In this document: one piece after another, positions 1 through 64,000 of the stretch
Position numbering within the stretch: position 1 is the first letter of the stretch
Layout: the number at the start of each line of letters is the position of its first letter
DNA from: Saprospiraceae bacterium
GTDB lineage: Bacteria; Bacteroidota; Bacteroidia; Chitinophagales; Saprospiraceae
DNA: 64,000 nt
Assembly (NCBI GenBank): GCA_022448955.1
Contig: JAKVCU010000008.1
Span: forward strand, 1-64,000
Direction of reading: 5' to 3'
The notes under the pieces: generated by a model
The model's input: the letters and a program-made list of their open reading frames with translations, nothing else
Database searches by the model: none
Told to the model about the DNA's origin: nothing
Made by a program: the position numbers and the translations under genes

Positions 1-678
1 GTTCATCAATTAGCGGATGACCGTCACCGCTATCTTATAGAGCAATTTAAGCCAGGTGATGTCTATCACGCAGATGCTTTAAGTGTTGATGGTACCGTAA
101 TCTTCTGTCGTAATTCCAAATATATGAATACCCCTTTTGAGGTAGCGCATGATGGAGGTATTTTTAGAACCCATACATTAGAATTTGGTAGTGAAGATGA
201 TCTTGCTTTACAAAAAATGAATACCGACGTAATGCAAGGTTTTGGTATGCAATTTAGTGCCTCTCATACAGAGTTTATCAAGGCACATGAAGACGGAAAG
301 TTTTATTTCTTAGAAACGTCTTCTCGTGTTGGTGGTGCACATATTGCAGAAATGGTCGAAGCTTCTTCTGGGATTAGCCTGTGGGCAGAATGGGCTAATA
401 TTGAAGATGCCATGGCAAAAGGAATCAAATATCAATTGCCTGAAATTCGCAATGATTATGCAGGTATTTTAGTATCTCTTTCAAGATTTGAACATCCAGA
501 TACGTCTTCCTTTAATGATGAAGAAGTAGTCTGGCGGATGAATAAAGCATACCATATCGGTATGATTGTCCAATCAGAAGATCAAAGCCGGATCATCCAA
601 CTTTTGGATGACTATGCACAAAGAGTAGGCCGAGATTTCCATGCAAGTGCGCCTGCTCCCGATAAACCGTCGCACTAA
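1..678 (+). CDS. ATP-grasp domain protein, C-terminal part (5' truncated by window edge)
   Basis: The reading frame is open from the first base, so the N-terminal part lies outside the window; about 225 residues remain. The segment ETSSRVGGAHIAEMVEA resembles the metal- and ATP-binding strand of ATP-grasp carboxylate-amine ligases, which carry an acidic residue followed by an Asn or Arg in the same place. Family members join a carboxylate to an amine or thiol using ATP; the substrate cannot be told from this fragment. The stop codon overlaps the stop of the convergent sigma-factor gene by three bases, leaving no room for an intergenic terminator. Confidence 0.7.
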   Translation, partial: VHQLADDRHRYLIEQFKPGDVYHADALSVDGTVIFCRNSKYMNTPFEVAHDGGIFRTHTLEFGSEDDLALQKMNTDVMQGFGMQFSASHTEFIKAHEDGKFYFLETSSRVGGAHIAEMVEASSGISLWAEWANIEDAMAKGIKYQLPEIRNDYAGILVSLSRFEHPDTSSFNDEEVVWRMNKAYHIGMIVQSEDQSRIIQLLDDYAQRVGRDFHASAPAPDKPSH

Positions 679-1337
679 TTACTCACTGCAACTCTCGCTT
701 TTCTTCGAGGTTTACCATCTAGATAAGCCATCGCTGTTGGACCTTGCAGTAGGCCAAATAGTGTTTCTTTTGCTCTAAACAACTGTGCTTTTACTGTACC
801 TAATGGAATATTCAGCTCACTTGCAATTTCGTCATAACTCAATTCTTCGAAGAAACGGAGCTCGATCATCAGACGATACTTTTTGTTAAGCTTTGTAAGC
901 ATATGACGCATCATCATCACTCTTTGCTTGCGGATGAATTGCTCTTCTGGATCTAATATGTGTGCTTTTAGGTTTTCAGAATATTCTTGATCGCCCTCTG
1001 TTTCCATAGGCTCATCGATAGATAGAAGATGAATACGCTTTTTACGAATGTTGTCAATCGCGTTATTGATAGCAATCTTGAATAGCCAAGTACTAAAGGC
1101 ATACTTGGGTGCATAACTTGGTAACTTTACGAATGCTTTACCAAATGCTTCTAAAGTCAAATCATCAGCATCTTCGCGATTATTAACCATCTTCAACATC
1201 ATGTGGTAAATAGAGTGACGATAGCGATCCATCAAAGTTGAATATGCTTTCTGATTACCATTAATGGCTTGTTTTACTAGTTCGTAATCTTTTTGTGCCT
1301 TTTGTGATAAGCTAGGCTTTGCAGCTACTACTTCCAT
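675..1337 (-). CDS. ECF-type RNA polymerase sigma factor
   Basis: A 220-residue protein with sigma region 2 at about residues 25-95 (DADDLTLEAFGKAF, then STWLFKIAINNAIDNIRKKR) and sigma region 4 at about 145-195 (ELSYDEIASELNIPLGTVKA), so it should direct RNA polymerase to alternative promoters. The frame extends 27 codons further upstream, but those codons overlap the end of the glycosyltransferase gene and look non-coding; the ATG at 1337 begins just before conserved sequence. It overlaps the upstream gene by 10 bases, so the two are probably cotranscribed. No anti-sigma factor is adjacent, and the regulon is unknown. A C-terminal basic tail follows region 4. Confidence 0.88.
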   Translation of the reverse strand: MEVVAAKPSLSQKAQKDYELVKQAINGNQKAYSTLMDRYRHSIYHMMLKMVNNREDADDLTLEAFGKAFVKLPSYAPKYAFSTWLFKIAINNAIDNIRKKRIHLLSIDEPMETEGDQEYSENLKAHILDPEEQFIRKQRVMMMRHMLTKLNKKYRLMIELRFFEELSYDEIASELNIPLGTVKAQLFRAKETLFGLLQGPTAMAYLDGKPRRKARVAVSN

Positions 1338-2434
1338 TGGTCTGTTTTTCCGATTAACAAAATCGGCGCAAATGTGAGGTAGTAGAATTGATAAGCGACG
1401 TCCAATACTGGAATCCAAGGAACCAAAGTTTTGTCTTTAAGTTCGCTAAGGATTCGAGCGGAGAGACACCAAACTACCCCCATTCTTGCCAAGTAACAAG
1501 CAACAACTAACGACTGATAAGCTGGGAAAAAAGCCAAACATAAGCCAAAGGCATAGTGCCCAAAATGGCTAGCGGATAACATACCCAGCAGCATTTGATG
1601 CACTAACTTGTAGTGCGTCCCAGTAGTTAAATGTCTTGATTTTTGGCGGTAGTAGCCTCTCCAGCTTTCTTTTGGAGATGAGTAAATAAAAGCTTCTGAC
1701 TTTAAATTAATTTTTGTGTTTTGGTTGGTAGCTACAGCATTTACAAATAAATCATCGTCTCCAGATGCTAAATCCTGGTGAGATTGAAAACCCTTGTTCT
1801 TAAAAAAAAGACCCTTTCTGTAAGCCAAATTACGGCCTACGCCCATGTAGGGTTGTCCAATTAATGAAAATGATAAATACTGAATGGCTGTGTAGATGGC
1901 TTCAAAGCGAATGAAAAGATTGAGGAAACCTTTAGCGTGGATGTAAGGACTATATCCAAGGCAAATCTCAATGTCTTGATTGATCACATTTTGCATTTCT
2001 TGTATCCAAAAAGGACTAGAAGGCATGCAATCTGCATCTGTAAGTAATAGAATATCAAATTTTGCGGCTTTTATACCGCGACTCAAAGCTTCTTTTTTCC
2101 CAGGAGAAGTGGCCTCCTGTAAATTTAATACACACAAGTTCGGATATTTTCTTTGAAATTCCAATAGAATTGACAAACTATTATCGGAAGAATGGTCATT
2201 TACGACAATAAGTTCAAAGTCAGGGTAACTTTGAGTCAGTATACTTTCTAGGTTTCTACGCAAATTGACAGCTTCATTCTTTGCGCAAATAATTACAGAA
2301 ACCGGTTCACTTTTATTTACTCTTGTATATTTCTGGGATGAAAAAAAAGCAAGCTTTGAAAAAATAAAGGACCAATAGAGTAGCTGAGTAGCAGTCGCAA
2401 CTACAAATGCAATGCTTAATAATGTCTCTATCAC
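1328..2434 (-). CDS. Membrane-associated family 2 glycosyltransferase
   Basis: 368 residues. An N-terminal membrane segment (about 1-25) precedes a GT-A fold: PVSVIICAKNEAVNLRRNLE opens the nucleotide-binding site, LLLTDADCMP is the DxD metal site, and ASGDDDLFVN plus QKSRHLTTG match the acceptor ED and QxxRW-like motifs of processive or lipid-linked GT2 enzymes. Two or three membrane spans follow at about 285-365. It probably adds a sugar to an envelope polymer or lipid carrier; donor and acceptor are unknown. It starts with GTG, sharing one base with the upstream acyltransferase stop in the string TAGTG, which suggests translational coupling. No ATG occurs early enough to keep the N-terminal helix. 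Confidence 0.8.
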   Translation of the reverse strand: MIETLLSIAFVVATATQLLYWSFIFSKLAFFSSQKYTRVNKSEPVSVIICAKNEAVNLRRNLESILTQSYPDFELIVVNDHSSDNSLSILLEFQRKYPNLCVLNLQEATSPGKKEALSRGIKAAKFDILLLTDADCMPSSPFWIQEMQNVINQDIEICLGYSPYIHAKGFLNLFIRFEAIYTAIQYLSFSLIGQPYMGVGRNLAYRKGLFFKNKGFQSHQDLASGDDDLFVNAVATNQNTKINLKSEAFIYSSPKESWRGYYRQKSRHLTTGTHYKLVHQMLLGMLSASHFGHYAFGLCLAFFPAYQSLVVACYLARMGVVWCLSARILSELKDKTLVPWIPVLDVAYQFYYLTFAPILLIGKTDQWK

Positions 2435-3744
2435 TAATCATCATTTACGGTGATGGATTGAAATTGTTGCACCTGCGCCATAATTTTTTTTGATCCCTCT
2501 TGGAGACTTACTTGAAGAGGCTGCGCTATACTATTGTATTTTCTTATTTTCCAGAATCTTTGAATTTCTTTCCAGAAATCAGCGGCAAATATCCCCAATG
2601 GTAATAAACTGATCAGGTAAGCTATCGCAGTATACCAACCAAAAAGGGAATGAACTAAGTAAGTTTGCAAACCATAAAATAGAGGTACAACAATCAAACC
2701 TAGCAAAATTCTAGCACCTGAATTATATCCAATATACAAGTTCATCTTTCTGATTCCCCACCAAATTAAAAAACCAGGGATTGCATTATTGATTACGCCA
2801 AATAGGAATACTGGAAAGCCAGGAATCAATTTCCACCACTTCTGATAGCCCTCTGATGCCACCCCTACGTCTGCTGTTTTCGTATTTTCTAATTCAGCAA
2901 AATAGGTGGCTAATGTTTTTTCTAATTGAGCGAATTCTTGCGGCTTGTTCGCCCTAGCTGCTCTCAACTGCTCAATTAGTGCTTTTACACGTTTGAAATG
3001 CCCATAATCATCTGCAGGTGCTCGATTCTGCAACATCTCTTCTAGGCGTTTGATCATTAGATCCTCTTCTTCACTATCTGTATCAATAATCATTGAGCGG
3101 ATCTGCTCTTCAATCTGATCTGTTAGTTTATTAACCGTCTCGTAGGGATTTTTCTCATAATCTTCCCTAAACTCTCGTACCCAGATTGGTTCTCCTATCT
3201 GCATAAAAACTTTTGAACGAAAGCGATCAGGAGCAGAATACCCTACACCTACGGGTTGAATCACTAAATCTAAATCAAAATTCACTTTTTCAGCGGCACT
3301 AAAAGCGATACGCGCCGTCCCTGTCTTAAAAGGACGCATCATTCGATCCATCCAACTCGTACCCTCTGGTGCTATAAATAAGCAACCTCCACTTTCCAAA
3401 AATTGATCACAGCGATTAAAGGAAATATTATTATCTACAAATGGATTAGGCTTATCTTCTTTTCTAGCAATCGGAATACAATAAAGCGTATTAAAAAACC
3501 AATTCCCGATACGGGTCAAGAATAATCCAGCATTGGCTAAAAAATGTACTCGCATTTTTGCCTTTACTGCCACATTAATAGGATCCAATAAGGTATTGGG
3601 GTGATTAGATACAATGATAGTGGGCCGCTTTTCTTTTAAGTGATCTTTGTTTCCTACAACAGTTCTTTTTTTAAAATAAACCCACAGTCCAGCTTTCGCT
3701 AAAAATTTAAGAGACCCGTAAATTAATCGCTTATGAACTTTCAT
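2434..3744 (-). CDS. PlsC-type 1-acyl-glycerol-3-phosphate acyltransferase-like protein
   Basis: 436 residues. The acyltransferase block shows SNHPNTLLDPINVA (the His-Asp catalytic motif, with five residues between His and Asp as in the Gpt-like branch) and APEGTSWMDRMMRPFKTG (the phosphate-binding EGTS block). A hydrophilic central part (about 215-285) is followed by two or three membrane spans (about 300-385). Enzymes of this type transfer acyl chains to lysophospholipids at the inner membrane. The longest frame begins with TTG at 3750; the ATG two codons later is preferred. lpxK lies 13 bases upstream, so this sits in a lipid-synthesis operon. Confidence 0.78.
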   Translation of the reverse strand: MKVHKRLIYGSLKFLAKAGLWVYFKKRTVVGNKDHLKEKRPTIIVSNHPNTLLDPINVAVKAKMRVHFLANAGLFLTRIGNWFFNTLYCIPIARKEDKPNPFVDNNISFNRCDQFLESGGCLFIAPEGTSWMDRMMRPFKTGTARIAFSAAEKVNFDLDLVIQPVGVGYSAPDRFRSKVFMQIGEPIWVREFREDYEKNPYETVNKLTDQIEEQIRSMIIDTDSEEEDLMIKRLEEMLQNRAPADDYGHFKRVKALIEQLRAARANKPQEFAQLEKTLATYFAELENTKTADVGVASEGYQKWWKLIPGFPVFLFGVINNAIPGFLIWWGIRKMNLYIGYNSGARILLGLIVVPLFYGLQTYLVHSLFGWYTAIAYLISLLPLGIFAADFWKEIQRFWKIRKYNSIAQPLQVSLQEGSKKIMAQVQQFQSITVNDD

Positions 3745-3757
3745 ACGCAAGAAATTA

Positions 3758-4825
3758 CTAAACTTTAAAGTTGAGTAAATAATCCTTTATATCCTGGTCA
3801 AATTTTTCACCTTCATCAAAATGAAATTGTACCTCTACAGGTAATGCAAATATTGGAAGTTTATGTTCTACCAGGAACTTTCGATGCAAATCAAGTCGCA
3901 TCGCATCCTTTTCTGTAGTTAAAATAAGCTTTTTTTCCGATTCTATTTTCTCAAAATTTCCTTGCAGTCGTCTAACATCTGTTTCTGTAAAGAAATGATG
4001 ATCTTCATATTCTAAAATAGAAATACTATTAACATGCTGCTCTAAATGACTCACTAGATAATCCGTCCGCGCTATCGCGCAAATTAATAAGACATCTACA
4101 TCTCCTTCCAATTTCACTTTATACTTCGGATTGTATATAAAATAGGGCGACTGATATCCATAATAAGAAAAATATATACGCTGGTGAGGGAATGGCTTGA
4201 TCTCTTCTGCCAAAGCTCTTTTATCTTCCTCAGAAACGTCTGGAGGGCATTTTGATACGATGATTACATCTGCTCTTTCATAGGCAGAACGCCATTCGCG
4301 TAAGCGGCCTGAAGGCAAAAGATAATCGCGTGTGAAAGGAAAACGATATTCTGTAAGCAAAATATTCAACCCAGGTTTTACGGACCGGTGCTGAAAAGCA
4401 TCATCTAATAAAATCACCTGCATATCGGGCTGCTCCTGTACAATTTGTGGAATCGCAAACGTCCTACTTTCTGAAACAGTAACCGTGATATCAGGATATT
4501 TGCGCTTAAACTGTAGTGGCTCATCACCTACTTGCTCCGCATTCATATTTCTTTGAACTTGCAAAAAACCTTTGGTTTTACGCTTATATCCACGACTTAG
4601 CGTCGCAACATTTAGATAATCTTTCAAAAGACGGATCAAATATTCAATATGTGGGGTTTTCCCTGCTCCACCTACAGATAGATTACCCACTGAAATGACT
4701 GGCAAATTAAATTCAACTCCTTTTAAAAGGCCTCTGCGATATAAAAAATCACGAACACTTACACCTATCCCATACAAAAAAGAAAAAGGCGCCAATAATA
4801 TCCTAAATAACCATTTTTGAATCAT
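3758..4825 (-). CDS. lpxK: Tetraacyldisaccharide 4'-kinase (lipid A kinase)
   Basis: 355 residues, the usual length for LpxK. Near residue 47 is the modified Walker A loop VGNLSVGGAGKTP; LDDAFQHR at about 142-149 is the family's conserved acidic/His motif, and a short N-terminal hydrophobic helix (residues 5-22) anchors it to the inner membrane. It phosphorylates the 4' position of the lipid A disaccharide in the Raetz pathway. It is followed on the same strand by the acyltransferase and the glycosyltransferase, and preceded by a PAP2-like gene 24 bases upstream. With lptB at 50.7 kb, it supports an outer membrane containing lipid A. Confidence 0.93.
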   Translation of the reverse strand: MIQKWLFRILLAPFSFLYGIGVSVRDFLYRRGLLKGVEFNLPVISVGNLSVGGAGKTPHIEYLIRLLKDYLNVATLSRGYKRKTKGFLQVQRNMNAEQVGDEPLQFKRKYPDITVTVSESRTFAIPQIVQEQPDMQVILLDDAFQHRSVKPGLNILLTEYRFPFTRDYLLPSGRLREWRSAYERADVIIVSKCPPDVSEEDKRALAEEIKPFPHQRIYFSYYGYQSPYFIYNPKYKVKLEGDVDVLLICAIARTDYLVSHLEQHVNSISILEYEDHHFFTETDVRRLQGNFEKIESEKKLILTTEKDAMRLDLHRKFLVEHKLPIFALPVEVQFHFDEGEKFDQDIKDYLLNFKV

Positions 4826-4849
4826 TTGAACATCCTAATTTTTGCTCCC

Positions 4850-5551
4850 TTAGAATAAGAAACGCAGTGCGATAAATTGTGCCGTAAACCCTACCAAAAA
4901 TCCACCATATACATCTCTTGGATCGTGAGCTCGTAAAATCAATCTCGCTGTACCCACCAAACCACTAAGAATAATCATTAGCATAAATACCGTCATCATA
5001 TTCAGCTGGAGTGTTTGGGTGAAAAATATAGTCACTGTAAATGTGTCGTAGCTAAACAAAAGCATCGTAATCACCACCATACCTAGCATCCCCCCCATAC
5101 CAACAGCATGCGCACTAATCTTTGAAAAAATATTGATGAAAAAAGCAAAGAATAAAGCAATTGTTGCCCCAAGTACAAAACTGGTATAGGCTGTTGGAAT
5201 TTGAGGATTATTCACAAAATTCATCACCATCCATAGGTAAAAAATACCAGTGATAATATAAGGGGCTATACGTTCCTGTTTATCTGGCATTTCTAATGAT
5301 TGTACCAAACCCAAGAACCGCAGCATAACAACGGCGATGGCAGGTATAAAAAAAGTAGACAAAAAAATACGTAATATAAGCAACTGACTGAGTTGTTCAC
5401 CGATACCATTAACACCAAATAGATATGGGTTTACCAATAACAGTAATAGCAGCATATAAGTGACCATCAGCAAAGGATGAAACACATAAGACACTATTTG
5501 TGCGATACTACGCAGGATAAAATTGGACTGATAAACATTTACTTTCTCCAT
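4850..5551 (-). CDS. PAP2-like integral membrane protein
   Basis: About 233 residues with six or so hydrophobic helices and almost no soluble domain. The C-terminal stretch LRAHDPRDVYGGFLVGF resembles the last motif of type 2 phosphatidic acid phosphatases, where a His and a nearby Asp precede a small-residue helix, and many Bacteroidota homologues are annotated that way. The first PAP2 motif (KxxxxxxRP) is not visible, so phosphatase activity is uncertain. The frame continues three codons upstream to a TTG; the ATG beginning MEKVNVYQ is used. It heads the leftward envelope-lipid run and is divergent from the MscS gene. Confidence 0.6.
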   Translation of the reverse strand: MEKVNVYQSNFILRSIAQIVSYVFHPLLMVTYMLLLLLLVNPYLFGVNGIGEQLSQLLILRIFLSTFFIPAIAVVMLRFLGLVQSLEMPDKQERIAPYIITGIFYLWMVMNFVNNPQIPTAYTSFVLGATIALFFAFFINIFSKISAHAVGMGGMLGMVVITMLLFSYDTFTVTIFFTQTLQLNMMTVFMLMIILSGLVGTARLILRAHDPRDVYGGFLVGFTAQFIALRFLF

Positions 5552-5583
5552 TCGAATCAAAATTCCTCTTTAAATTTAACGAC

Positions 5584-5591
5584 CAAAGATA
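5584..5591 (-). promoter_or_regulatory. Putative -7 element for the PAP2-like/lpxK run
   Basis: On the minus strand the site reads TATCTTTG, an exact match to the Bacteroidota -7 consensus TAnnTTTG. A TTTTTG lies 24 bases upstream, slightly beyond the usual spacing. It is about 35 bases before the start codon of the leftward operon. Seen by eye only. Confidence 0.35.
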
Positions 5592-5711
5592 GGTATTTCT
5601 GTACGCGCTACCTTTCAAAAACATCCTTTTCCTAAATAGGGATGAGTCTAAAACATGAAAATTATTCCTTTTTTTCTACTTTGAGTAAAGAATTAGATAA
5701 AATGTCCAAAT

Positions 5712-7151
5712 ATGAACCTGAACGAAATCTTTAGCTATCAACTTTTTAATATTGGTTCCAAGATATTCACACTTGGGATGTTGCTAGGGGTCGTATTAGT
5801 TTGGATATTAATCATCTTATTCTACCTCTTTCTTAATCGCCGGTTCTTACCTTACTATTTTCAGGCAGAACAGGTGAAAGAAGATATACAGCGTAAAATT
5901 AGACGCTTACTACGTATCTGCTTATTTTTGGTGGCTATTATCTTCTCCTTAGCGAGTATTAATTTTGATTATTTCATATTTACCCATCCCAATATTAGCG
6001 TTCGCTTATCGAGCCTATTATCCGTTATACTCGCCTTCCAAACTGCTCGTTTAATTGACTGGCTGATTTCGAAAGTCTTGATTCGTAATTATTATGAAAT
6101 TAGAGGTAATCAAAAACAAAGTATCCAAGACAATCGCTACGCTAAAAAAGCGGAGAAAACCGCAGATCGTACCGTACAATATATCGTTTATGTAGCTGCC
6201 ATACTTCTTACTATACAGATATTTCACATCAATTTCCAATTTGATGATTTATTTGACAATTCCATAAAGACTACTCAAACCGATACTCCGACGACATCCG
6301 ACGACACCATAGACGCTAATGAAGAAACCGACTCTAGTGAAGAAATTATTCGTGATTTCCGTTTGAATAACTTTTTTGTCGCCCTACTCATTCTGCTTGT
6401 CGCTCGATTAGGAGCATGGATTATTATCAACCTTGTTTTGTATAATTATTATAAGCGGCAAAGGATTAATATTGGCTCCCAGTATGCGATTAATCAGCTA
6501 CTCAAATATTTTATTTATATCATTGCTCTACTGGTTGCACTAGAAAGTATAGGAATCAAGCTTACCGTTCTTTGGGGCGGTGCTGCAGCATTGTTAGTTG
6601 GTGTAGGCCTTGGGTTACAACAGACTTTCAATGATCTAATTTCGGGTATAATCTTATTATTTGAGCGAACTGTTGAGGTAGGTGATTTTTTAGAAATGGA
6701 TGGCTTGATCGGTACTGTAAAAAGAATTGGGCTACGTACGTCCTTAGTAGAAACTAGAGAAAATATTACCGTGATTGTTCCTAACTCTAAGCTCATCGTA
6801 GATAATGTGATCAACTGGAGTCATTACGATAATAAAGCAAGGTTTATTGTCGCATTAGGTGTTGCTTATGGCTCTAATACACAATTGGTGAAAAAAATTC
6901 TTTTGGATGTCGTAAAGCAAAATGGACATGTGCTAAAATATCCTACCCCGATAGTCAGATTTACAGACTTTGGTGATTCATCTTTAAATTTTGAAGTCCT
7001 CTTTTGGTCCAATGATTTTAATCGTATTGAGGACATAAAAAGTGATATTCGTTTTGAAATTGATCACGAGTTCAGAAAGGCTAATGTGGAGATTCCATTC
7101 CCTCAAAGAGACATTTGGATCAGAAGAGACAATAATGTAAAAGAGGAATAA
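5712..7151 (+). CDS. MscS-family mechanosensitive ion channel
   Basis: 479 residues. Several membrane helices come first (about 18-42, 68-90, 98-118, 150-170, 220-245), then a pore helix rich in Gly and Ala (about 270-305, WGGAAALLVGVGLGLQQTF) and the MscS beta domain (about 305-370, LLFERTVEVGDFLEMDG, IVPNSKLIVDNVINWS), with a C-terminal alpha/beta domain. The protein should open under membrane tension and release solutes on osmotic downshift. An acidic, Thr/Asp/Glu-rich linker at about 190-215 separates the first helices from the channel core and is an insertion relative to minimal MscS. It stands alone, divergent from the lipid operon and convergent with rny. Confidence 0.87.
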   Translation: MNLNEIFSYQLFNIGSKIFTLGMLLGVVLVWILIILFYLFLNRRFLPYYFQAEQVKEDIQRKIRRLLRICLFLVAIIFSLASINFDYFIFTHPNISVRLSSLLSVILAFQTARLIDWLISKVLIRNYYEIRGNQKQSIQDNRYAKKAEKTADRTVQYIVYVAAILLTIQIFHINFQFDDLFDNSIKTTQTDTPTTSDDTIDANEETDSSEEIIRDFRLNNFFVALLILLVARLGAWIIINLVLYNYYKRQRINIGSQYAINQLLKYFIYIIALLVALESIGIKLTVLWGGAAALLVGVGLGLQQTFNDLISGIILLFERTVEVGDFLEMDGLIGTVKRIGLRTSLVETRENITVIVPNSKLIVDNVINWSHYDNKARFIVALGVAYGSNTQLVKKILLDVVKQNGHVLKYPTPIVRFTDFGDSSLNFEVLFWSNDFNRIEDIKSDIRFEIDHEFRKANVEIPFPQRDIWIRRDNNVKEE

Positions 7152-7275
7152 TAAAAGATTATGAAGTTTGGAAGTGTCTTTTGTAAAGGATATCTAGAAA
7201 CCTTGCGAGGGAGTGAGTTGGTATCAACTACGCATTCACTCCTTCACAAAGTCCCCTCGTCAAACCACCAAGCGA

Positions 7276-8958
7276 CTATCGTGCATAAGTAACCGCTCTC
7301 TTTTCGCGGATGACAGTCACTTTGATCTGACCAGGATATTGCATTTCATCTTGAATCTTTTGAGAAATCATAAATGAAAGATCATCTGCATATTGATCAG
7401 TGACTTTTTCAGACTCTACGATTACACGTAGCTCACGGCCCGCTTGCATGGCATAGGCTTTCTGAACGCCATCATGTGCCATAGCTAACTCCTCTAATTC
7501 ACCAATACGCTTTAGATAACTTTCTAAAATTTCACGACGAGCACCTGGTCGGGCGCCAGAGATGGCATCACATGCCTGAACAATCGGAGAAATAATGTTA
7601 TTCATTTCAATTTCATCGTGGTGCGCACCTACTGCATTACAAACAATTGGATGTTCTTTATGCTTTTCACAAAGCTGCATCCCTAGAATTGCATGCGACA
7701 GCTCCGTCTCTTCTTCTGCTACTTTACCAATATCGTGTAATAAGCCTGCACGTTTGGCCATTTTGGCTTGCTTTGGCGTAAAGCCTAGTTCAGCAGCCAT
7801 GATAGCACACAAGTGTGCTGTTTCAATAGAGTGTTTCAATAAGTTTTGCCCATAAGAAGAACGGAAGCGCATTCTACCAACCATTTTAATCAAGTATGAG
7901 TCTAAGCCATGGATGTCCAAGTCGATTACAGTACGCTGACCGATTTCAATAATTTGCTCATCTAACTGCTTTCTTGTTTTTGCAACAACTTCTTCAATTC
8001 TTGCTGGATGAATACGTCCATCTGCTACTAAACGTTTTAAAGAAAGACGACAAACTTCTCTACGAATGGGGTCAAAGCTAGAAATCACAATAGCTTCTGG
8101 TGTATCGTCCACTACAATCTCAGCACCTGTGGCTGCTTCTAGAGCTCGAATATTACGACCTTCCCGGCCGATAATCTGGCCTTTTAGGTCATCAGACTCT
8201 AGGTTAAATACAGATACTGTATTTTCGATGGTGTATTCGGCACACATTCTTTGAATAGTCTGAATGACAATTTTCTTCGCCTCTTTATTTGCTTGAATTT
8301 TTGCCTCTTCAACAGAGTTTTTCACAATAGCCATTGCATCTGTTTCAGATTTCGCCTTGACTGCTTCTAGAATTTGCTCTTTAGCTTCTTGTTCAGAAAG
8401 GTTAGCAATTTTTTCTAAAGCTTTAATTCTTTGCTCATTTGCGGCATCCAACTCATCTCTTTTTCTCGCAAGAATCTTTAGCTGCTTATCCAAGTTTTCA
8501 CGGATCACTTTAACATCCGCCTCCTTTTGTTCGACATCTTGCCTTTGTAGATCTATTTGCTTTTTCTGATCTTGAAATTTATCTTGTTTTTGTTTTAATT
8601 CATTTTCTAGGCTCTTCACTTCCATCTCCCGTTCTTTCATCTTTACAACATGCTCTGCTTTGGAAGATTCGAAATCCCCTCGTAATTTATTAAAACGATC
8701 TTTTGCCTCTTGAATTTTCTTTTGCTTAATTCGTTCGTGCTTACCTTCTGCGGTGGAAAGCAATTTATCTGCCTTAGTCTCTGCATCATCTACCAGACGT
8801 TTTGCCGTAAGGCGCGCCTCCTTGATCTCTAGGTCGGCCTTTGCATTCATTTCCTCAATCTTGACTTGATTGCCTTTTTGCAAGAATGCACGAACCAGCA
8901 AATAGCCAATGATTAGGCCAACGACTAGGCCAATACCTAACCCAATTCCTATATCCAT
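7276..8958 (-). CDS. rny: Ribonuclease Y
   Basis: 560 residues, somewhat longer than the common 510-530. Order: N-terminal membrane helix (about 3-25), long charged coiled coil (about 30-235), KH RNA-binding domain with [15 protein letters not shown] (about 265-280), and HD phosphohydrolase domain with the metal motif HDIGK near residue 405. The enzyme initiates mRNA decay endonucleolytically at the inner membrane. It is the last gene of the leftward pheT / coiled-coil / zapA / rny run, 80 bases after zapA. The downstream 124 bases separate it from the convergent MscS gene and hold only an imperfect stem (GGAGTGA ... TCACTCC near 7210-7245). Confidence 0.95.
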
Positions 8959-9038
8959 AGTTTAATACTTTTGAAAGTTATTTAAGAGCAGACATTCTCC
9001 GAGTAGAAGGTAGGTTTACCCAAGGGATAAAGAAAAGA

Positions 9039-9329
9039 TTATTCATCGAGCAGCTGATCTAACAATTGATCAAGTTGATGGATTCGATCGGATAATTTGG
9101 TGTTAGGAGTATTGATTTTTTGCTGGGCTTTATGCAATTCAACTGCGTAAGTCAAAACCGCCATAGACAGACAATCCTGCTTGTCTTTTTTGGTATAATT
9201 AAGTTGAAAACGATTTACTTTTTCATTAATTTCTTTAACGATTTTGCGAATCGTCGCCTCATCACCCGCTTTTATTTTTAGGGGATATGGCCTTCCCGCT
9301 ATCAGAATAGTAATACTCTTCCCATCCAT
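9039..9329 (-). CDS. zapA: Cell division protein ZapA
   Basis: 96 residues, normal for the family. The N-terminal globular part begins MDGKSITILIAGRPYPLKI and is followed by a helical C-terminus (about 60-95) that should form the dimerising coiled coil. ZapA bundles FtsZ protofilaments at the division site. It begins 3 bases after the stop of a small coiled-coil gene, and the pair resembles the zapA-plus-coiled-coil neighbours often found beside pheT in this phylum. Assignment rests on length, N-terminal pattern and gene context. Confidence 0.85.
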   Translation of the reverse strand: MDGKSITILIAGRPYPLKIKAGDEATIRKIVKEINEKVNRFQLNYTKKDKQDCLSMAVLTYAVELHKAQQKINTPNTKLSDRIHQLDQLLDQLLDE

Positions 9330-9332
9330 GTC

Positions 9333-9629
9333 TTAGATTTTGTGCAACCATTCGATGCACTTATCCAACTCCGCAATATATTGATCAATTTGTTGCATCA
9401 GCATTTCTTTATCCCTTTCTTCTAGCTCTTTTTCCACTGGTAAAATGCGTTGCTTTGTTTCTAATCTATTATTCAAAACACCAATGGTGTTTTCTTTTTT
9501 CTTTAATAGCTTTTTCAACTGCTCATTCTCTAATTGAAGCGCTTTTTTTTCTTGCTGTACTCGCTTCAATTTTTGTGCAAGTCTCAGTACTTTACCCTCT
9601 ATTTGGTCAATTTTTGCTAACCAATTCAT
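9333..9629 (-). CDS. Small coiled-coil protein next to zapA
   Basis: 98 residues, almost entirely predicted coiled coil: heptad-like Leu/Lys/Glu/Gln repeats run from about residue 5 to 90, with no membrane segment or signal. Position between pheT and zapA suggests a role in division-ring assembly, as for ZapB-like partners of ZapA, but the sequence itself gives no catalytic or binding motif. It starts 41 bases after pheT and ends 3 bases before zapA, so it is very likely cotranscribed and coupled with zapA. Function is inferred from context only. Confidence 0.72.
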   Translation of the reverse strand: MNWLAKIDQIEGKVLRLAQKLKRVQQEKKALQLENEQLKKLLKKKENTIGVLNNRLETKQRILPVEKELEERDKEMLMQQIDQYIAELDKCIEWLHKI

Positions 9630-9670
9630 AAATGATGTATTAATAGCTATTGGTCAACTATTTTGAATGA

Positions 9671-12121
9671 CTACCTTCTAATAGTTGCCCCCAATTTTGA
9701 TTCATATGTTTGGATCAATTGGTTCATAACTTTATCCACATCTTTATCTTTTAAAGTCTTGCTCGGATCCTCAAAAACATAACTTACCGCGTAAGATTTT
9801 TTATCCTGTCCAAGCTGCTGCTCGTTCACATAAACATCAAATAAATTAATGTCTTTGATAAGCTTCTTACCTATCTTCTTTGCAACCGCTACAATATCCA
9901 CAAATTTTATCGAATTATCAACAACCAATGCTAAATCTCTTCTGGACGACGGGAATTTGCTGATCTCTGTAAATGTCACTTGATGCTTACGGATCGCTTT
10001 CATAATGGCATCCCAATTGAATTCTGCAAAGAAAACAGCAGCCTTAATATTCATAGCTTTAGAAATGCTTGTCTTTACCTTTCCAAAACGTACCAAAACT
10101 TGTGGGCCTCTATGGAACTGGATACCGAAAGAGAAAGTCTCTTCATCCGTTGATTTTTCTTGATAGCCATTTACGCCTAAACGTTTCAACACTTGAAGCA
10201 CATATGCTTTTAAGGCATAAAAGTCCACCTCTTCCTTATCGGAATTCAACCAATTTTCTGGGTGACGAGCACCCGTCATATATAAGCACAAGTGGTTGGT
10301 TTCATCAAAAACATTTTCCTTCTCTGTTTTTAAATAACTCCTACCATATTCAAATAGTCTCAAATTAGATTGCTGACGATTTTGATTATGAAGAATAGCT
10401 TCTAATCCACTAAATAACATAGTCGGACGCATCACATCCAGATGAATATTAGAAGTGTTGTTGATATATACTAACTGCTGCTCCTGAATACTTTTGAAAA
10501 TTTCTTTATAATATTTCGATTCGGATAGAGATACTGCCATCATTTCACTAAAGCCGTTAGATACTAGCAAGTCACCGATCATATTGCGGACTTCACTTGG
10601 GTCAGGCTTAGGCGATATAGCCATGGTACTCGTAATTTGCTCCTGCATGGGTACTTTATTGAAGCCATAAATACGTAGAATCTCTTCAATAACATCTGCT
10701 TCTCTTAATACATCTGCCTTATTCGTAGGCACGGCTACAGTGAAGGTATTTTCGTCTTCTTTTAGCATATCCATTTCCAAAGCAGCCAAAATCGCTTTAA
10801 TTTCTACCTGAGGAATCTCCACTCCGATTAGTCTTCTCACATTTCTGTAAGATACTTCTACCGATTTCTTTTCAATTGGATTTGGATAAATATCTACGAT
10901 TTCAGAGGCGATTTGTCCACCGCCAAGTTCTTTCATCAAGAGCGCTGCTCTTTTTAAAGCATAAAGGGTTACGTTTGGATCACTTCCCTTTTCAAATACC
11001 TTTGCTGCATCGGTACGCAAGTTATGGCGCATACTTGACCGACGAATAGATTTTGCATCAAAGTGTGCAGACTCTAGGAAAATATCAGTTGTATGATCTG
11101 TTACGCCTGAATGCAAGCCCCCAAAAACACCACCGATGCACATACCATTAGAAGCACCATCACAGATCATTAAATCTTCCGCGGATAAAGTTCGCTCTAC
11201 CTCATCCAATGAAAGGAACTTACTCCCTACTGGCAATGTTTTTACAATGACCTTTTGATCAGTGATTTTCGATAAATCGAAAGCATGTAATGGTTGCCCT
11301 AATTCATGTAAAACAAAGTTTGTAATATCTACAATATTACTGATTGGACGAACACCAATAGCATTCAATCGTTTTTTCAGCCAATCTGGTGATTCCTTAA
11401 TCGTAACACCTTTGATGACAACACCCGAATACCTTGGGCAAGCCATTGCATTTTCAACGACTACTTCTACAGGCGTGTCTTTGCTATCAATTGCAAAATG
11501 AGCTGTATCCGGCAAGTTTACCTTTCCTTCGTGACCGTAGTTTATTTTTAAAGCTGCCGCTAAATCTTTTGCTACACCAATATGATTCGTTCCATCAGAA
11601 CGGTTTGGCGTTAAGCCAATCTCATAAACAATATCCGTTTCAAGTTGGAAGTAATCAGCTGCAGGCATACCTATTGTCGTATCTTCTGGCAATACGAGAA
11701 TACCCTCATGAGAAGTACCCGTACCAATTTCATCTTCTGCACAAATCATACCTTCAGAAACCTCCCCTCTAATTTTTCCTTTCTTGATCTTAAACGGCTC
11801 TCCTTCCGTTGGGTGCAGGGTAGTACCAATCGTAGCGACTAAAACCTTCTGCCCCGCTGCTACATTTGGTGCACCACATACAATTTGCAAAAGCTCTTCA
11901 GCTCCTACATTGACTTTCGTCAAAGATAATTTATCTGCATTTGGATGTTTACCACACTCTACCACATGGCCAACAACTACTCCTTTCAATCCACCAGGAA
12001 TACTTTCAACTTCTTCCATTCCTTCTACTTCAAGACCAATATCCGTCAATATTTCACCTACCTTAAGCGCGTCTAGATCAATATGTAAATAGTCTTTTAG
12101 CCAATTTAAGGAAACATTCAT
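9671..12121 (-). CDS. pheT: Phenylalanine--tRNA ligase beta subunit
   Basis: 816 residues, full length. Domains in order: EMAP/OB-type tRNA-binding domain (about 40-155, GHVVECGKHPNADKLSLTKV), B3/B4 editing domain (about 210-370), B5 DNA-binding-like domain (about 405-480), catalytic-like core (about 490-700) and the C-terminal FDX-ACB anticodon-binding domain (about 720-815, EISKFPSSRRDLALVV). It pairs with PheS, which is not in the window, to charge tRNA-Phe. It is the first gene of the leftward pheT / coiled-coil / zapA / rny run; a -7-like site lies about 95 bases upstream. Confidence 0.97.
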   Translation of the reverse strand: MNVSLNWLKDYLHIDLDALKVGEILTDIGLEVEGMEEVESIPGGLKGVVVGHVVECGKHPNADKLSLTKVNVGAEELLQIVCGAPNVAAGQKVLVATIGTTLHPTEGEPFKIKKGKIRGEVSEGMICAEDEIGTGTSHEGILVLPEDTTIGMPAADYFQLETDIVYEIGLTPNRSDGTNHIGVAKDLAAALKINYGHEGKVNLPDTAHFAIDSKDTPVEVVVENAMACPRYSGVVIKGVTIKESPDWLKKRLNAIGVRPISNIVDITNFVLHELGQPLHAFDLSKITDQKVIVKTLPVGSKFLSLDEVERTLSAEDLMICDGASNGMCIGGVFGGLHSGVTDHTTDIFLESAHFDAKSIRRSSMRHNLRTDAAKVFEKGSDPNVTLYALKRAALLMKELGGGQIASEIVDIYPNPIEKKSVEVSYRNVRRLIGVEIPQVEIKAILAALEMDMLKEDENTFTVAVPTNKADVLREADVIEEILRIYGFNKVPMQEQITSTMAISPKPDPSEVRNMIGDLLVSNGFSEMMAVSLSESKYYKEIFKSIQEQQLVYINNTSNIHLDVMRPTMLFSGLEAILHNQNRQQSNLRLFEYGRSYLKTEKENVFDETNHLCLYMTGARHPENWLNSDKEEVDFYALKAYVLQVLKRLGVNGYQEKSTDEETFSFGIQFHRGPQVLVRFGKVKTSISKAMNIKAAVFFAEFNWDAIMKAIRKHQVTFTEISKFPSSRRDLALVVDNSIKFVDIVAVAKKIGKKLIKDINLFDVYVNEQQLGQDKKSYAVSYVFEDPSKTLKDKDVDKVMNQLIQTYESKLGATIRR

Positions 12122-12215
12122 AAACTATGATTTAAAACTTATTTTGTCTGCATGATTAATGGAACTCAACGAACTAGACAGAAAATTAGTTTAATTCCAT
12201 TCTTTTTTCAGGCGG

Positions 12216-12223
12216 CAAAGATA
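12216..12223 (-). promoter_or_regulatory. Putative -7 element for the pheT operon
   Basis: The minus strand reads TATCTTTGCC, an exact TAnnTTTG match followed by C, about 95 bases before the pheT start codon. No clear TTG is seen at the expected upstream distance, so support is partial. It lies between the terminator of the preceding gene and pheT, where a promoter is expected. Confidence 0.35.
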
Positions 12224-12283
12224 AAGGATTCTTTTTTTCTTTCGAGGATTGGGAAAGGAGATTTTGAAAGGAAGGTATGGTTG

Positions 12284-12319
12284 GAAGGTTTTTAGCCTAA
12301 AATTAGGCTAAAAACCTTC
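12284..12319 (-). terminator. Perfect 17-bp hairpin after the Omp28-like gene
   Basis: GAAGGTTTTTAGCCTAA pairs without mismatch with its complement across a two-base AA centre. It lies 7 bases after the stop codon of the leftward Omp28-like gene. No long U-run follows on that strand, but the inner stem is A/T-rich and the position fits transcript ending before the separate pheT promoter. Confidence 0.75.
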
Positions 12320-12326
12320 TATTTTT

Positions 12327-13169
12327 TTATTCACTAAGCTTTACCTGTGCCGCTTGCAAAACTTCTTGTTCACCTGCTGCATCGTCTACGAGTGTGACAA
12401 ACGCGATAATTTCACAATTCTCGGCTACCCATGGCCCCCTTTCATCAGTAGTTGGAATGGTATAGCTATAAGTCTTATTCACTAATTCGTTTGTAGAAAG
12501 AGAGGTTGCTAAATTATCTCCAGAAACAGAGGAAATCACATCTCTCAATACATGTTTATGCTTAAAGTCTACTACACCATCATCGGTCAACTGCTTATCT
12601 GTGATGTCATTTTCAGCAATCATTACTGTCAATCTAATATCGCCATTCAAATCAGCGTTAGATAATATATTTACATTGATACTTAGGCTACGATCAGCTG
12701 CATTAAAAGTGGTTTCTAAGCCAACATCTACGAGGGGAGGACGATTCAACTCATCCGATATAATTCCTGCCCAAGCAGAAAAAGGACTAATCAATCTAGA
12801 ATCATTAATACCTAATGGGCGGCGATTCACCCCTCCTGTTGGAATACCAAAAGGCACCCCAAGAATATTTAAAATTTCTGTGCCTTCGTCTGTTCTGAAA
12901 TCATAAGTCGCTCCTGGCGCTGGGGAAGCTTGTGGTGCAGGAAGGTATGTATGCATCGTAACAACAATCAAGTTTTCGCCGTGAATACCCAGTAAGTTGC
13001 TGATTTCATCGGCTGCATCCGCACATGGTTGACAATTACCCCCAGAAAATTCTTCCAATAATACTTTACGATCACTATCTACCTGTGGACTAGGTAGTGG
13101 TTGTATGACTTCTTCACAAGCCAAAAAACTTAGGCTCAAAGCCCATAAAAATAATATACGCTTAAACAT
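12327..13169 (-). CDS. Omp28-related outer-membrane lipoprotein with thioredoxin-like motif
   Basis: 280 residues. The N-terminus is a lipoprotein signal ending LSFLAC, with Cys18 as the likely lipidated residue. A thioredoxin-like segment follows: VLLEEFSGGNCQPCADA places a C-x-x-C pair at residues 46 and 49, then HGENLIVVTMHT and GVPFGIPTG, the position of the cis-Pro loop. This arrangement is typical of Bacteroidota Omp28 relatives; whether it does thiol chemistry is not established. The C-terminal half is beta-rich and probably binds a partner. It starts 24 bases after the DUF6029 barrel gene, and a divergent TlpA gene lies beyond that, so the three may form one redox/outer-membrane module. 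Confidence 0.8.
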   Translation of the reverse strand: MFKRILFLWALSLSFLACEEVIQPLPSPQVDSDRKVLLEEFSGGNCQPCADAADEISNLLGIHGENLIVVTMHTYLPAPQASPAPGATYDFRTDEGTEILNILGVPFGIPTGGVNRRPLGINDSRLISPFSAWAGIISDELNRPPLVDVGLETTFNAADRSLSINVNILSNADLNGDIRLTVMIAENDITDKQLTDDGVVDFKHKHVLRDVISSVSGDNLATSLSTNELVNKTYSYTIPTTDERGPWVAENCEIIAFVTLVDDAAGEQEVLQAAQVKLSE

Positions 13170-13193
13170 GATTATGTTTTTTTCAAAATCTAC

Positions 13194-14918
13194 TTAAAAA
13201 GATGAATTCACAGTCATTTTCACACCACTGAAAGCTGGCTCCAAACGGCAAATACCTCCAGAACAAACGACTCCTTCTACCTGCTTTACATAAGAAAGTG
13301 AAAACCGATTAGATTTATTCGTATAATAAATATCAAATCGTGGATAATGGACATCAATTTTCTCTCCAGTCGCATCTGAAGGAGATTGTTTCCCTGGATC
13401 AATATTATACATATCTGAAATCGTAAATGTCCAATGTGGCGCAACTGTAAACTCTACTAACCCAAATAACCAAGACCCGTAATCTTGTTTAGAATCGGCT
13501 TTGATATCATCACCGATCATCATATACTGGCTTTCAAAGCGGATTGCTTTTTTACGATCTATCTTGTACAAGAAATCAAAATAAGGGGTGAATGTTTCCA
13601 CTATGGGTACCTCTGGCTTCTCCTCAAAAACCTCTTGGTTATAGCGCTGCATTTGCACACCTGCGATTAAACTCCATTTACGTTTGTATTTGTATTGCAC
13701 TTCTGTATAAAGCTCTCTATAAAGCAAAGTTTCCCCTTGATCTTTATTTACATTTCCTAAATCCGTAATGTTCGAGAAGTTCACATTAAAACTGAGCTTT
13801 CTAGTTGGTGCATATGTAATATCCGCTTGAATGGACTGTTCCCCAATTTCTTGGGTAGCTGCATTATAGCGTGAAGTTAAACGGTAAGTATTAATTCTTG
13901 TCATTGGTGGTAAGAAGTTAATAAACCCTTGATTGAGGGATACAAATGGGTTGGCACGGAAGTTAAAGTTCTCCGTTCGCTTAGCTTCGACAGAAGCACC
14001 AAAACCCCTCGTTGCCCAGCTCAATGAAGTGTAAATCACACTACCGTCATTATTCGCATATTTACCTTCTACTTCTTTAACACCGCCCTCTGTTCTTGTC
14101 AATCGAGTAGCAAATTGATCAAAATAAATATCCCCTGTTTTGTAAGCCCCTTCTACATACCAGTTAAAGTTGCCTATCGTCAAATTGTTGTACAAAGTAA
14201 AGGCATAAGAATTATACTGCAGGCTAAAAGTATCTTGTGGTAGATAATTTGCTACTGTATTTTGTAGCTGTGTGTAAGCTCCATCAGAAAGTGTTTTGCC
14301 AACTACTCCTAAGCCTGGAGCCATAGACCAGTTTGCACTTTCTCCACTACTAATAAAACCTTCTATAGATCCACCTTTTAGTACAGACTCATAAGTGTCA
14401 AAACGATTCTTCTGACGTCCTGTAAACCCTTTTATTTGCCAATCGGGAGAAAGATCATAAGTCAATTGTAAGCCAAAAAGTGCATTGTCAATAAACAACG
14501 GTCGCTCTTCATAAGCACGGAATATGATACCACTACCAATTTGATCGTAGATGTATCCCACGGTAATTCCTAATTTATGAATCTTCTTCTTCACAAACCA
14601 TCTACCAATCCCTTCATCTGTGTAGCTATCTAGTGGGTTAGGAAGGAAGGAATTATTGTACACATCAAAACGAAGACCAAACTCAAAGCCCCAGTTGCTG
14701 TAATTGAGGTTGAGCCATGATTCGCCACCAAACAATTGACGGTCATATTGCGGCGTACCTTCTGCACCGATGAGCGTATCTCTCATGAAGAAATTAGCAT
14801 TCGCTTCTAAGTTTCCAGAAAGGATACCCCCTGAATTCCCCTGTTGATCTTGTGCAATGGCCGAATGACATAAGACAAGAAATAGCAGTGCCCAAAGTGT
14901 ATATATCAAATTTTTCAT
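13194..14918 (-). CDS. DUF6029-family outer-membrane beta-barrel protein
   Basis: 574 residues: a cleavable signal peptide (about 1-22, ending AIAQ) followed by alternating aromatic and polar strands throughout, as in outer-membrane barrels, with a terminal Phe (VNSSF). The sequence fits the Bacteroidota family DUF6029, which has no known function. Nothing suggests a TonB plug or enzymatic site. The Omp28-like lipoprotein gene follows 24 bases downstream on the same strand; tlpA is divergent about 290 bases away. The pairing suggests the barrel and the lipoprotein act together at the outer membrane. Confidence 0.75.
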   Translation of the reverse strand: MKNLIYTLWALLFLVLCHSAIAQDQQGNSGGILSGNLEANANFFMRDTLIGAEGTPQYDRQLFGGESWLNLNYSNWGFEFGLRFDVYNNSFLPNPLDSYTDEGIGRWFVKKKIHKLGITVGYIYDQIGSGIIFRAYEERPLFIDNALFGLQLTYDLSPDWQIKGFTGRQKNRFDTYESVLKGGSIEGFISSGESANWSMAPGLGVVGKTLSDGAYTQLQNTVANYLPQDTFSLQYNSYAFTLYNNLTIGNFNWYVEGAYKTGDIYFDQFATRLTRTEGGVKEVEGKYANNDGSVIYTSLSWATRGFGASVEAKRTENFNFRANPFVSLNQGFINFLPPMTRINTYRLTSRYNAATQEIGEQSIQADITYAPTRKLSFNVNFSNITDLGNVNKDQGETLLYRELYTEVQYKYKRKWSLIAGVQMQRYNQEVFEEKPEVPIVETFTPYFDFLYKIDRKKAIRFESQYMMIGDDIKADSKQDYGSWLFGLVEFTVAPHWTFTISDMYNIDPGKQSPSDATGEKIDVHYPRFDIYYTNKSNRFSLSYVKQVEGVVCSGGICRLEPAFSGVKMTVNSSF

Positions 14919-15207
14919 TAAAAATAGTTTAGCTTTGTTTTTCGTTTATAGGATCAGCATGCTGTCCGTTAAAATATGGTTAAATAAAGCGTTGTCGGTC
15001 AAATATTTAGTTAATCTTTCCACCTACAGCGGATTGGCGAGTGCCAAGTTTGTATCTTAATGGGCGATTGGTCGTCTAAACAAAATAAAGGACCGATTCA
15101 AAATAAAAGTCCACAATGTTCATACGATTTTTCGATTTTACAAAAATCTATAACAAATTTAGTCATTCAAAACACAAACTTTTAGTCCAAACTAAAAATC
15201 ATTCAGT

Positions 15208-15708
15208 ATGAGAGTAGTACAGTACCTATGTATTCTTGCTATTTTATGTGTAGCTACCACTACAGCTAGCGCACAAAAACAAGTTCCTGATGTAGAAGTA
15301 AAAACATTAGAAGGAGCTACGGTTAACCTTAAAGATTATGCAAAAAATGGCAAGATCACCGTCATCAGCCTTTGGGCTACATGGTGTTCACCTTGTAAGA
15401 AAGAATTAGATGCCATCGCAGAAATCTATCCTGATTGGGTTGAAGAATATGATATGGAATTAGTTGCGATCACGATTGATACCCGAAGAGCCTTAGCGAA
15501 AGTTAAACCTATGGTTCAAACCAAAGGATGGGAGTATATCGTCCTTTCTGATGCCAATAATCAATTGAGAAATGCACTGAATTTCCAGACTATTCCTCAG
15601 ACTTATTTAATTGACCAGAATGGGGAAATTGTTTATACACATAGTGGTTATGTACCTGGCGATGAGTATGAACTAGAAGATAAAATCAAAGCCTTAACTA
15701 AAAAGTAG
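15208..15708 (+). CDS. Secreted TlpA-family thiol-disulfide oxidoreductase
   Basis: 166 residues. A signal peptide (about 1-22, ending TASAQ) sends it to the periplasm. The thioredoxin fold shows ISLWATWCSPCKKELD with the redox pair Cys60 and Cys63, and TIPQTYLID with the conserved cis-Pro. TlpA/ResA-like proteins reduce or isomerise disulfides in periplasmic proteins such as cytochromes. It is divergent from the DUF6029/Omp28-like pair, and the intervening 289 bases must hold promoters for both directions. A strong bidirectional terminator follows 34 bases after its stop. Confidence 0.9.
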   Translation: MRVVQYLCILAILCVATTTASAQKQVPDVEVKTLEGATVNLKDYAKNGKITVISLWATWCSPCKKELDAIAEIYPDWVEEYDMELVAITIDTRRALAKVKPMVQTKGWEYIVLSDANNQLRNALNFQTIPQTYLIDQNGEIVYTHSGYVPGDEYELEDKIKALTKK

Positions 15709-15742
15709 AAAAATTCTATAAATATTTAGCGAAAGCGAAAAC

Positions 15743-15779
15743 AAAAAGCAGTGCTAGATCTGTCTAGTACTGCTTTTTT
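15743..15779. terminator. Bidirectional intrinsic terminator
   Basis: GCAGTGCTAGA and TCTAGTACTGC pair over 11 bp (one G-U) around the loop TCTG, flanked by five A on the left and six T on the right. It can stop both the rightward TlpA transcript and the leftward small-peptide gene whose stop codon is at 15781. Confidence 0.9.
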
Positions 15780-15780
15780 C

Positions 15781-15906
15781 TTATCCTAGTGAGGCAAAAT
15801 TTCTGTAATAAATAGATACTACAAGAATGACAAATAAGAAAAGGCCGATAAAGCCATACATTAAACAATATCCTTTACCTCCTGCGTTTTGAATTTCATC
15901 AGACAT
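15781..15906 (-). CDS. Small single-span membrane peptide (41 residues)
   Basis: A 41-codon frame begins MSDEIQNAGGKGYCLMYG and continues into one strongly hydrophobic helix of about 18 residues, ending in IYYRNFASLG. The soluble acidic start, Gly-Gly turn, membrane span and short basic tail make a coherent single-pass peptide rather than random translation. Its stop codon abuts a strong bidirectional terminator, which is expected of a real transcript end. No family is recognised and no Shine-Dalgarno sequence is visible, as usual here. It lies between tlpA and the foldase gene and may be a short membrane subunit or regulator; function is unknown. Confidence 0.5.
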   Translation of the reverse strand: MSDEIQNAGGKGYCLMYGFIGLFLFVILVVSIYYRNFASLG

Positions 15907-16264
15907 ATCTTTAAGCTTTTTGATTGATCTATAAGTTCTTTATTAAAATTATTTGCTAAAAAATTGATCACGCCAAAAAATGGAAGATACTGACAATGCA
16001 AAAGTTGAGTACAGTTTTTGGCCAGACTCCAACATTTATTAAGCTCATCTTTATGGGTGAAGTGCTTAGCAATAAATTTTGCTGCAAAGATGAATAAAAA
16101 AAGAAAATTGGCAAAGTTTTTAATTCATCTAGCAGTATTCTTACAAAATAAAGACCTTTTTATTCTTAAATACTATTCTATAGCTCTGCCTAAAATTCAC
16201 AATCATTAGACCTTTATATCAAGCCCTACAAACTTATCCAGAACAAAGCTGATTTAGAAAATAA
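15907..16264. other. AT-rich gap with no recognised gene
   Basis: 358 bases between the 41-residue peptide and the foldase terminator. A 63-codon rightward frame (16018-16209) has no recognisable domain and uneven composition, so it is not called. A promoter for the leftward small peptide should lie at the left end of this gap. Confidence 0.5.
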
Positions 16265-16298
16265 AAAGCCTTCTCAAGCGAATGCTCGAGAAGGCTTT
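16265..16298 (-). terminator. Intrinsic terminator of the foldase gene
   Basis: AAAGCCTTCTC pairs perfectly with GAGAAGGCTTT across a 12-base loop. On the minus strand the stem is followed by TTTTTAT. It lies 21 bases after the stop codon of the leftward SurA/PpiD-like gene. Confidence 0.88.
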
Positions 16299-16319
16299 CC
16301 TTTTTTTACAATGCAAATT

Positions 16320-18458
16320 CTAGTAGAATCTGAATCTATTATCTGTAACATCTGCTTTTTTCCTCATTGCCTGAATCAAAATCTGGCCATTTACTTTTTG
16401 GCGTTCTGTTCTTTGATAGTTTGGACGTAATTGAGGAATATTTGTTGCTTGTCCAGTAATCGGATTTCTCATCATTTTCACCACGAAAACACCCGAATTA
16501 CCGATGATTGGCTTGGAGGTTTCATTTTCTGCTAAGTGATAAGCTGTCCCTAAGACTTTGGGCTCTGCACCTAAATTAGGAACAAAAGCAGCTGTAAAGT
16601 TTACACTTGAAGCTGTATCTACTTTCACACTATACTGAGCACCAATTTCGGCTAAATCTTGCGAAGAAATACTGTTTATGATAGTTTCACCCTTTTTACG
16701 GTTTAAAACTTGCTGTTCAATTTCGTCCTTGATATTTCCAACAGCTGGAAGTCCAGCAGATTGAACACTCTTTAAAGCAGCAACAACATATTTATTAGTG
16801 AAGTATTCCGCAGGATCTTGATAACTGTAAATTTCAGGAGAAACATCATTTGCGCTGGCATTGGAAGCCCAGCGAATCATATCTCTCGATGCTTGGCCAC
16901 CACCCAGATTACCCAAGTTGAAACCATTTCTTTCGAATGAGGGAGAAATTTCCATGCTGATATTAGGATCATTTGCTACAGCATTGCGGAAATCTTCAAT
17001 AGACCTATTCTTTCCGACAAAATCTTGAACTTGTTCGTAGATTCTATTTTGCGTTTCTTCTGTTGGGACGATGGATTGAGCAATATAAGCTACTTGTACA
17101 CGCTGTGACTTTGAAGCGGATCTTTTTAAAATCTCAACCAAGTGAATGCCAAACTGTGTTTTTACTTTATAATACTCACCAATCTTGCCAGTTACAAACA
17201 AGACCTCATTGAACTCAGGTACAAACTGATTTGGGATCACATTTTCATAAATACCACCATTCTGGTTAGATCCTGGATCTTCACTAAAATCTGTGGCCAA
17301 AGAAGCAAAGGAAGCAGCGCCTGATTCCAAGACATCAATCAAGCTATCGATCCTGGTTGAAGCAATAGAGAAAGAAGCAGGTGTTGTTGCACCAATTAAG
17401 ATGTGGCGTGTATCTGCACTGTCAGAGATCATGCGATTATCAATCACCTTAATTGCTTTGTATGTTTTATTATCGATGTATGGTCCATACACAGAGCCTG
17501 AAGGTAGGCTAAATACAGTATCAGCGATAGATGCAAGAATAGCCGATTTCTCCACATAGGTTGCAGAAATAGTCCCTAAATTGCGCTCAACGAAAGAAGA
17601 ATCATTTTCTGCTGAACGGAAATCAGGAATCAAATCGACAATTTGCTGACGCCAATTAGCAGAATCTGCGGATGTAGGTTCTACATTGAACACAGCATAT
17701 TCCAGTTTGCGTGTTTCTTCTTCACTACGGTACTGTGCAGCATTTTCACTGAGATAAGTAGAGTAGTCGCTATCATTAAGTGCCACATCTGTATTATCTA
17801 GCTCATCAAATGGAATTTTTACATATGCAAAATCAACACGTTGATTTTGGTCTTTATATTCCATCTCTACCATCCATGATGGCATATACATTGCCTTAGT
17901 CACTAAAGCATTCATTTTATTCTGAAGACGTTCCTTGATGATTTCTTTTTCCTGGTGTACCCAAAAATCAACAAAAGATGGACTCAACTGACCAGCTTCA
18001 ATTTGTGCTTGGATTTGACCATCTTCAATGATCTGTTTAATTTGATTTAGCTGCTGACGGTTAATTTGACCAGGAGCTTGAGGATCAGAAAAACGAGCAC
18101 GGATGATTGGACTAGGCTGAGCGCCAAATTGTAGATCCAACAACTCTTCTTTAGATACATCTAAACCTAACTTGTCTGATTCCTTCTCTACCAAAACTTT
18201 TTCTACAAAGAAGTTGTACAATTGCTCACGACGAGCATAAGGATCACCAGTTACACCTTGATATAACACTCTTTCTGTATTGGAAAATCTAAACCAATCG
18301 ATTTTTTCTCCTTCTACATTTGCCATAGTGGTTTGGCCACCACCAAAGACACTTTGTTGCCCAGAAGTCATATCCATAACAATGAAACTAAGCAAACCAA
18401 CTCCGATCAATACAATTAGAAGCCAAGAGTTTTTACGAATTTTACCAATTAATGCCAT
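16320..18458 (-). CDS. Membrane-anchored peptidyl-prolyl isomerase (SurA/PpiD-like foldase)
   Basis: 712 residues. One N-terminal membrane helix (about 12-30) is followed by a SurA/PpiD N-terminal chaperone-like domain (about 35-240), a parvulin domain at about 345-445 (ADTRHILIG, then DPGSNQNGGIYEN and FGIHLVEILKR), and a C-terminal helical part that probably packs onto the N-domain. The topology matches PpiD: anchored in the inner membrane with the body in the periplasm, assisting outer-membrane or secreted protein folding. It is monocistronic, with its own terminator. A candidate promoter lies about 180 bases upstream, with a possible 36-codon peptide in between. Confidence 0.85.
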   Translation of the reverse strand: MALIGKIRKNSWLLIVLIGVGLLSFIVMDMTSGQQSVFGGGQTTMANVEGEKIDWFRFSNTERVLYQGVTGDPYARREQLYNFFVEKVLVEKESDKLGLDVSKEELLDLQFGAQPSPIIRARFSDPQAPGQINRQQLNQIKQIIEDGQIQAQIEAGQLSPSFVDFWVHQEKEIIKERLQNKMNALVTKAMYMPSWMVEMEYKDQNQRVDFAYVKIPFDELDNTDVALNDSDYSTYLSENAAQYRSEEETRKLEYAVFNVEPTSADSANWRQQIVDLIPDFRSAENDSSFVERNLGTISATYVEKSAILASIADTVFSLPSGSVYGPYIDNKTYKAIKVIDNRMISDSADTRHILIGATTPASFSIASTRIDSLIDVLESGAASFASLATDFSEDPGSNQNGGIYENVIPNQFVPEFNEVLFVTGKIGEYYKVKTQFGIHLVEILKRSASKSQRVQVAYIAQSIVPTEETQNRIYEQVQDFVGKNRSIEDFRNAVANDPNISMEISPSFERNGFNLGNLGGGQASRDMIRWASNASANDVSPEIYSYQDPAEYFTNKYVVAALKSVQSAGLPAVGNIKDEIEQQVLNRKKGETIINSISSQDLAEIGAQYSVKVDTASSVNFTAAFVPNLGAEPKVLGTAYHLAENETSKPIIGNSGVFVVKMMRNPITGQATNIPQLRPNYQRTERQKVNGQILIQAMRKKADVTDNRFRFY

Positions 18459-18526
18459 CTCTACTACGTGTTTTAATAAGCTAAATACAAAGCAAAAAGC
18501 TGGATGCTTTTGCTGATTTGTAGCTA

Positions 18527-18637
18527 TTATTTTTTACTGTTCTGTTTTTTCTGTTTATAGCCTTTGAACACCTTCCTGTAAGCCTGCGAGTTAGCTTGGA
18601 GAGGCGTTTCAACAGCTGCAGATTTTGAAAAATCCAT
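18527..18637 (-). CDS. Possible 36-residue basic peptide upstream of the foldase
   Basis: Frame MDFSKSAAVETPLQANSQ followed by a Lys/Gln-rich tail (AYRKVFKGYKQKKQNSKK). Composition is protein-like and the frame ends 68 bases before the foldase start. It lies directly downstream of a TTTTG-N20-TACCTTTG promoter candidate, so the transcript start could be too close to this ATG for it to be used, or it could be a near-leaderless message. Alternatively the stretch is just the 5' leader of the foldase mRNA. Confidence 0.3.
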   Translation of the reverse strand: MDFSKSAAVETPLQANSQAYRKVFKGYKQKKQNSKK

Positions 18638-18638
18638 G

Positions 18639-18669
18639 CAAAGGTAATTCGTTTGATGCGTAAATTCAA
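18639..18669 (-). promoter_or_regulatory. Putative Bacteroidota promoter for the foldase
   Basis: The minus strand carries TTTTG, then 20 bases, then TACCTTTG (exact TAnnTTTG). Both elements and the spacing fit the consensus of this phylum. The predicted start point would give a leader of roughly 170 bases before the foldase ATG. Confidence 0.5.
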
Positions 18670-18716
18670 AATTTTCAGCTACTTGGGTTCAAGGAAATAT
18701 GGGTTTTAACGAAATA

Positions 18717-19403
18717 TTATTCCTGTAATTGCAGTCTAAAACCCACTCCATGGATATTTTCAATCTTAATTCCAGGATCTGCTTTAAGATATTTCCTCAA
18801 TCTCGAAATAAAAACATCAAGACTTCGGCCCATAAAATAATCATCTTCCCCCCATAGTTGCTTTAAAATATTGGATCTTTTGACTACTTGATTAGCATTT
18901 TCATAAAAATACTTCAACAAATCGGCTTCTTTTTGAGTAAGTCTTCGCCCAGCCTCTCCTATTTGCAGTTGAAGATTAGGGTAATCTAAATGAAATTGAC
19001 CAATCTGAAATTGATCTTGTTTCACACGATGGTTAATTCTGCTCCTTCTCAGAAAAACTTCAATTTTTAATATAAGTTCCTCTATGCTAAAAGGCTTAGT
19101 CATATAATCGTCTGCTCCTAGCTTCAAACCATGAATTTTATCTTCCTTCAAGGATTTGGCCGTAAGAAAGATAATGGGTACTTCTTTATCTTTTCTTCGG
19201 ATTAAGGAAGCCAATTCAAAACCATCCATTTCTGGAAGCATGACATCTAGAATACAGAGATCAAAGGAGGTTTCTTGAATGAGATCAGCTGCTTCTTTTC
19301 CTCTCAAGCAGTGCGTTATTTGATAGCCTTTGAGTTCTAGATTATCTTTGGTTACAAAACTTAAGCTCTCATCATCCTCTACATATAATAAGTGTGGTTT
19401 CAT
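18717..19403 (-). CDS. OmpR/PhoB-family response regulator
   Basis: 228 residues from the ATG opening MKPHLLYVEDDESLSF. The receiver domain (about 1-120) has the acidic pair Asp10/Asp11, the phosphoacceptor Asp53 in LCILDVMLPEMDGFE, and the conserved Lys in DDYMTKPF. A winged-helix DNA-binding domain follows (about 130-226, RRLTQKEADLLKYFYENAN, SLDVFISRLRKYLKADP). The frame extends 25 codons upstream but that extension is not conserved-looking. It lies downstream of its likely partner histidine kinase on the same strand, with 169 bases between them occupied mostly by a repeat element (19504-19576). Confidence 0.93.
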   Translation of the reverse strand: MKPHLLYVEDDESLSFVTKDNLELKGYQITHCLRGKEAADLIQETSFDLCILDVMLPEMDGFELASLIRRKDKEVPIIFLTAKSLKEDKIHGLKLGADDYMTKPFSIEELILKIEVFLRRSRINHRVKQDQFQIGQFHLDYPNLQLQIGEAGRRLTQKEADLLKYFYENANQVVKRSNILKQLWGEDDYFMGRSLDVFISRLRKYLKADPGIKIENIHGVGFRLQLQE

Positions 19404-19503
19404 GTTTTTAGGTTTTAGCGTTGGGCAAGAAATGAAGACGTACTCTATCAAAAAAATTATTTTTCTTAGACTTAACACCCTGCAATTTAGATTACAGTAT
19501 ACT

Positions 19504-19576
19504 TAAGTAGTTTGCCCGAACCCGTGCCTGCCGGCAGACTGGAATCGGTACAATAAAATTTTGTCTAGGCACTTAC
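19504..19576 (+). repeat. Dispersed TAAGT/ACTTA element, copy A (short form)
   Basis: 73 bases from TAAGTAGTTTGCCCGAACCC to TTTTGTCTAGGCACTTAC. The core CTGCCGGCAG is a perfect palindrome. It aligns along its whole length with copy F read in reverse (74-75 bases). On the minus strand the element begins GTAAGTGCCTAGAC, and the stop codon TAA of the histidine kinase lies inside these first bases, so the element abuts or supplies the end of that gene. Confidence 0.7.
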
Positions 19577-20853
19577 TCGATTTCTGTAGCTGTCTTTAGA
19601 TATAATTTCACTTCTGTTCCAATTCCTTCTTGGCTATCCAAACGAATGCGCCAGCCATGCGCATCGCAAATATTTTTGACATAATACAGACCAAGACCGA
19701 AGCCTTTAACATCATGGCGATTACCGGTTGGCACTCTGTAAAACTTATCAAAAATACGGCTGATATATTCTGCCTGAATCCCCATTCCGTTGTCTTTAAT
19801 TGACAGTTCCAAATAGCCCTGATATTCATTTAGCTGCACCTCAATTCTAGGTTTATTTTTACAATATTTTATAGCATTGTCAAATAAGTTGTGTAATATA
19901 TTAGTGAGGTGCAATCGGTCAGCATTAATAGACCAGTTTTTTGGGGGAAGTTTTGCCTCCAATTCTCCACCTATTTTTTCTATCCTTATTTGAATACTGT
20001 TTAGAATTCCCTCTAAGACTTCCGTCAAATTCAACACTTCAGGCTTTAAACTAAAGCCGCCTTTCTCGATAGTTGCCAACTGAAGTACCTTTTCGACTTG
20101 TTTATTTAAACGCATATTTTGCTCCTTTATGATATTGGCATATTGAAATAGACGTTTGTCGGCCTGCACCTCTGGTGCTTGTAAAAAGACATCTGCTGAA
20201 ACACGAATGGTAGAAATTGGCGTTTTAAACTCATGCGTCATATTGTTGATAAAATCTTTCTGCATTTCAGAAAGTCTTTTCTGACGAAGTATAATGAACA
20301 TCGAATACATAAAAAAAAGAATGGTAACGATAACTAGTGCAGTAAATGTGATCGTAAGTTGCATCTTACCCAAAAGATGACCTGTTCGATTTGGAAACTT
20401 CACTCCAAAGTAATACGTAAATTCATCATATTTGGGTAAATTCCCTAGTTCTGCTTTATTTTTTTCTGCTTCAGAGGCTCCATAGAATCCACCATATACC
20501 ATTTCATCGGTCGTACAATCGTAGACGGAGTACTCAAATGCCTCATCCATTGCCAAGGCTTGTAACTCTCGACGGAGAAATTCTTTCAGTAAAGTCGGAT
20601 CGATTTCTGCCTCAATATTGACAATATAATAATTGGAGGTACGCTTTTTAATTACGTCCTTAACGGGCAAAGCACTGTCATTAGCCTCTGCCATTTTTTT
20701 TGCTACATTTAATAAAGCCAACCTTACTTTGCTATTAAACTCATCTTCATTAATATCCCAAGTGGAAATGACCCAATAAGATTGCATGCCAATAAGGCTG
20801 ATAATCGTTATGGCACCCAATAATACAATCCGTTTAATGATATTGCTATTCAT
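19573..20853 (-). CDS. Sensor histidine kinase
   Basis: 426 residues. Membrane helix at about 8-28, periplasmic sensor region (about 30-155), second helix (about 165-188), then HisKA with the phosphoacceptor His207 in INNMTHEFKTPISTIR, and a HATPase domain with the N box (LFDNAIKYCKNKP), G1 box (IKDNGMGIQ), F box (IFDKFYRVP) and G2 box (GFGLGLYYVKNIC). It should sense an envelope signal and phosphorylate the downstream OmpR-type regulator. The stop codon falls inside repeat copy A, so the last codons (ATEIE) could have been altered by insertion; the catalytic domain is complete. Confidence 0.92.
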   Translation of the reverse strand: MNSNIIKRIVLLGAITIISLIGMQSYWVISTWDINEDEFNSKVRLALLNVAKKMAEANDSALPVKDVIKKRTSNYYIVNIEAEIDPTLLKEFLRRELQALAMDEAFEYSVYDCTTDEMVYGGFYGASEAEKNKAELGNLPKYDEFTYYFGVKFPNRTGHLLGKMQLTITFTALVIVTILFFMYSMFIILRQKRLSEMQKDFINNMTHEFKTPISTIRVSADVFLQAPEVQADKRLFQYANIIKEQNMRLNKQVEKVLQLATIEKGGFSLKPEVLNLTEVLEGILNSIQIRIEKIGGELEAKLPPKNWSINADRLHLTNILHNLFDNAIKYCKNKPRIEVQLNEYQGYLELSIKDNGMGIQAEYISRIFDKFYRVPTGNRHDVKGFGLGLYYVKNICDAHGWRIRLDSQEGIGTEVKLYLKTATEIE

Positions 20854-21065
20854 AAATATTCTCCACTAAAATGATTCAAGTAATATTACAATATTCTAAT
20901 CGGTATACTTCATAGCTTAACAGCTCATTAACAAGATTTATAGCTCATTAACATGATTCGTATAACAAACGGGGGTAGATATAAAGTATTTCCATTTTGT
21001 TGTGATTTTTCATCCGTTCTACTTTTTTTATCCCAAAAAAAAAGCTAATAAGTATTTTTTATTTC

Positions 21066-21093
21066 TTGAACGGCGTTGAAATCTTTATTTTTG
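21066..21093 (+). promoter_or_regulatory. Putative promoter of the DUF4271-hemD pair
   Basis: TTG at 21066, a 17-base spacer, then TATTTTTG at 21086-21093. Both elements and the spacing match the Bacteroidota housekeeping consensus. The start codon is only about 23 bases downstream of the -7 element, implying a short leader. Confidence 0.55.
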
Positions 21094-21115
21094 TTCAAAT
21101 TTCAGTAAATAAACA

Positions 21116-22042
21116 ATGATTCTGAGCCTTAAAAAAATGCGCTGTACCATACGATTTGATATACTTATTTGGATGCTGTTAGCTGTGCAAAGTATCAATG
21201 CTCAAGAGAATAATCCATTTGATCTATTACCTAGGTTAAATACAGCAACGGAGACCTCAGATGAAGAAGGCGTCCAATTACAAGAAGAAAGCAAAAACCC
21301 ATTTGATATCGTCATACCTCCCCAAGCAGCGGTATCTGTAGTACCTAGAAATCCTAATATACGATTAGAAAAACCATCCGCAGCTTCCGATACTCGATCT
21401 AACAGAGGATTTATTCTAACTATTATCCTTAGTAGTTTAATATTGATTACAGTCATTACAACTGCCTTCAGAAGCTTTTTAAACAGAGCATATAAAGGTT
21501 TCTTGAATGGTAATATCATGTACCAACTATTCAGAGATAATAAAGCAGGAAAAAGATTACCCTACTTTTTTCTATATTTTCTCTTCTTCTTCAATTTGGC
21601 AGTATTTTTATTTTTAGTTGCTCAGCATCAGAAGATAAACTTAGCGTACAGCGATATACAATTGCAACTATATCTATTGGTTGGAATTGTGGTATTACTC
21701 TTATCTAAGCATTCTTTGTATAGCATATTAGCATTTTTTTTCCCATTTAATAAGGAGTTGAAAGCTTTTAGTTTTACCTCTATGATTTTTGGAATAATCT
21801 TAGGCTTTGTGATAGCTCCTATCAACTTACTACTTGCTTACGGATCAGAGGAGCTAGCGAGTGGAAGTACCTACTTTGGGTTTGGAATTATTGTCTTTTT
21901 TTATCTTTTTAAAAGTTTAAGAGGGATTTTAATTGGCTACAAATATTTAATTAGTAATACTTTTCACTTTTTGTTGTATATTTGCACCATCGAAATAGCC
22001 CCCGTTTTAATTATGGCAAAAATAGTATTAGGGCAATTATAA
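21116..22042 (+). CDS. DUF4271-family integral membrane protein
   Basis: 308 residues. A signal-like N-terminus (about 12-30) is followed by a low-complexity periplasmic stretch with a repeated NPFD motif (NNPFDLLP and KNPFDIVIP at about residues 32-68), then a cluster of six or more membrane helices (about 98-305). The helical part fits DUF4271, a Bacteroidota family of unknown function that commonly precedes the uroporphyrinogen-III synthase gene, as here (42 bases). It may be an envelope or haem-related membrane component; no catalytic motif is visible. Confidence 0.72.
   Translation: MILSLKKMRCTIRFDILIWMLLAVQSINAQENNPFDLLPRLNTATETSDEEGVQLQEESKNPFDIVIPPQAAVSVVPRNPNIRLEKPSAASDTRSNRGFILTIILSSLILITVITTAFRSFLNRAYKGFLNGNIMYQLFRDNKAGKRLPYFFLYFLFFFNLAVFLFLVAQHQKINLAYSDIQLQLYLLVGIVVLLLSKHSLYSILAFFFPFNKELKAFSFTSMIFGIILGFVIAPINLLLAYGSEELASGSTYFGFGIIVFFYLFKSLRGILIGYKYLISNTFHFLLYICTIEIAPVLIMAKIVLGQL
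21977..21984 (+). promoter_or_regulatory. Possible internal promoter for hemD
   Basis: TATATTTGCACC matches TAnnTTTG followed by C exactly. It lies inside the last codons of the DUF4271 gene, about 100 bases before hemD, so hemD may be transcribed independently. No convincing TTG is seen at the -33 distance. Confidence 0.35.
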
Positions 22043-22084
22043 TTCCTTCTTTTTGGAAAAACTCGATCAATAAATAAATTCTGA

Positions 22085-22864
22085 ATGGCAGCAAACGGTA
22101 AAGCGATAGAGTCGAAGCTGAAGAGAGTAAAATCAATATTGATTTCCCAACCGAAGCCAGAGCGCTCACCTTATTATGAATTACAGAAGAAATACGATTT
22201 GCAAATCGATTGGCGTCCTTTTATACATGTAGAAGGTTTAGACTCAAAAGAATTCCGCAAACAACGTATTCGTCCTGATGAGTTCTCTGCAATTATTCTT
22301 ACTAGTAAAAATGCTGTAGATCATTTCTTTCGCATCTGTGAAGAATTACGTATCAAAATGTCACAGGATACTAAGTATTTCTGCTTAACAGAAGCTATTG
22401 CAAATTATTTGCAGAAGTTTATAGTTTACAGAAAGAGAAAAGTTTTTGTAGGTAAACGTACAATCCAAGACTTATCAAACTATTTGAAAAAGCACAAAGC
22501 TAATGAGCGTTTTTTATTGCCATGTTCTAATCTTGGTAGTAAAGCCGTTTCTAAGTTTTTAACAGATAATGATTTCAACTGGCAAGATAGCCTCATGTAT
22601 CGTACTGTGAGTAGTGATTTGTCGGATTTAAGCGATGTTACTTATGATGTACTAGTATTTTTCAGCCCTCTTGGGATTAAGTCATTGTTTGAAAACTTTC
22701 CTGACTTCAAACAAAATGATACTCGGATGGCTGTTTTTGGTAATAGCACGAGCAAAGCAGTTGAAGATCGTGGATTAACGATCAACATTAAGGCTCCCGC
22801 ACCAGAAACTCCATCGATGACCATGGCACTTGAAAAATATTTACAAATATCTAACAAAGAGTAA
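22085..22864 (+). CDS. hemD: Uroporphyrinogen-III synthase
   Basis: 259 residues, the usual size. Two Rossmann-like halves are apparent: KRVKSILISQPKPERSPYYE and FSAIILTSKNAVDHFFRIC in the first, and FLLPCSNLGSKAVSKFL with DVLVFFSPLGIKSLFENFPD in the second, ending in the typical STSKAVEDRGLTINIKAPAPETPSM. The enzyme closes hydroxymethylbilane with D-ring inversion to give uroporphyrinogen III for haem, sirohaem or B12. It follows the DUF4271 gene closely. hemA is also in this window (61.5 kb), but the other haem genes are not. Confidence 0.85.
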   Translation: MAANGKAIESKLKRVKSILISQPKPERSPYYELQKKYDLQIDWRPFIHVEGLDSKEFRKQRIRPDEFSAIILTSKNAVDHFFRICEELRIKMSQDTKYFCLTEAIANYLQKFIVYRKRKVFVGKRTIQDLSNYLKKHKANERFLLPCSNLGSKAVSKFLTDNDFNWQDSLMYRTVSSDLSDLSDVTYDVLVFFSPLGIKSLFENFPDFKQNDTRMAVFGNSTSKAVEDRGLTINIKAPAPETPSMTMALEKYLQISNKE

Positions 22865-22941
22865 TTGATACTAAGTTATTGGGCTCAACCATATTAACTC
22901 ATCTTCTACGCCTAAATTTCTTAGCAAGAAATAATATGCAT

Positions 22942-22984
22942 GAATATTCCTAATTCTCAGCAAGCCTGAGAATTAGGAATATTC
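22942..22984. terminator. Perfect 19-bp hairpin between hemD and the Nudix gene
   Basis: GAATATTCCTAATTCTCAG pairs without mismatch with its complement around the five-base loop CAAGC. No T-run follows, so it may be a factor-assisted terminator, an mRNA-stabilising stem or a protein-binding palindrome. It lies 77 bases after hemD. Nothing else is seen in the 344-base gap 22865-23208. Confidence 0.7.
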
Positions 22985-23208
22985 TGCTATACAATTCTAC
23001 ATTTCACTACAAATAAGCTCCACCACTACAGGCTTTTATTGTTTTTTACTTAGCCACAAAGCTGATAATTTTAATCAATATTTCAGATTGCATGATCTTA
23101 ATTGATAGAGGTCTGCTATTAATCATGTAACCTTCTTATTATAACCTAAAATTAAAGCTAACTGCTACTCTTTTATCAACTGAACGCTCTATTTTTTGTT
23201 ATTTAAGT

Positions 23209-23835
23209 ATGCAAAACTTTATTCATAAAATTCAATCCGGTCTTCAACGACCGTTGCCTGGAATTGCTGCGCATAATAGGATGGCACATGTGGCTCGTCA
23301 AACCAAATTTGATGTACCCTCCAATGCTCGACAAGCGAGCGTAATTGCACTACTCTTCCCCAAGCTAAAGGAGTGGCATATCGTCTTAATCGAGAGAACT
23401 TCTAGCAACCCAAACGATCAACATAAGGGACAAATCAGCTTCCCTGGCGGCAGTCATGATAATAGTGATCCTGATTTTGAATTTACTGCTTTGCGCGAAG
23501 CAAAAGAGGAGATCGGTGTTAACCCCAATGATATACAAATACTTGGAGAACTCACTGACCTTTACATCCCTGTGAGTAACTTTAATGTCAAGCCTTTTGT
23601 AGGTTTTATGGACTATACCCCCTCTTTTATCCCACAAGAAAGCGAAGTAGCATCTATTTTGGAAGTTCCTTTTCAAACTTTTATGAGTCCGAATATCCGC
23701 CAAAAAACAAATATCAAAATCACTCCGCAAATTACTTTAAAAGATGTTCCCTTTTTCAACATTGATAATAAAATCCTGTGGGGAGCAACAGCAATGATGA
23801 TGAGTGAATTGATCGAAGTTATACAGTTAGTATAA
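23209..23835 (+). CDS. Nudix hydrolase, CoA-pyrophosphatase (NudL-like)
   Basis: 208 residues. The Nudix box reads GGSHDNSDPDFEFTALREAKEEIG, where the REaxEE core and the Gly-Gly-x-x-Asp spacing follow the CoA-diphosphatase (NudL/PCD1) branch. The preceding VIALLFPKLKEWHIVLIERT and HKGQISFPGG also match that branch. The expected reaction is cleavage of CoA or acyl-CoA pyrophosphate to 4'-phosphopantetheine and 3',5'-ADP in the cytoplasm. It precedes icmF, itself an acyl-CoA enzyme, but a repeat element and a candidate promoter separate them, so cotranscription is doubtful. Confidence 0.82.
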   Translation: MQNFIHKIQSGLQRPLPGIAAHNRMAHVARQTKFDVPSNARQASVIALLFPKLKEWHIVLIERTSSNPNDQHKGQISFPGGSHDNSDPDFEFTALREAKEEIGVNPNDIQILGELTDLYIPVSNFNVKPFVGFMDYTPSFIPQESEVASILEVPFQTFMSPNIRQKTNIKITPQITLKDVPFFNIDNKILWGATAMMMSELIEVIQLV

Positions 23836-23850
23836 CTAAGCGAAAAGTAG

Positions 23851-23858
23851 TATTTTTG
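23851..23858 (+). promoter_or_regulatory. Possible -7 element upstream of icmF
   Basis: TATTTTTGC is an exact TAnnTTTG match 16 bases after the Nudix stop codon and 115 bases before icmF. No good TTG is visible at -33. If used, the transcript leader would run through repeat copy B. Confidence 0.3.
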
Positions 23859-23877
23859 CAAAAATCCAAATAACCAC

Positions 23878-23942
23878 TAAGTGAAACCAATAGAAGTAGT
23901 CAACGCAAAAGCTGATACAGTAAATTTTGTCTAGACACTTAT
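23878..23942 (+). repeat. Dispersed TAAGT/ACTTA element, copy B (short, diverged)
   Basis: 65 bases from TAAGTGAAACC to AAATTTTGTCTAGACACTTAT. The right end is nearly identical to copies A and D (TTTTGTCTAGGCACTTAC). The middle GATACAGTAAA corresponds to GGTACAATAAA of copy A. It lies in the leader region between the Nudix gene and icmF, 30 bases before the icmF start. Confidence 0.6.
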
Positions 23943-23972
23943 TACTTAGCCTAACCAAATTATATACTTCTG

Positions 23973-26900
23973 ATGGAAAAAATTGCACCCTACCAGCCAA
24001 CTTATAAGGTCAGAATTGTAACGGCTGCATCTTTATTTGATGGCCACGATGCAGCGATCAATATCATGCGCCGGATTATGCAAAGCTCAGGCGCTGAAAT
24101 CATTCACCTCGGCCACAACCGCTCTGTGCAAGAAATCGTTAATACCGCTATTCAAGAAGATGTACAAGGGATTGCCATCACTTCTTACCAAGGTGGGCAC
24201 AATGAGTTCTTTAAATACATGTATGACTTACTTCGTGAGCAAGGTGCATCCCACATCAAAATATTTGGTGGTGGTGGTGGGACTATTCTTCCTACCGAAA
24301 TTGATGAGTTACACCAATATGGTATTAATCGCATCTACTCACCAGATGATGGCCGTCAGATGGGCTTACAGGGTATGATTAATGATGTTTTGCAGGAATG
24401 TGATTTTCCAGTTGGTAATCATTTAAATGGGCAACTCCAAAAATTCCATGATAAAGATAATCACTCGCTTGCGCGAATGATCTCAGCAGTGGAAAATTTT
24501 CCTAAAGAAAATGCAGCTTGGTTAGATAATATTCGAACAGAGATTAGCAAAAAGAATATCCCTGTACTAGGTATTACCGGAACAGGGGGTGCTGGCAAAT
24601 CTAGCTTAGTAGATGAATTAGTTCGTCGCTTTTTGCTAGATTTCAAAGATAAGACTATTGCTATTATTTCTGTCGATCCCTCAAAACGTAAAACAGGAGG
24701 TGCACTATTAGGTGATCGTATTCGCATGAATTCGGTAAATAACAGCCGTGCCTACATGCGATCCTTAGCTACTCGCCAATCTAACTTGGCCCTTTCTAAA
24801 CACGTACAAGCAGCTGTTGACATTCTAAAGGCAGCTAACTTTGACCTAATCATTTTAGAAACTTCTGGTATTGGCCAGTCAGATACAGAAATTGTTGATC
24901 ACTCGGATGTTTCGCTTTATGTAATGACCCCTGAATATGGTGCAGCTACACAGCTTGAAAAAATCGACATGCTCGATTTTGCTGATATTATTGCCATTAA
25001 CAAATATGACAAACGAGGTGCGCAAGATGCCCTAAGAGATGTCAAAAAACAATATCAGCGCAATCACCAATTGTGGGATCAAGCCCCAGATACGATGCCT
25101 GTTCATGGCACAATTGCTTCTCAATTTAATGATCCAGGTATGAATACTTTATACCGTAAATTAATGGATCTAATTACTGAAAAAACAAATGCTGATCTTC
25201 GTTCTGATCTTTCTATCTCGAAGGAAATGAGTGAGAAGATTTTTATTATACCACCAAGCAGAACTCGTTATTTGTCCGAAATTTCGGAAAATAACCGCCA
25301 ATATGATCGTTGGGTAGATAGGCAATGTGAAATTGCTAGAGGCCTTTTTGGACTCCAAGAATCTGTTGCAGCTGTCAAAAAGCAGCCACAGCTTGAAGCA
25401 CAGAAAGTAGTTTTAGCAGGTTTGGAAAAAGCCTACGAAGAACTAAGCCTTGACTTAGATGGCCGTTGCAAGCGCATCCTTGATGCATGGGAAGAAAAGA
25501 AGGAAGCCTATTCTAGCGATGAGTTCGTTTATAAGGTACGTAATCGCGAAATTCGTGTACCCACTTTTACAACTTCTTTGTCTCATTCTCGAATTCCTCG
25601 TGTTTCTTTACCGAAATTTAAAGATTGGGGTGAAATTCTTCGCTGGTCATTACAAGAAAATGTACCTGGTGAGTATCCATATACGGCAGGTGTATTCCCA
25701 TTCAAGCGTAAAGGGGAAGACCCAACGCGTATGTTTGCAGGAGAAGGTGGCCCAGAGCGAACGAATCGCCGCTTTCACTATCTTTCTTCCGGCATGCCTG
25801 CAAATCGTCTTTCCACAGCTTTTGATTCTGTAACATTGTACGGAGAAGATCCAGACCATCGTCCTGATATTTATGGTAAAATTGGTAACTCAGGGGTAAG
25901 TGTTTGTTGTTTGGATGATGCCAAAAAGCTCTACTCTGGTTTTGACCTTTGTGAGCCAAAGACCTCCGTTTCGATGACTATCAACGGTCCTGCTGCTACA
26001 ATTTGTGGCTTTTTCATGAATGCAGCAATTGATCAGCATTGTGAAAAATATATCAAAGAAAACAGCCTAGAGTATTTAGTGGAAGCCAAGTTAAAAGAGC
26101 TGTATGAGGATAACGACTTACCAAGACCTTCTTATAAAGGAGATATTCCTGACGGAAATGATCAGCTAGGACTTATGCTTTTGGGCCTAACTGGTGATCA
26201 AGTGCTAGAAGCAGATGTATATGCTCGCCTTAAGGCAGAAGCATTATCTATGGTACGCGGCACCGTCCAAGCTGATATCTTAAAAGAAGATCAAGCGCAG
26301 AACACTTGTATTTTCTCAACAGAATTTTCTTTGCGCTTGATGGGTGATGTGCAACAGTACTTCATTGACCATAATGTGCGTAACTTCTATTCTGTTTCTA
26401 TCTCTGGTTATCATATTGCAGAAGCAGGTGCTAATCCAATTACTCAGTTGGCATTCACATTGGCCAACGGTTTCACTTTCGTGGAATACTATATCTCGAG
26501 AGGTATGAATGTAAATGATTTTGCACCCAACCTTTCATTCTTCTTCTCGAATGGAGTAGATCCAGAATATGCTGTAATTGGTCGCGTTGCTCGTCGTATT
26601 TGGGCGAAAGCCATGAAACACAAATACAAAGCTGATGACCGTTCACAGAAACTAAAATATCACATCCAAACTTCTGGCCGTTCCTTGCATGCACAGGAAA
26701 TTGCATTTAACGATATTCGAACAACGCTCCAAGCGTTATATGCGATTTATGATAACTGTAACTCACTACATACCAATGCTTATGATGAAGCAATTACGAC
26801 ACCAACAGAAGAAAGTGTCCGCCGTGCTGTTGCCATCCAAATGATTATCAACCACGAATTAGGCCTTTCTAAAAATGAAAACCCCATTCAGGGCTCTTTT

Positions 26901-27356
26901 ATCATTGAAGAATTGACGGATTTGGTGGAAGAAGCTGTTCTGGCCGAATTTGACCGCATTACGGAACGGGGCGGAGTATTGGGTGCTATGGAAACGATGT
27001 ACCAACGTGGTAAAATCCAGGACGAAAGTATCTATTACGAAACATTGAAGCATACGGGTGAATTACCAATCATTGGAGTGAATACATACTTGAGCAAAGA
27101 GGGTTCTCCTACGATTGTTCCACAAGAGGTTATACGTTCTACAGAAGAAGAAAAAGAAGCACAAATTAACACCTTACAACAATTGCAACAAGCCAATACC
27201 AACAAAGCACAAGAATGGTTGAAGCATCTTCAAAAAATCGCGATCAATAACGGCAATATTTTCGAAGCACTAATCGAAGCGACAAAATATTGCTCTCTTG
27301 GGCAGATTACAAATGCCCTGTATGAAGTAGGTGGGCAGTATCGTCGAAATATGTAG
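23973..27356 (+). CDS. icmF: Fused B12-dependent acyl-CoA mutase (IcmF type) with G-protein chaperone domain
   Basis: 1127 residues combining three parts: an N-terminal cobalamin-binding domain ([12 protein letters not shown] with Asp23 and His25, the lower axial ligand, then [14 protein letters not shown]); a MeaB/ArgK-like GTPase with P-loop [11 protein letters not shown] (Lys209) and later NKYDKRG; and the mutase TIM barrel from about residue 545. [20 protein letters not shown] is typical of IcmF rather than methylmalonyl-CoA mutase. The enzyme interconverts isobutyryl-CoA and n-butyryl-CoA (some members also pivalyl/isovaleryl-CoA), with the GTPase guarding cofactor loading. It stands alone, with repeat copy B just upstream and a small hairpin just after it. 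Confidence 0.93.
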
Positions 27357-27357
27357 C

Positions 27358-27378
27358 GGTTTAAGTTTTTCTTAAACC
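27358..27378 (+). terminator. Short hairpin after icmF
   Basis: GGTTTAAG and CTTAAACC form a perfect 8-bp stem around TTTTT, starting 2 bases after the icmF stop codon. It lacks a following T-run, so termination strength is uncertain. Confidence 0.5.
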
Positions 27379-27451
27379 AATGGCCGACAAGAATCTGTGA
27401 ACAGCAAAAAATTAAAAGATCAATTCGCTATTTTTGACTCAAAAAGTAGCC

Positions 27452-29488
27452 ATGCAAAAATCTTTACTGTTTTGTTGTTTATTTCTTCTTTTTCATTTCG
27501 GATCTAATGCTCAAGACTCTTTGATCACAAGAGCATTAGATTCAATAACCATTAAAGCATCTCGCATAAGCGAAAAACTCACGGAAGTTCCTTTTGCTAT
27601 ATCAAGCTTGGGTAAAAGTCAATTGCAGTTGGGGCAACCCCAATTGACTATCAATGATGCCTTGGATCAGATTCCAGGTGTTTTTGCATTGAATGCTACT
27701 AATTTTGCACAAGATCTTCGTGTTTCGATCCGTGGATTTGGGGCACGTTCTTCTTTCGGTATTCGAGGCATACAAATTATTGTTGATGGATTGCCTGAAA
27801 CAACACCAGATGGACAAGGCCAAGTAGACAATTTGGACATTGGTTTGCTAGAGCGGCTAGAAGTACTTCGTGGTCCTTCTTCTAGCCTTTACGGAAATGC
27901 TGCTGGAGGAGTCCTTAACTTCGTCACTCAAGAAACAAGCAGCCAATTAATGACTCAATTCAGAGCTGCTATAGGCTCATTTGGCTTGCAACAATATCAA
28001 CTAAAATTTGGACAAACCCTCGGTAAACTCAATTATATAGTACACGGAAATTATATGCAGATGGATGGCTTTAGGCAACAAAGTGCCGTACAAATGGGTC
28101 AATTTTATGCTAAAGCCAACTACCAACTTAATGCAAATTCAAGCATTCGTTTTATTCTAAATTACTCCAATAGTCCCAAAGCAGAAGATCCTGGCTCTCT
28201 TACCTTGGAGCAAGTATCAGAAAGTAGAGAACAAGCACGAGATCGCAATGTGCTATTTAATGGGGGTGAAGAAATAACACAAACAAGATTAGGCTTAATC
28301 TTTAATCAAAAAATAAATAAGGGTAACTTAACGATAAAAGCATTTACAACATTCCGTGACTTTAGCAACCGCCTTCCTTTCGAAAATGGTGGAATCGTAC
28401 AATTTGAAAGACAATTCCATGGCGGAGGTGTAAAATATACTACACCTACCACCTATGGAAATATCCATGGGCAGTTTGTCGTGGGCTCAGATATATCCAT
28501 TCAATCAGATGATCGAAGAAGATATAATAACCTAGAAGGTGTATTAGGTGATTTAAGCTTTGAGCAAGAAGAACGCTTTCAGAGCATTGGCCTTTATGCT
28601 ATCCAGCATCTTTTACTAGGAGAAAAATGGCGGGCCAGAGTTGCTTTTAGAGCAGACTTTTTGAACTTAGAAGCGATAGATCGCTTTACTGCTAATGGGG
28701 ATAATTCTGGTGATAGAACGTACAATCAAGTCAACCCTTCCATTGCTTTGCAATATTTGATAAGCAACACAAGTCAGATCTTTACTTCTTTTTCGACCAG
28801 TTTTGAAACACCTGCCTTGTCAGAGTTATCCAATAATCCAACAAACCTTGGTGGATTCAATAATGAATTGGGACCACAAAAAGCCACTAATTATGAGGTC
28901 GGATATAGATCAGAGTTTACGAACAGACTATTTGGTGAAGTCGCTCTTTTCTATATCCAAGTAGAAGATGAAATTTTGCCCTTTGAACTAGAGCCATTCC
29001 CAGGCAGAACCTTCTTCAGGAATGCGGGTAGTACGAATCGAACGGGCATTGAAATGCAATTAAACTATGCTTTCGCAAAACACTGGCTTGCTCGTGCGAG
29101 CTATACCTATTCAGATTTTAAGTTTAATGATTTTGATAGATTTGATGGCAATCGTCTTCCAGGTATTCCACAACACATGGGTTTTGTAGCCTTGCGCTAC
29201 CAAAAACTAAAAGGATTTTACGGAAGTATACAAACAAGGTTTGTAGGGGAACTATTTGTCAATAACTCAAATGAAGTAACTGATGATGCCTATACCATCG
29301 TCAATCTTCGACTAGGATATCGCTTTAGAAAAGTAGGCTGGAATTTCTCTCCATTTTTTGGTGTAAACAACCTACTTGATACTGCCTATAACGCTAATAT
29401 TCGTATCAATGCTTTCGGTAATCGTTTCTTTGAACCAGGGCCTGGTGTTCATTTTTATGGTGGAATAAAATTTGGTTTTACGAATTAA
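27452..29488 (+). CDS. TonB-dependent outer-membrane receptor
   Basis: 678 residues from the ATG opening MQKSLLFCCLFLLFHF, a signal peptide ending SNAQ; an in-frame TTG six codons earlier is less likely. The plug domain (about 30-150) shows DALDQIPGVFALNATNF, VSIRGFGARSSFGIRG, VDGLPETTPDGQGQ and LERLEVLRGPSSSLYGNAAGG. The 22-strand barrel follows, with FSTSFETPALSELSNNP and an aromatic C-terminal strand ending GGIKFGFTN. It imports a scarce ligand (iron chelate, B12 or similar) using TonB energy. The gene just upstream needs B12, but the 95-base gap with a hairpin gives no proof that the two are linked. No carboxypeptidase-like N-domain, so it is not a SusC. Confidence 0.9.
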   Translation: MQKSLLFCCLFLLFHFGSNAQDSLITRALDSITIKASRISEKLTEVPFAISSLGKSQLQLGQPQLTINDALDQIPGVFALNATNFAQDLRVSIRGFGARSSFGIRGIQIIVDGLPETTPDGQGQVDNLDIGLLERLEVLRGPSSSLYGNAAGGVLNFVTQETSSQLMTQFRAAIGSFGLQQYQLKFGQTLGKLNYIVHGNYMQMDGFRQQSAVQMGQFYAKANYQLNANSSIRFILNYSNSPKAEDPGSLTLEQVSESREQARDRNVLFNGGEEITQTRLGLIFNQKINKGNLTIKAFTTFRDFSNRLPFENGGIVQFERQFHGGGVKYTTPTTYGNIHGQFVVGSDISIQSDDRRRYNNLEGVLGDLSFEQEERFQSIGLYAIQHLLLGEKWRARVAFRADFLNLEAIDRFTANGDNSGDRTYNQVNPSIALQYLISNTSQIFTSFSTSFETPALSELSNNPTNLGGFNNELGPQKATNYEVGYRSEFTNRLFGEVALFYIQVEDEILPFELEPFPGRTFFRNAGSTNRTGIEMQLNYAFAKHWLARASYTYSDFKFNDFDRFDGNRLPGIPQHMGFVALRYQKLKGFYGSIQTRFVGELFVNNSNEVTDDAYTIVNLRLGYRFRKVGWNFSPFFGVNNLLDTAYNANIRINAFGNRFFEPGPGVHFYGGIKFGFTN

Positions 29489-29497
29489 ATAATTTTC

Positions 29498-29534
29498 ATA
29501 TGCATTCATGTTGATTCATAACATGAATGCATAT
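29498..29534. terminator. Perfect 15-bp hairpin after the TonB receptor
   Basis: ATATGCATTCATGTT pairs perfectly with AACATGAATGCATAT around the seven-base loop GATTCAT, 10 bases after the stop codon. No T-run follows. It may terminate or stabilise the receptor mRNA. Confidence 0.65.
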
Positions 29535-29693
29535 CATACCTCCTCATAACTCACAACACGTCTATTTTATCTGCAATCGAAAAAGCCAGAAAAACTTACA
29601 AAAAATTGGTATCCTTTTCCAATTAACTAAAAATTCAATTTTTTTATAATTAAAATTTTAGATTGAAGATAGTCTTCTCTATAATTAATTTTC

Positions 29694-32168
29694 ATGATCA
29701 GTCGAATAGAAAAACTGAATGTATTAGTAAATGAAAGGCCAGAACAACTAAATTTTATCAAAAAATTAATCACGATTGATATATACGCAGCGTTGATATC
29801 TGGTGTAGCTGCGCAGGCATATGCATGGATAACTAGATTATCCACTACTGAGGTATTGCTCTATAACATTCTTATCGTTCTTTTATTTTCGTTCTTTCTA
29901 TTACTTTTACGACACAATAAAACCTTTCTATCCGCTGCCTTAATAACTTTTGTTCCTTCTGCACTAGTCTGTTTCATGATATTTTTTTTGTATTCCCCAT
30001 TTACTTCTATACTTATCATCCCTATCTCTATTAACGCACTCCTATTTTTTCCTGATAATAAACGTTTTGGTAGAGTAGTTGCATCAACACTATTTATTTT
30101 TGCTTGTTCGCTATGGATCATTGAATTACCTCATCTTGCCGAAATTTTACAAGATCAAATAATGGTAAAAAAAATGATCTTCAATGTATCTATTTTTGTA
30201 TTCTTTACTTTTTATAAGATAGTAAGCCTTTTGAGGCTTTCTCAGTTTGAATATGATCTGCAAAAGAAATCAGAAAAAAGTTTAAGAGAATTTCTTACCT
30301 ATAGTTCAGAAGCTATTTTTAAGGTTGAGTTTAAAAAGCCTATTAGCTTAAATCAAAGTCTTGAAAATCAAGTCAAAGATATTTTAGCTGTTGGATATCT
30401 AAAAGAAAGCAACCATGCGTTTTCAGAACTATATGCCATCGACTCATCCATAAACCTCAAAGGCTTAGGAATCGGAGAGGTTAATAAAAAAGTTTGGCAA
30501 AATCAGGGCACAGAACTGTATAAAACCCTAGCAAAATCTAATTATCAAATTTCTAAATCAAAAATACCAATCACTAATCTAAAAAATGAGCAAAGATTTA
30601 TCTCCAATTCCATTTTTGGAATCATCAAAGGCCAAAAACTTTTTGGTCTTTGGGGAATCCAAAGTGATATTACTAAGGCAACCAATACAGAATTAGCACT
30701 CCAAAAAAATGAATCTTATCTAAGTTCTGTTCTTAATAATTTAAAGGATAGCTTATGGACAATTGACAAGGATTATAAACTTACTGGTTTTAACAAAACT
30801 TGGACCAATATGCTTCACCAAAAGGGCTTGCCTGCACCTAAGGTTGGAGAAAATATCCTTAATTATGTACATCAGGAATATATCCCGTTTTGGAAAAAAG
30901 CTTTTCAAGCAGCTCTCTTAGGTGAAAACATTGAACACAGTTTGTCTTTTCCAATGAATGGAGCACCACATTATTGTTTACTTAATGTTTCTCCAATCAT
31001 TAACGCTGATAAGCAAATCTCAGGAGCTTTAGTCTGTGCAACCAATATTTCCAAAATAAAAAATGCAGAGCATGCACTACGGCAAAGTGAAGAACGTTAC
31101 CGCACCATTTTTGAAAACAGTGGATTAGGTATTTGTACTTCCAATGGAGTACAAATAACTAAGGTCAATCCTGCATTTGCTGAAATGGTTGGTTACCAGA
31201 CTCATGAACTGGTAAATAACTCTCCAAAATTAATTGTTGAAGAACATCTACTCAAAGATCTTGAGAATACAATGACAAATATTAAGAGCGGAGAGATTTC
31301 ATCTGCTGATTTTGAACTAAATTTTATCCGTAAAGACCAATCCATCTTACACGGATATATTAGAATGAGAGGTATTTATGATGGAAGTGGAAAATATAAG
31401 GAATCCATAACAACAATTACTGATATTACGACCATTAAAAGAGCACAAAAGGCACTTGAGGAAAAAAATACGTCTTTAGAGAAATATATTGAAAGTAATA
31501 TGCAGCTTGAAAACTTTGCTTATCTGGCTTCCCACGATTTAAAAGCACCTATTCGTACTATCCTTGGCTTTACACAAATATTGAGCAAGAAGCTCAACAA
31601 TCAGCTTGATGATAAAGAGCGCCAATACTTCGATTATATCATGAAAGGTGCTAAAGGAATGGATAGACTCATCCACAAACTTTTGGAGTATTCAAAGGTG
31701 AATACCCAAAAGGTAGAAAAAGACATTATTATTTTACCAGACCTTATTGACAATGTTTTAGAAGATTTAAGAGTAAGTATTGAGGAGTCAAAGGCTAAAA
31801 TTATTACAAGCTGTATTCCAAAGGCTATTTTTGGAGATTATGTTCAAATTAAGCAGTTACTCCAAAATTTGATTGCCAATGCCATCAAATTTAGAAAAAA
31901 GAAAGAACTGCCATTTATTGAAATTAAAGCTATGGAAGAAATAAATTACTGGAGATTTGAAGTTGAAGATAATGGTATAGGCATTAGCCCTTCTTTTCAT
32001 GATAAAATTTTCCAACTCTTCCGAAAGCTTCATGGCCCAAAAGACTATGAGGGTACAGGAATCGGCCTAGCACTTTGTAAAAAAGTAGTGGAACTACATG
32101 GAGGTAAGATTTCTTTACAATCCATACCTGAACAAGGCACTACTTTTATATTCACCATAGCCAAATAA
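29694..32168 (+). CDS. Membrane sensor histidine kinase with PAS domains
   Basis: 824 residues. Five or six N-terminal membrane helices (about 28-185) form a 7TM-like sensor. Two or three PAS-type folds follow (about 195-335 weak; 340-460; 465-590), the last two joined by the typical ALRQSEERYRTIFENSGLG. HisKA carries His614 in FAYLASHDLKAPIRTILGF, and the HATPase has LIANAIKF, VEDNGIGI, IFQLFRKLHG and GTGIGLALCKKV. The ASHDLKAPIR signature belongs to the phytochrome-like kinase group. No response regulator is adjacent, so it is an orphan kinase. A 949-base AT-rich gap separates it from coxG; a link to the cox genes is not shown. Confidence 0.9.
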   Translation: MISRIEKLNVLVNERPEQLNFIKKLITIDIYAALISGVAAQAYAWITRLSTTEVLLYNILIVLLFSFFLLLLRHNKTFLSAALITFVPSALVCFMIFFLYSPFTSILIIPISINALLFFPDNKRFGRVVASTLFIFACSLWIIELPHLAEILQDQIMVKKMIFNVSIFVFFTFYKIVSLLRLSQFEYDLQKKSEKSLREFLTYSSEAIFKVEFKKPISLNQSLENQVKDILAVGYLKESNHAFSELYAIDSSINLKGLGIGEVNKKVWQNQGTELYKTLAKSNYQISKSKIPITNLKNEQRFISNSIFGIIKGQKLFGLWGIQSDITKATNTELALQKNESYLSSVLNNLKDSLWTIDKDYKLTGFNKTWTNMLHQKGLPAPKVGENILNYVHQEYIPFWKKAFQAALLGENIEHSLSFPMNGAPHYCLLNVSPIINADKQISGALVCATNISKIKNAEHALRQSEERYRTIFENSGLGICTSNGVQITKVNPAFAEMVGYQTHELVNNSPKLIVEEHLLKDLENTMTNIKSGEISSADFELNFIRKDQSILHGYIRMRGIYDGSGKYKESITTITDITTIKRAQKALEEKNTSLEKYIESNMQLENFAYLASHDLKAPIRTILGFTQILSKKLNNQLDDKERQYFDYIMKGAKGMDRLIHKLLEYSKVNTQKVEKDIIILPDLIDNVLEDLRVSIEESKAKIITSCIPKAIFGDYVQIKQLLQNLIANAIKFRKKKELPFIEIKAMEEINYWRFEVEDNGIGISPSFHDKIFQLFRKLHGPKDYEGTGIGLALCKKVVELHGGKISLQSIPEQGTTFIFTIAK

Positions 32169-33117
32169 AATTGATCTTCAATATGGCATTATGCCATTAA
32201 TAACTTCTTAAACTACTGAGGTATAATCGAATCTTTTTTTGTCATTGAGGGTATAAAACAGATAGTTGATCAAGTGATATACTTCTTCATTTTTCTGCAA
32301 ATGCATTGAAGAGTTACATATTTCTCTCCTGTTATTTTTAGATTCAATTGCTGATCTTTGAATAAAACAAACTAACAACATCGCGTACTTTATCCGGTTT
32401 AGTACCAAGTACTAAACATGATGATGAGCTTTCTTTTTCATTAATGAAAAATCAACAACTATTTTCTCACTACTTGGCAAAAGTACCGATGCGCCGATAA
32501 AAAACCAATGCGGATATTCGGCTTAGATGTATATTTTTCAATCCGTATCTAGTAAGGCTAAATATTGGTTCAATAAAAATTCAACAATAGGCTGATAATA
32601 TTACGTCAGCTAAAAATCATATCTAAATACTGACCAGCACGCTACGAAAAAGATCATGCTCCCACTTTGTATATATATTTCTTAACAAATCCCTCTTTTT
32701 ACTAAATTTCTATCCATCAAATTTAATGAGTTCTTAAAATCATGAGACGAAGTGGATGGTTTGATTAAGCACTTTTCTCCATTTATTTACCTTTGAAAGA
32801 TTTTAGAATGAAATTTTGATTAAAGACTTATAAAATAACTAAAATTTGGTATTATTAAACTTATAAAATAGAAATATGCTATTTTTTGATATTAATGTGA
32901 TATTTTATTTAAAAATACTTTCCTAAATTTGAAGAACAAGATTTATGAAAGTTTTAAATCCAAAGTAGCTTATAAAAAATAACGAACAAGTTGTTCTAAA
33001 AATTTGCAAAAACAGCCTGCTGTAGAGCTCAAGCCTATTTTTGTTCAACTCCAAACGCCTTACATCATTGGTATTATTATAGATTATTAAAAAATATAAA
33101 ATTAAACACATTCACCT
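32169..33117. other. AT-rich 949-base gap with no recognised gene
   Basis: Two leftward frames (66 and 62 codons, at 32208-32408 and 32923-33111) look random: odd composition, no domain, no promoter. A small palindrome ATGGCATTATGCCAT is at 32183-32197. The right end must hold the promoter of the cox cluster. No copy of the dispersed element, tRNA or hairpin-rich RNA was seen. Confidence 0.5.
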
Positions 33118-33555
33118 ATGAATCTAAAGGGTAACTACCAATTCGATGCATCATCGAAGGCTATATGGGACTGTCTCATGAATCCAGAAGTGTTAACACG
33201 CATTACACCAGGAATTTCAAGGCTGGAACAAATAGAAGAAGACCAGTTCAAAGCTATTGCAGATGTAAAAATAGGTCCTGTGAAAGGCTCTTTTGAAGGA
33301 AATCTAAAAGTAGCAGAAAAGAAAGAACCAGAACGTTTTGTACTAAAAATTACTCAAAAAAGCAAAATCGGAAACGTTTCTGCAGATGTAGCGATAGCAT
33401 TAAATAAAAAAGAAGATGGACAGACAGAAATGGAGTTCGACGGTAAAGCAAAACTTTCTGGTCTACTCGCAAGAACTGGTCAAAGAGTACTTTCTGGCGT
33501 AGCCAATACACTTACTAAACAGTTCTTTAAAGCATTAGAAAAAGAGCTGGCATAA
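33118..33555 (+). CDS. coxG: CoxG-like SRPBCC protein
   Basis: 145 residues. It begins MNLKGNYQFDASSKAIWDCL and contains the CoxG signature region (ITPGISRLEQI, KIGPVKGSFEGNL, SGLLARTGQRVLSGVAN). CoxG belongs to the START/Bet v1-like (SRPBCC) fold and, in carboxydotrophs, helps attach CO dehydrogenase to the membrane; here no C-terminal membrane anchor is visible, so this is the short form. It leads the cluster coxG-S-L-M with 68 bases before coxS. Its presence marks the cluster as CODH-like rather than a catabolic xanthine dehydrogenase. Confidence 0.85.
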   Translation: MNLKGNYQFDASSKAIWDCLMNPEVLTRITPGISRLEQIEEDQFKAIADVKIGPVKGSFEGNLKVAEKKEPERFVLKITQKSKIGNVSADVAIALNKKEDGQTEMEFDGKAKLSGLLARTGQRVLSGVANTLTKQFFKALEKELA

Positions 33556-33623
33556 CAACTGCATAATGCCAGCTTATATTTAAAACATATTTATTACGAA
33601 TTCTGTCTTAAAACACACACATC

Positions 33624-34112
33624 ATGGCAAAAGTTGAATTAATTGTCAATGGGCAAAGCGTTGAAAAAGAAGTAGAAGACCGCACCCTTCTAGCACAATT
33701 TCTGCGTGACACCCTACAACTCACCGGAACACACGTTGGCTGCGACACCAGTAGCTGTGGCGCCTGTACCATACTTGTCGATGGAAAAGCCGTAAAATCA
33801 TGCACTATACTTGCGGTTCAAGCAGATGGTAGCCATATCAAAACTATTGAGGGCATGGCCACAAATGGTGCCTTACATCCGCTTCAAGAAGGATTTAAAG
33901 AAGAACATGGCTTGCAATGTGGCTTCTGCACTCCAGGTATGATCATGACTGCTGCTGACCTATTGAGTCACAACAATGATCCTTCCGAACAAGAAATTAG
34001 AGAAGCTTTAGAGGGTAATTTCTGTAGATGCACAGGTTACCATAATATCGTTCGCTCTATTCAACATGCTGCTAAAAAAATTAGAAGTGGCGAAGCGGCC
34101 GTTAGTGCCTAA
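33624..34112 (+). CDS. coxS: Molybdenum hydroxylase small subunit, two [2Fe-2S] clusters
   Basis: 162 residues, the normal size. The plant-type ferredoxin domain binds a [2Fe-2S] cluster through Cys40, Cys45, Cys48 and Cys60 ([16 protein letters not shown]). The helical domain binds the second through Cys99, Cys102, Cys134 and Cys136 ([23 protein letters not shown]). All eight ligands are present. It relays electrons from the molybdenum site in the large subunit to FAD in the medium subunit. It lies 50 bases before coxL, in the order S-L-M rather than the M-S-L of classical carboxydotrophs. Confidence 0.95.
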
Positions 34113-34162
34113 TCCACGCAAGCAGTCAAGTATTAAAATTCAACCTTAAAAGAAAAGAAAAA

Positions 34163-36526
34163 ATGACGTTTATAGGAAAATCTGTAAAACGCGTAGAAGA
34201 TCAGCGTTTTCTCACAGGTAAAGGTCGATATACAGATGATATCGTCTTACCAGGCATGACGTATGCCTATATTCTCCGCTCTCCTTATGCGCACGCCAAA
34301 ATCCTAAGTATCAATACTAGTAAGGCGGAAGCAATGGATGGCGTTGTAAAAATCTTCACAGGAAAAGATATCGCTGCAGCAGGCATCAATGGCGTACCAT
34401 GTGGCTGGCAAGTTAACTTTAAAAATGGCGATACAATGAAAGAGCCTCCGCATCCTCTTTTGGTAGCGGATAAAGCTCGTTATGCAGGAGATGGAGTAGC
34501 CATGATTATTGCAGAAAGCAAAGAAGCTGCTCGTGATGCTGCAGATATGGTAGATGTGGAATATGAAGAACTTGATGCGGTTACCAATGCAGCTGATGCA
34601 GTTGCTGATGGCAAACCACTCGTTCATGATGATGCACCTAATAATATGTGCTTTGATTGGGAGCTTGGCAACCCAATCGATGAGGTTAATGCAGCTATGA
34701 GCGCAGCTGACCATATCACTTCTTTAGAGTTTACCAATCAACGCGTGATTCCTAACGCAATGGAACCTCGTGCTGCGATTGGTCAGTATGAAGATCATAG
34801 TGGTAAGTATACCTTGCATACAACTTCCCAAAACCCTCACTTAACGAGGCTACTCATGTGTGCATTTGTATTGGGTGTACCCGAACATAAGGTAAGAGTA
34901 GTCGCTCCTGATGTAGGTGGTGGCTTTGGTTCAAAAATTTTCCACTACGCTGAAGAAGCACTCGTGATTTGGGCTTCTAAGCAGCTTAATCGTCCTGTAA
35001 AGTGGACTTCTGACCGTAGTGAAGCATTTTTGACGGATGCACATGGTCGTGATCATATCTCTAAAGCAGAAATGGGCTTTGATAAAGATGGTAACATCCT
35101 TGCCCTTCGAGTAAAAACACACGCTAACTTGGGTGCTTATCTTTCTACTTTTGCTCCTTGTGTACCAACATGGCTACACGGAACATTACTACAAGGATTA
35201 TACACCACTCCAAAGATTAATGTTGACGTAACAGGTGTATTCACACATACTACTCCTGTAGATGCTTATCGTGGTGCAGGCCGTCCCGAAGCTACTTACT
35301 TACTAGAGCGCTTATTGGACAAGGCTGCACTAGAAATGAAAAGAGACCCTGCTGAGTTGCGCCTTCAAAACTTCATTCCTGCTTTCGACGGTGTAAAAGA
35401 GGAAGGTTATATGACTCAAGTTGCTTTACAATATGATAGTGGTAATTATCATGGGGTATTGGAACGTGCCTTAGAAATGGTTGGCTACGAAGATTTCCGA
35501 AAAGAACAAGCTGCAGCTAGAGATGAAGGCCGCCTATTAGGTATTGGTTTCTCAACTTATATTGAAGCTTGTGGTATTGCACCATCTGCTGTGGTGGGGG
35601 CACTAGGTGCACGCGCAGGTTTGTATGAGTCTGCACAAGTACGTGTACAGCCCACAGGTAAAGTGAGCGTATATTCTGGTTCTCACTCTCATGGGCAAGG
35701 TCATGAAACGACTTTTGCACAAGTTGTTGCTGATAAACTAGGTATTCCATTAGAAGATGTAGAGATCGTTCACGGTGATTCTGAAGCAGTAGCTTTTGGT
35801 ATGGGTACTTATGGTTCTCGTAGTTTGGCCGTTGGCGGTAGTGCCATTGTTAGAAGTATTGAAAAAGTACTAGAAAAAGGTGCTCAAATTGCTGCTCACA
35901 AGCTTGAGGCAAATCCAGAAGATTTAGAATATGCTGGTGGCAAATGGACGGTAAAAGGAACAGATAAAAGCGTAGCTTTTGGCGATGTAGCTTTGACCGC
36001 TTATGTGCCTCATGATTATCCACAAGGCTTAGAGCCAGGTATGGATTTCTCTAGTTTTTATGATCCTGCCAACTTTACTTATCCATTCGGTGCACATATC
36101 GCTATTGTAGAGGTAGATAAAGACACTGGAAAAGTAAGTTTAAAGCGCTTTATCGCTGTAGATGACGTAGGAAACGTTATTAATCCAATGATTGTTGATG
36201 GTCAAATCCATGGTGGTTTGGCACAAGGTATTGGACAGGCATTGTTTGAAGGCGCAATTTATGATGAATATGGCCAATTGACTAATGGCTCTTATATGGA
36301 TTATACCATGCCAAGAGCAGATGATCTACCAAGCTTTGAAGTAGATCGTCAAGTAACACCTTGTCCACACAACCCACTTGGTGTAAAAGGTGCTGGAGAA
36401 GCTGGCTGCATTGGTTCTACACCAGCAGTAGTAAACGCAGTTATGGATGCATTAGCACCATTCGGCATCAAAGATTTGGAAATGCCAATGACACCAGAGC
36501 GTGTTTGGAGAACCATGAATTCGTAA
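34163..36526 (+). CDS. coxL: Molybdenum hydroxylase large subunit, form II CoxL-like
   Basis: 787 residues, complete. The active-site loop at residues 368-374 reads AYRGAGR, the form II signature; the Cys needed for the Mo-Cu centre of true (form I) CO dehydrogenase is absent. The molybdopterin sites DVGGGFGSK, GSHSHGQGHETTFAQ and the base Glu746 in GVKGAGEAGCIGS are intact, so the enzyme should be an active hydroxylase. Form II members have been proposed to oxidise CO slowly or other substrates such as aldehydes, purines or aromatics; the substrate cannot be read from the sequence. It forms a heterotrimer with the S and M subunits encoded either side. Confidence 0.92.
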   Translation: MTFIGKSVKRVEDQRFLTGKGRYTDDIVLPGMTYAYILRSPYAHAKILSINTSKAEAMDGVVKIFTGKDIAAAGINGVPCGWQVNFKNGDTMKEPPHPLLVADKARYAGDGVAMIIAESKEAARDAADMVDVEYEELDAVTNAADAVADGKPLVHDDAPNNMCFDWELGNPIDEVNAAMSAADHITSLEFTNQRVIPNAMEPRAAIGQYEDHSGKYTLHTTSQNPHLTRLLMCAFVLGVPEHKVRVVAPDVGGGFGSKIFHYAEEALVIWASKQLNRPVKWTSDRSEAFLTDAHGRDHISKAEMGFDKDGNILALRVKTHANLGAYLSTFAPCVPTWLHGTLLQGLYTTPKINVDVTGVFTHTTPVDAYRGAGRPEATYLLERLLDKAALEMKRDPAELRLQNFIPAFDGVKEEGYMTQVALQYDSGNYHGVLERALEMVGYEDFRKEQAAARDEGRLLGIGFSTYIEACGIAPSAVVGALGARAGLYESAQVRVQPTGKVSVYSGSHSHGQGHETTFAQVVADKLGIPLEDVEIVHGDSEAVAFGMGTYGSRSLAVGGSAIVRSIEKVLEKGAQIAAHKLEANPEDLEYAGGKWTVKGTDKSVAFGDVALTAYVPHDYPQGLEPGMDFSSFYDPANFTYPFGAHIAIVEVDKDTGKVSLKRFIAVDDVGNVINPMIVDGQIHGGLAQGIGQALFEGAIYDEYGQLTNGSYMDYTMPRADDLPSFEVDRQVTPCPHNPLGVKGAGEAGCIGSTPAVVNAVMDALAPFGIKDLEMPMTPERVWRTMNS

Positions 36527-36544
36527 ATTTTTAAACCAAAAACA

Positions 36545-37393
36545 ATGATTCCTACCGGATTTACATATCATCGAGCAAGCAGCTTAAAAGAGGCACTCGA
36601 TTTATTAAATACCCACGATGATGCCAAATTATTGGCTGGTGGACATAGCTTAATTCCTGCACTTAAATTACGCCTTAATCAACCGGCTCATTTAATCGAC
36701 ATTAGTCGTTTAGACGATCTAAAAGGTATAAAAGAGGAAGGTGGCACTCTAGTCATTGGTGCAGGCGTTACACATGGCGAAATTGCACATTCTGATTTAG
36801 TCAAAGAAAAAGTGGCTATGCTTGCAGAAGCGGCAGATTTGATTGGCGATGTTCAAGTACGTAATGTGGGTACTATTGGCGGAAGTCTAGCACATGCCGA
36901 TCCAGCAGCTGATTGGCCAGCATTGATGTTAGCAGCGGAAGCTGAAATTACGGTACTCGGCCCTAATGGTTCTCGTAGCATCTCAGCAGAGGATTTCTTC
37001 ACTGGCTTTTATGAAACGGCATTGGGTGAAGATGAAGTACTAACTTCTATTCGTATTCCAATCCCTCCTGCAGGTACGTCTACTTCTTATCAGAAGTTTA
37101 TGCAACCAGCCTCTCGCTTTGCAATTGTTGGCTGTGCCGCGATGATTACGCGTACTAATGGTACTTGTGATCGTGTTCGTGTAGCATTCACAGGAGTAGC
37201 AGATAAAGCTTATCGTGCGAAAGGCATTGAGGATGCCCTTACGGGAAAAGCTTATGATACAGGCAATATCGAAGCAGCAGTTAGCTCTGCTGCAGAAGGT
37301 GTTGATGTAATGAGTGATCATTTTGCATCAGAAGAATACCGTTCGCACTTAGCAAGAGTTTATGCTCGTAAAGCACTGAGTGCGGCTAGCTAA
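36545..37393 (+). CDS. coxM: Molybdenum hydroxylase medium subunit, FAD-binding
   Basis: 282 residues. The vanillyl-alcohol-oxidase-type FAD fold shows both family motifs: AGGHSLIPALKLRLN (about residues 32-46) and GTIGGSLAHADPAADWPA (about 109-126). The C-terminal CO-dehydrogenase flavoprotein domain follows (about 170-280). It accepts electrons from the small subunit and passes them to the respiratory chain or another acceptor. It starts 18 bases after coxL. A strong hairpin (37420-37453) and a repeat element follow, so the structural genes probably form their own transcript, separate from coxD-coxE. Confidence 0.93.
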   Translation: MIPTGFTYHRASSLKEALDLLNTHDDAKLLAGGHSLIPALKLRLNQPAHLIDISRLDDLKGIKEEGGTLVIGAGVTHGEIAHSDLVKEKVAMLAEAADLIGDVQVRNVGTIGGSLAHADPAADWPALMLAAEAEITVLGPNGSRSISAEDFFTGFYETALGEDEVLTSIRIPIPPAGTSTSYQKFMQPASRFAIVGCAAMITRTNGTCDRVRVAFTGVADKAYRAKGIEDALTGKAYDTGNIEAAVSSAAEGVDVMSDHFASEEYRSHLARVYARKALSAAS

Positions 37394-37419
37394 ACAATTT
37401 TGCTTTCGTAAAGTTATAA

Positions 37420-37453
37420 GAAGCAGTGAATGGCCCTTGTCCTTCACTGCTTC
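37420..37453 (+). terminator. Intrinsic terminator after coxM
   Basis: GAAGCAGTGAA pairs perfectly (11 bp) with TTCACTGCTTC, with additional GG/CC pairing inside; CTCATTTTTG follows. It lies 27 bases after the coxM stop and would end the coxG-S-L-M transcript before coxD. Confidence 0.75.
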
Positions 37454-37468
37454 CTCATTTTTGCTTTA

Positions 37469-37620
37469 AATAGTAAGGCTAGAACCTGTATACCTCTGGC
37501 TGAAATTGGCATAATTCCTAGCGTTCGTTTTGAAAACGAATTTACAGGTTTTTGGTCATCTAGCTTTTCAAGCAAACCATATGAAATATACACTCAATTT
37601 TGACTAGCCTAACTACTTAT
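37469..37620 (+). repeat. Dispersed TAAGT/ACTTA element, copy C (long form)
   Basis: About 152 bases. The left end AGTAAGGCTAGAACCTG is near-identical to the left end of copy E, as is the following CCTCTGGCTGAAAT. The right end CAATTTTGACTAGCCTAACTACTTAT matches an end of copy F. The core differs from D and E and contains the palindrome TTCGTTTTGAAAACGAA. The last bases run into the coxD start codon (TTATGGA, also found at the end of copy F), so the element lies between the cox structural genes and the coxD-E pair. Confidence 0.7.
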
Positions 37621-38518
37621 GGAACATTCTGGACTTGCTCATATCAAAGATTTGCTCCAAAAACAAGCTTATGTTACGGAGCCTTCAATTGTAATGTCTA
37701 TCTTCTTAGCCAAACAATTGAAAAAGCCATTGCTCATCGAAGGCCCTGCCGGAGTGGGCAAAACCGAAATTGCCAAAGTTATGGCCAAAGCTTTGGAAAC
37801 GGATTTGATTCGTTTGCAATGCTATGAAGGCTTGGATGCACCGCAGGCGCTATATGAATGGAATTACCAACATCAGCTGCTCCATCTAAAAATGGACGAG
37901 CAAACAGATAGCAGTCTTGAAGAAAAAGAAAAAAATATCTTCAGTGACAAATTCCTATTAAAACGACCATTACTCCAAGCCATCACTCATCATCAAGCTC
38001 CTGTATTATTGATCGATGAAATCGATCGTGCCGATGAGGAATTTGAAAGCTTTTTACTAGAGTTACTATCAGATTGGCAAATTAGTATTCCAGAAATTGG
38101 AACGATCCAAGCGACGCATATCCCTCAGGTGATTGTCACAAGTAATCGTGTTCGTGAATTGTCAGAAGCACTTCGAAGAAGATGTTTATACCTCTACATC
38201 TCTTATCCCACATTTGAAAAAGAAGTACAAATTGTACAACAAAAAGTACCAGGTATTGATGATCGTCTCGGCCAACAGATTTGTCTCTTCATGCAAGAAC
38301 TCCGCAAAACGAAACTAGATAAAATCCCTGGCGTAGCGGAAACCTTGGATTGGGCGCAAGCCTTAGCAGCTTTGCATATCGATCATTTGGATAAAGAAAT
38401 CGTCGAATCAACACTCGGTATCGTACTAAAAGACTGGCAAGATATCCGACAAACCCAATTGTCATTATCTGAACTTTTTGAAAAAGTAGGTGCTATTTCA
38501 AAACTGGATCAACTCTAA
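37619..38518 (+). CDS. coxD: CoxD-like MoxR-family AAA+ ATPase
   Basis: 299 residues. Walker A GPAGVGKTEIAK (about 48-59), Walker B LLIDEIDRADEEFESFLLEL (about 129-148), and the sensor and arginine-finger region VTSNRVRELSEALRRRCL (about 170-188). In carboxydotrophs CoxD is an AAA+ chaperone that, with CoxE, inserts sulfur and copper into the molybdenum site. Here copper is not expected because CoxL is form II, so the pair may act only in sulfuration or assembly. The ATG sits exactly at the right end of repeat copy C; residue spacing to Walker A matches the family, so the start is plausible. coxE follows with no gap. Confidence 0.92.
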   Translation: MEHSGLAHIKDLLQKQAYVTEPSIVMSIFLAKQLKKPLLIEGPAGVGKTEIAKVMAKALETDLIRLQCYEGLDAPQALYEWNYQHQLLHLKMDEQTDSSLEEKEKNIFSDKFLLKRPLLQAITHHQAPVLLIDEIDRADEEFESFLLELLSDWQISIPEIGTIQATHIPQVIVTSNRVRELSEALRRRCLYLYISYPTFEKEVQIVQQKVPGIDDRLGQQICLFMQELRKTKLDKIPGVAETLDWAQALAALHIDHLDKEIVESTLGIVLKDWQDIRQTQLSLSELFEKVGAISKLDQL

Positions 38519-39676
38519 ATGGCGCAAAAAGAACTGATCAAACGTCGTACTGCGCTAAGCGCAAATATCATTGGTTTTTGCCGTTTTATTCGGCAGAAGG
38601 GCTTTCGAATTGGCCCGATCGAAGAAGTAGATGCGCTAAAAGCCATCGAAATACTTCAACCTTATGCTGCACCTCAAGATTTTCAACTATGCATGAAAAC
38701 AGTTCTTTGCCGTTCTTTGCAACAGCAAAGAAAGTTTGATGAACTCTACCGACAATACTGGACAGAACTAGAAAAAGCAGTGGATTCAAAAGTGGTAGAA
38801 TCTGAAGGAGATGGTCAAAAAAGTAAAAATAGCGCTAGCCAGCAGCCTTCTTTCCAAGCACTTAAAAGCTGGCTTCAAGGCAATACCCAAGCAGAAAAAG
38901 AAGAGGTAGCTACTTACAGTGCTTTCGAAGCAATGGGACAAAAAGACTTTTCTACATTCTCAGAAGACGAATTGACAGAAGTCCTGCAACTCATTCAGAT
39001 GATAGCCCGATCGCTCGCCTTTCAATTTAGCCGTAGGCAAAAAAAAGCCAAACGCTCTGCTCGTCTCGACCTTAGAAGAACACTTCGTTTAAATCTACGA
39101 AGGGGTGGCGAAATCATGGATCTAGCCTTTCAAAAACCGCCTCGCAATAAGCGAAAAATCGTTTTGCTTTGTGATGTGAGTAAATCAATGGATTTATATA
39201 GTCAGTTTTTAATTCAATTCATTTATGCCTTCCAAAATGCTTACCGTAGCATAGAAACTTTTGTGTTTAGTACGTCCTTACATCGTGTTAGCCAACAGCT
39301 AAAAGATAAAGATTACAAAGAAGCTTTAACGGAGCTTTCACAATCTGTACCGGATTGGTCTGGCGGAACAAGAATTGGCGAATCGTTGACTACTTTTTGT
39401 AAAGATTACGCCTCAAAAATGCTCAACCGAAATACGATTGTGCTCATCTTAAGTGATGGTTGGGATACCGGAAATGTAGATGCCCTAAAAACCTCCATGA
39501 AACAAATTCATAGTAAAGCTGCCAAAGTTATTTGGTTGAATCCCCTTGCCGGAAATCCAGCCTTTGAGCCAAGTGTACAAGGAATGACTGCGGCCATGCC
39601 TTATATCGACATTTTTGCCTCTGCTCATAATGCAGCAAGTTTGCGAAAAATTGTATCTCACCTCCGGAAAAGATAA
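38519..39676 (+). CDS. coxE: CoxE-like von Willebrand factor A protein
   Basis: 385 residues. The N-terminal half is helical and basic (about 1-200). The VWA domain begins at about 210, with the MIDAS metal motif DVSKSMDLYSQF, a Thr in SGGTRIGESL, and an Asp in LSDGWDTGN, i.e. DxSxS, T and D all present. CoxE partners the AAA+ ATPase CoxD in maturing the hydroxylase. The ATG directly abuts the coxD stop (TAAATG), which suggests coupled translation. It converges with the giant T9SS gene, one base apart. Maturation genes coxF and coxI, found in carboxydotroph clusters, are not seen here. Confidence 0.9.
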   Translation: MAQKELIKRRTALSANIIGFCRFIRQKGFRIGPIEEVDALKAIEILQPYAAPQDFQLCMKTVLCRSLQQQRKFDELYRQYWTELEKAVDSKVVESEGDGQKSKNSASQQPSFQALKSWLQGNTQAEKEEVATYSAFEAMGQKDFSTFSEDELTEVLQLIQMIARSLAFQFSRRQKKAKRSARLDLRRTLRLNLRRGGEIMDLAFQKPPRNKRKIVLLCDVSKSMDLYSQFLIQFIYAFQNAYRSIETFVFSTSLHRVSQQLKDKDYKEALTELSQSVPDWSGGTRIGESLTTFCKDYASKMLNRNTIVLILSDGWDTGNVDALKTSMKQIHSKAAKVIWLNPLAGNPAFEPSVQGMTAAMPYIDIFASAHNAASLRKIVSHLRKR

Positions 39677-39677
39677 T

Positions 39678-42600
39678 CTACTGTTTTACCATTTTCTTTA
39701 TTATGGTCTGCCCATTTAGCCTAAGCGAGTAATAATAAATGCCTACTGGCCAATTGCCTACATTATCTAGAATCACCTGCGATCGCCCTTTCGGGAAATG
39801 ATTTGCTTGTGTCCAAACCACTCTACCTAAGTGATCATAAATACATAGCTCTGCCCAAGCTGCCTCTGGCAAATCAAATGGAAGCAAAGTGCTTTGACGG
39901 AATGGGTTAGGTTGATTTTGATATAGCTCAAAATTCGATGCCACATTATGGCGTTGTAATGTCATCAACTCAACGGGTAAAGTTTCATCCTGATTGTTGT
40001 AAGCTTCCTCTTTTGTGAGTCTGGAAGAAATAGAAACGGATTCAAGAGCCTCCTCAGCAGAGGTGGCAGATACTTCCAACGTAAACAATACTATCGTATC
40101 ATTGAACGCAATACTTTGGTTGTTTTTGTTCCAACTAATGGTCATCAAATCTTGGGAAAGATGCATCGTTGAAATATGCTCTTCTTGCAACAATCGGTAA
40201 TAAACCTGCTCTGGGATAGCCTTTTTGGAATCTATTGCTAATGAGAACTGAAATCCTTGAACCGCATTTAATTCATTACTTAGAAAGTGGAGTTCATAGT
40301 AACCTTCTCGAGTGCTTGTTTTTGCTCGTTTTATAATCGTGAATGCTTCATTGCTTCTATCATCTGCTTCTTCTGAAGCGAATCCTCCTGTGTAAGCATC
40401 CAAATTGACATCACCTACTTTGATGGCAACAAAATGGGCAGCAGATGCTTCGTCACTCAAAGCATCATAGTGCACCTGTTCAGGGAAAGTCTCATACCAT
40501 GGATCTGTACTTTGTGGGAATTCATAATTGGCATCAATAAATCGCCAACTTTTATTATTAGGAAACTCACTGATAATGCTAAGTACCATTTTGCGGATCA
40601 ATACCAAATCCAAGATAGAGATACTTCCCGAATTATCGACATCCGCTGCTATCATTTTGTAAGGGGAATCTAATGGAGTGACCCCTAAAATATGCTTGGT
40701 TACTAATATCAAATCAAAAGTCGAAATACCATTTTTAGGACCTTCATTGAAGTATGGATCAATTGTATATGCCTCGTCTAAAAGGACTTCTTCAAAAGTA
40801 AAATCACCAACAGCATTAGTTTCTGAAATCATCTCCTGTCCTCCAGTTAATTCCAATTGCACCCCTGGCAAGGGATGACCATCCATCGTTTCTATTGTGC
40901 CAGTAATTGCTGTAGTCAAAACTGGATTACAAAAATCACTAGGGTCCTCAATGACAAACTGTGCAAAACTTTGTGCAAAATTAGGTCCCCCCAAAGTGCC
41001 ATTCAATTGAATGCTGTAAGGATTAAATGCATGATCCCAGACATGAATTTGAACGTTAATCTCAGTCGTATCTTCACAAGTGAATATGAGCTTATCTTGA
41101 CTTAAATTCACAGGACTTCCAATACGATTAATCGCATAATTGACTTCCTCTCCACAATCAAATATATCGTTGATTAATAAGTCATTAGCAAATAATTCTA
41201 GACTTGCCAAATCCAAGTTTCCATCATTATCAATATCTATTTCTTCATTTACTGGACTTAGTTCAAAAACAAGACCATTGCTTGCAAGGGGTTCATCAAC
41301 TGTACAATCAATGATTTCTATTGGAATCAGAATACTTGTTTCATTATCAAATCCATCATTAACTACCAATCGCAAATGATGAATGCCTATGGGGAAGTAA
41401 TCTGCAATTTCTATTTTTCCATTACTGATAGATTGAATAGCATTTTGAGTAATATCCTGAACCATATCATTTTCTAGCAATAGTGATGCTTGAATTTCAT
41501 TTGGCGTACAGCCTTCCAAAATATCTACTCCTATTTCAATCAACGCAGCACAAGGATCATCGCTTGTACATACTGCTTCAGGTATCTCAAATTGCAACTC
41601 AGGTGCTTCATTATCGTAAATTTTTATTACCTGCATATATTGCCAATAACCGACAGAAGGTACTGCTCTCCAATAGCCCTCTGGGTTGGTAGTTCCATCA
41701 CATTGATAGCCTTTTTCACCCCCATATGGTATGGTATTATATACATCCTCATCTGTATCGATATATGCCATATCCGGTAAGCGGTTAAGCCAAACATCTG
41801 CTTCGCCCGCTTCATCATTACAATTTTCGTCGCGTGAAACTTCTAATGGATCAGACACCCCATCATATTCACACCAATTGATAATGTTATAAGTCCGGAA
41901 TAATTGGAAGCGCTCATTACCAGATGCTGGAAACTCCACATCTTCATAATTTACTGCAATTAAATCACAAGCATAGATGTAAATCTCTGGTTCAAAATCC
42001 ATAGCTTGATCGCAATTGATACTGATATCTCTTGGAAACTTAATTGCATAATTATTTTCAATCGTCAATTGTATTTCTTGAAAACAAGGATTGGTAGATA
42101 TATTACCATAAGCATCTACTGCTTGAAACTGACGAGTAACCGTTCCTGCACCACAATCATCTAAATTGATAATAGGTGCAAACTCTTGCCAGTCTGCATT
42201 ACAATTATCTATCGTTTCAGGCGTTCCAAATAAATGGCGTAAATCTGTTAAGCTATTCAAGTCTGTGCCTTGCGGCAAATCATTACAGCTCATTTCCGCT
42301 GCTACAGGCGGAATACAATTCGGATGGAGCTGATCTTGTACAAAAATGCTCAACTGACAATTGTTGATATTACCAACGGCATCTATAGCTTTTACCTCAA
42401 CTATAACCACTTCATTTACATCACAGCAATTGAGTGGAATGATATTTCCCCAATCATTAGCCTGCGTACAACCGGAAGCTAATCGTCGTACCTCAATATG
42501 GCTAAAACTACAGTTGTCAATACTTCCATCATTAAGCTGATCTGCTTCGATCATTACTTCCCCTTCTCCTCCGATTGAGATCGTAATATCGTCGCTACAT

Positions 42601-45035
42601 ATTGCTGTAGGTGCAACTTTATCCTCAACAATAAATGGGCATTCGAGCGTGCTACTATTGCCACAAGCATCCGAAACCGTGTATCGAATACGATGACTTC
42701 CTAGTGGGATATTTCCTACTTCTCGTGAAATAGCACCTTCTGGTACTACTGCTAGAACCTCTTGTTCAATCAACGTATCGATTACCAATCCCCATTGGTT
42801 ATACACCAATACTTCTATATCTGTAATCACTTCGCTATATATTGAGGTAGAAGAGCAATTATCTGTAACCACAGGCAATGGCAATTCGAAAGTAGCCGTA
42901 CAATCAAAAGGTGTTGTGGAGAAACTCAGGGTATCTGTTACTTCATCAAAATTGTCATCTACTGCCAAACATTCAAGTTCAGGAACAGTAAAATCTCCTA
43001 CTCTTATTTGTTGGTGATGAAGCAAACTAGTTGTTGGATCACACCAATCAAATATACTCCAAACTCTTAAGATTTTATATCCGCTTTCGCAAATAGGTAC
43101 CGCAGGGTTATCAACATAAGTTGCTGCTAGATTACATATATCTGTTGATAAAGTATAAACATCTAAAGCCGTCTGCACTAAGGGGTAACCAGTCAAATCG
43201 GGATGAGGATTTCCATTATTATCCCATTGGTTAAGCTCATCACATTCGATGACCGTCGATAAAGAAGGCAGTATAACATCGTCTACCGTTGGTGGTCTGA
43301 ATAATATATCCTGTGTACAGGACACCCTATTATTAGATTGATCAGTAGCCGTAAATTCTCTTTTTAAAACAGTAATTCCACATTCCCCATTGAGTAATAG
43401 TTGATCTTCAAAACTCAATAATGGTGTACTCATACAATTGTCTGATATGCTTGGTTGCCCAGTAAACGCTAATAAATTTTGATTATCGAGCATCGTATCC
43501 AAATCAGAACAAATTAATTCTCTTTTTAGTATTCCTTCAATGCTCTCTACACTCTCCACCTTACCACCTTTAGCACCGTATACCGCCCAGCGGTATAGCC
43601 CTGTTTGTTCTGCGAAGTAAGAAGTAGTTAATAAGGAATAATTTTGATCGGTTTTTAGGGCAATGCTTATCGTAAATAAAGTATCTATTTCACTGAAGTA
43701 TCCTCTCCCGGCTTCTCTTTCCTTAGCTACAGCAATAATGTGCTGACAAGCACCACTTGAAAGGTCTGAAACACCTTCGTACAAAAATGCAGCACCATGT
43801 CGGAAGCTTCCGCTAAATTCAAAAGTATATACATCATCTTGATCTACTTCAAATGATCGAAGATCATAATAATGCATATCTCCTTCATCCGCTACATCAT
43901 TTTGGAAACAAGTGGAGTAGGAAGTATTAAGCTGTTCATCATCGAGACTTAATGTATCTACTAAAAATTGGATGCTCACAGGAACGTCTGCAGTATTGCG
44001 AGTATCTAAACATTCAATTTCAGGCGCACGATAATCTACAGGAGTGAGATGTCCAAGTCCAGAATAACCTCCAGCTTCAGATTCAATTAATACATTTAAT
44101 GTTTGATTGATGTGTTCATGAGTAATTGTATTTCCAACAGGAATTCCACTTTCATCAAAAACAGATACGAAGAAATCATCCAAGCATGGATAATCCCCAA
44201 CCAGCATCAAATCAGGTGTAATTTCAATTTCACAGCTATTATTCATAGCTAATGTAATATGATCTACCACAGCAACATAAGGCACATCTTGAACTTCTAC
44301 TTCTTCTATAATAGAAGTCCAACAACCAGGGTTAGTTGAATCATTTAACCCTGCTTCGCCCGCATCAAAATCATATTCTATAGTATAAATACCTTCTCCT
44401 AAATCATAAGGATTTAGAGTATTTGTTAATTCATCATTCAAGTAAAAAGTACCAGTTCCATCCGCCCCTTCGACATCCGCTTGTAAGTCAATAGGGGCAC
44501 TTGTAATACAAATAGCATCATCTAAACCTTCAAAACTAGGATTCGGATAGTAGCAAGTCGCTGAAATTTGTAGTTGTTCTCCAAATTCATTTTCAATCGT
44601 AAGATCAAATCCAAGTGCATCAATGTGAATGACTGGTAATTGATAAGTTCCAGGCATAGCATCTAATTCAGGAATCGTTTTACCGGCAGTGATGATAATA
44701 CTTGCTTCGGGGGGGGCAGGACTATTTATATCATGAAGTCCTGTTACAGCAATGATCGTCCACATCTGTCCGGTATCTGCTTCTACAGTAATTGTAGTTT
44801 CAAACTGTCCATCCGTTAGGTTACTTGAATTGTTCAAGCAGGAGCATTTGTTCGGAGAATCTGGTGTAGTTCCTAAATAAATAATTGGTGTTGGTGTAGT
44901 TGTCGTATCATTTGTTAAAACCGTCAAAGCATTTCCACTATTGCCCCAAAGGAACAATCCCAAGCAAATCCCAAGCCATCTGGCTAATCGGAATAGAGGG
45001 CGTCCACTTTTTGAAGTTTTAACTTTTATAAACAT
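39678..45035 (-). CDS. Giant secreted protein with dockerin-like region and T9SS C-terminal sorting domain
   Basis: 1785 residues. The N-terminus (about 1-37) is a signal peptide after a short basic run. A long Cys- and Asp-rich body (about 55-1270) has repeating beta-sandwich-like blocks with motifs such as VTDNCSS, DACGN and AVDAYGNIST, resembling HYR/SprB-type adhesin repeats. A carboxypeptidase-regulatory-like fold comes next (TIETMDGHPLPGVQLELTG), then a dockerin-like segment with paired Asp-rich loops (DVDNSGSISILDLVLIRK), a cohesin-like stretch, and finally the T9SS sorting domain (NFELYQNQPNPFRQST to the terminal KKMVKQ). It should be exported through the type IX system and fixed to the cell surface. 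Single gene, convergent with coxE. Confidence 0.87.
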   Translation of the reverse strand: MFIKVKTSKSGRPLFRLARWLGICLGLFLWGNSGNALTVLTNDTTTTPTPIIYLGTTPDSPNKCSCLNNSSNLTDGQFETTITVEADTGQMWTIIAVTGLHDINSPAPPEASIIITAGKTIPELDAMPGTYQLPVIHIDALGFDLTIENEFGEQLQISATCYYPNPSFEGLDDAICITSAPIDLQADVEGADGTGTFYLNDELTNTLNPYDLGEGIYTIEYDFDAGEAGLNDSTNPGCWTSIIEEVEVQDVPYVAVVDHITLAMNNSCEIEITPDLMLVGDYPCLDDFFVSVFDESGIPVGNTITHEHINQTLNVLIESEAGGYSGLGHLTPVDYRAPEIECLDTRNTADVPVSIQFLVDTLSLDDEQLNTSYSTCFQNDVADEGDMHYYDLRSFEVDQDDVYTFEFSGSFRHGAAFLYEGVSDLSSGACQHIIAVAKEREAGRGYFSEIDTLFTISIALKTDQNYSLLTTSYFAEQTGLYRWAVYGAKGGKVESVESIEGILKRELICSDLDTMLDNQNLLAFTGQPSISDNCMSTPLLSFEDQLLLNGECGITVLKREFTATDQSNNRVSCTQDILFRPPTVDDVILPSLSTVIECDELNQWDNNGNPHPDLTGYPLVQTALDVYTLSTDICNLAATYVDNPAVPICESGYKILRVWSIFDWCDPTTSLLHHQQIRVGDFTVPELECLAVDDNFDEVTDTLSFSTTPFDCTATFELPLPVVTDNCSSTSIYSEVITDIEVLVYNQWGLVIDTLIEQEVLAVVPEGAISREVGNIPLGSHRIRYTVSDACGNSSTLECPFIVEDKVAPTAICSDDITISIGGEGEVMIEADQLNDGSIDNCSFSHIEVRRLASGCTQANDWGNIIPLNCCDVNEVVIVEVKAIDAVGNINNCQLSIFVQDQLHPNCIPPVAAEMSCNDLPQGTDLNSLTDLRHLFGTPETIDNCNADWQEFAPIINLDDCGAGTVTRQFQAVDAYGNISTNPCFQEIQLTIENNYAIKFPRDISINCDQAMDFEPEIYIYACDLIAVNYEDVEFPASGNERFQLFRTYNIINWCEYDGVSDPLEVSRDENCNDEAGEADVWLNRLPDMAYIDTDEDVYNTIPYGGEKGYQCDGTTNPEGYWRAVPSVGYWQYMQVIKIYDNEAPELQFEIPEAVCTSDDPCAALIEIGVDILEGCTPNEIQASLLLENDMVQDITQNAIQSISNGKIEIADYFPIGIHHLRLVVNDGFDNETSILIPIEIIDCTVDEPLASNGLVFELSPVNEEIDIDNDGNLDLASLELFANDLLINDIFDCGEEVNYAINRIGSPVNLSQDKLIFTCEDTTEINVQIHVWDHAFNPYSIQLNGTLGGPNFAQSFAQFVIEDPSDFCNPVLTTAITGTIETMDGHPLPGVQLELTGGQEMISETNAVGDFTFEEVLLDEAYTIDPYFNEGPKNGISTFDLILVTKHILGVTPLDSPYKMIAADVDNSGSISILDLVLIRKMVLSIISEFPNNKSWRFIDANYEFPQSTDPWYETFPEQVHYDALSDEASAAHFVAIKVGDVNLDAYTGGFASEEADDRSNEAFTIIKRAKTSTREGYYELHFLSNELNAVQGFQFSLAIDSKKAIPEQVYYRLLQEEHISTMHLSQDLMTISWNKNNQSIAFNDTIVLFTLEVSATSAEEALESVSISSRLTKEEAYNNQDETLPVELMTLQRHNVASNFELYQNQPNPFRQSTLLPFDLPEAAWAELCIYDHLGRVVWTQANHFPKGRSQVILDNVGNWPVGIYYYSLRLNGQTIIKKMVKQ

Positions 45036-45277
45036 GATTCTCTTATTAAAATGGTTCCTGTGTTTGTTTCAAGTATTGTGCTTGACTTCTTACATCATAA
45101 TTTTGTTTGATATGTAAAGAGCAAAAAGCAGGCCAGTTTTTTAAAAATGCTTACAAATAATAATAAACCGCTGAAAATCAATAAAATAAAAAATAAAATT
45201 ATGTTACATTATTTTTATATTGTTATATACAGCAGCTACAGATAGGTGATTCATTCAACCAGACATACTATTTGATA
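45036..45277. other. AT-rich leader region of the giant T9SS gene
   Basis: 242 bases between the giant gene's start and repeat copy D. It should contain the leftward promoter, but no clean TAnnTTTG with a correctly spaced TTG was found. No gene is supported. Confidence 0.4.
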
Positions 45278-45402
45278 TAAGTAGTTAGGCAGACAGGTTC
45301 TAGCATCAGCTCAAAAATCATACGTAACTTTACTATCGTCAGTTTCTTATGATTTTCGAGCTAACCATTTTATTGTACCAGCAATTTTGTCTAGGCACTT
45401 AC
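45278..45402 (+). repeat. Dispersed TAAGT/ACTTA element, copy D (long form)
   Basis: 125 bases from TAAGTAGTTAGGCAGACAGG to TTTTGTCTAGGCACTTAC. The core CTCAAAAATCATACGTAACT is followed by an imperfect inverse copy (AGTTTCTTATGATTTTCGAG), giving a hairpin of about 21 bp with 17 matched positions. The core is nearly identical to copy E. Relative to E the segment GGCTAGAACCTG is inverted here (CAGGTTCTAGC). It lies 152 bases upstream of the haloperoxidase gene. Confidence 0.75.
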
Positions 45403-45554
45403 TTATTTTACTCATATTAAAATCATATCAATAAGCAAAAACTAACGACTCCTACCGTTGTTTACTTTTAAAAGCGCAAATAGATTCCTTTACTCTAAAT
45501 GATTTGGTAGACACCATTTTTTTTGATCACCATCACTTTTTCAATTTGAACTTT

Positions 45555-46886
45555 ATGACCTTTTCATTATCTCTAATAAACATTAGAACACTAAAATACT
45601 TCAACCTTATTGTGCTTCTATTTTCTATTGCTTCAGTCGCAGCCCAAGTGCAAATAGATAATTTTGGACCATTTAAATTTCAACTAAAAGAAAGTTATTC
45701 GCCACTTAATGCAACAGAGCTAGAACAAGAAATCACAAAAGTGATCGAACTACAAGCAGTAACAAATGATAATGATATCAGGGTTATGAATTACTGGAAT
45801 GCTTCCTATCCATCTTACAGATGGCATCAGATTATGATGGAAATCGGCAGAGCTAAAAAGGGTCATAAGAATGGAGGGCGAGTTATTGTTTTACACCTAT
45901 CCATTTATGATGCACTTACACAAGTGTTGAAACATAAAAAACAGCATCAAATAAAAGCTCCATTTCAGCAAAATTCAAATGTACAGCAATGGGGTCGCAA
46001 AAGAGATTATTCCTCCTTCATCTGTGAATGGAGTGCAGCTGCAGGTGCAGCCCACAAAATAATTGGCCACTATTTTCCAGATAGAAAATCTCATCTAGAT
46101 AGTCTTTTAACTCAGTTTAAAGAAGCACGTCTGAGGACTGGGCTTCAGTTGTCCTCTGATATCGAAAAAGGAATTACCATTGGGAAACAAATTGCCGCTC
46201 AATATATAGCATATGCTAAAACAGATCGAACAGATCGTACATGGGAAGGAGAGGTACCTAAAGCAGATAGTCTTTGGTCAGGTACCCCGAGCAAATGGGA
46301 TCCGATGAAACGCCAATGGAGACCACTGACCTTGTTAACCCCAGATCAATTCAGACCAGCACCTCCTCCGACCGATTGGTCAGAAGACATGGAAGAGTTA
46401 CGCAGATTTAACGCTGCACATAAAACCAGTAATATTGCTTGGAAATGGAAAAATGCGCCTGTTTGGGACGATCTTCTAGAGCGAAAAATCTTAGAATATG
46501 ACCTTGGTCCATTTGAAGCTGCTTTTGCAGCTGCTGTTTTTCATACTGCTCGATTTGACGGTATTATTGCAGCGTGGGATGGCAAATACCATTATTGGGG
46601 AATACGACCGTTCCAATATGACCCTGTGTTTAAACCACTTCTCGTAGATACTCCAAACTTCCCAGGCTACCCTGCCGGACATACGACTGTGGCAGGCTCC
46701 ATTGCAACTGTATTATCTTTTCTTTTCCCACAGGATGAACAACTATTTTACGAACTGGCGAAAGAATGCTCCGAATCTCGCTTTGAAGGAGGTGTACACT
46801 TCCGCACAGACAATGAGATAGGATTAAAAGTTGGCTATCAAGTAGGAGGCCAAGTGATCAAAACATTTTTGAAGAAAATGAATTAA
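45555..46886 (+). CDS. Vanadium-dependent haloperoxidase / PAP2-superfamily protein
   Basis: 443 residues from the ATG opening MTFSLSLINIRTLKYFN, which gives a signal peptide ending SVAAQ; an in-frame TTG 17 codons earlier is less likely. The vanadate pocket is recognisable: FPGYPAGHTTVAGS with His376, the general acid, and SRFEGGVHFRTD with Arg409 and His415, the His that would bind vanadium. KYHYWGIRPFQ may supply the first Lys/Arg. Family members oxidise halides with hydrogen peroxide; some are plain phosphatases. Periplasmic or secreted. It is followed convergently by a pirin gene, and the pair is bracketed by repeat copies D and E. Confidence 0.82.
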   Translation: MTFSLSLINIRTLKYFNLIVLLFSIASVAAQVQIDNFGPFKFQLKESYSPLNATELEQEITKVIELQAVTNDNDIRVMNYWNASYPSYRWHQIMMEIGRAKKGHKNGGRVIVLHLSIYDALTQVLKHKKQHQIKAPFQQNSNVQQWGRKRDYSSFICEWSAAAGAAHKIIGHYFPDRKSHLDSLLTQFKEARLRTGLQLSSDIEKGITIGKQIAAQYIAYAKTDRTDRTWEGEVPKADSLWSGTPSKWDPMKRQWRPLTLLTPDQFRPAPPPTDWSEDMEELRRFNAAHKTSNIAWKWKNAPVWDDLLERKILEYDLGPFEAAFAAAVFHTARFDGIIAAWDGKYHYWGIRPFQYDPVFKPLLVDTPNFPGYPAGHTTVAGSIATVLSFLFPQDEQLFYELAKECSESRFEGGVHFRTDNEIGLKVGYQVGGQVIKTFLKKMN

Positions 46887-46892
46887 AAATAA

Positions 46893-46924
46893 AAGCCTCC
46901 TAACAACTCAATGTTAGGAGGCTT
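46893..46924. terminator. Bidirectional terminator between haloperoxidase and pirin
   Basis: AAGCCTCCTAACA pairs perfectly over 13 bp with TGTTAGGAGGCTT around a six-base loop. On the minus strand it is followed by a T-rich run; on the plus strand it lies 6 bases after the haloperoxidase stop. Confidence 0.85.
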
Positions 46925-46967
46925 AACTATTGCTCTGTAGATATTTAATATCTATTGAAATCTTGTA

Positions 46968-47675
46968 TTAATTCATGGGTACATCAATAACTAAGAAGTT
47001 AGTATTTTCTGCCGCTTTGATATTTACTTTATCTGTATCCCAAACTCCAACAGCATCTCTTTTATCAAATACTTCTCCATCCACTTCTACTTTGCCATCT
47101 AATACGAAGATGTAAGCACCATTGCCATTTTTATGGATTTCATAGCTCACTGTCTTACCAGCTTCAAATTTTCCTAAAGAGAAATAGGCATCTTGATTAA
47201 TCCAAATCGCTTCTTCATGCTCTGGCGAAACCACGAGCTGCAATTTATTTTCTCTATCTGCTGGTTCGAATGTTTTTTGCGCATAACGTGGTTTAATATT
47301 TTTTTCTTTCGGGAAAACCCAAATCTGAAGAAACTTCACAGCATCTTTCCTAGAATGGTTATATTCTGAATGCACGACTCCTGTTCCTGCAGACATGATT
47401 TGTACATCATTCAATTTGATAACTGTTTTGTTACCCATATTGTCTTGATGCTCCAAATCACCTTCTAAAGGAATCGAAATTATTTCCATATTATCATGTG
47501 GGTGTGCCCCAAATCCACGACCGGCAGCTACGCTATCATCGTTTAGAACTCGAAGCAAACCAAAATTCATCTTATTTGGATTATAATAGTTAGCAAAACT
47601 GAAAGAGTGAAAAGACTCTAACCACCCATGATTTGCATGACCTCTTGTATCTGATTTATGAACAACCTTTTTCAT
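46968..47675 (-). CDS. Pirin-family cupin protein
   Basis: 235 residues. The N-terminal cupin has the metal-binding set His58 and His60 (GAHPHDNMEI) with His102 and Glu104 (GTGVVHSEYN), all four ligands present, and the family start DTRGHANHGWLESFHSFSFA. Bacterial pirins include quercetin 2,3-dioxygenase (YhaK/YhhW) and redox-linked regulators; the physiological role is often unknown. The second cupin (about 135-235) is degenerate. It converges with the haloperoxidase gene. Repeat copy E starts about 31 bases upstream of its ATG and so lies in its promoter region. Confidence 0.9.
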   Translation of the reverse strand: MKKVVHKSDTRGHANHGWLESFHSFSFANYYNPNKMNFGLLRVLNDDSVAAGRGFGAHPHDNMEIISIPLEGDLEHQDNMGNKTVIKLNDVQIMSAGTGVVHSEYNHSRKDAVKFLQIWVFPKEKNIKPRYAQKTFEPADRENKLQLVVSPEHEEAIWINQDAYFSLGKFEAGKTVSYEIHKNGNGAYIFVLDGKVEVDGEVFDKRDAVGVWDTDKVNIKAAENTNFLVIDVPMN

Positions 47676-47705
47676 CTTTTATCGTTTTTGGTATAAATTA
47701 TAAGT

Positions 47706-47861
47706 TAAGTAGTTAGGCTAGAACCTGTCAGCCTCTGGCTGAAATGGTATAATAAATTCTTTTAGTCAGCTCAAAAATCATGCGTAACTTTTCTCTCGTC
47801 AGTTACTTATGATTTTCGAATGAACAATTTTTTATACAAGCAATTTTATCTAGTCGCTTAC
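47706..47861 (+). repeat. Dispersed TAAGT/ACTTA element, copy E (longest form)
   Basis: 156 bases from TAAGTAGTTAGGCTAGAACC to AATTTTATCTAGTCGCTTAC. The left part CTGTCAGCCTCTGGCTGAAA has internal pairing potential (CAGCC/GGCTG). The core CTCAAAAATCATGCGTAACT pairs imperfectly with AGTTACTTATGATTTTCGAA, forming a hairpin of about 20 bp. It is in the same orientation as copy D, 2.4 kb away, and lies just upstream of the leftward pirin gene. Confidence 0.75.
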
Positions 47862-48344
47862 TTTATACTTTAGTTATTAACGACTACAAATTTAAAGTCA
47901 TTTTGTGCAGGTCGACATGTCATTTTTAAGGTAAGGTTTGTCGTTTTAATAGATAAAACGTCTGGTAAATGTATCTACAGAAGACATAAAAAACAAAAAA
48001 ATGGACATTTGGAAGTAATTAGGCCGAATACGTATTGATATTTCCATAATTTATATGATATATTTGTAGTAATTGTTTTTTCAAACAAATACCCACCACA
48101 GTGAATATCATAAGCAGACGCTCAATGCTTATGGATAATAATCCTAAAAAATTGTTTCTAAAATTTATAATACAGACAATTTTATCTAGGCAATTAAGTA
48201 ATTGTTAAGGGAGTTAAAAAAATGATAATCTTCCTTAATGAAGAATTTATTCAAATGTATTTATCGTTTAGGATTTGTAATTTTATAGTATTGGAAGTCA
48301 CCTTTGCTGTAAAGTTTATCTAAATCCCTTGAAAATCCAAAACC
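47862..48344. other. 483-base gap upstream of the LysM glucosaminidase
   Basis: AT-rich; no gene is supported. TATATTTG at 48059-48066 matches the -7 consensus but is far from any start. A decayed repeat copy (48111-48197) lies within it. The glucosaminidase promoter presumably sits in the last 150 bases. Confidence 0.4.
48111..48197 (+). repeat. Decayed copy of the dispersed element, copy G
   Basis: The right end CAATTTTATCTAGGCAATTAAG closely matches the end of copy E (CAATTTTATCTAGTCGCTTAC). The left part TAAGCAGACGCTCAATGC is only loosely similar. It is called as a degenerate copy on the strength of the right 20 bases and its position 250 bases from copy E. Confidence 0.4.
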
Positions 48345-49802
48345 ATGGCACCAAGAATTTTTCTTTCATTACTGGCCTTCTGCTTGGTGGTTTTACTTCC
48401 AGCACAAGAAGAACTCCATAAGGAATACATTGAACTGTATAAAAAAATATCCATTCAGGAAATGGAGCGTACAGGTATTCCTGCAAGTATAAAACTAGCT
48501 CAAGGTCTTTTAGAGTCTAGTGCAGGAACAAGTGAATTAGCATCGGAAAGTAACAATCACTTTGGTATCAAATGTGGTGGTGACTGGACAGGCACTACCT
48601 ACTTCCTAAAGGATGATGATTACGATAATGATGGTAATCTATTACACTCCTGCTTTCGTGTATATACAACACCAGAAGAAAGCTTTATCGCCCATTCCGA
48701 CTTTTTAAAAAACCCTAAAAAGGAATATCGTTATGGGGTGTTATTCAAAATCAAGAAAAAGAACTATAAGAAATGGGCAAAAGGGTTGAAAAAAGCTGGT
48801 TACGCTACTAGCAAAACTTATGATAAAAAATTGATCAAACTGATCGAACGATATAAATTGTACCAATATGATAAAATGAGCTCAAGTGAGCTCATTGCGG
48901 CCACGAAAAAAGAAGATGAAAAGCTCAACAAGAACAAAGATTTAGTATCCATCGATCATAAAAATGATGATTACTTGGATATGGTTTCGCCTACCAAGGC
49001 AGAAGAAGAAATTATCCAGAGAAAAGAAAACCGTCCAGCAAGAAAAAAATATCGCAACTCAACCAATGGTAAACGCGAATGGCATTTTGTAGAAAAGGGA
49101 GAAAATATTACTAAAATCGCAGAAAAGTATGACCTGAAACTGAGAAAACTACTTCGTAGAAATCGACTGAAAAGTGGCCAAGAACCCGCTATCGGGGAGC
49201 GTATCAAATTACGTGGTAGAAAAGTGAGGACAGCTCCAGAATTACGTGGAGAAAAAGAAGCTTCTTTAGCCAGCACAACATCTCAGCAAGTAATACCTGA
49301 TGTCACTAAAGTGAAGCAAAATGACCCTAAAAAAGAAGTGGCCCAAAAAGAAGAAGCGCCTCTTCAACCAATAACTGATACAAATCAAGCAAAACCTCAA
49401 TTAGTTCAACAAGAACCTCTAGAGGAAAAAACAAATAACAGCCGCCTCTTAGATATGAATACTGAAGACGCTATTGATCTTTCGAAAGTGGAAGCACCTA
49501 AGAAAAAACTACCCGAGCAAAGTAATACCATAGCAGAAGAAAAAGCACAGTATGAAGAGACGGAAAGAGAGGAGGACAATGTGACGGGGAGAGCGAATGA
49601 CGAGGTGACTGGAGGAGCTAGTAGTGTTACAAAAGAGGAGAGTAAAGAAGAGGCTACTACCGAAAAATTCTATGTGGTGCAAAAAGGGGATACACTTTGG
49701 AGCATTGCACTGAAGCATAGAACAACAGTAGAGGAAATACGCGAATTAAATGACTTAAAAAGTAGTAAGATTAAAGGAGGAATGAAATTGCGTGTCAAGT
49801 AA
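48345..49802 (+). CDS. Secreted glucosaminidase (GH73) with two LysM domains
   Basis: 485 residues. Signal peptide (about 1-20, ending LLPAQ). The glucosaminidase domain (about 28-175) carries ISIQEMERTGIPASIKLAQG, with the catalytic Glu in LLESSAGTSELA, and NNHFGIKCGGDW, as in FlgJ-like enzymes that cleave N-acetylglucosaminyl bonds in peptidoglycan. A first LysM is at about 245-290 (EWHFVEKGENITKIAEKYDL) and a second at the C-terminus (about 440-485, FYVVQKGDTLWSIALKHRTT), separated by a charged Lys/Glu/Gln-rich linker of 150 residues. It should act in periplasmic cell-wall remodelling. Monocistronic by position. Confidence 0.9.
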   Translation: MAPRIFLSLLAFCLVVLLPAQEELHKEYIELYKKISIQEMERTGIPASIKLAQGLLESSAGTSELASESNNHFGIKCGGDWTGTTYFLKDDDYDNDGNLLHSCFRVYTTPEESFIAHSDFLKNPKKEYRYGVLFKIKKKNYKKWAKGLKKAGYATSKTYDKKLIKLIERYKLYQYDKMSSSELIAATKKEDEKLNKNKDLVSIDHKNDDYLDMVSPTKAEEEIIQRKENRPARKKYRNSTNGKREWHFVEKGENITKIAEKYDLKLRKLLRRNRLKSGQEPAIGERIKLRGRKVRTAPELRGEKEASLASTTSQQVIPDVTKVKQNDPKKEVAQKEEAPLQPITDTNQAKPQLVQQEPLEEKTNNSRLLDMNTEDAIDLSKVEAPKKKLPEQSNTIAEEKAQYEETEREEDNVTGRANDEVTGGASSVTKEESKEEATTEKFYVVQKGDTLWSIALKHRTTVEEIRELNDLKSSKIKGGMKLRVK

Positions 49803-49950
49803 ACTTTACTTATAGATTATTTGATGGGACGCGTAATTTTGACAAATAGACAAGTTTGCCACTAACAACCTCTAACTATTAAGTAGGCTGGTAATAATTT
49901 TTTCCCGAAAAAGTGCCACTTTTGTGTTTTATAAAGCAGTAAAACGCAAT

Positions 49951-50706
49951 ATGATTATGGCTCGTATATTTTTTACACTCGTGTTGATCTTTTCTTTTTG
50001 TTATTTGGATGCCCAGAGTTATGCTGTGGGAATCAAAGGTGGCCTTACTGTTGGATTTCAACAATGGGATAACTTCTCGCAAAGAGATCCATTATATCGT
50101 TATCATGGTGTTGTTTCTATTGAAACAGCCGATGAGGAAGAGCCTTTTTCCATCTTTGCACAGTTAGGCTATCATGTGAAAGGAAGTGCGATTCGTACCA
50201 ATCCAACTACTGTAAGAAATAGTGCAGGTACTCTCTTTGATATACCTGCACGCGAAACACCCTTTGAATTTAACAATCTATCATTAACCCTTGGTGGAAA
50301 ACAAAAATTTGACCTTGGTAATGGTTCAAGATATTATTATCTCCTTGGGGTAAGAGGGGATTATACTTTAAATACTAATTTGGGAGACTATCAAATTGAA
50401 GATACTGGCAATGGTTTCTTCTTTTTTAATGCCTCCTATCCCGTAGACGAATTTGTCCAGAAATGGAACTATGGCGTCACTGTCGGTGGAGGTTTAGAAT
50501 TTGATATTTCAGAATTTGTAGGTACAACGCTAGAATTTACAGTCAATCCAGATTTTTCTAGACAGTACCTTTCTCCTGAAATTCAAAATGTGATTGTTCC
50601 TTGGTCTCCAAATAATACAACGATTAGAGAACGCCAGATCAGAAATATCACCATCGAAGTATCACTTGGATTTCGATTCTTAAGAAAGATTGAGTATATA
50701 GATTAA
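49951..50706 (+). CDS. Outer-membrane beta-barrel protein (PorT-like size class)
   Basis: About 251 residues from the ATG of [16 protein letters not shown], a signal peptide ending YLDAQ; a GTG nine codons earlier gives a poorer signal. The mature part starts [19 protein letters not shown], the usual opening of small 8-10 strand barrels of the outer-membrane beta-barrel family common in Bacteroidota, and ends with an aromatic strand ([11 protein letters not shown]). No specific function is identifiable. lptB begins 11 bases after its stop, so the two are likely cotranscribed, fitting an outer-membrane role. Confidence 0.75.
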
Positions 50707-50717
50707 AATTAAAGTTT

Positions 50718-51470
50718 ATGATTCTGAGAAGTGAGCAATTGGTAAAATTCTACGGACGTAGAAAAGTAGTTAAGGGTGTTTCTTTGAATGTGCATCAAGG
50801 AGAAATTGTTGGACTACTAGGTCCAAATGGAGCAGGAAAAACGACCACCTTCTACATGACAGTAGGCTTTATTCAACCTAATGAAGGTCGAGTATACTTA
50901 AATGATGATGATATTACTAATTTGCCGATGTACAAACGTGCACAACGAGGTATCGGCTATCTTCCACAAGAACCTTCTGTTTTTAGGAAATTAACAGTAG
51001 AAGATAATATCAAGGCCGTATTAGAAATGACTGCTTTAAAAAAAGCAGAGCAGAAAGATAAATTAGAAAGCTTGCTAGATGAATTTGGTTTGCACAAAGT
51101 ACGTAAATCGCGTGGTGATACACTTTCAGGTGGAGAGCGCCGTCGTACAGAAATTGCTCGTGCTTTAGCTACTGATCCAAAATTTATCCTTTTAGATGAG
51201 CCTTTCGCAGGAATTGACCCTATTGCAGTGGAAGATATCCAATATATCGTCGCTAAGTTAAAAACCAAAAATATTGGTATTCTCATAACGGATCATAATG
51301 TCCAGGAAACCCTTTCGATCACAGATCGCGCTTATTTGATGTTCGAGGGAAATATCTTAAAAGCTGGCACAGCAGAAGAATTGGCAGCTGACGAAATGGT
51401 TCGAAAAGTGTATCTTGGTAAGAATTTTGAACTTCGCAGAAAAGTAATTGACATCGATGCAGAACGTTAA
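50718..51470 (+). CDS. lptB: LPS export ABC transporter ATP-binding protein
   Basis: 250 residues. Walker [14 protein letters not shown] (about 35-47), Q-loop [16 protein letters not shown], signature [15 protein letters not shown], Walker [20 protein letters not shown] and the H-loop TDHNVQETL. The FRKLTVEDN and [11 protein letters not shown] segments are characteristic of LptB rather than other ABC ATPases. It powers lipopolysaccharide extraction from the inner membrane with LptF/LptG, which are not in the window. It follows an outer-membrane barrel gene by 11 bases and precedes two small lipoprotein genes on the same strand. Confidence 0.95.
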
Positions 51471-51489
51471 GTTATCTGACCTGAATAAA

Positions 51490-51756
51490 ATGCTAGCTCT
51501 TAGTCTGTTTATTGGTTTAATCTTCCCAGCCTCTTGCTCAGGTGATGAAGAGACTAAGTTCCGCTTGACTTCTCGCGAACGTATTCAAGTAGATACTCTT
51601 TACAATAGGCAAATAGATAGTCTTCGAGCTGACTTGGATTCTTTTTGTACCCAAAGTCATGACCAGTTACTTAGTTTAGCCGTAGATTCCATTCTGCAAG
51701 AACGTAAAAAGACTGAGATGGAGCTGCGAAAGCGTATTCCTAAACCGAACAATTGA
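51490..51756 (+). CDS. Small lipoprotein-like protein 1 downstream of lptB
   Basis: 88 residues if started at the ATG opening MLALSLFIGLIFPASC, a signal with candidate lipid Cys16 (PASC is an imperfect lipobox). An earlier in-frame ATG at 51457 overlaps lptB and gives a longer leader. The mature part is short, helical and charged. Its segment SLAVDSILQERKK resembles NIIVDSILLEEARQK in the next gene, suggesting the two are tandem paralogues. It follows lptB by 19 bases; the following gene overlaps its stop. No family is recognised. An envelope role is inferred from position and signal only. Confidence 0.6.
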   Translation: MLALSLFIGLIFPASCSGDEETKFRLTSRERIQVDTLYNRQIDSLRADLDSFCTQSHDQLLSLAVDSILQERKKTEMELRKRIPKPNN

Positions 51757-52094
51757 TTTTTGTGATTCGATATATTTACTTAATAAGCATCCTCCTATTC
51801 TTGGGAGCTTGTGGCGCTGATGAAAGAGACGAAGCTGCTATCAAAGCTGCTATTCAAGAAACATTAAAAAAGAAAATAGCAAATTTTAAAAAGGTTAGAA
51901 GACAACGTTGCCTCAATGATATTTATGATGAAGCAAATATCATTGTCGATTCTATACTATTGGAGGAAGCCCGACAAAAAAGAGATACTATCGGCAAACC
52001 TGCCCGCCCCATCAAGCCTGAAAAGCCTGAGATCAAGACGATTTTAGATACCTTGCCTATTGCGCCTTTGTTGGAAAAAGATAGTTTGGAATAA
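51753..52094 (+). CDS. Small lipoprotein-like protein 2, likely paralogue of the preceding gene
   Basis: 113 residues. There is no ATG near the 5' end; the likely start is TTG at 51753, overlapping the previous TGA stop (TTGA), or GTG at 51762. The N-terminus is a lipoprotein signal ending LLFLGAC, a good lipobox with Cys at residue 20. The mature protein is helical and charged, shares the VDSILxE motif and a Cys-x-x-D pattern with the preceding protein, and ends in a Pro/Lys-rich tail. Five bases separate its stop from the convergent pth gene. Function unknown. Confidence 0.6.
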   Translation: MIFVIRYIYLISILLFLGACGADERDEAAIKAAIQETLKKKIANFKKVRRQRCLNDIYDEANIIVDSILLEEARQKRDTIGKPARPIKPEKPEIKTILDTLPIAPLLEKDSLE

Positions 52095-52099
52095 CAAAA

Positions 52100-52717
52100 T
52101 CACTTCTTATTAAACTGACTCATCGTATGCTGCAAACCAATTGTTCCAAACGCCTTCGCCGTATCCCCAGCATATTTAACCAATTCTGAAAGCTGATCTT
52201 GTTCTTCGCCATTCCATTCACCTAGAACGAAGTTAGCTTGTTGACCTTTGTGATAATCATTGCCAATGCCAAAGCGTAGACGAGCGTAGTTATTACCACC
52301 ACACATACGATCGATATCTTTCAAACCATTATGACCACCATCACTTCCTTTTCCACGCAGACGTTGTTTGCCGAAAGGCAAATTCAAGTCGTCCAAAATG
52401 ACAAGCAGATTAGATTTTTCGATCTTATGCTTTTGTAACCAATAACGGACAGATTTACCACTTAAATTCATGTAAGTAGAAGGCTTCAGCAATATAAAGG
52501 TGCGCCCTTTATGCTTAAAATCAGCCACAGAGCCCAAGTTATCCACCTTCCAAGATGCATCAAACTCTTTCGCCAAATGATCAACCACATCAAAACCAAC
52601 ATTATGACGTGTATTGTCATACTTCGCCCCAATATTGCCCAAGCCTACTATCAGATATTTCATCGGATCAGGTTCAATTTCTGTTTTTTGAAATATTTTC
52701 TTTAACCACTCAAACAC
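52100..52717 (-). CDS. pth: Peptidyl-tRNA hydrolase
   Basis: 205 residues from GTG. The core begins MKYLIVGLGNIGAKYDNTRH, with the catalytic His38 and Asn28, and continues KPSTYMNLSGKSV, LVILDDLNLPFGKQRLRGKG and GGHNGLKDI, all standard. The enzyme frees tRNA from peptidyl-tRNA lost from ribosomes. An 18-residue N-terminal extension (FEWLKKIFQKTEIEPDP) precedes the usual start; extensions like this occur in other Bacteroidota. The GTG shares a base with the dapD stop (TAGTG), suggesting coupling. If the extension is not translated, the ATG at 52663 would serve. Confidence 0.93.
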   Translation of the reverse strand: MFEWLKKIFQKTEIEPDPMKYLIVGLGNIGAKYDNTRHNVGFDVVDHLAKEFDASWKVDNLGSVADFKHKGRTFILLKPSTYMNLSGKSVRYWLQKHKIEKSNLLVILDDLNLPFGKQRLRGKGSDGGHNGLKDIDRMCGGNNYARLRFGIGNDYHKGQQANFVLGEWNGEEQDQLSELVKYAGDTAKAFGTIGLQHTMSQFNKK

Positions 52718-53535
52718 TATACCGCTACATTAAATTCCCTCAAAGTAGAATTCAAGGATACTTTTTTATCAGTACTCTCCTTACGCTTTCCGATAATCAA
52801 AGCACAAGCCACTTGATAATCACCTGCTGGGAATGACTTCGTATAAGTACCAGGAATCACTACCGAACGAGCAGGCACTCTTCCTTTATAGGTTACTGGT
52901 TCTGGGCCCGTTACATCAATAATACGTGTTGATTGTGTCAACACCACATTTGCACCAAGCACCGCTTCTTTTTCGATATGTACCCCTTCTACAACAATAC
53001 AACGAGAGCCAATAAAGCAATCATCTTCGATAATCGTTGGCGTCGCTTGAGGTGGCTCTAATACCCCTCCGATCCCAACACCTCCACTCAAATGCACATT
53101 GCGGCCAATCTGCGCACACGACCCTACAGTTGCCCAGGTATCTACCATCGTACCACTACCTACCCATGCGCCGATGTTTACATAACTAGGCATCATCACC
53201 ACCCCTTTTTCAAGGAATGCACCATATCGAGCAATGGCATGTGGCACTACACGTACGCCTTGCGCTGCGTATTCTTTCTTTAAAGGAATTTTGTCATGAA
53301 ACTCAAAAGGACCTACTTCAATCGTTTCCATTTGAGAGATTGGGAAAAATAACAGTACTGCCTTTTTAATCCACTCATGTACTGTCCAAGTCCCATCTGC
53401 ATTAGGCTCTGCCACACGGTATTCGCCTTTATCCAACTTTTCCATTACCTCTCTAACCGCTGCTTGTGTTGCCTCCTCCTTCAATAGCTCACGATTATCG
53501 TAAGCACTTTCAATAATTTGTTTTGTATTACTCAT
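52717..53535 (-). CDS. dapD: Tetrahydrodipicolinate N-succinyltransferase
   Basis: 272 residues, standard. Left-handed beta-helix hexapeptide repeats occupy about residues 105-220 (VVMMPSYVNIGAWVGSGTM, VDTWATVGSCAQIG, HLSGGVGIGGVLEP), after a helical N-terminal domain. It converts tetrahydrodipicolinate and succinyl-CoA to N-succinyl-2-amino-6-oxopimelate in lysine and meso-diaminopimelate synthesis, so this organism uses the succinylase branch. It is followed by pth through a one-base overlap; the unrelated functions suggest a positional rather than metabolic operon. Confidence 0.95.
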   Translation of the reverse strand: MSNTKQIIESAYDNRELLKEEATQAAVREVMEKLDKGEYRVAEPNADGTWTVHEWIKKAVLLFFPISQMETIEVGPFEFHDKIPLKKEYAAQGVRVVPHAIARYGAFLEKGVVMMPSYVNIGAWVGSGTMVDTWATVGSCAQIGRNVHLSGGVGIGGVLEPPQATPTIIEDDCFIGSRCIVVEGVHIEKEAVLGANVVLTQSTRIIDVTGPEPVTYKGRVPARSVVIPGTYTKSFPAGDYQVACALIIGKRKESTDKKVSLNSTLREFNVAV

Positions 53536-53604
53536 ATCTATTTTGGTCTTACTCTTTAATGCCGCAAAAATATAGAAGTTGAACGAAGTTTCAAACTCTG
53601 CCGT

Positions 53605-54555
53605 TTATGGAAGTTCTAAACTTCGATCGTAGGCTAATTTGGCTGCAGCCAAATCTTCTAACGCATGTCCTACCGACTTAAATAGCGTAATCTCGGAATC
53701 AGTTTGACGAGCAAGCACTTTTTTTCGCGATAAGCCAAATAAATCGTCCTTAATGTCTTCCATCTGAATCAGCCCTTTTTCCAATGGGATGGCCAAGTCG
53801 CCACTTTCTTTAGTAGCCATTTCTTTTACATCGGCGTATAGGATTGCTCTTTTAATCACTTCATCATCTGCTTCGCGCATATTTGGCTTAAATGAACCTA
53901 CTAAATCTATGTGCTGTCCTGTTCTTAGATTTTCACCAAAAATTAAGGGCTCTTCACTCAGGGTAGCAACTGAGATGATATCTGCTTGTGTAGTCGCTTT
54001 CGCTAAATCGGCTGTCGCCAAAACATTTATACCTTCTAATTGCATTGAGGCAGCTATTTTTTCTGCTTTCGCAAAATTTCGGCCCCAAATCACGACCTCT
54101 TTTATTGGTCGAACACTACAATGTGCATGAATCAATCTCGGTGCTAAAGCACCTGTTCCAACCATTAGTAAACGCTCACTATTTTCTCTGGAAAGAAATT
54201 TACTCGCTAATGCGGAAGCTGCTGCGGTACGAATACCGGTCAAAGTTTTTGCTTCCACCTGCGCCAAAGGCGTACCTTTCAACTTATCAAATAAAAAATA
54301 TAGTCCTTGAATCGCAGGCAAATCAAACTGACTATTCTCCGGCGAAACGACAATCAATTTTACCCCTAAAAAACCTTCTGCTTCCCAAGCCGGCATCAAC
54401 AACAAAGTAGAGTCCACTCCCATCGGCGGATTCTTAAAATCATGATGATGACGATTGGGTACCGTATAATCTCCACAAAACGCCTCCTTCAAGCACGCCA
54501 CCACACTCGGATAATCCAATAGCTTTTCTAGTTGTTCCGCACTTACATTTTTCAT
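53605..54555 (-). CDS. Ornithine cyclodeaminase / mu-crystallin family protein
   Basis: 316 residues from the ATG opening MKNVSAEQLEKLLDYPSVV. A further 12 upstream codons come from repeat copy F and are not used. The NAD-binding Rossmann part shows LMVGTGALAPRLIHAH (about 120-135) and the family's IRTAAASALASKFL. Members include ornithine cyclodeaminase, pyrroline-2-carboxylate reductase and alanine dehydrogenase-like imine reductases; the substrate cannot be fixed from sequence, though proline/hydroxyproline metabolism is a common role. It is divergent from the MepA-like gene, with copy F in the shared promoter region. Confidence 0.82.
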   Translation of the reverse strand: MKNVSAEQLEKLLDYPSVVACLKEAFCGDYTVPNRHHHDFKNPPMGVDSTLLLMPAWEAEGFLGVKLIVVSPENSQFDLPAIQGLYFLFDKLKGTPLAQVEAKTLTGIRTAAASALASKFLSRENSERLLMVGTGALAPRLIHAHCSVRPIKEVVIWGRNFAKAEKIAASMQLEGINVLATADLAKATTQADIISVATLSEEPLIFGENLRTGQHIDLVGSFKPNMREADDEVIKRAILYADVKEMATKESGDLAIPLEKGLIQMEDIKDDLFGLSRKKVLARQTDSEITLFKSVGHALEDLAAAKLAYDRSLELP

Positions 54556-54575
54556 CTTTATTTGATATTTTGATG

Positions 54576-54650
54576 GTAAGCGGCTAGTCAAAATTGCTTG
54601 TATAATAAATTCCTGCCGGCCGGCAAGCAGGTTCTAGCCTAACTACTTAT
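54576..54650 (-). repeat. Dispersed TAAGT/ACTTA element, copy F (short form, reverse orientation)
   Basis: 75 bases. Read on the minus strand it starts TAAGTAGTTAGGCTAGAACC (identical to copy E), then a GCCGGCCGGC palindrome, then AATTTATTATACAAGCAATT and TTTTGACTAGCCGCTTAC. It aligns end to end with copy A. It occupies most of the divergent spacer between the ornithine cyclodeaminase-like and MepA-like genes, so it could influence either promoter. Confidence 0.75.
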
Positions 54651-54731
54651 GGAGCAATATTTTGGGACGTAAAGTTCGCATCTTCCCGATCTCTGCGTCC
54701 ACAAGACCGACTTATATCCAAAATTAACCAA

Positions 54732-55700
54732 ATGAAGAAAATATTTATTAGTCCTTGGGTATGGATTCCCACCATTTTAGTTACTGCATTCTTTTTCAGT
54801 ATTCCTTATATTTCAGATTGGATAACTGCCAAGCCCATTTATGCCAAGTATGCCTCCAAAGCTGCTCCTCTAATGGTAAGAGCTATACAAAAAGGTTTGG
54901 TGTACCCTTTCGGGAAATATCTCTCTAGCTCTAAAGAAGCATTAATTATATTTCCTTATTGGTTCCTAGTATTTTTCACAATTCGACTACTCTATGTAAA
55001 AACACAAAAGACATGGAAGTGGATTGGATTAGGAATAGCGGTTCTCTACCTATTCTTGTATTGCTTTCCAGATACCTTATTATTGTTAGACAATAATCAA
55101 GCTAGTCGTTCCTCCGGTACGGTATCGAATGGCCGACTTGAAAATGCTAAACGGGTTCCTTTCAGAGGAGATAACTTCACCACCTACGCTTTTTGGGGCT
55201 ATCTCACAGGACGTACCTTTGCCCATGACAAAGTCAAAGCTACCATTTTAGATGCCTACGATATTTGCATAGAAACTTGCCCAGAGACCACCTTCGCTCT
55301 TGGAGAAATTGGTTTCTGCAATGGAGGGCGTTTCATACCACACATTACCCATCAAAATGGCCTTAGTGTAGATTTTATGACCCCCATGCTAAAAGATGGA
55401 AAACCTTATCATAGTCATCACTTACTCAATATCTGGGGTTATGGCTGGGAATTTGACAAAAAAGGTCACAAGGACAATGTCCAAATCGACTACGAGACAT
55501 CTGCCAAGCATATCTATGCACTAAAACAAGCGGCCAAGAAGCATGGTTTACGAATCAAGAAAATCATTTTCGATCCTGTCCTCCGTCCATACTTACTAAA
55601 AACGGAATATGGCAAAAAAATCAAAAACCTTCCCTACACTCGTAACAGGGTAATCATCCGACATGATGATCATTATCATATTGATTTTGAGGTATTGTGA
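54732..55700 (+). CDS. MepA-like (LAS-family) metallopeptidase with N-terminal membrane segments
   Basis: 322 residues. Three hydrophobic helices (about 7-27, 72-90, 98-118) are followed by a soluble domain with the LAS metal motifs: HQNGLSVD (His207 and Asp214) and DDHYHIDF (His314 and His316), which bind zinc in penicillin-insensitive murein endopeptidases and VanX/D-Ala-D-Ala peptidases. GFCNGGRFIPHITHQNG is typical of this group. A membrane-anchored cell-wall peptidase is the best guess. The extra helices are unusual, since classical MepA is a soluble periplasmic protein. Divergent from the cyclodeaminase-like gene. Confidence 0.7.
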   Translation: MKKIFISPWVWIPTILVTAFFFSIPYISDWITAKPIYAKYASKAAPLMVRAIQKGLVYPFGKYLSSSKEALIIFPYWFLVFFTIRLLYVKTQKTWKWIGLGIAVLYLFLYCFPDTLLLLDNNQASRSSGTVSNGRLENAKRVPFRGDNFTTYAFWGYLTGRTFAHDKVKATILDAYDICIETCPETTFALGEIGFCNGGRFIPHITHQNGLSVDFMTPMLKDGKPYHSHHLLNIWGYGWEFDKKGHKDNVQIDYETSAKHIYALKQAAKKHGLRIKKIIFDPVLRPYLLKTEYGKKIKNLPYTRNRVIIRHDDHYHIDFEVL

Positions 55701-55764
55701 TTTTTTAGACGTGGAGAAGATAGAGAAACCTCTACAGCCTCTTTACTCTCTACCTCCAAAAACA

Positions 55765-55796
55765 AAAGCCTTCCTGAATCACTTCAAGAAGGCTTT
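55765..55796. terminator. Bidirectional terminator
   Basis: AAAGCCTTC pairs with GAAGGCTTT, extended by TGAA/TTCA after one mismatch, around TCAC. It lies 64 bases after the MepA-like stop and 27 bases after the convergent DUF4294 stop, with an A-run to the left serving the leftward gene. Confidence 0.85.
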
Positions 55797-55823
55797 CAAT
55801 AAATTATTTATGATGGTAATTCT

Positions 55824-56495
55824 TTATTCTTTTTCAACTTCTTCCTCCAATTCACTCGGCGCAATAGGTCCGCGAACTTTCTCAAAGTCTAATTCGTGAG
55901 AAATGTCCATATCAGTGAGGACTGCATCTAGGATGAGATCTTCGCCTTCAGTATAACCATCTTTTAATTTATGGCCGTACAAACTTCCCATGGTACTATA
56001 ATAAGTAGCCGTAAACCCACCTCGCAAATCCTTGATCAAATCATACATTGGGGTATCCAATTCCCGTTCGATCATTTTAATCAAAATTTTACCTTGGGTT
56101 TTTGTGAGCTTTTTCAGCGGATCTTTAAATTCTTTTTTGAGGCGCTTATTTAGTTTTTTAATGTACTTTTTACGCTCTCTTTTTTTCATATTTTCCGTTA
56201 CATATTCTACTTCACGGAAAATTTTGATCGCTTCCACTGCATAAGGATAAACCTTCACTGCATAACGACGGTACCTGCGATAACGTCTATAATCATCTTT
56301 ATTATCAAACTGTCTAGGAGTAGAAATAGAAATATTATCCAGGTTCGCCAAAATAAGCGTATCTCCACATTCATCAATCATGAAAGGCATTACCTGACCA
56401 TTAATCAAGGTTCTTCCTGTCGTCCCTTCCTGTGCCATCAGTACGCTCATGGAAAGTACACTAAAAGTTAGCATTAAAAGAATTTGCTTCTTCAT
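55824..56495 (-). CDS. DUF4294-family secreted protein
   Basis: 223 residues from the ATG opening MKKQILLMLTFSVLSMSVL, a signal peptide ending LMAQ; the frame also extends 18 codons upstream without a signal-like start. A run of alternating Tyr and Arg (DDYRRYRRYRRYAVKVYPYA, about 71-90) is followed by a Lys/Arg-rich helical part (KKRERKKYIKKLNKRLKKEF) and the conserved GFTATYYSTMGSLYG. This matches DUF4294, a Bacteroidota family of unknown function. The strongly basic character suggests binding to an acidic envelope polymer. Monocistronic. Confidence 0.72.
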   Translation of the reverse strand: MKKQILLMLTFSVLSMSVLMAQEGTTGRTLINGQVMPFMIDECGDTLILANLDNISISTPRQFDNKDDYRRYRRYRRYAVKVYPYAVEAIKIFREVEYVTENMKKRERKKYIKKLNKRLKKEFKDPLKKLTKTQGKILIKMIERELDTPMYDLIKDLRGGFTATYYSTMGSLYGHKLKDGYTEGEDLILDAVLTDMDISHELDFEKVRGPIAPSELEEEVEKE

Positions 56496-56802
56496 ACCTA
56501 TTAAGAGTTTATATATGTGCAAATTACTGCAAATTTCAGACAATTGCATTCCGTAATCACTGAATTATAAAGTTAAAACGACTGACAAATATCTTTTACT
56601 ATTTAAGATGAATACTTTTGGAAAAGCTTAACCTATTAACAATAGCTCTTACATACATTTAGGCTGGCAAGAAAGTTACCTATTTGCAATATTATGCAAA
56701 AAATCTTAGCACCAAAAACGATCAGATTGTACAGTTAACTACCAAAAAGTATACCTTCTGCTAAAGAAGATGCACCTCAATTTTAAACTGGTGCAAAAAG
56801 AA
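56496..56802. other. 307-base gap with no recognised gene
   Basis: Spacer between the leftward DUF4294 gene and the aspS terminator. It should contain the DUF4294 promoter; no convincing motif pair was found, and no gene, repeat copy or RNA is supported. Confidence 0.4.
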
Positions 56803-56836
56803 ATGGTTGTTAGCAATCCATATTACTAACAACCAT
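56803..56836 (-). terminator. Terminator of aspS
   Basis: ATGGTTGTTAG pairs perfectly over 11 bp with CTAACAACCAT around a 12-base loop, 28 bases after the aspS stop codon. The following minus-strand bases (TTCTTTTTG) give a T-rich tail. Confidence 0.85.
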
Positions 56837-56864
56837 ATTTCTATTTCACGAAAGTGAGAAGGAA

Positions 56865-58637
56865 TTATTCCTCCGACTTCAAGTCTAATTGTAAATTCAA
56901 CTCTTCTAACTGCTCACCCGCGATTGGTGAAGGAGCATCGATCATCATATCTCTACCCTGATTATTTTTAGGGAAGGCGATAAAGTCACGAATAGAGTAT
57001 ACGTCTTTCATCACTGCACACAGACGGTCAAAACCGAATGCAATACCTCCGTGAGGAGGAGCTCCATATTCGAATGCCCCCATCAAGAAGCCAAACTGTG
57101 CTTCTGCTTCTTCGTCTGTGAAGCCAAGCAACTTAAAGTTTTTCTCCTGTAAGGCTCGGTCATGGATACGAATAGAACCACCGCCAATCTCAACACCGTT
57201 GATGACCAAGTCATAGGCATCTGCACGTAGTTGCTTCATTGTTTCGTGATCTCCACTTAACATACGTTCAACATCTTCTTTCTTTGGAGAGGTGAACGGG
57301 TGGTGCATAGCATGGAAACGCTCTAAATCTTCATCCCATTCTAAAAGAGGGAAATCAACTACCCATAATGGTTTGAAATCACCTTCTTTCATTAAACCCA
57401 TACGACGGCCCATTTCCAAACGAAGTTCATTCAACTGCTTACGCGTCTTTTCTGTCTCACCAGAAAGAATGAATAGCATATCACCTGGCTTGGCGCCAAA
57501 TTTATCCGCCCAAGTTTTTAAATCTTCGTCTGAGTAGAACTTACCAATAGACGATTTGAAGGTTCCATCAGCTTGTACTTTTACATATACTAAGCCTTTT
57601 GCTCCAATCTGTGGACGTTGCATCCACTCGGTCAATTTCTTGATATCTTTATTAGAGTAGTTATCTGCTTGTCCTTCTGCACAGATACCTACAATTAATT
57701 CTGCATTATTGAACACCGCAAAGTCTTTTCCTTTTGCTACATCGTTCAACTCTACGAATTCCATTCCAAAACGAATGTCTGGTTTATCTGAACCATAACG
57801 AGTCATCGCCTCGTCGTAAGACATGCGAGGGAAATCACCAAATTCGATACCACGTAGTGTTTTAAATAAGTGTTTTGTCAGACCTTCGAATGTATTCAAG
57901 ATATCTTCTTGTGTAACGAAGGCCATCTCGCAGTCTATTTGTGTAAACTCAGGCTGGCGGTCTGCACGTAAATCTTCATCACGGAAACACTTCACAATCT
58001 GAAAATAACGATCAAATCCAGAAACCATCAAAATTTGCTTGAACGTTTGTGGAGACTGTGGCAAAGCGTAAAACTGCCCTGGATTCATACGGCTAGGAAC
58101 AACGAAATCACGAGCACCTTCTGGCGTAGATTTGATCAAAACAGGTGTTTCAACCTCCACAAAAAGTTGATCTGAAAGGTATTTACGTGTTTCAATCGCT
58201 ACCTGAGAACGGAAGATAATATTGTCTTGAACTGGTCCACGACGTAAATCTAGGTAACGATACTTCATTCTTAGCTCATCACCACCATCTGTATCATCTT
58301 CAATAGTGAAAGGAGGAACCTTTGATGCATTCAAGATGTCCAAAGATTTTACTTCAATCTCGATATCTCCTGTTGGACGATTTGGATTTTTGTTACTTCT
58401 TTCACGAACAAGTCCTGTTGCAGCGACAACAAACTCACGCCCTAACTTACGTGCTTTTTCACACAAATCAGCATCATCATCAATATTAAACACTAACTGG
58501 GTGATACCATAACGATCTCGTAGATCGACAAATGTCAAGGCTCCAAAATCTCTGCTGGTTTGTACCCAGCCACTCAATTTGACCTCTTGACCAACATGCT
58601 CCATGCGAAGCTCTCCGCAATTGTGTGAACGATACAT
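56865..58637 (-). CDS. aspS: Aspartate--tRNA ligase
   Basis: 590 residues, the bacterial long form. N-terminal OB anticodon-binding domain (about 1-105, [20 protein letters not shown]), class II core motif 2 ([20 protein letters not shown], about 215-235), the bacterial GAD insertion (about 290-420) and motif 3 at the end ([13 protein letters not shown]). It charges tRNA-Asp, or tRNA-Asn as well in organisms with the transamidation route; this cannot be told here. Single gene with its own terminator, divergent from the transporter gene. Confidence 0.96.
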
Positions 58638-58683
58638 GATTTGTAATTTATAAATGAAAAATTTAAGTCTTCAAATTTGGCGA

Positions 58684-58691
58684 CAAAAATA
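58684..58691 (-). promoter_or_regulatory. Putative -7 element for aspS
   Basis: The minus strand reads TATTTTTG, an exact TAnnTTTG match, about 47 bases before the aspS start. No TTG is found at the expected upstream distance. Confidence 0.35.
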
Positions 58692-58896
58692 AAGTTTATT
58701 CATTGAAGTTGAAGCTTATACAAGATTTTCTTACAAAAGATTCCTTTTTCTTTCAATTAGCTAGGAAGAAAACCAAATTCTCTTTATGAATTAATGTACA
58801 CCATTAAGATTTATTCAAAAAATCAGCTCCTTGTCTATAAAAGACTTAATGCTGTTAGATTTTTGCTAAATTGCCTCACGCTTTCAAAACAGTGTT

Positions 58897-61293
58897 ATGA
58901 GTACACAAAGTCAAGTTCGAAAATTCGGTACAGGACCAGTATTTTTTACTGCGATTTCAACCATTCTTGGCGCAGTAATGTTTCTGCGATTTGGGTTTGC
59001 CGTTGGAAATGTTGGTTTTCTGGGTACTTTATTAATCATCTTTGTTGGTCACGCAGTTACGATTCCTACTGCAATGGCAATTGCAGAAATCGCCACAAAC
59101 CAAAAAGTAGAAGGTGGTGGTGAATATTATATTATATCCCGTTCTTTCGGCTTGGTCATTGGTTCTTCGATTGGTATTGCGCTTTATTTTTCGCAAGCCA
59201 TTAGTGTAGCCTTTTACATCATCGCTTTCGCAGAAGCTTTTTCTTCTTTATTTGAATATTTGCTCTATCATTATGAGTTTCATCCTGCAGTCGAATGGCT
59301 TTTACAACGAAAACAGACCGTAAGTATTCCTGCACTTTTCCTCTTGACTGGAATTGTCTTAGCCAAAGGAGCAGATCTTGGGGTAAAAACTTTATATGTA
59401 GTTGTGGCAACTCTGCTGTTCTCCTTAGTTGCATTTTTTATAGGTCAAACGGAATATAGTAAAACTGTTCCATTTGATCCTATACGAACGGTTGCAGATT
59501 ATCAAAATGAAAATGTTGATATAAGCAATACACTCAATATAAATGAACCAAATGCAGCTAATTCAACGATTGATAATCCAAACCCCGTAGAACTTCGTCC
59601 TGCAGGAAAAGAAGCACAAAACCAACCTATTTCTCCAACTGAAATCCCTCCTGCTGTTAGTTTCTTCACTGTATTTGCCATTATTTTCCCTGCATTTACA
59701 GGGATGACAGCAGGTGTAGGCTTATCTGGCGATCTAGAAAAACCAAGTCAATCCATCCCCTTAGGAACACTTGCAGGAACACTCTGTGGGATGGTGATTT
59801 ATGTTTTTATCGCTTATAAATTAGCCTTATCAGCTAGCCCAGTAGATTTGGCTAATACCAATAAATTAGCAATGGCTGATATTGCATGGCAGGGATGGTG
59901 GCTAGTACCTGTTGGTTTGGCAGCAGCTACGATATCTTCCGCTTTAGGATCCATTTTAGTTGCTCCTCGTACATTACAAGCAATTGCAAAAGATCGTTTA
60001 TTTCCTAATGTTGGCGTCAACTTCTGGTTGTCGCGTGGAAGAGGAAAAAATGATGAACCTTTCAATGCAACCTTAGTCACTATTGGTATCGCCTTTATTT
60101 TTATCATGATGGGAGGACTTGACGCTGTCGCAGAAATTATTTCGATGTTCTTCATGGTAACGTATGGAGCATTGTGTTTAATTTCCTTCTTGCAGCACTT
60201 TGCAGCTGATCCTTCGTATCGACCTACCTTCCGTTCTAGATGGTATATTTCCTTGTTTGGAGCTGTCGCTTGTTTTGGCTTGATGTTCTTCATGAATGCC
60301 GCTTACGCATTTTTGGCACTCTTACTAATGGTTGTATTTTATGTCATGGTAAGTGCATATAATCCTGAAAAGAAAAATCTAGCTATTATTTTTCAAGGGG
60401 TAATTTTCCAGATTAGTAGACAACTACAAGTGTTTCTACAGAAAGTAGAAAAAGAACAAGTTGCCAGTTGGCGACCATCTGCCGTATGTATTTCAGAAAA
60501 CTCCTTCGATCGGCTCGGTGCATTTGATCTACTGCGGTGGATTTCCCAGAAATATGGCTTTGGTACTTATATACACAAAATTACAGGCTACCTTTCCAAA
60601 AACACCCATAAGCAAGCCAAAGGGGCAAAAGAAAGGCTCATTCGAATGGCAGAATCCAGTAGTAGTAATATCTATGTAGATACCCTGATTAGTCCTTCTT
60701 ATACTTCTGCTATTGCGCAGGTGATTCAGCTACCTGGAATATCAGGAACAGATAATAACTTACTACTATTAGAATACTCTAAACACCAGCCAGAAAACTT
60801 ACAAAATATCGTAGATAACTTCAAATTGATAAAATCAATCGATTTTGATGTTCTCATTTTGGGTAGTTCAGAACGTGGATATGGATTTAGAGATAGTATT
60901 CATATCTGGATTACTTCCAATGATTATGAAAATGCCAATTTGATGATTTTACTCGGATATATAATGGTTGGGCATAAAGATTGGAAAAATAGCCAGATTA
61001 AGATATTCGCAATTTATCCAGAAGAGACTTGTATGGATGAAAGAGATAGCTTATTTGCAATTATTGAAGCAGGCCAGCTACCTATTTCTTCTAACAATAT
61101 TGAGGTCATTCCAAGAAAGCAGTCTACGGATACTATGCAGATTATCAACGAGAAATCTAGGGATGCAGACTTAACGATTATTGGTTTTAGAGATGAACTC
61201 GTAAAACACAATGGAACGGAAGTGTTTAAGGGTTATAATAACATTGGAAACACTTTATTTGTTAATGCTGCACATCAAAAAGAGATTAAGTAG
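58897..61293 (+). CDS. Cation-chloride cotransporter-like permease (APC superfamily)
   Basis: 798 residues. About 12 membrane helices (about 12-500) begin GTGPVFFTAISTILGAVMFL, with RFGFAVGNVGF, VEGGGEYYIISRSFGLVIG and FPAFTGMTAGVGLSGDLEKP, which match the SLC12-type cotransporter branch of amino-acid permeases better than ordinary amino-acid carriers. A periplasmic or cytoplasmic loop at about 195-250 is Asn/Pro-rich. The C-terminal 290 residues form a soluble alpha/beta domain like that of eukaryotic and bacterial CCCs. It probably moves K+ or Na+ with chloride, or amino acids; substrate uncertain. Monocistronic, divergent from aspS. Confidence 0.82.
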   Translation: MSTQSQVRKFGTGPVFFTAISTILGAVMFLRFGFAVGNVGFLGTLLIIFVGHAVTIPTAMAIAEIATNQKVEGGGEYYIISRSFGLVIGSSIGIALYFSQAISVAFYIIAFAEAFSSLFEYLLYHYEFHPAVEWLLQRKQTVSIPALFLLTGIVLAKGADLGVKTLYVVVATLLFSLVAFFIGQTEYSKTVPFDPIRTVADYQNENVDISNTLNINEPNAANSTIDNPNPVELRPAGKEAQNQPISPTEIPPAVSFFTVFAIIFPAFTGMTAGVGLSGDLEKPSQSIPLGTLAGTLCGMVIYVFIAYKLALSASPVDLANTNKLAMADIAWQGWWLVPVGLAAATISSALGSILVAPRTLQAIAKDRLFPNVGVNFWLSRGRGKNDEPFNATLVTIGIAFIFIMMGGLDAVAEIISMFFMVTYGALCLISFLQHFAADPSYRPTFRSRWYISLFGAVACFGLMFFMNAAYAFLALLLMVVFYVMVSAYNPEKKNLAIIFQGVIFQISRQLQVFLQKVEKEQVASWRPSAVCISENSFDRLGAFDLLRWISQKYGFGTYIHKITGYLSKNTHKQAKGAKERLIRMAESSSSNIYVDTLISPSYTSAIAQVIQLPGISGTDNNLLLLEYSKHQPENLQNIVDNFKLIKSIDFDVLILGSSERGYGFRDSIHIWITSNDYENANLMILLGYIMVGHKDWKNSQIKIFAIYPEETCMDERDSLFAIIEAGQLPISSNNIEVIPRKQSTDTMQIINEKSRDADLTIIGFRDELVKHNGTEVFKGYNNIGNTLFVNAAHQKEIK

Positions 61294-61392
61294 ACAAATG
61301 TCAAATTATCCTTACAATACTTATGTTTAGGTATTGTTTACAGAACCATGACATACAAACTGAGCACTACTTCTATTTTTGTGAATATCAAA

Positions 61393-61414
61393 AAAGGCTC
61401 CGTATGGGGCTTTT
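61393..61414 (+). terminator. Hairpin between the transporter and hemA
   Basis: AAAG-CTCC pairs with GGGG-CTTT with one bulged G, preceded by A-residues and followed by TTTTAGTTTTTG. It is probably the transporter's terminator. A TATTTTTG -7-like site lies just upstream (61374-61381), so the hairpin could instead lie at the start of the hemA leader. Confidence 0.5.
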
Positions 61415-61486
61415 AGTTTTTGAGGAAAAGTCGATATAATTTGCACCAATAGCACCACCCTGTCATAAAATTGAATTCACTTTTCT

Positions 61487-62719
61487 ATGTTAGAAAATTA
61501 TAAAATACTCACAGTTACACACAAGAAAACAAATCTCAAAGAGATTGGTAAATTTGTTCTAAAACCTTCCGAACAAGAGAATACTGCTAGTCAGTTAAAT
61601 AAACTGAAAGCGCAATTCGACATAGAAGAATTATTGTATGTTTCAACTTGTAATCGCGTCTTATTCTTTTTCTACACAGAAAAAACAATCGACCATTCCT
61701 TTGCCGCACACTTCTTCCAAGCAGTAAATCCAGATTTAACGCTTGACACCTTAGAATCAATTGAAGAATACGCATTGGCACTTGAAGGTGAATTTGCTAT
61801 CGAACATTTTTTTGAAGTAGCAGCCTCTATCGACTCTTTAGTGATCGGCGAACGTCAAATATTGGGCCAACTCCGAGAAGCTTTTGATAAAAATATGGAG
61901 TGGAACATTGTCGGTGACCACCTTAGAATGGCATTCCAACATGCAGTCATTGCCGCTAAAGGTGTATATTCAAAAACACGTATTGGAGATAAGCCCGTTT
62001 CCATAGCATCGCTTTCTATCCAAAAGCTTTTAAGAGCCAATTTGCCAAAGGATGCAAAAATCTTAATGATTGGTGCAGGACAAACCAACCAACTTGTTTC
62101 CAAATTTCTAGCGAAGCATCATTTTAATAATGTAACTATTAGCAATCGAAACCCCGAGCGTGCAGCAAGTCTCGCAAAGATATTAGGAGGAGATACCTTT
62201 CCTTTTGAAAACTTGAGTGCATACGATAAAGGATTTGACTGTATTATTGTTTGTACTGGTGCAAAAGAACCCATTATTACCTCTACTTTATATCAAAAGT
62301 TATTAAGTGGTGACGATAGCAAGAAAGTCATTATTGATTTAGCTATCCCTCACAATGTTGCAGATGACGTCATTCATCAATTTAATGTTCACTACATAGA
62401 AATAGAAGGACTTCGTAATCTAGCAAAAGAAAACCTCTCTTTCCGTGAACAAGAATTGCACAAAGCAAAAGATTTGCTTAAAGATTACATATTTGAATTC
62501 CCTACCCATCTTAAACAGCGTCAACTAGAACTGGCTATGCGTCAGGTACCTCAAGCCATCAAAGCCATTAAGCAAAAAGCAATGGAAGAAGTTTTCCGTA
62601 AAGACTTAGAAACCATGGATGACTCCACCAAAGCCCTAATTGATAAAATGCTAACTTATATGGAGAAAAAATGTATCAGTATTCCCATGAAGGCTGCTCG
62701 AGAAGCAGTGATTGGATAA
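61487..62719 (+). CDS. hemA: Glutamyl-tRNA reductase
   Basis: 410 residues. The catalytic domain has Cys55 in YVSTCNRVLFFFY and SLVIGERQILGQLREAF; the NADPH-binding domain has MIGAGQTNQLVSKFL and the following NVTISNRNPERA; a C-terminal helical dimerisation domain follows (about 310-405). It reduces glutamyl-tRNA to glutamate-1-semialdehyde, so haem is made by the C5 route. hemD at 22 kb belongs to the same pathway but is not linked in an operon. A possible promoter and a hairpin lie 70-110 bases upstream. Convergent with the methyltransferase gene. Confidence 0.94.
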   Translation: MLENYKILTVTHKKTNLKEIGKFVLKPSEQENTASQLNKLKAQFDIEELLYVSTCNRVLFFFYTEKTIDHSFAAHFFQAVNPDLTLDTLESIEEYALALEGEFAIEHFFEVAASIDSLVIGERQILGQLREAFDKNMEWNIVGDHLRMAFQHAVIAAKGVYSKTRIGDKPVSIASLSIQKLLRANLPKDAKILMIGAGQTNQLVSKFLAKHHFNNVTISNRNPERAASLAKILGGDTFPFENLSAYDKGFDCIIVCTGAKEPIITSTLYQKLLSGDDSKKVIIDLAIPHNVADDVIHQFNVHYIEIEGLRNLAKENLSFREQELHKAKDLLKDYIFEFPTHLKQRQLELAMRQVPQAIKAIKQKAMEEVFRKDLETMDDSTKALIDKMLTYMEKKCISIPMKAAREAVIG

Positions 62720-62773
62720 TCAAGAATGGTCTTTACTTCTCAATAAATCACACAAGCTGATAGCCTTCAAAAT

Positions 62774-63952
62774 TTAATTTTGATCATTACCCAATGATTT
62801 TTTGACTAACAAACGCTCAAGATAATGGAACTCTATTCCAAATTGTTCCTTAATGGCTTCTACTTGTACCAGAGCACCCTTCCTCGGTTCTGATTTCACT
62901 GCTGTAATCATCAAATTTTTGCTGGTGTGCTCTGTAGAAATGAACTCAAAAACTTTCGTTTGATATCCATATGCCTCCAATAATAATGCCCTGATGCCAT
63001 CTGTTATCAACTCTGCTTGACGCTCTTCCAAAATACCGTGCTTTAAAATGGCAGATAATTCATTATCATGCTTCATGGCTTTGCGCACTTGTTTGTGGCA
63101 ACAAGGAGCTACCACAATGATTTCCGCGTCAGCTTGAATACCCTTTGCGATTGCAATATCTGTAGCTATATCACAGGCATGTAAAGCAATAAGCATGCTA
63201 ATCTTTTCAGGGTGATAATCATGTATATCCTTTGAAATAAATTCGAGTTGTTGATATTCACTTTTCTCTGCCAATTCATTACAAAAATCCACCAAATTTG
63301 GCCGAAGCTCAATCCCTGTCATACTTACATCCAAACTCATACGATGATGCAGATAATCATACAAAGCAAAGGTCAAATAGCCTTTTCCTGAACCCATATC
63401 TACAATATGCGCGTCACTTGGTAAAGCTTGTTGACGAATTAATACATCAATGATCTCGATATACTTATTAATTTGTCGAAACTTCCTTTGCCCATTCTTA
63501 AGGATCTCTCCCTTCGCATTCGTAACGCCCATAGCAGGTAGGTAGGGATTATTCTCTGCTTGAATAAAACGATGTTTTTGACGGTTATGCTCTTGCGAAG
63601 GTTTTTCGCTTTGACTAGCTACTTTTTGAAAGAATCGGCCTTTACGCTTTTTATTAAACTGAAGGCTATAGTCTGCTGTCGTGGTAAACAAATCAGCATT
63701 TAAAAAGTCATTGCCAAGCATATCAGCAATGGTCGTATTTGCCCTTAGCAAAGCAATATTTTTCACTTCATCTCGCGTCTCAAACCGATATTGCAAAGAA
63801 AGCATTAATTCGTTCTTAATACTTACCAATCTACCATATACATTTTTCAAATCTGCACTTTTACTCCCTTTCTTACTCAATGTAATTTTAATGAAGGTCT
63901 CTTTTTTTAGACTTTCGTCAAATGCCTCTAAGAATTGTTCTTTTGCTATCAT
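62774..63952 (-). CDS. SAM-dependent methyltransferase (Methyltransf_32-like)
   Basis: 392 residues. An N-terminal region of about 150 residues with a basic stretch (about 110-135) precedes the Rossmann methyltransferase domain: motif I VDMGSGKGYLTFALYDYL, motif II TGIELRPNLVDFCNELAE, and the motif IV region LHACDIATDIAI with the family-typical APCCHKQ. The Cys-Cys-His motif and overall order resemble the PF13679 group, whose members include rRNA and other RNA methyltransferase-like proteins; the target is unknown. A basic N-terminus would suit RNA binding. Convergent with hemA, 54 bases apart. Confidence 0.75.
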   Translation of the reverse strand: MIAKEQFLEAFDESLKKETFIKITLSKKGSKSADLKNVYGRLVSIKNELMLSLQYRFETRDEVKNIALLRANTTIADMLGNDFLNADLFTTTADYSLQFNKKRKGRFFQKVASQSEKPSQEHNRQKHRFIQAENNPYLPAMGVTNAKGEILKNGQRKFRQINKYIEIIDVLIRQQALPSDAHIVDMGSGKGYLTFALYDYLHHRMSLDVSMTGIELRPNLVDFCNELAEKSEYQQLEFISKDIHDYHPEKISMLIALHACDIATDIAIAKGIQADAEIIVVAPCCHKQVRKAMKHDNELSAILKHGILEERQAELITDGIRALLLEAYGYQTKVFEFISTEHTSKNLMITAVKSEPRKGALVQVEAIKEQFGIEFHYLERLLVKKSLGNDQN

Positions 63953-64000
63953 CCCACAAAATTAGACATGTCATTGATATAAAAAGAACATCTTTAAGAA

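Follow-up and report, generated by a model that had tools for sequence, protein, structure and literature searches.

RUP of Streptococcus pneumoniae is a 107-bp repeat with 108 intergenic copies, and the transposase of an IS630 element (IS630-Spn1) has been proposed as its mover in the portion of the account cited here (PMC2229807). The same portion describes the Correia/NEMIS elements of Neisseria as forms of about 107 and 155 bp that differ by an internal segment, with TA ends, 24-bp terminal repeats and a stem-loop (PMC2229807). MITECca01 of Cardinium, according to excerpts of its description, is the product of a lineage-specific MITE burst, with 169 mostly intergenic copies of about 240 bp derived from an IS982-family element (PMC9769881). 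IS630 elements such as ISY100 are stated, in the part of the report used here, to insert at TA and to duplicate it (PMC2170065).

The repeat family analyzed here was found in a 64,000-nt stretch of a Saprospiraceae genome (the window). As far as these excerpts allow comparison by description, it shares with RUP the terminal inverted repeats, the TA target, the mostly intergenic location and a proposed IS630 mobilization, but it is present in about 250 copies, its interior is modular (about 50-200 nt) and its partner could be matched at the tips only (PMC2229807). It resembles Correia/NEMIS in its length forms, TA ends and stem-loop, whereas the 24-bp terminal repeats of the latter set them apart, and it resembles MITECca01 as a burst within a lineage, though not in parent family or size (PMC2229807, PMC9769881). 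By analogy, the RUP excerpt provides a precedent for a MITE served by an IS630 transposase (PMC2229807). We conclude that the family very probably consists of non-autonomous transposable elements (MITEs) that duplicate TA and would be mobilized in trans by a transposase of the IS630/Tc1-mariner type.

The initial annotation had described seven copies in the window, A to G, with both ends in common. All seven are real, their positions were correct to 1-2 nt, and the claim of shared ends was borne out: the right-end motif occurs six times in the window at no more than 3 mismatches (0.04 expected; 0 of 100 shuffles reach six) and the left-end motif three times (0.00 expected), both far above chance. 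We scanned the whole genome (6,416,077 bases in 230 contigs), as the annotation had proposed, and found 242 ends when as many as 3 mismatches were allowed (1 in the reversed control), 203 young-form ends at up to 1 mismatch (reversed control, 0) and 249 degenerate-form ends at up to 1 mismatch (reversed control, 0). The genome therefore holds about 250 copies and not those of the window alone, which favors mobility. The fetched loci yielded 157 non-redundant ends, 97 of them with a recognized right (second) end. From these sets, 69 copies of 138-200 nt (67 distinct) were aligned, 100 copies were used for flank tests (98 with flanks long enough), 98 for the empty-site test and 86 for the tests of gene context.

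Refined limits of the MITE copies in the window, counting the TA as part of the element.
Copy	Position	Strand	Length (nt)	Remarks
A	19504-19575	-	72	ends TAAGTAGTTTGCCCGAAC / TAAGTGCCTAGACAAAATT
B	23878-23941	-		left end decayed; other end TAAGTGTCTAGACAAAATT
C	37467-37619	-	153	element absent from same-genus G001
D	45278-45401	-	124	
E	47706-47860	-	155	syntenic stretch of G001 has no element
G	48111-48196	-		old and decayed, left end included
F	54577-54649	+	73	short form of young subfamily; TAAGCGGCTAGTCAAAATT end

The unit reads AG...CT between duplicated TA dinucleotides, and its ends begin (TA)AG[C/T]. One end has the terminal repeat (TA)AGYGSCTAGWCAAAATT, and the opposite end has either (TA)AGTAGTTAGGCTAG or (TA)AGTAGTTTGCCCGAA. 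The young consensus runs from TAAGCGGCTAGTCAAAATTGCTTGTATAATAAAATT through a central hairpin to AATTTTATTGTACCAATT, followed by optional small palindromic modules (for example CAGCCATAGGCAGACAGG or CCTGCCGGCAGG) and then by CTAGCCTAACTACTTA or GGGCAAACTACTTA. Unit lengths span 49-200 nt and cluster at 72-75, 138, 177-180 and 198 nt. The four longer spans (287-355 nt) each contain more than one element. Thus, the family has the size (about 50-200 nt), the high copy number and the terminal inverted repeats of a MITE, and units of this length carry no transposase gene of their own. The window was likewise said to contain no transposase, and this agrees with our Pfam scan of 14 window ORFs (drawn from 74 mechanical ORFs of at least 80 aa), in which no transposase family was matched.

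The family is mobile. One copy (L023, positions 1267-1444) sits within an older copy, and its flanks, joined with a single TA, align to L010, L110 and L115, copies of the family that lack the insertion, with no gap at the junction and 1-nt gaps elsewhere. Because this site closes without a gap when one TA is kept, the duplication there is exactly TA. This is the sole base-exact nested case among 98 joined sites, and the 81 junction-crossing rows of the empty-site test consist mostly of tandem self-matches together with this nested copy. The annotation had also pointed to empty orthologous sites in relatives as a sign of insertion, and G001, a genome of the same genus, provides two. At site C it reads TTTTATGGAACATTC where the element of our genome lies between TTTA and TGGAACATTC, with a flank alignment that is gap-free on the right only. 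At site E the element is also missing, and the aligned flanks are interrupted next to the junction by gaps of 13 and 4 nt.

The duplication of TA that is typical of IS630/Tc1-mariner-type MITEs is seen in the one base-exact case and in tandem elements that share a TA. Elements abut each other in this way, with one TA in common, at 15 of 200 ends, compared to 1 of 919 other TA sites within 44 nt. The 15 ends represent 11 distinct junctions, and a second short element, X, takes part in two of them. TA is present at the start of 97 of 100 copies, a count toward which the search motif itself is biased, and at the end of 90 of 100. T precedes the TA in 49 of 98 copies and A follows it in 56 of 98. 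Two copies had suggested a preference for palindromic targets, but this was rejected: 2 of 98 sites reach 8 of 12 complementary flank positions, versus 1.3 in shuffled flanks.

Copies were said to lie only between genes, which holds for most of them but not strictly. At its tip, copy A contributes the TAA stop (19573-19575) to the adjoining histidine kinase ORF (19573-20853, minus strand), and the last A of copy C doubles as the first base of the ATG (37619) of an AAA-ATPase ORF. Excision of copy F in silico leaves an open frame of 366 codons, that of ornithine cyclodeaminase, across the site, which places this copy at, or within, the 5' end of the frame. We excised 86 copies in this way, keeping one TA and scoring open frames of at least 120 codons that reach 20 or more codons to each side of the site. 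Only three excised sites (L031, L052 and copy F of the window) fall within such a frame, compared to 1110 of 1720 random TA sites from the same flanks, indicating that few of the surviving copies lie in genes, though some do. An earlier version of the test, in which 0 of 86 copies lay inside an ORF, was discarded as uninformative on gene insertion because stop codons within the elements would interrupt any ORF. An open frame of at least 100 codons runs into the terminal TAA in 6 of 86 copies.

The end motif has no match in G001 (89% complete), and among 39 genomes other than our own, G001 included, one has a single match. The lack of matches in G001 again favors mobility. An order-wide scan of 396 genomes, our own included, gave matches in five: our genome with 249, G200 from another family of the order with 148 (reversed control, 0), and three genomes with one each. 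Eight other genomes of the order have a single match each in the reversed control. We attribute the single matches to chance, both in the three one-match genomes and in G036, where a match with 2 mismatches lies in a 3-kb locus without an ORF of 80 aa. Two matches to TAAGTRCCTAGACAAAATT in viral contigs have no second end and were dismissed in the same way; the young form has no match in viral contigs, and plasmids have none. Among the matches listed, a contig of a "Kordia sp." MAG was considered as a case of independent spread and rejected, because it shares the copies of our own contig C31, to which it is 99.96% identical across 17,835 nt.

At the 13 places listed for G200 we found two main kinds of element of about 105 nt, TAAGTGCCTAGACAAAATTAATG...TTGGCACTTA and TAAGTAACTAGACAAAATTAAACA...GTCTAGGTACTTA, and one pair of elements again has a TA in common. 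One example of each kind was compared by BLAST with the 69 aligned copies of our genome: the match of the first kind is limited to at most its first 31 nt, and that of the second kind to its first 20 and last 14 nt. Judging from these sequences, the likeliest reason for similar ends around different interiors is a transposase specificity that the two genomes have in common or that was transferred.

We then considered which transposase could serve the family. Our genome has six DDE_3 matches, five of them above the cut-off, and four proteins of these loci match the NCBIfam IS630 model, two above the cut-off and two, which are partial, below it; HTH_33 has 0 matches. Ends that begin with TAAG were placed for the IS630 copies L061-L065, with L066 left out. 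Those of L061 (TAAGTAC and TAAGTGG) are equidistant from a common inner repeat, those of L064 and L065 (TAAGTAGGTTTACC and TAAGCAGGTTTACT) were placed where the similarity between the two loci stops, and one end each of L062 (TAAGCAGGTAACC) and L063 (TAAGTAATTT) was placed by eye only. A protein search of 80 genomes of the family matched L064 in six, our own included. Two of five L064-like loci from other genomes (L171 and L174) have paired ends that start with TAAG, and the other three are without them. L171 is a full IS630 element in a relative of the same family, 1,165 nt long (1,129 nt with an alternative left end), with ends TAAGTAGGTTTACC... that are alike at 23 of 26 positions; the paired ends of L174 are alike at 21 of 26. 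Element X occurs at six places at 0-1 mismatch, all near contig starts, and allowing 3 mismatches adds four places against 3 in the reversed control. The end TAAGCAGGTAACCATATTAAA of one copy of X nearly matches the L062 end.

TAAG tips beside TA thus seem to be a habit of the local IS630 elements, and the MITE has the same tips. The rest of the MITE end matches none of the IS630 copies described above well, so that we can only infer the partner. No autonomous element with full MITE ends was found, and none of the six DDE_3 loci of our genome has full MITE ends of its own; at L065 a separate MITE copy abuts the IS end. A pattern built for one IS end gave 2 matches versus 18 in the reversed control. 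Of 40 small-contig stretches fetched as possible sites of a collapsed multi-copy element, 19 read as N.

The fold of the elements bears on two other explanations. Two 138-nt copies fold as DNA into one long hairpin with the ends paired to each other (z -6.07 and -8.70; 0 of 200 shuffles as stable), and a 198-nt copy folded as RNA gives z -7.49; the DNA fold of the 73-nt copy F is unremarkable (z -0.36; 72 of 200 shuffles as stable). Such hairpins, in short, palindromic, mostly intergenic elements of high copy number, would suit a repeat of the REP/REPIN type with a RAYT (Y1 transposase) as its mover. This origin is very improbable given the duplicated TA target and the terminal inverted repeats, whose TAAG tips resemble those of the genome's own IS630 copies; RAYT transposition is not known to leave such a target duplication. 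From the original assignment as MITE- or REP-like, we therefore keep the MITE half on the strength of copy number, TA duplication, nested insertion and empty sites, and regard the REP-like half as unsupported by the anatomy. The hairpin also covaries, as might be expected of a conserved family of regulatory RNAs, terminators or attenuators retained for function at its sites. RNAalifold recovered only 4 pairs from the modular alignment; pairs were instead counted from the structure of a single copy. Its 49 pairs are standard in 90.7% of cells over the 69 aligned copies compared to 86.5% in shuffles, and changes on both sides of a pair occur in 183 cells versus 82, with 0 of 500 shuffles as high, although the count is biased to the copy that supplied the structure and kinship among copies inflates the shuffle test. 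Shifting the partner by 1-3 columns lowers paired cells to 31-46%. The annotation had held mobility unlikely if relatives kept the repeat at every orthologous site with covariation typical of a regulatory RNA. Covariation is present, but G001 has no element at sites C and E, which makes a conserved regulatory RNA highly unlikely. Moreover, the window has 0 Rfam matches at the gathering score, and the elements show no clear orientation preference relative to neighboring genes (26 versus 15 of 41 same-direction contexts, p 0.12). We read the covarying arms as palindrome maintenance and exchange between copies, though selection on an RNA could also be a source. Matched sets of inner arms are GTCAGCTC/GAGCTGAC, GTCCCTTC/GAAGGGAC, GTCCCTAC/GTAGGGAC and GTTCATTC/GAACGAAC, and unmatched arms are also present in some mixed copies. 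In one copy (L042), the central segment appears by eye to be reversed in orientation.

The MITE could instead be moved by a TA-specific transposase outside the DDE_3/IS630 type. G200, with its 148 ends, has no DDE_3 match, as this would predict, but that assembly is incomplete (91% complete, 670 contigs). Our own IS630 copies have the same TAAG tip and TA flank as the MITE, and one end of element X is close to an own IS630 end. We consider a mover of another type unlikely. For a MITE served by IS630, a Tc1/mariner-IS630-type transposase from another element would bind the MITE ends, cut the unit out and join it to TA sites, and copies that land within genes would mostly be removed by selection.

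A more tentative extension, which is possible but doubtful, concerns the ends themselves. A portable end specificity of about 19 nt may be common to several bacterial families, with interiors, either hairpins or A+T-rich stretches, captured and amplified separately. The different interiors between the same ends in our genome and G200 would then mean that MITEs have repeatedly been rebuilt on one transferred end code. Since the arms change together, transposition or a repair process might itself preserve the palindrome. New insertions could also favor the ends of old copies, producing tandem arrays that share one TA.

As a TA-inserting MITE probably served by IS630, the repeat is of a kind already known; the family itself appears to be new, and in titles and openings of abstracts we found nothing on it. 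It adds a large family of TA-inserting MITEs, marked by ends common across families, covarying arms and element-to-element tandem insertion. Two genomes of different families, whose elements have ends in common but differ inside, also offer a case for studying the step from insertion sequence to MITE. A contig end lies within 230 nt of 36 of the 100 young-form copies listed. The assembly is broken at copies because they are near-identical, and the MITE family explains a good share of the assembly breaks in this genome.

The TAA stop codon of a histidine kinase ORF (window positions 19573-19575) comes from the tip of copy A of the TA-inserting MITE, and the tip of copy C provides the A at 37619 with which the ATG start codon of an AAA-ATPase ORF begins. 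An open frame of at least 100 codons reaches the terminal TAA of the MITE in 6 of the 86 copies examined. Elsewhere in the window, a Pfam search with the 1785-aa ORF returned zero matches at 1e-5.

Coordinates of the large ORF and the interrupted IS630 element
Feature	Location	Remark
ORF, 1785 aa	window 39681-45035	without Pfam match at 1e-5
IS630 element	L061:1404-3386	limits approximate, tips placed by eye

The IS630 element at locus L061 of the same genome is interrupted by an ORF (L061:2453-3223), which we take to resemble an IS5-type transposase. A second short element of ~100 nt, element X (TAAGCAGGTACTCATTAATAAC...GGTTACCTGCTTA; examples at loci L147 and L151, both at contig starts of this genome), was found in six places, every one close to a contig start. 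The first MITE directly adjoins it in several of these, and the end of element X is similar to that of the IS630 copy at L062.

Contig NZ_JAKVBC010000004.1 (loci L156 and L157) is filed under a Kordia sp. MAG. Its sequence is 99.96% identical to our contig C31 across 17.8 kb, and it therefore looks mis-binned. The two diverge from a junction within a MITE copy, which would reflect either an inversion or an assembly path.
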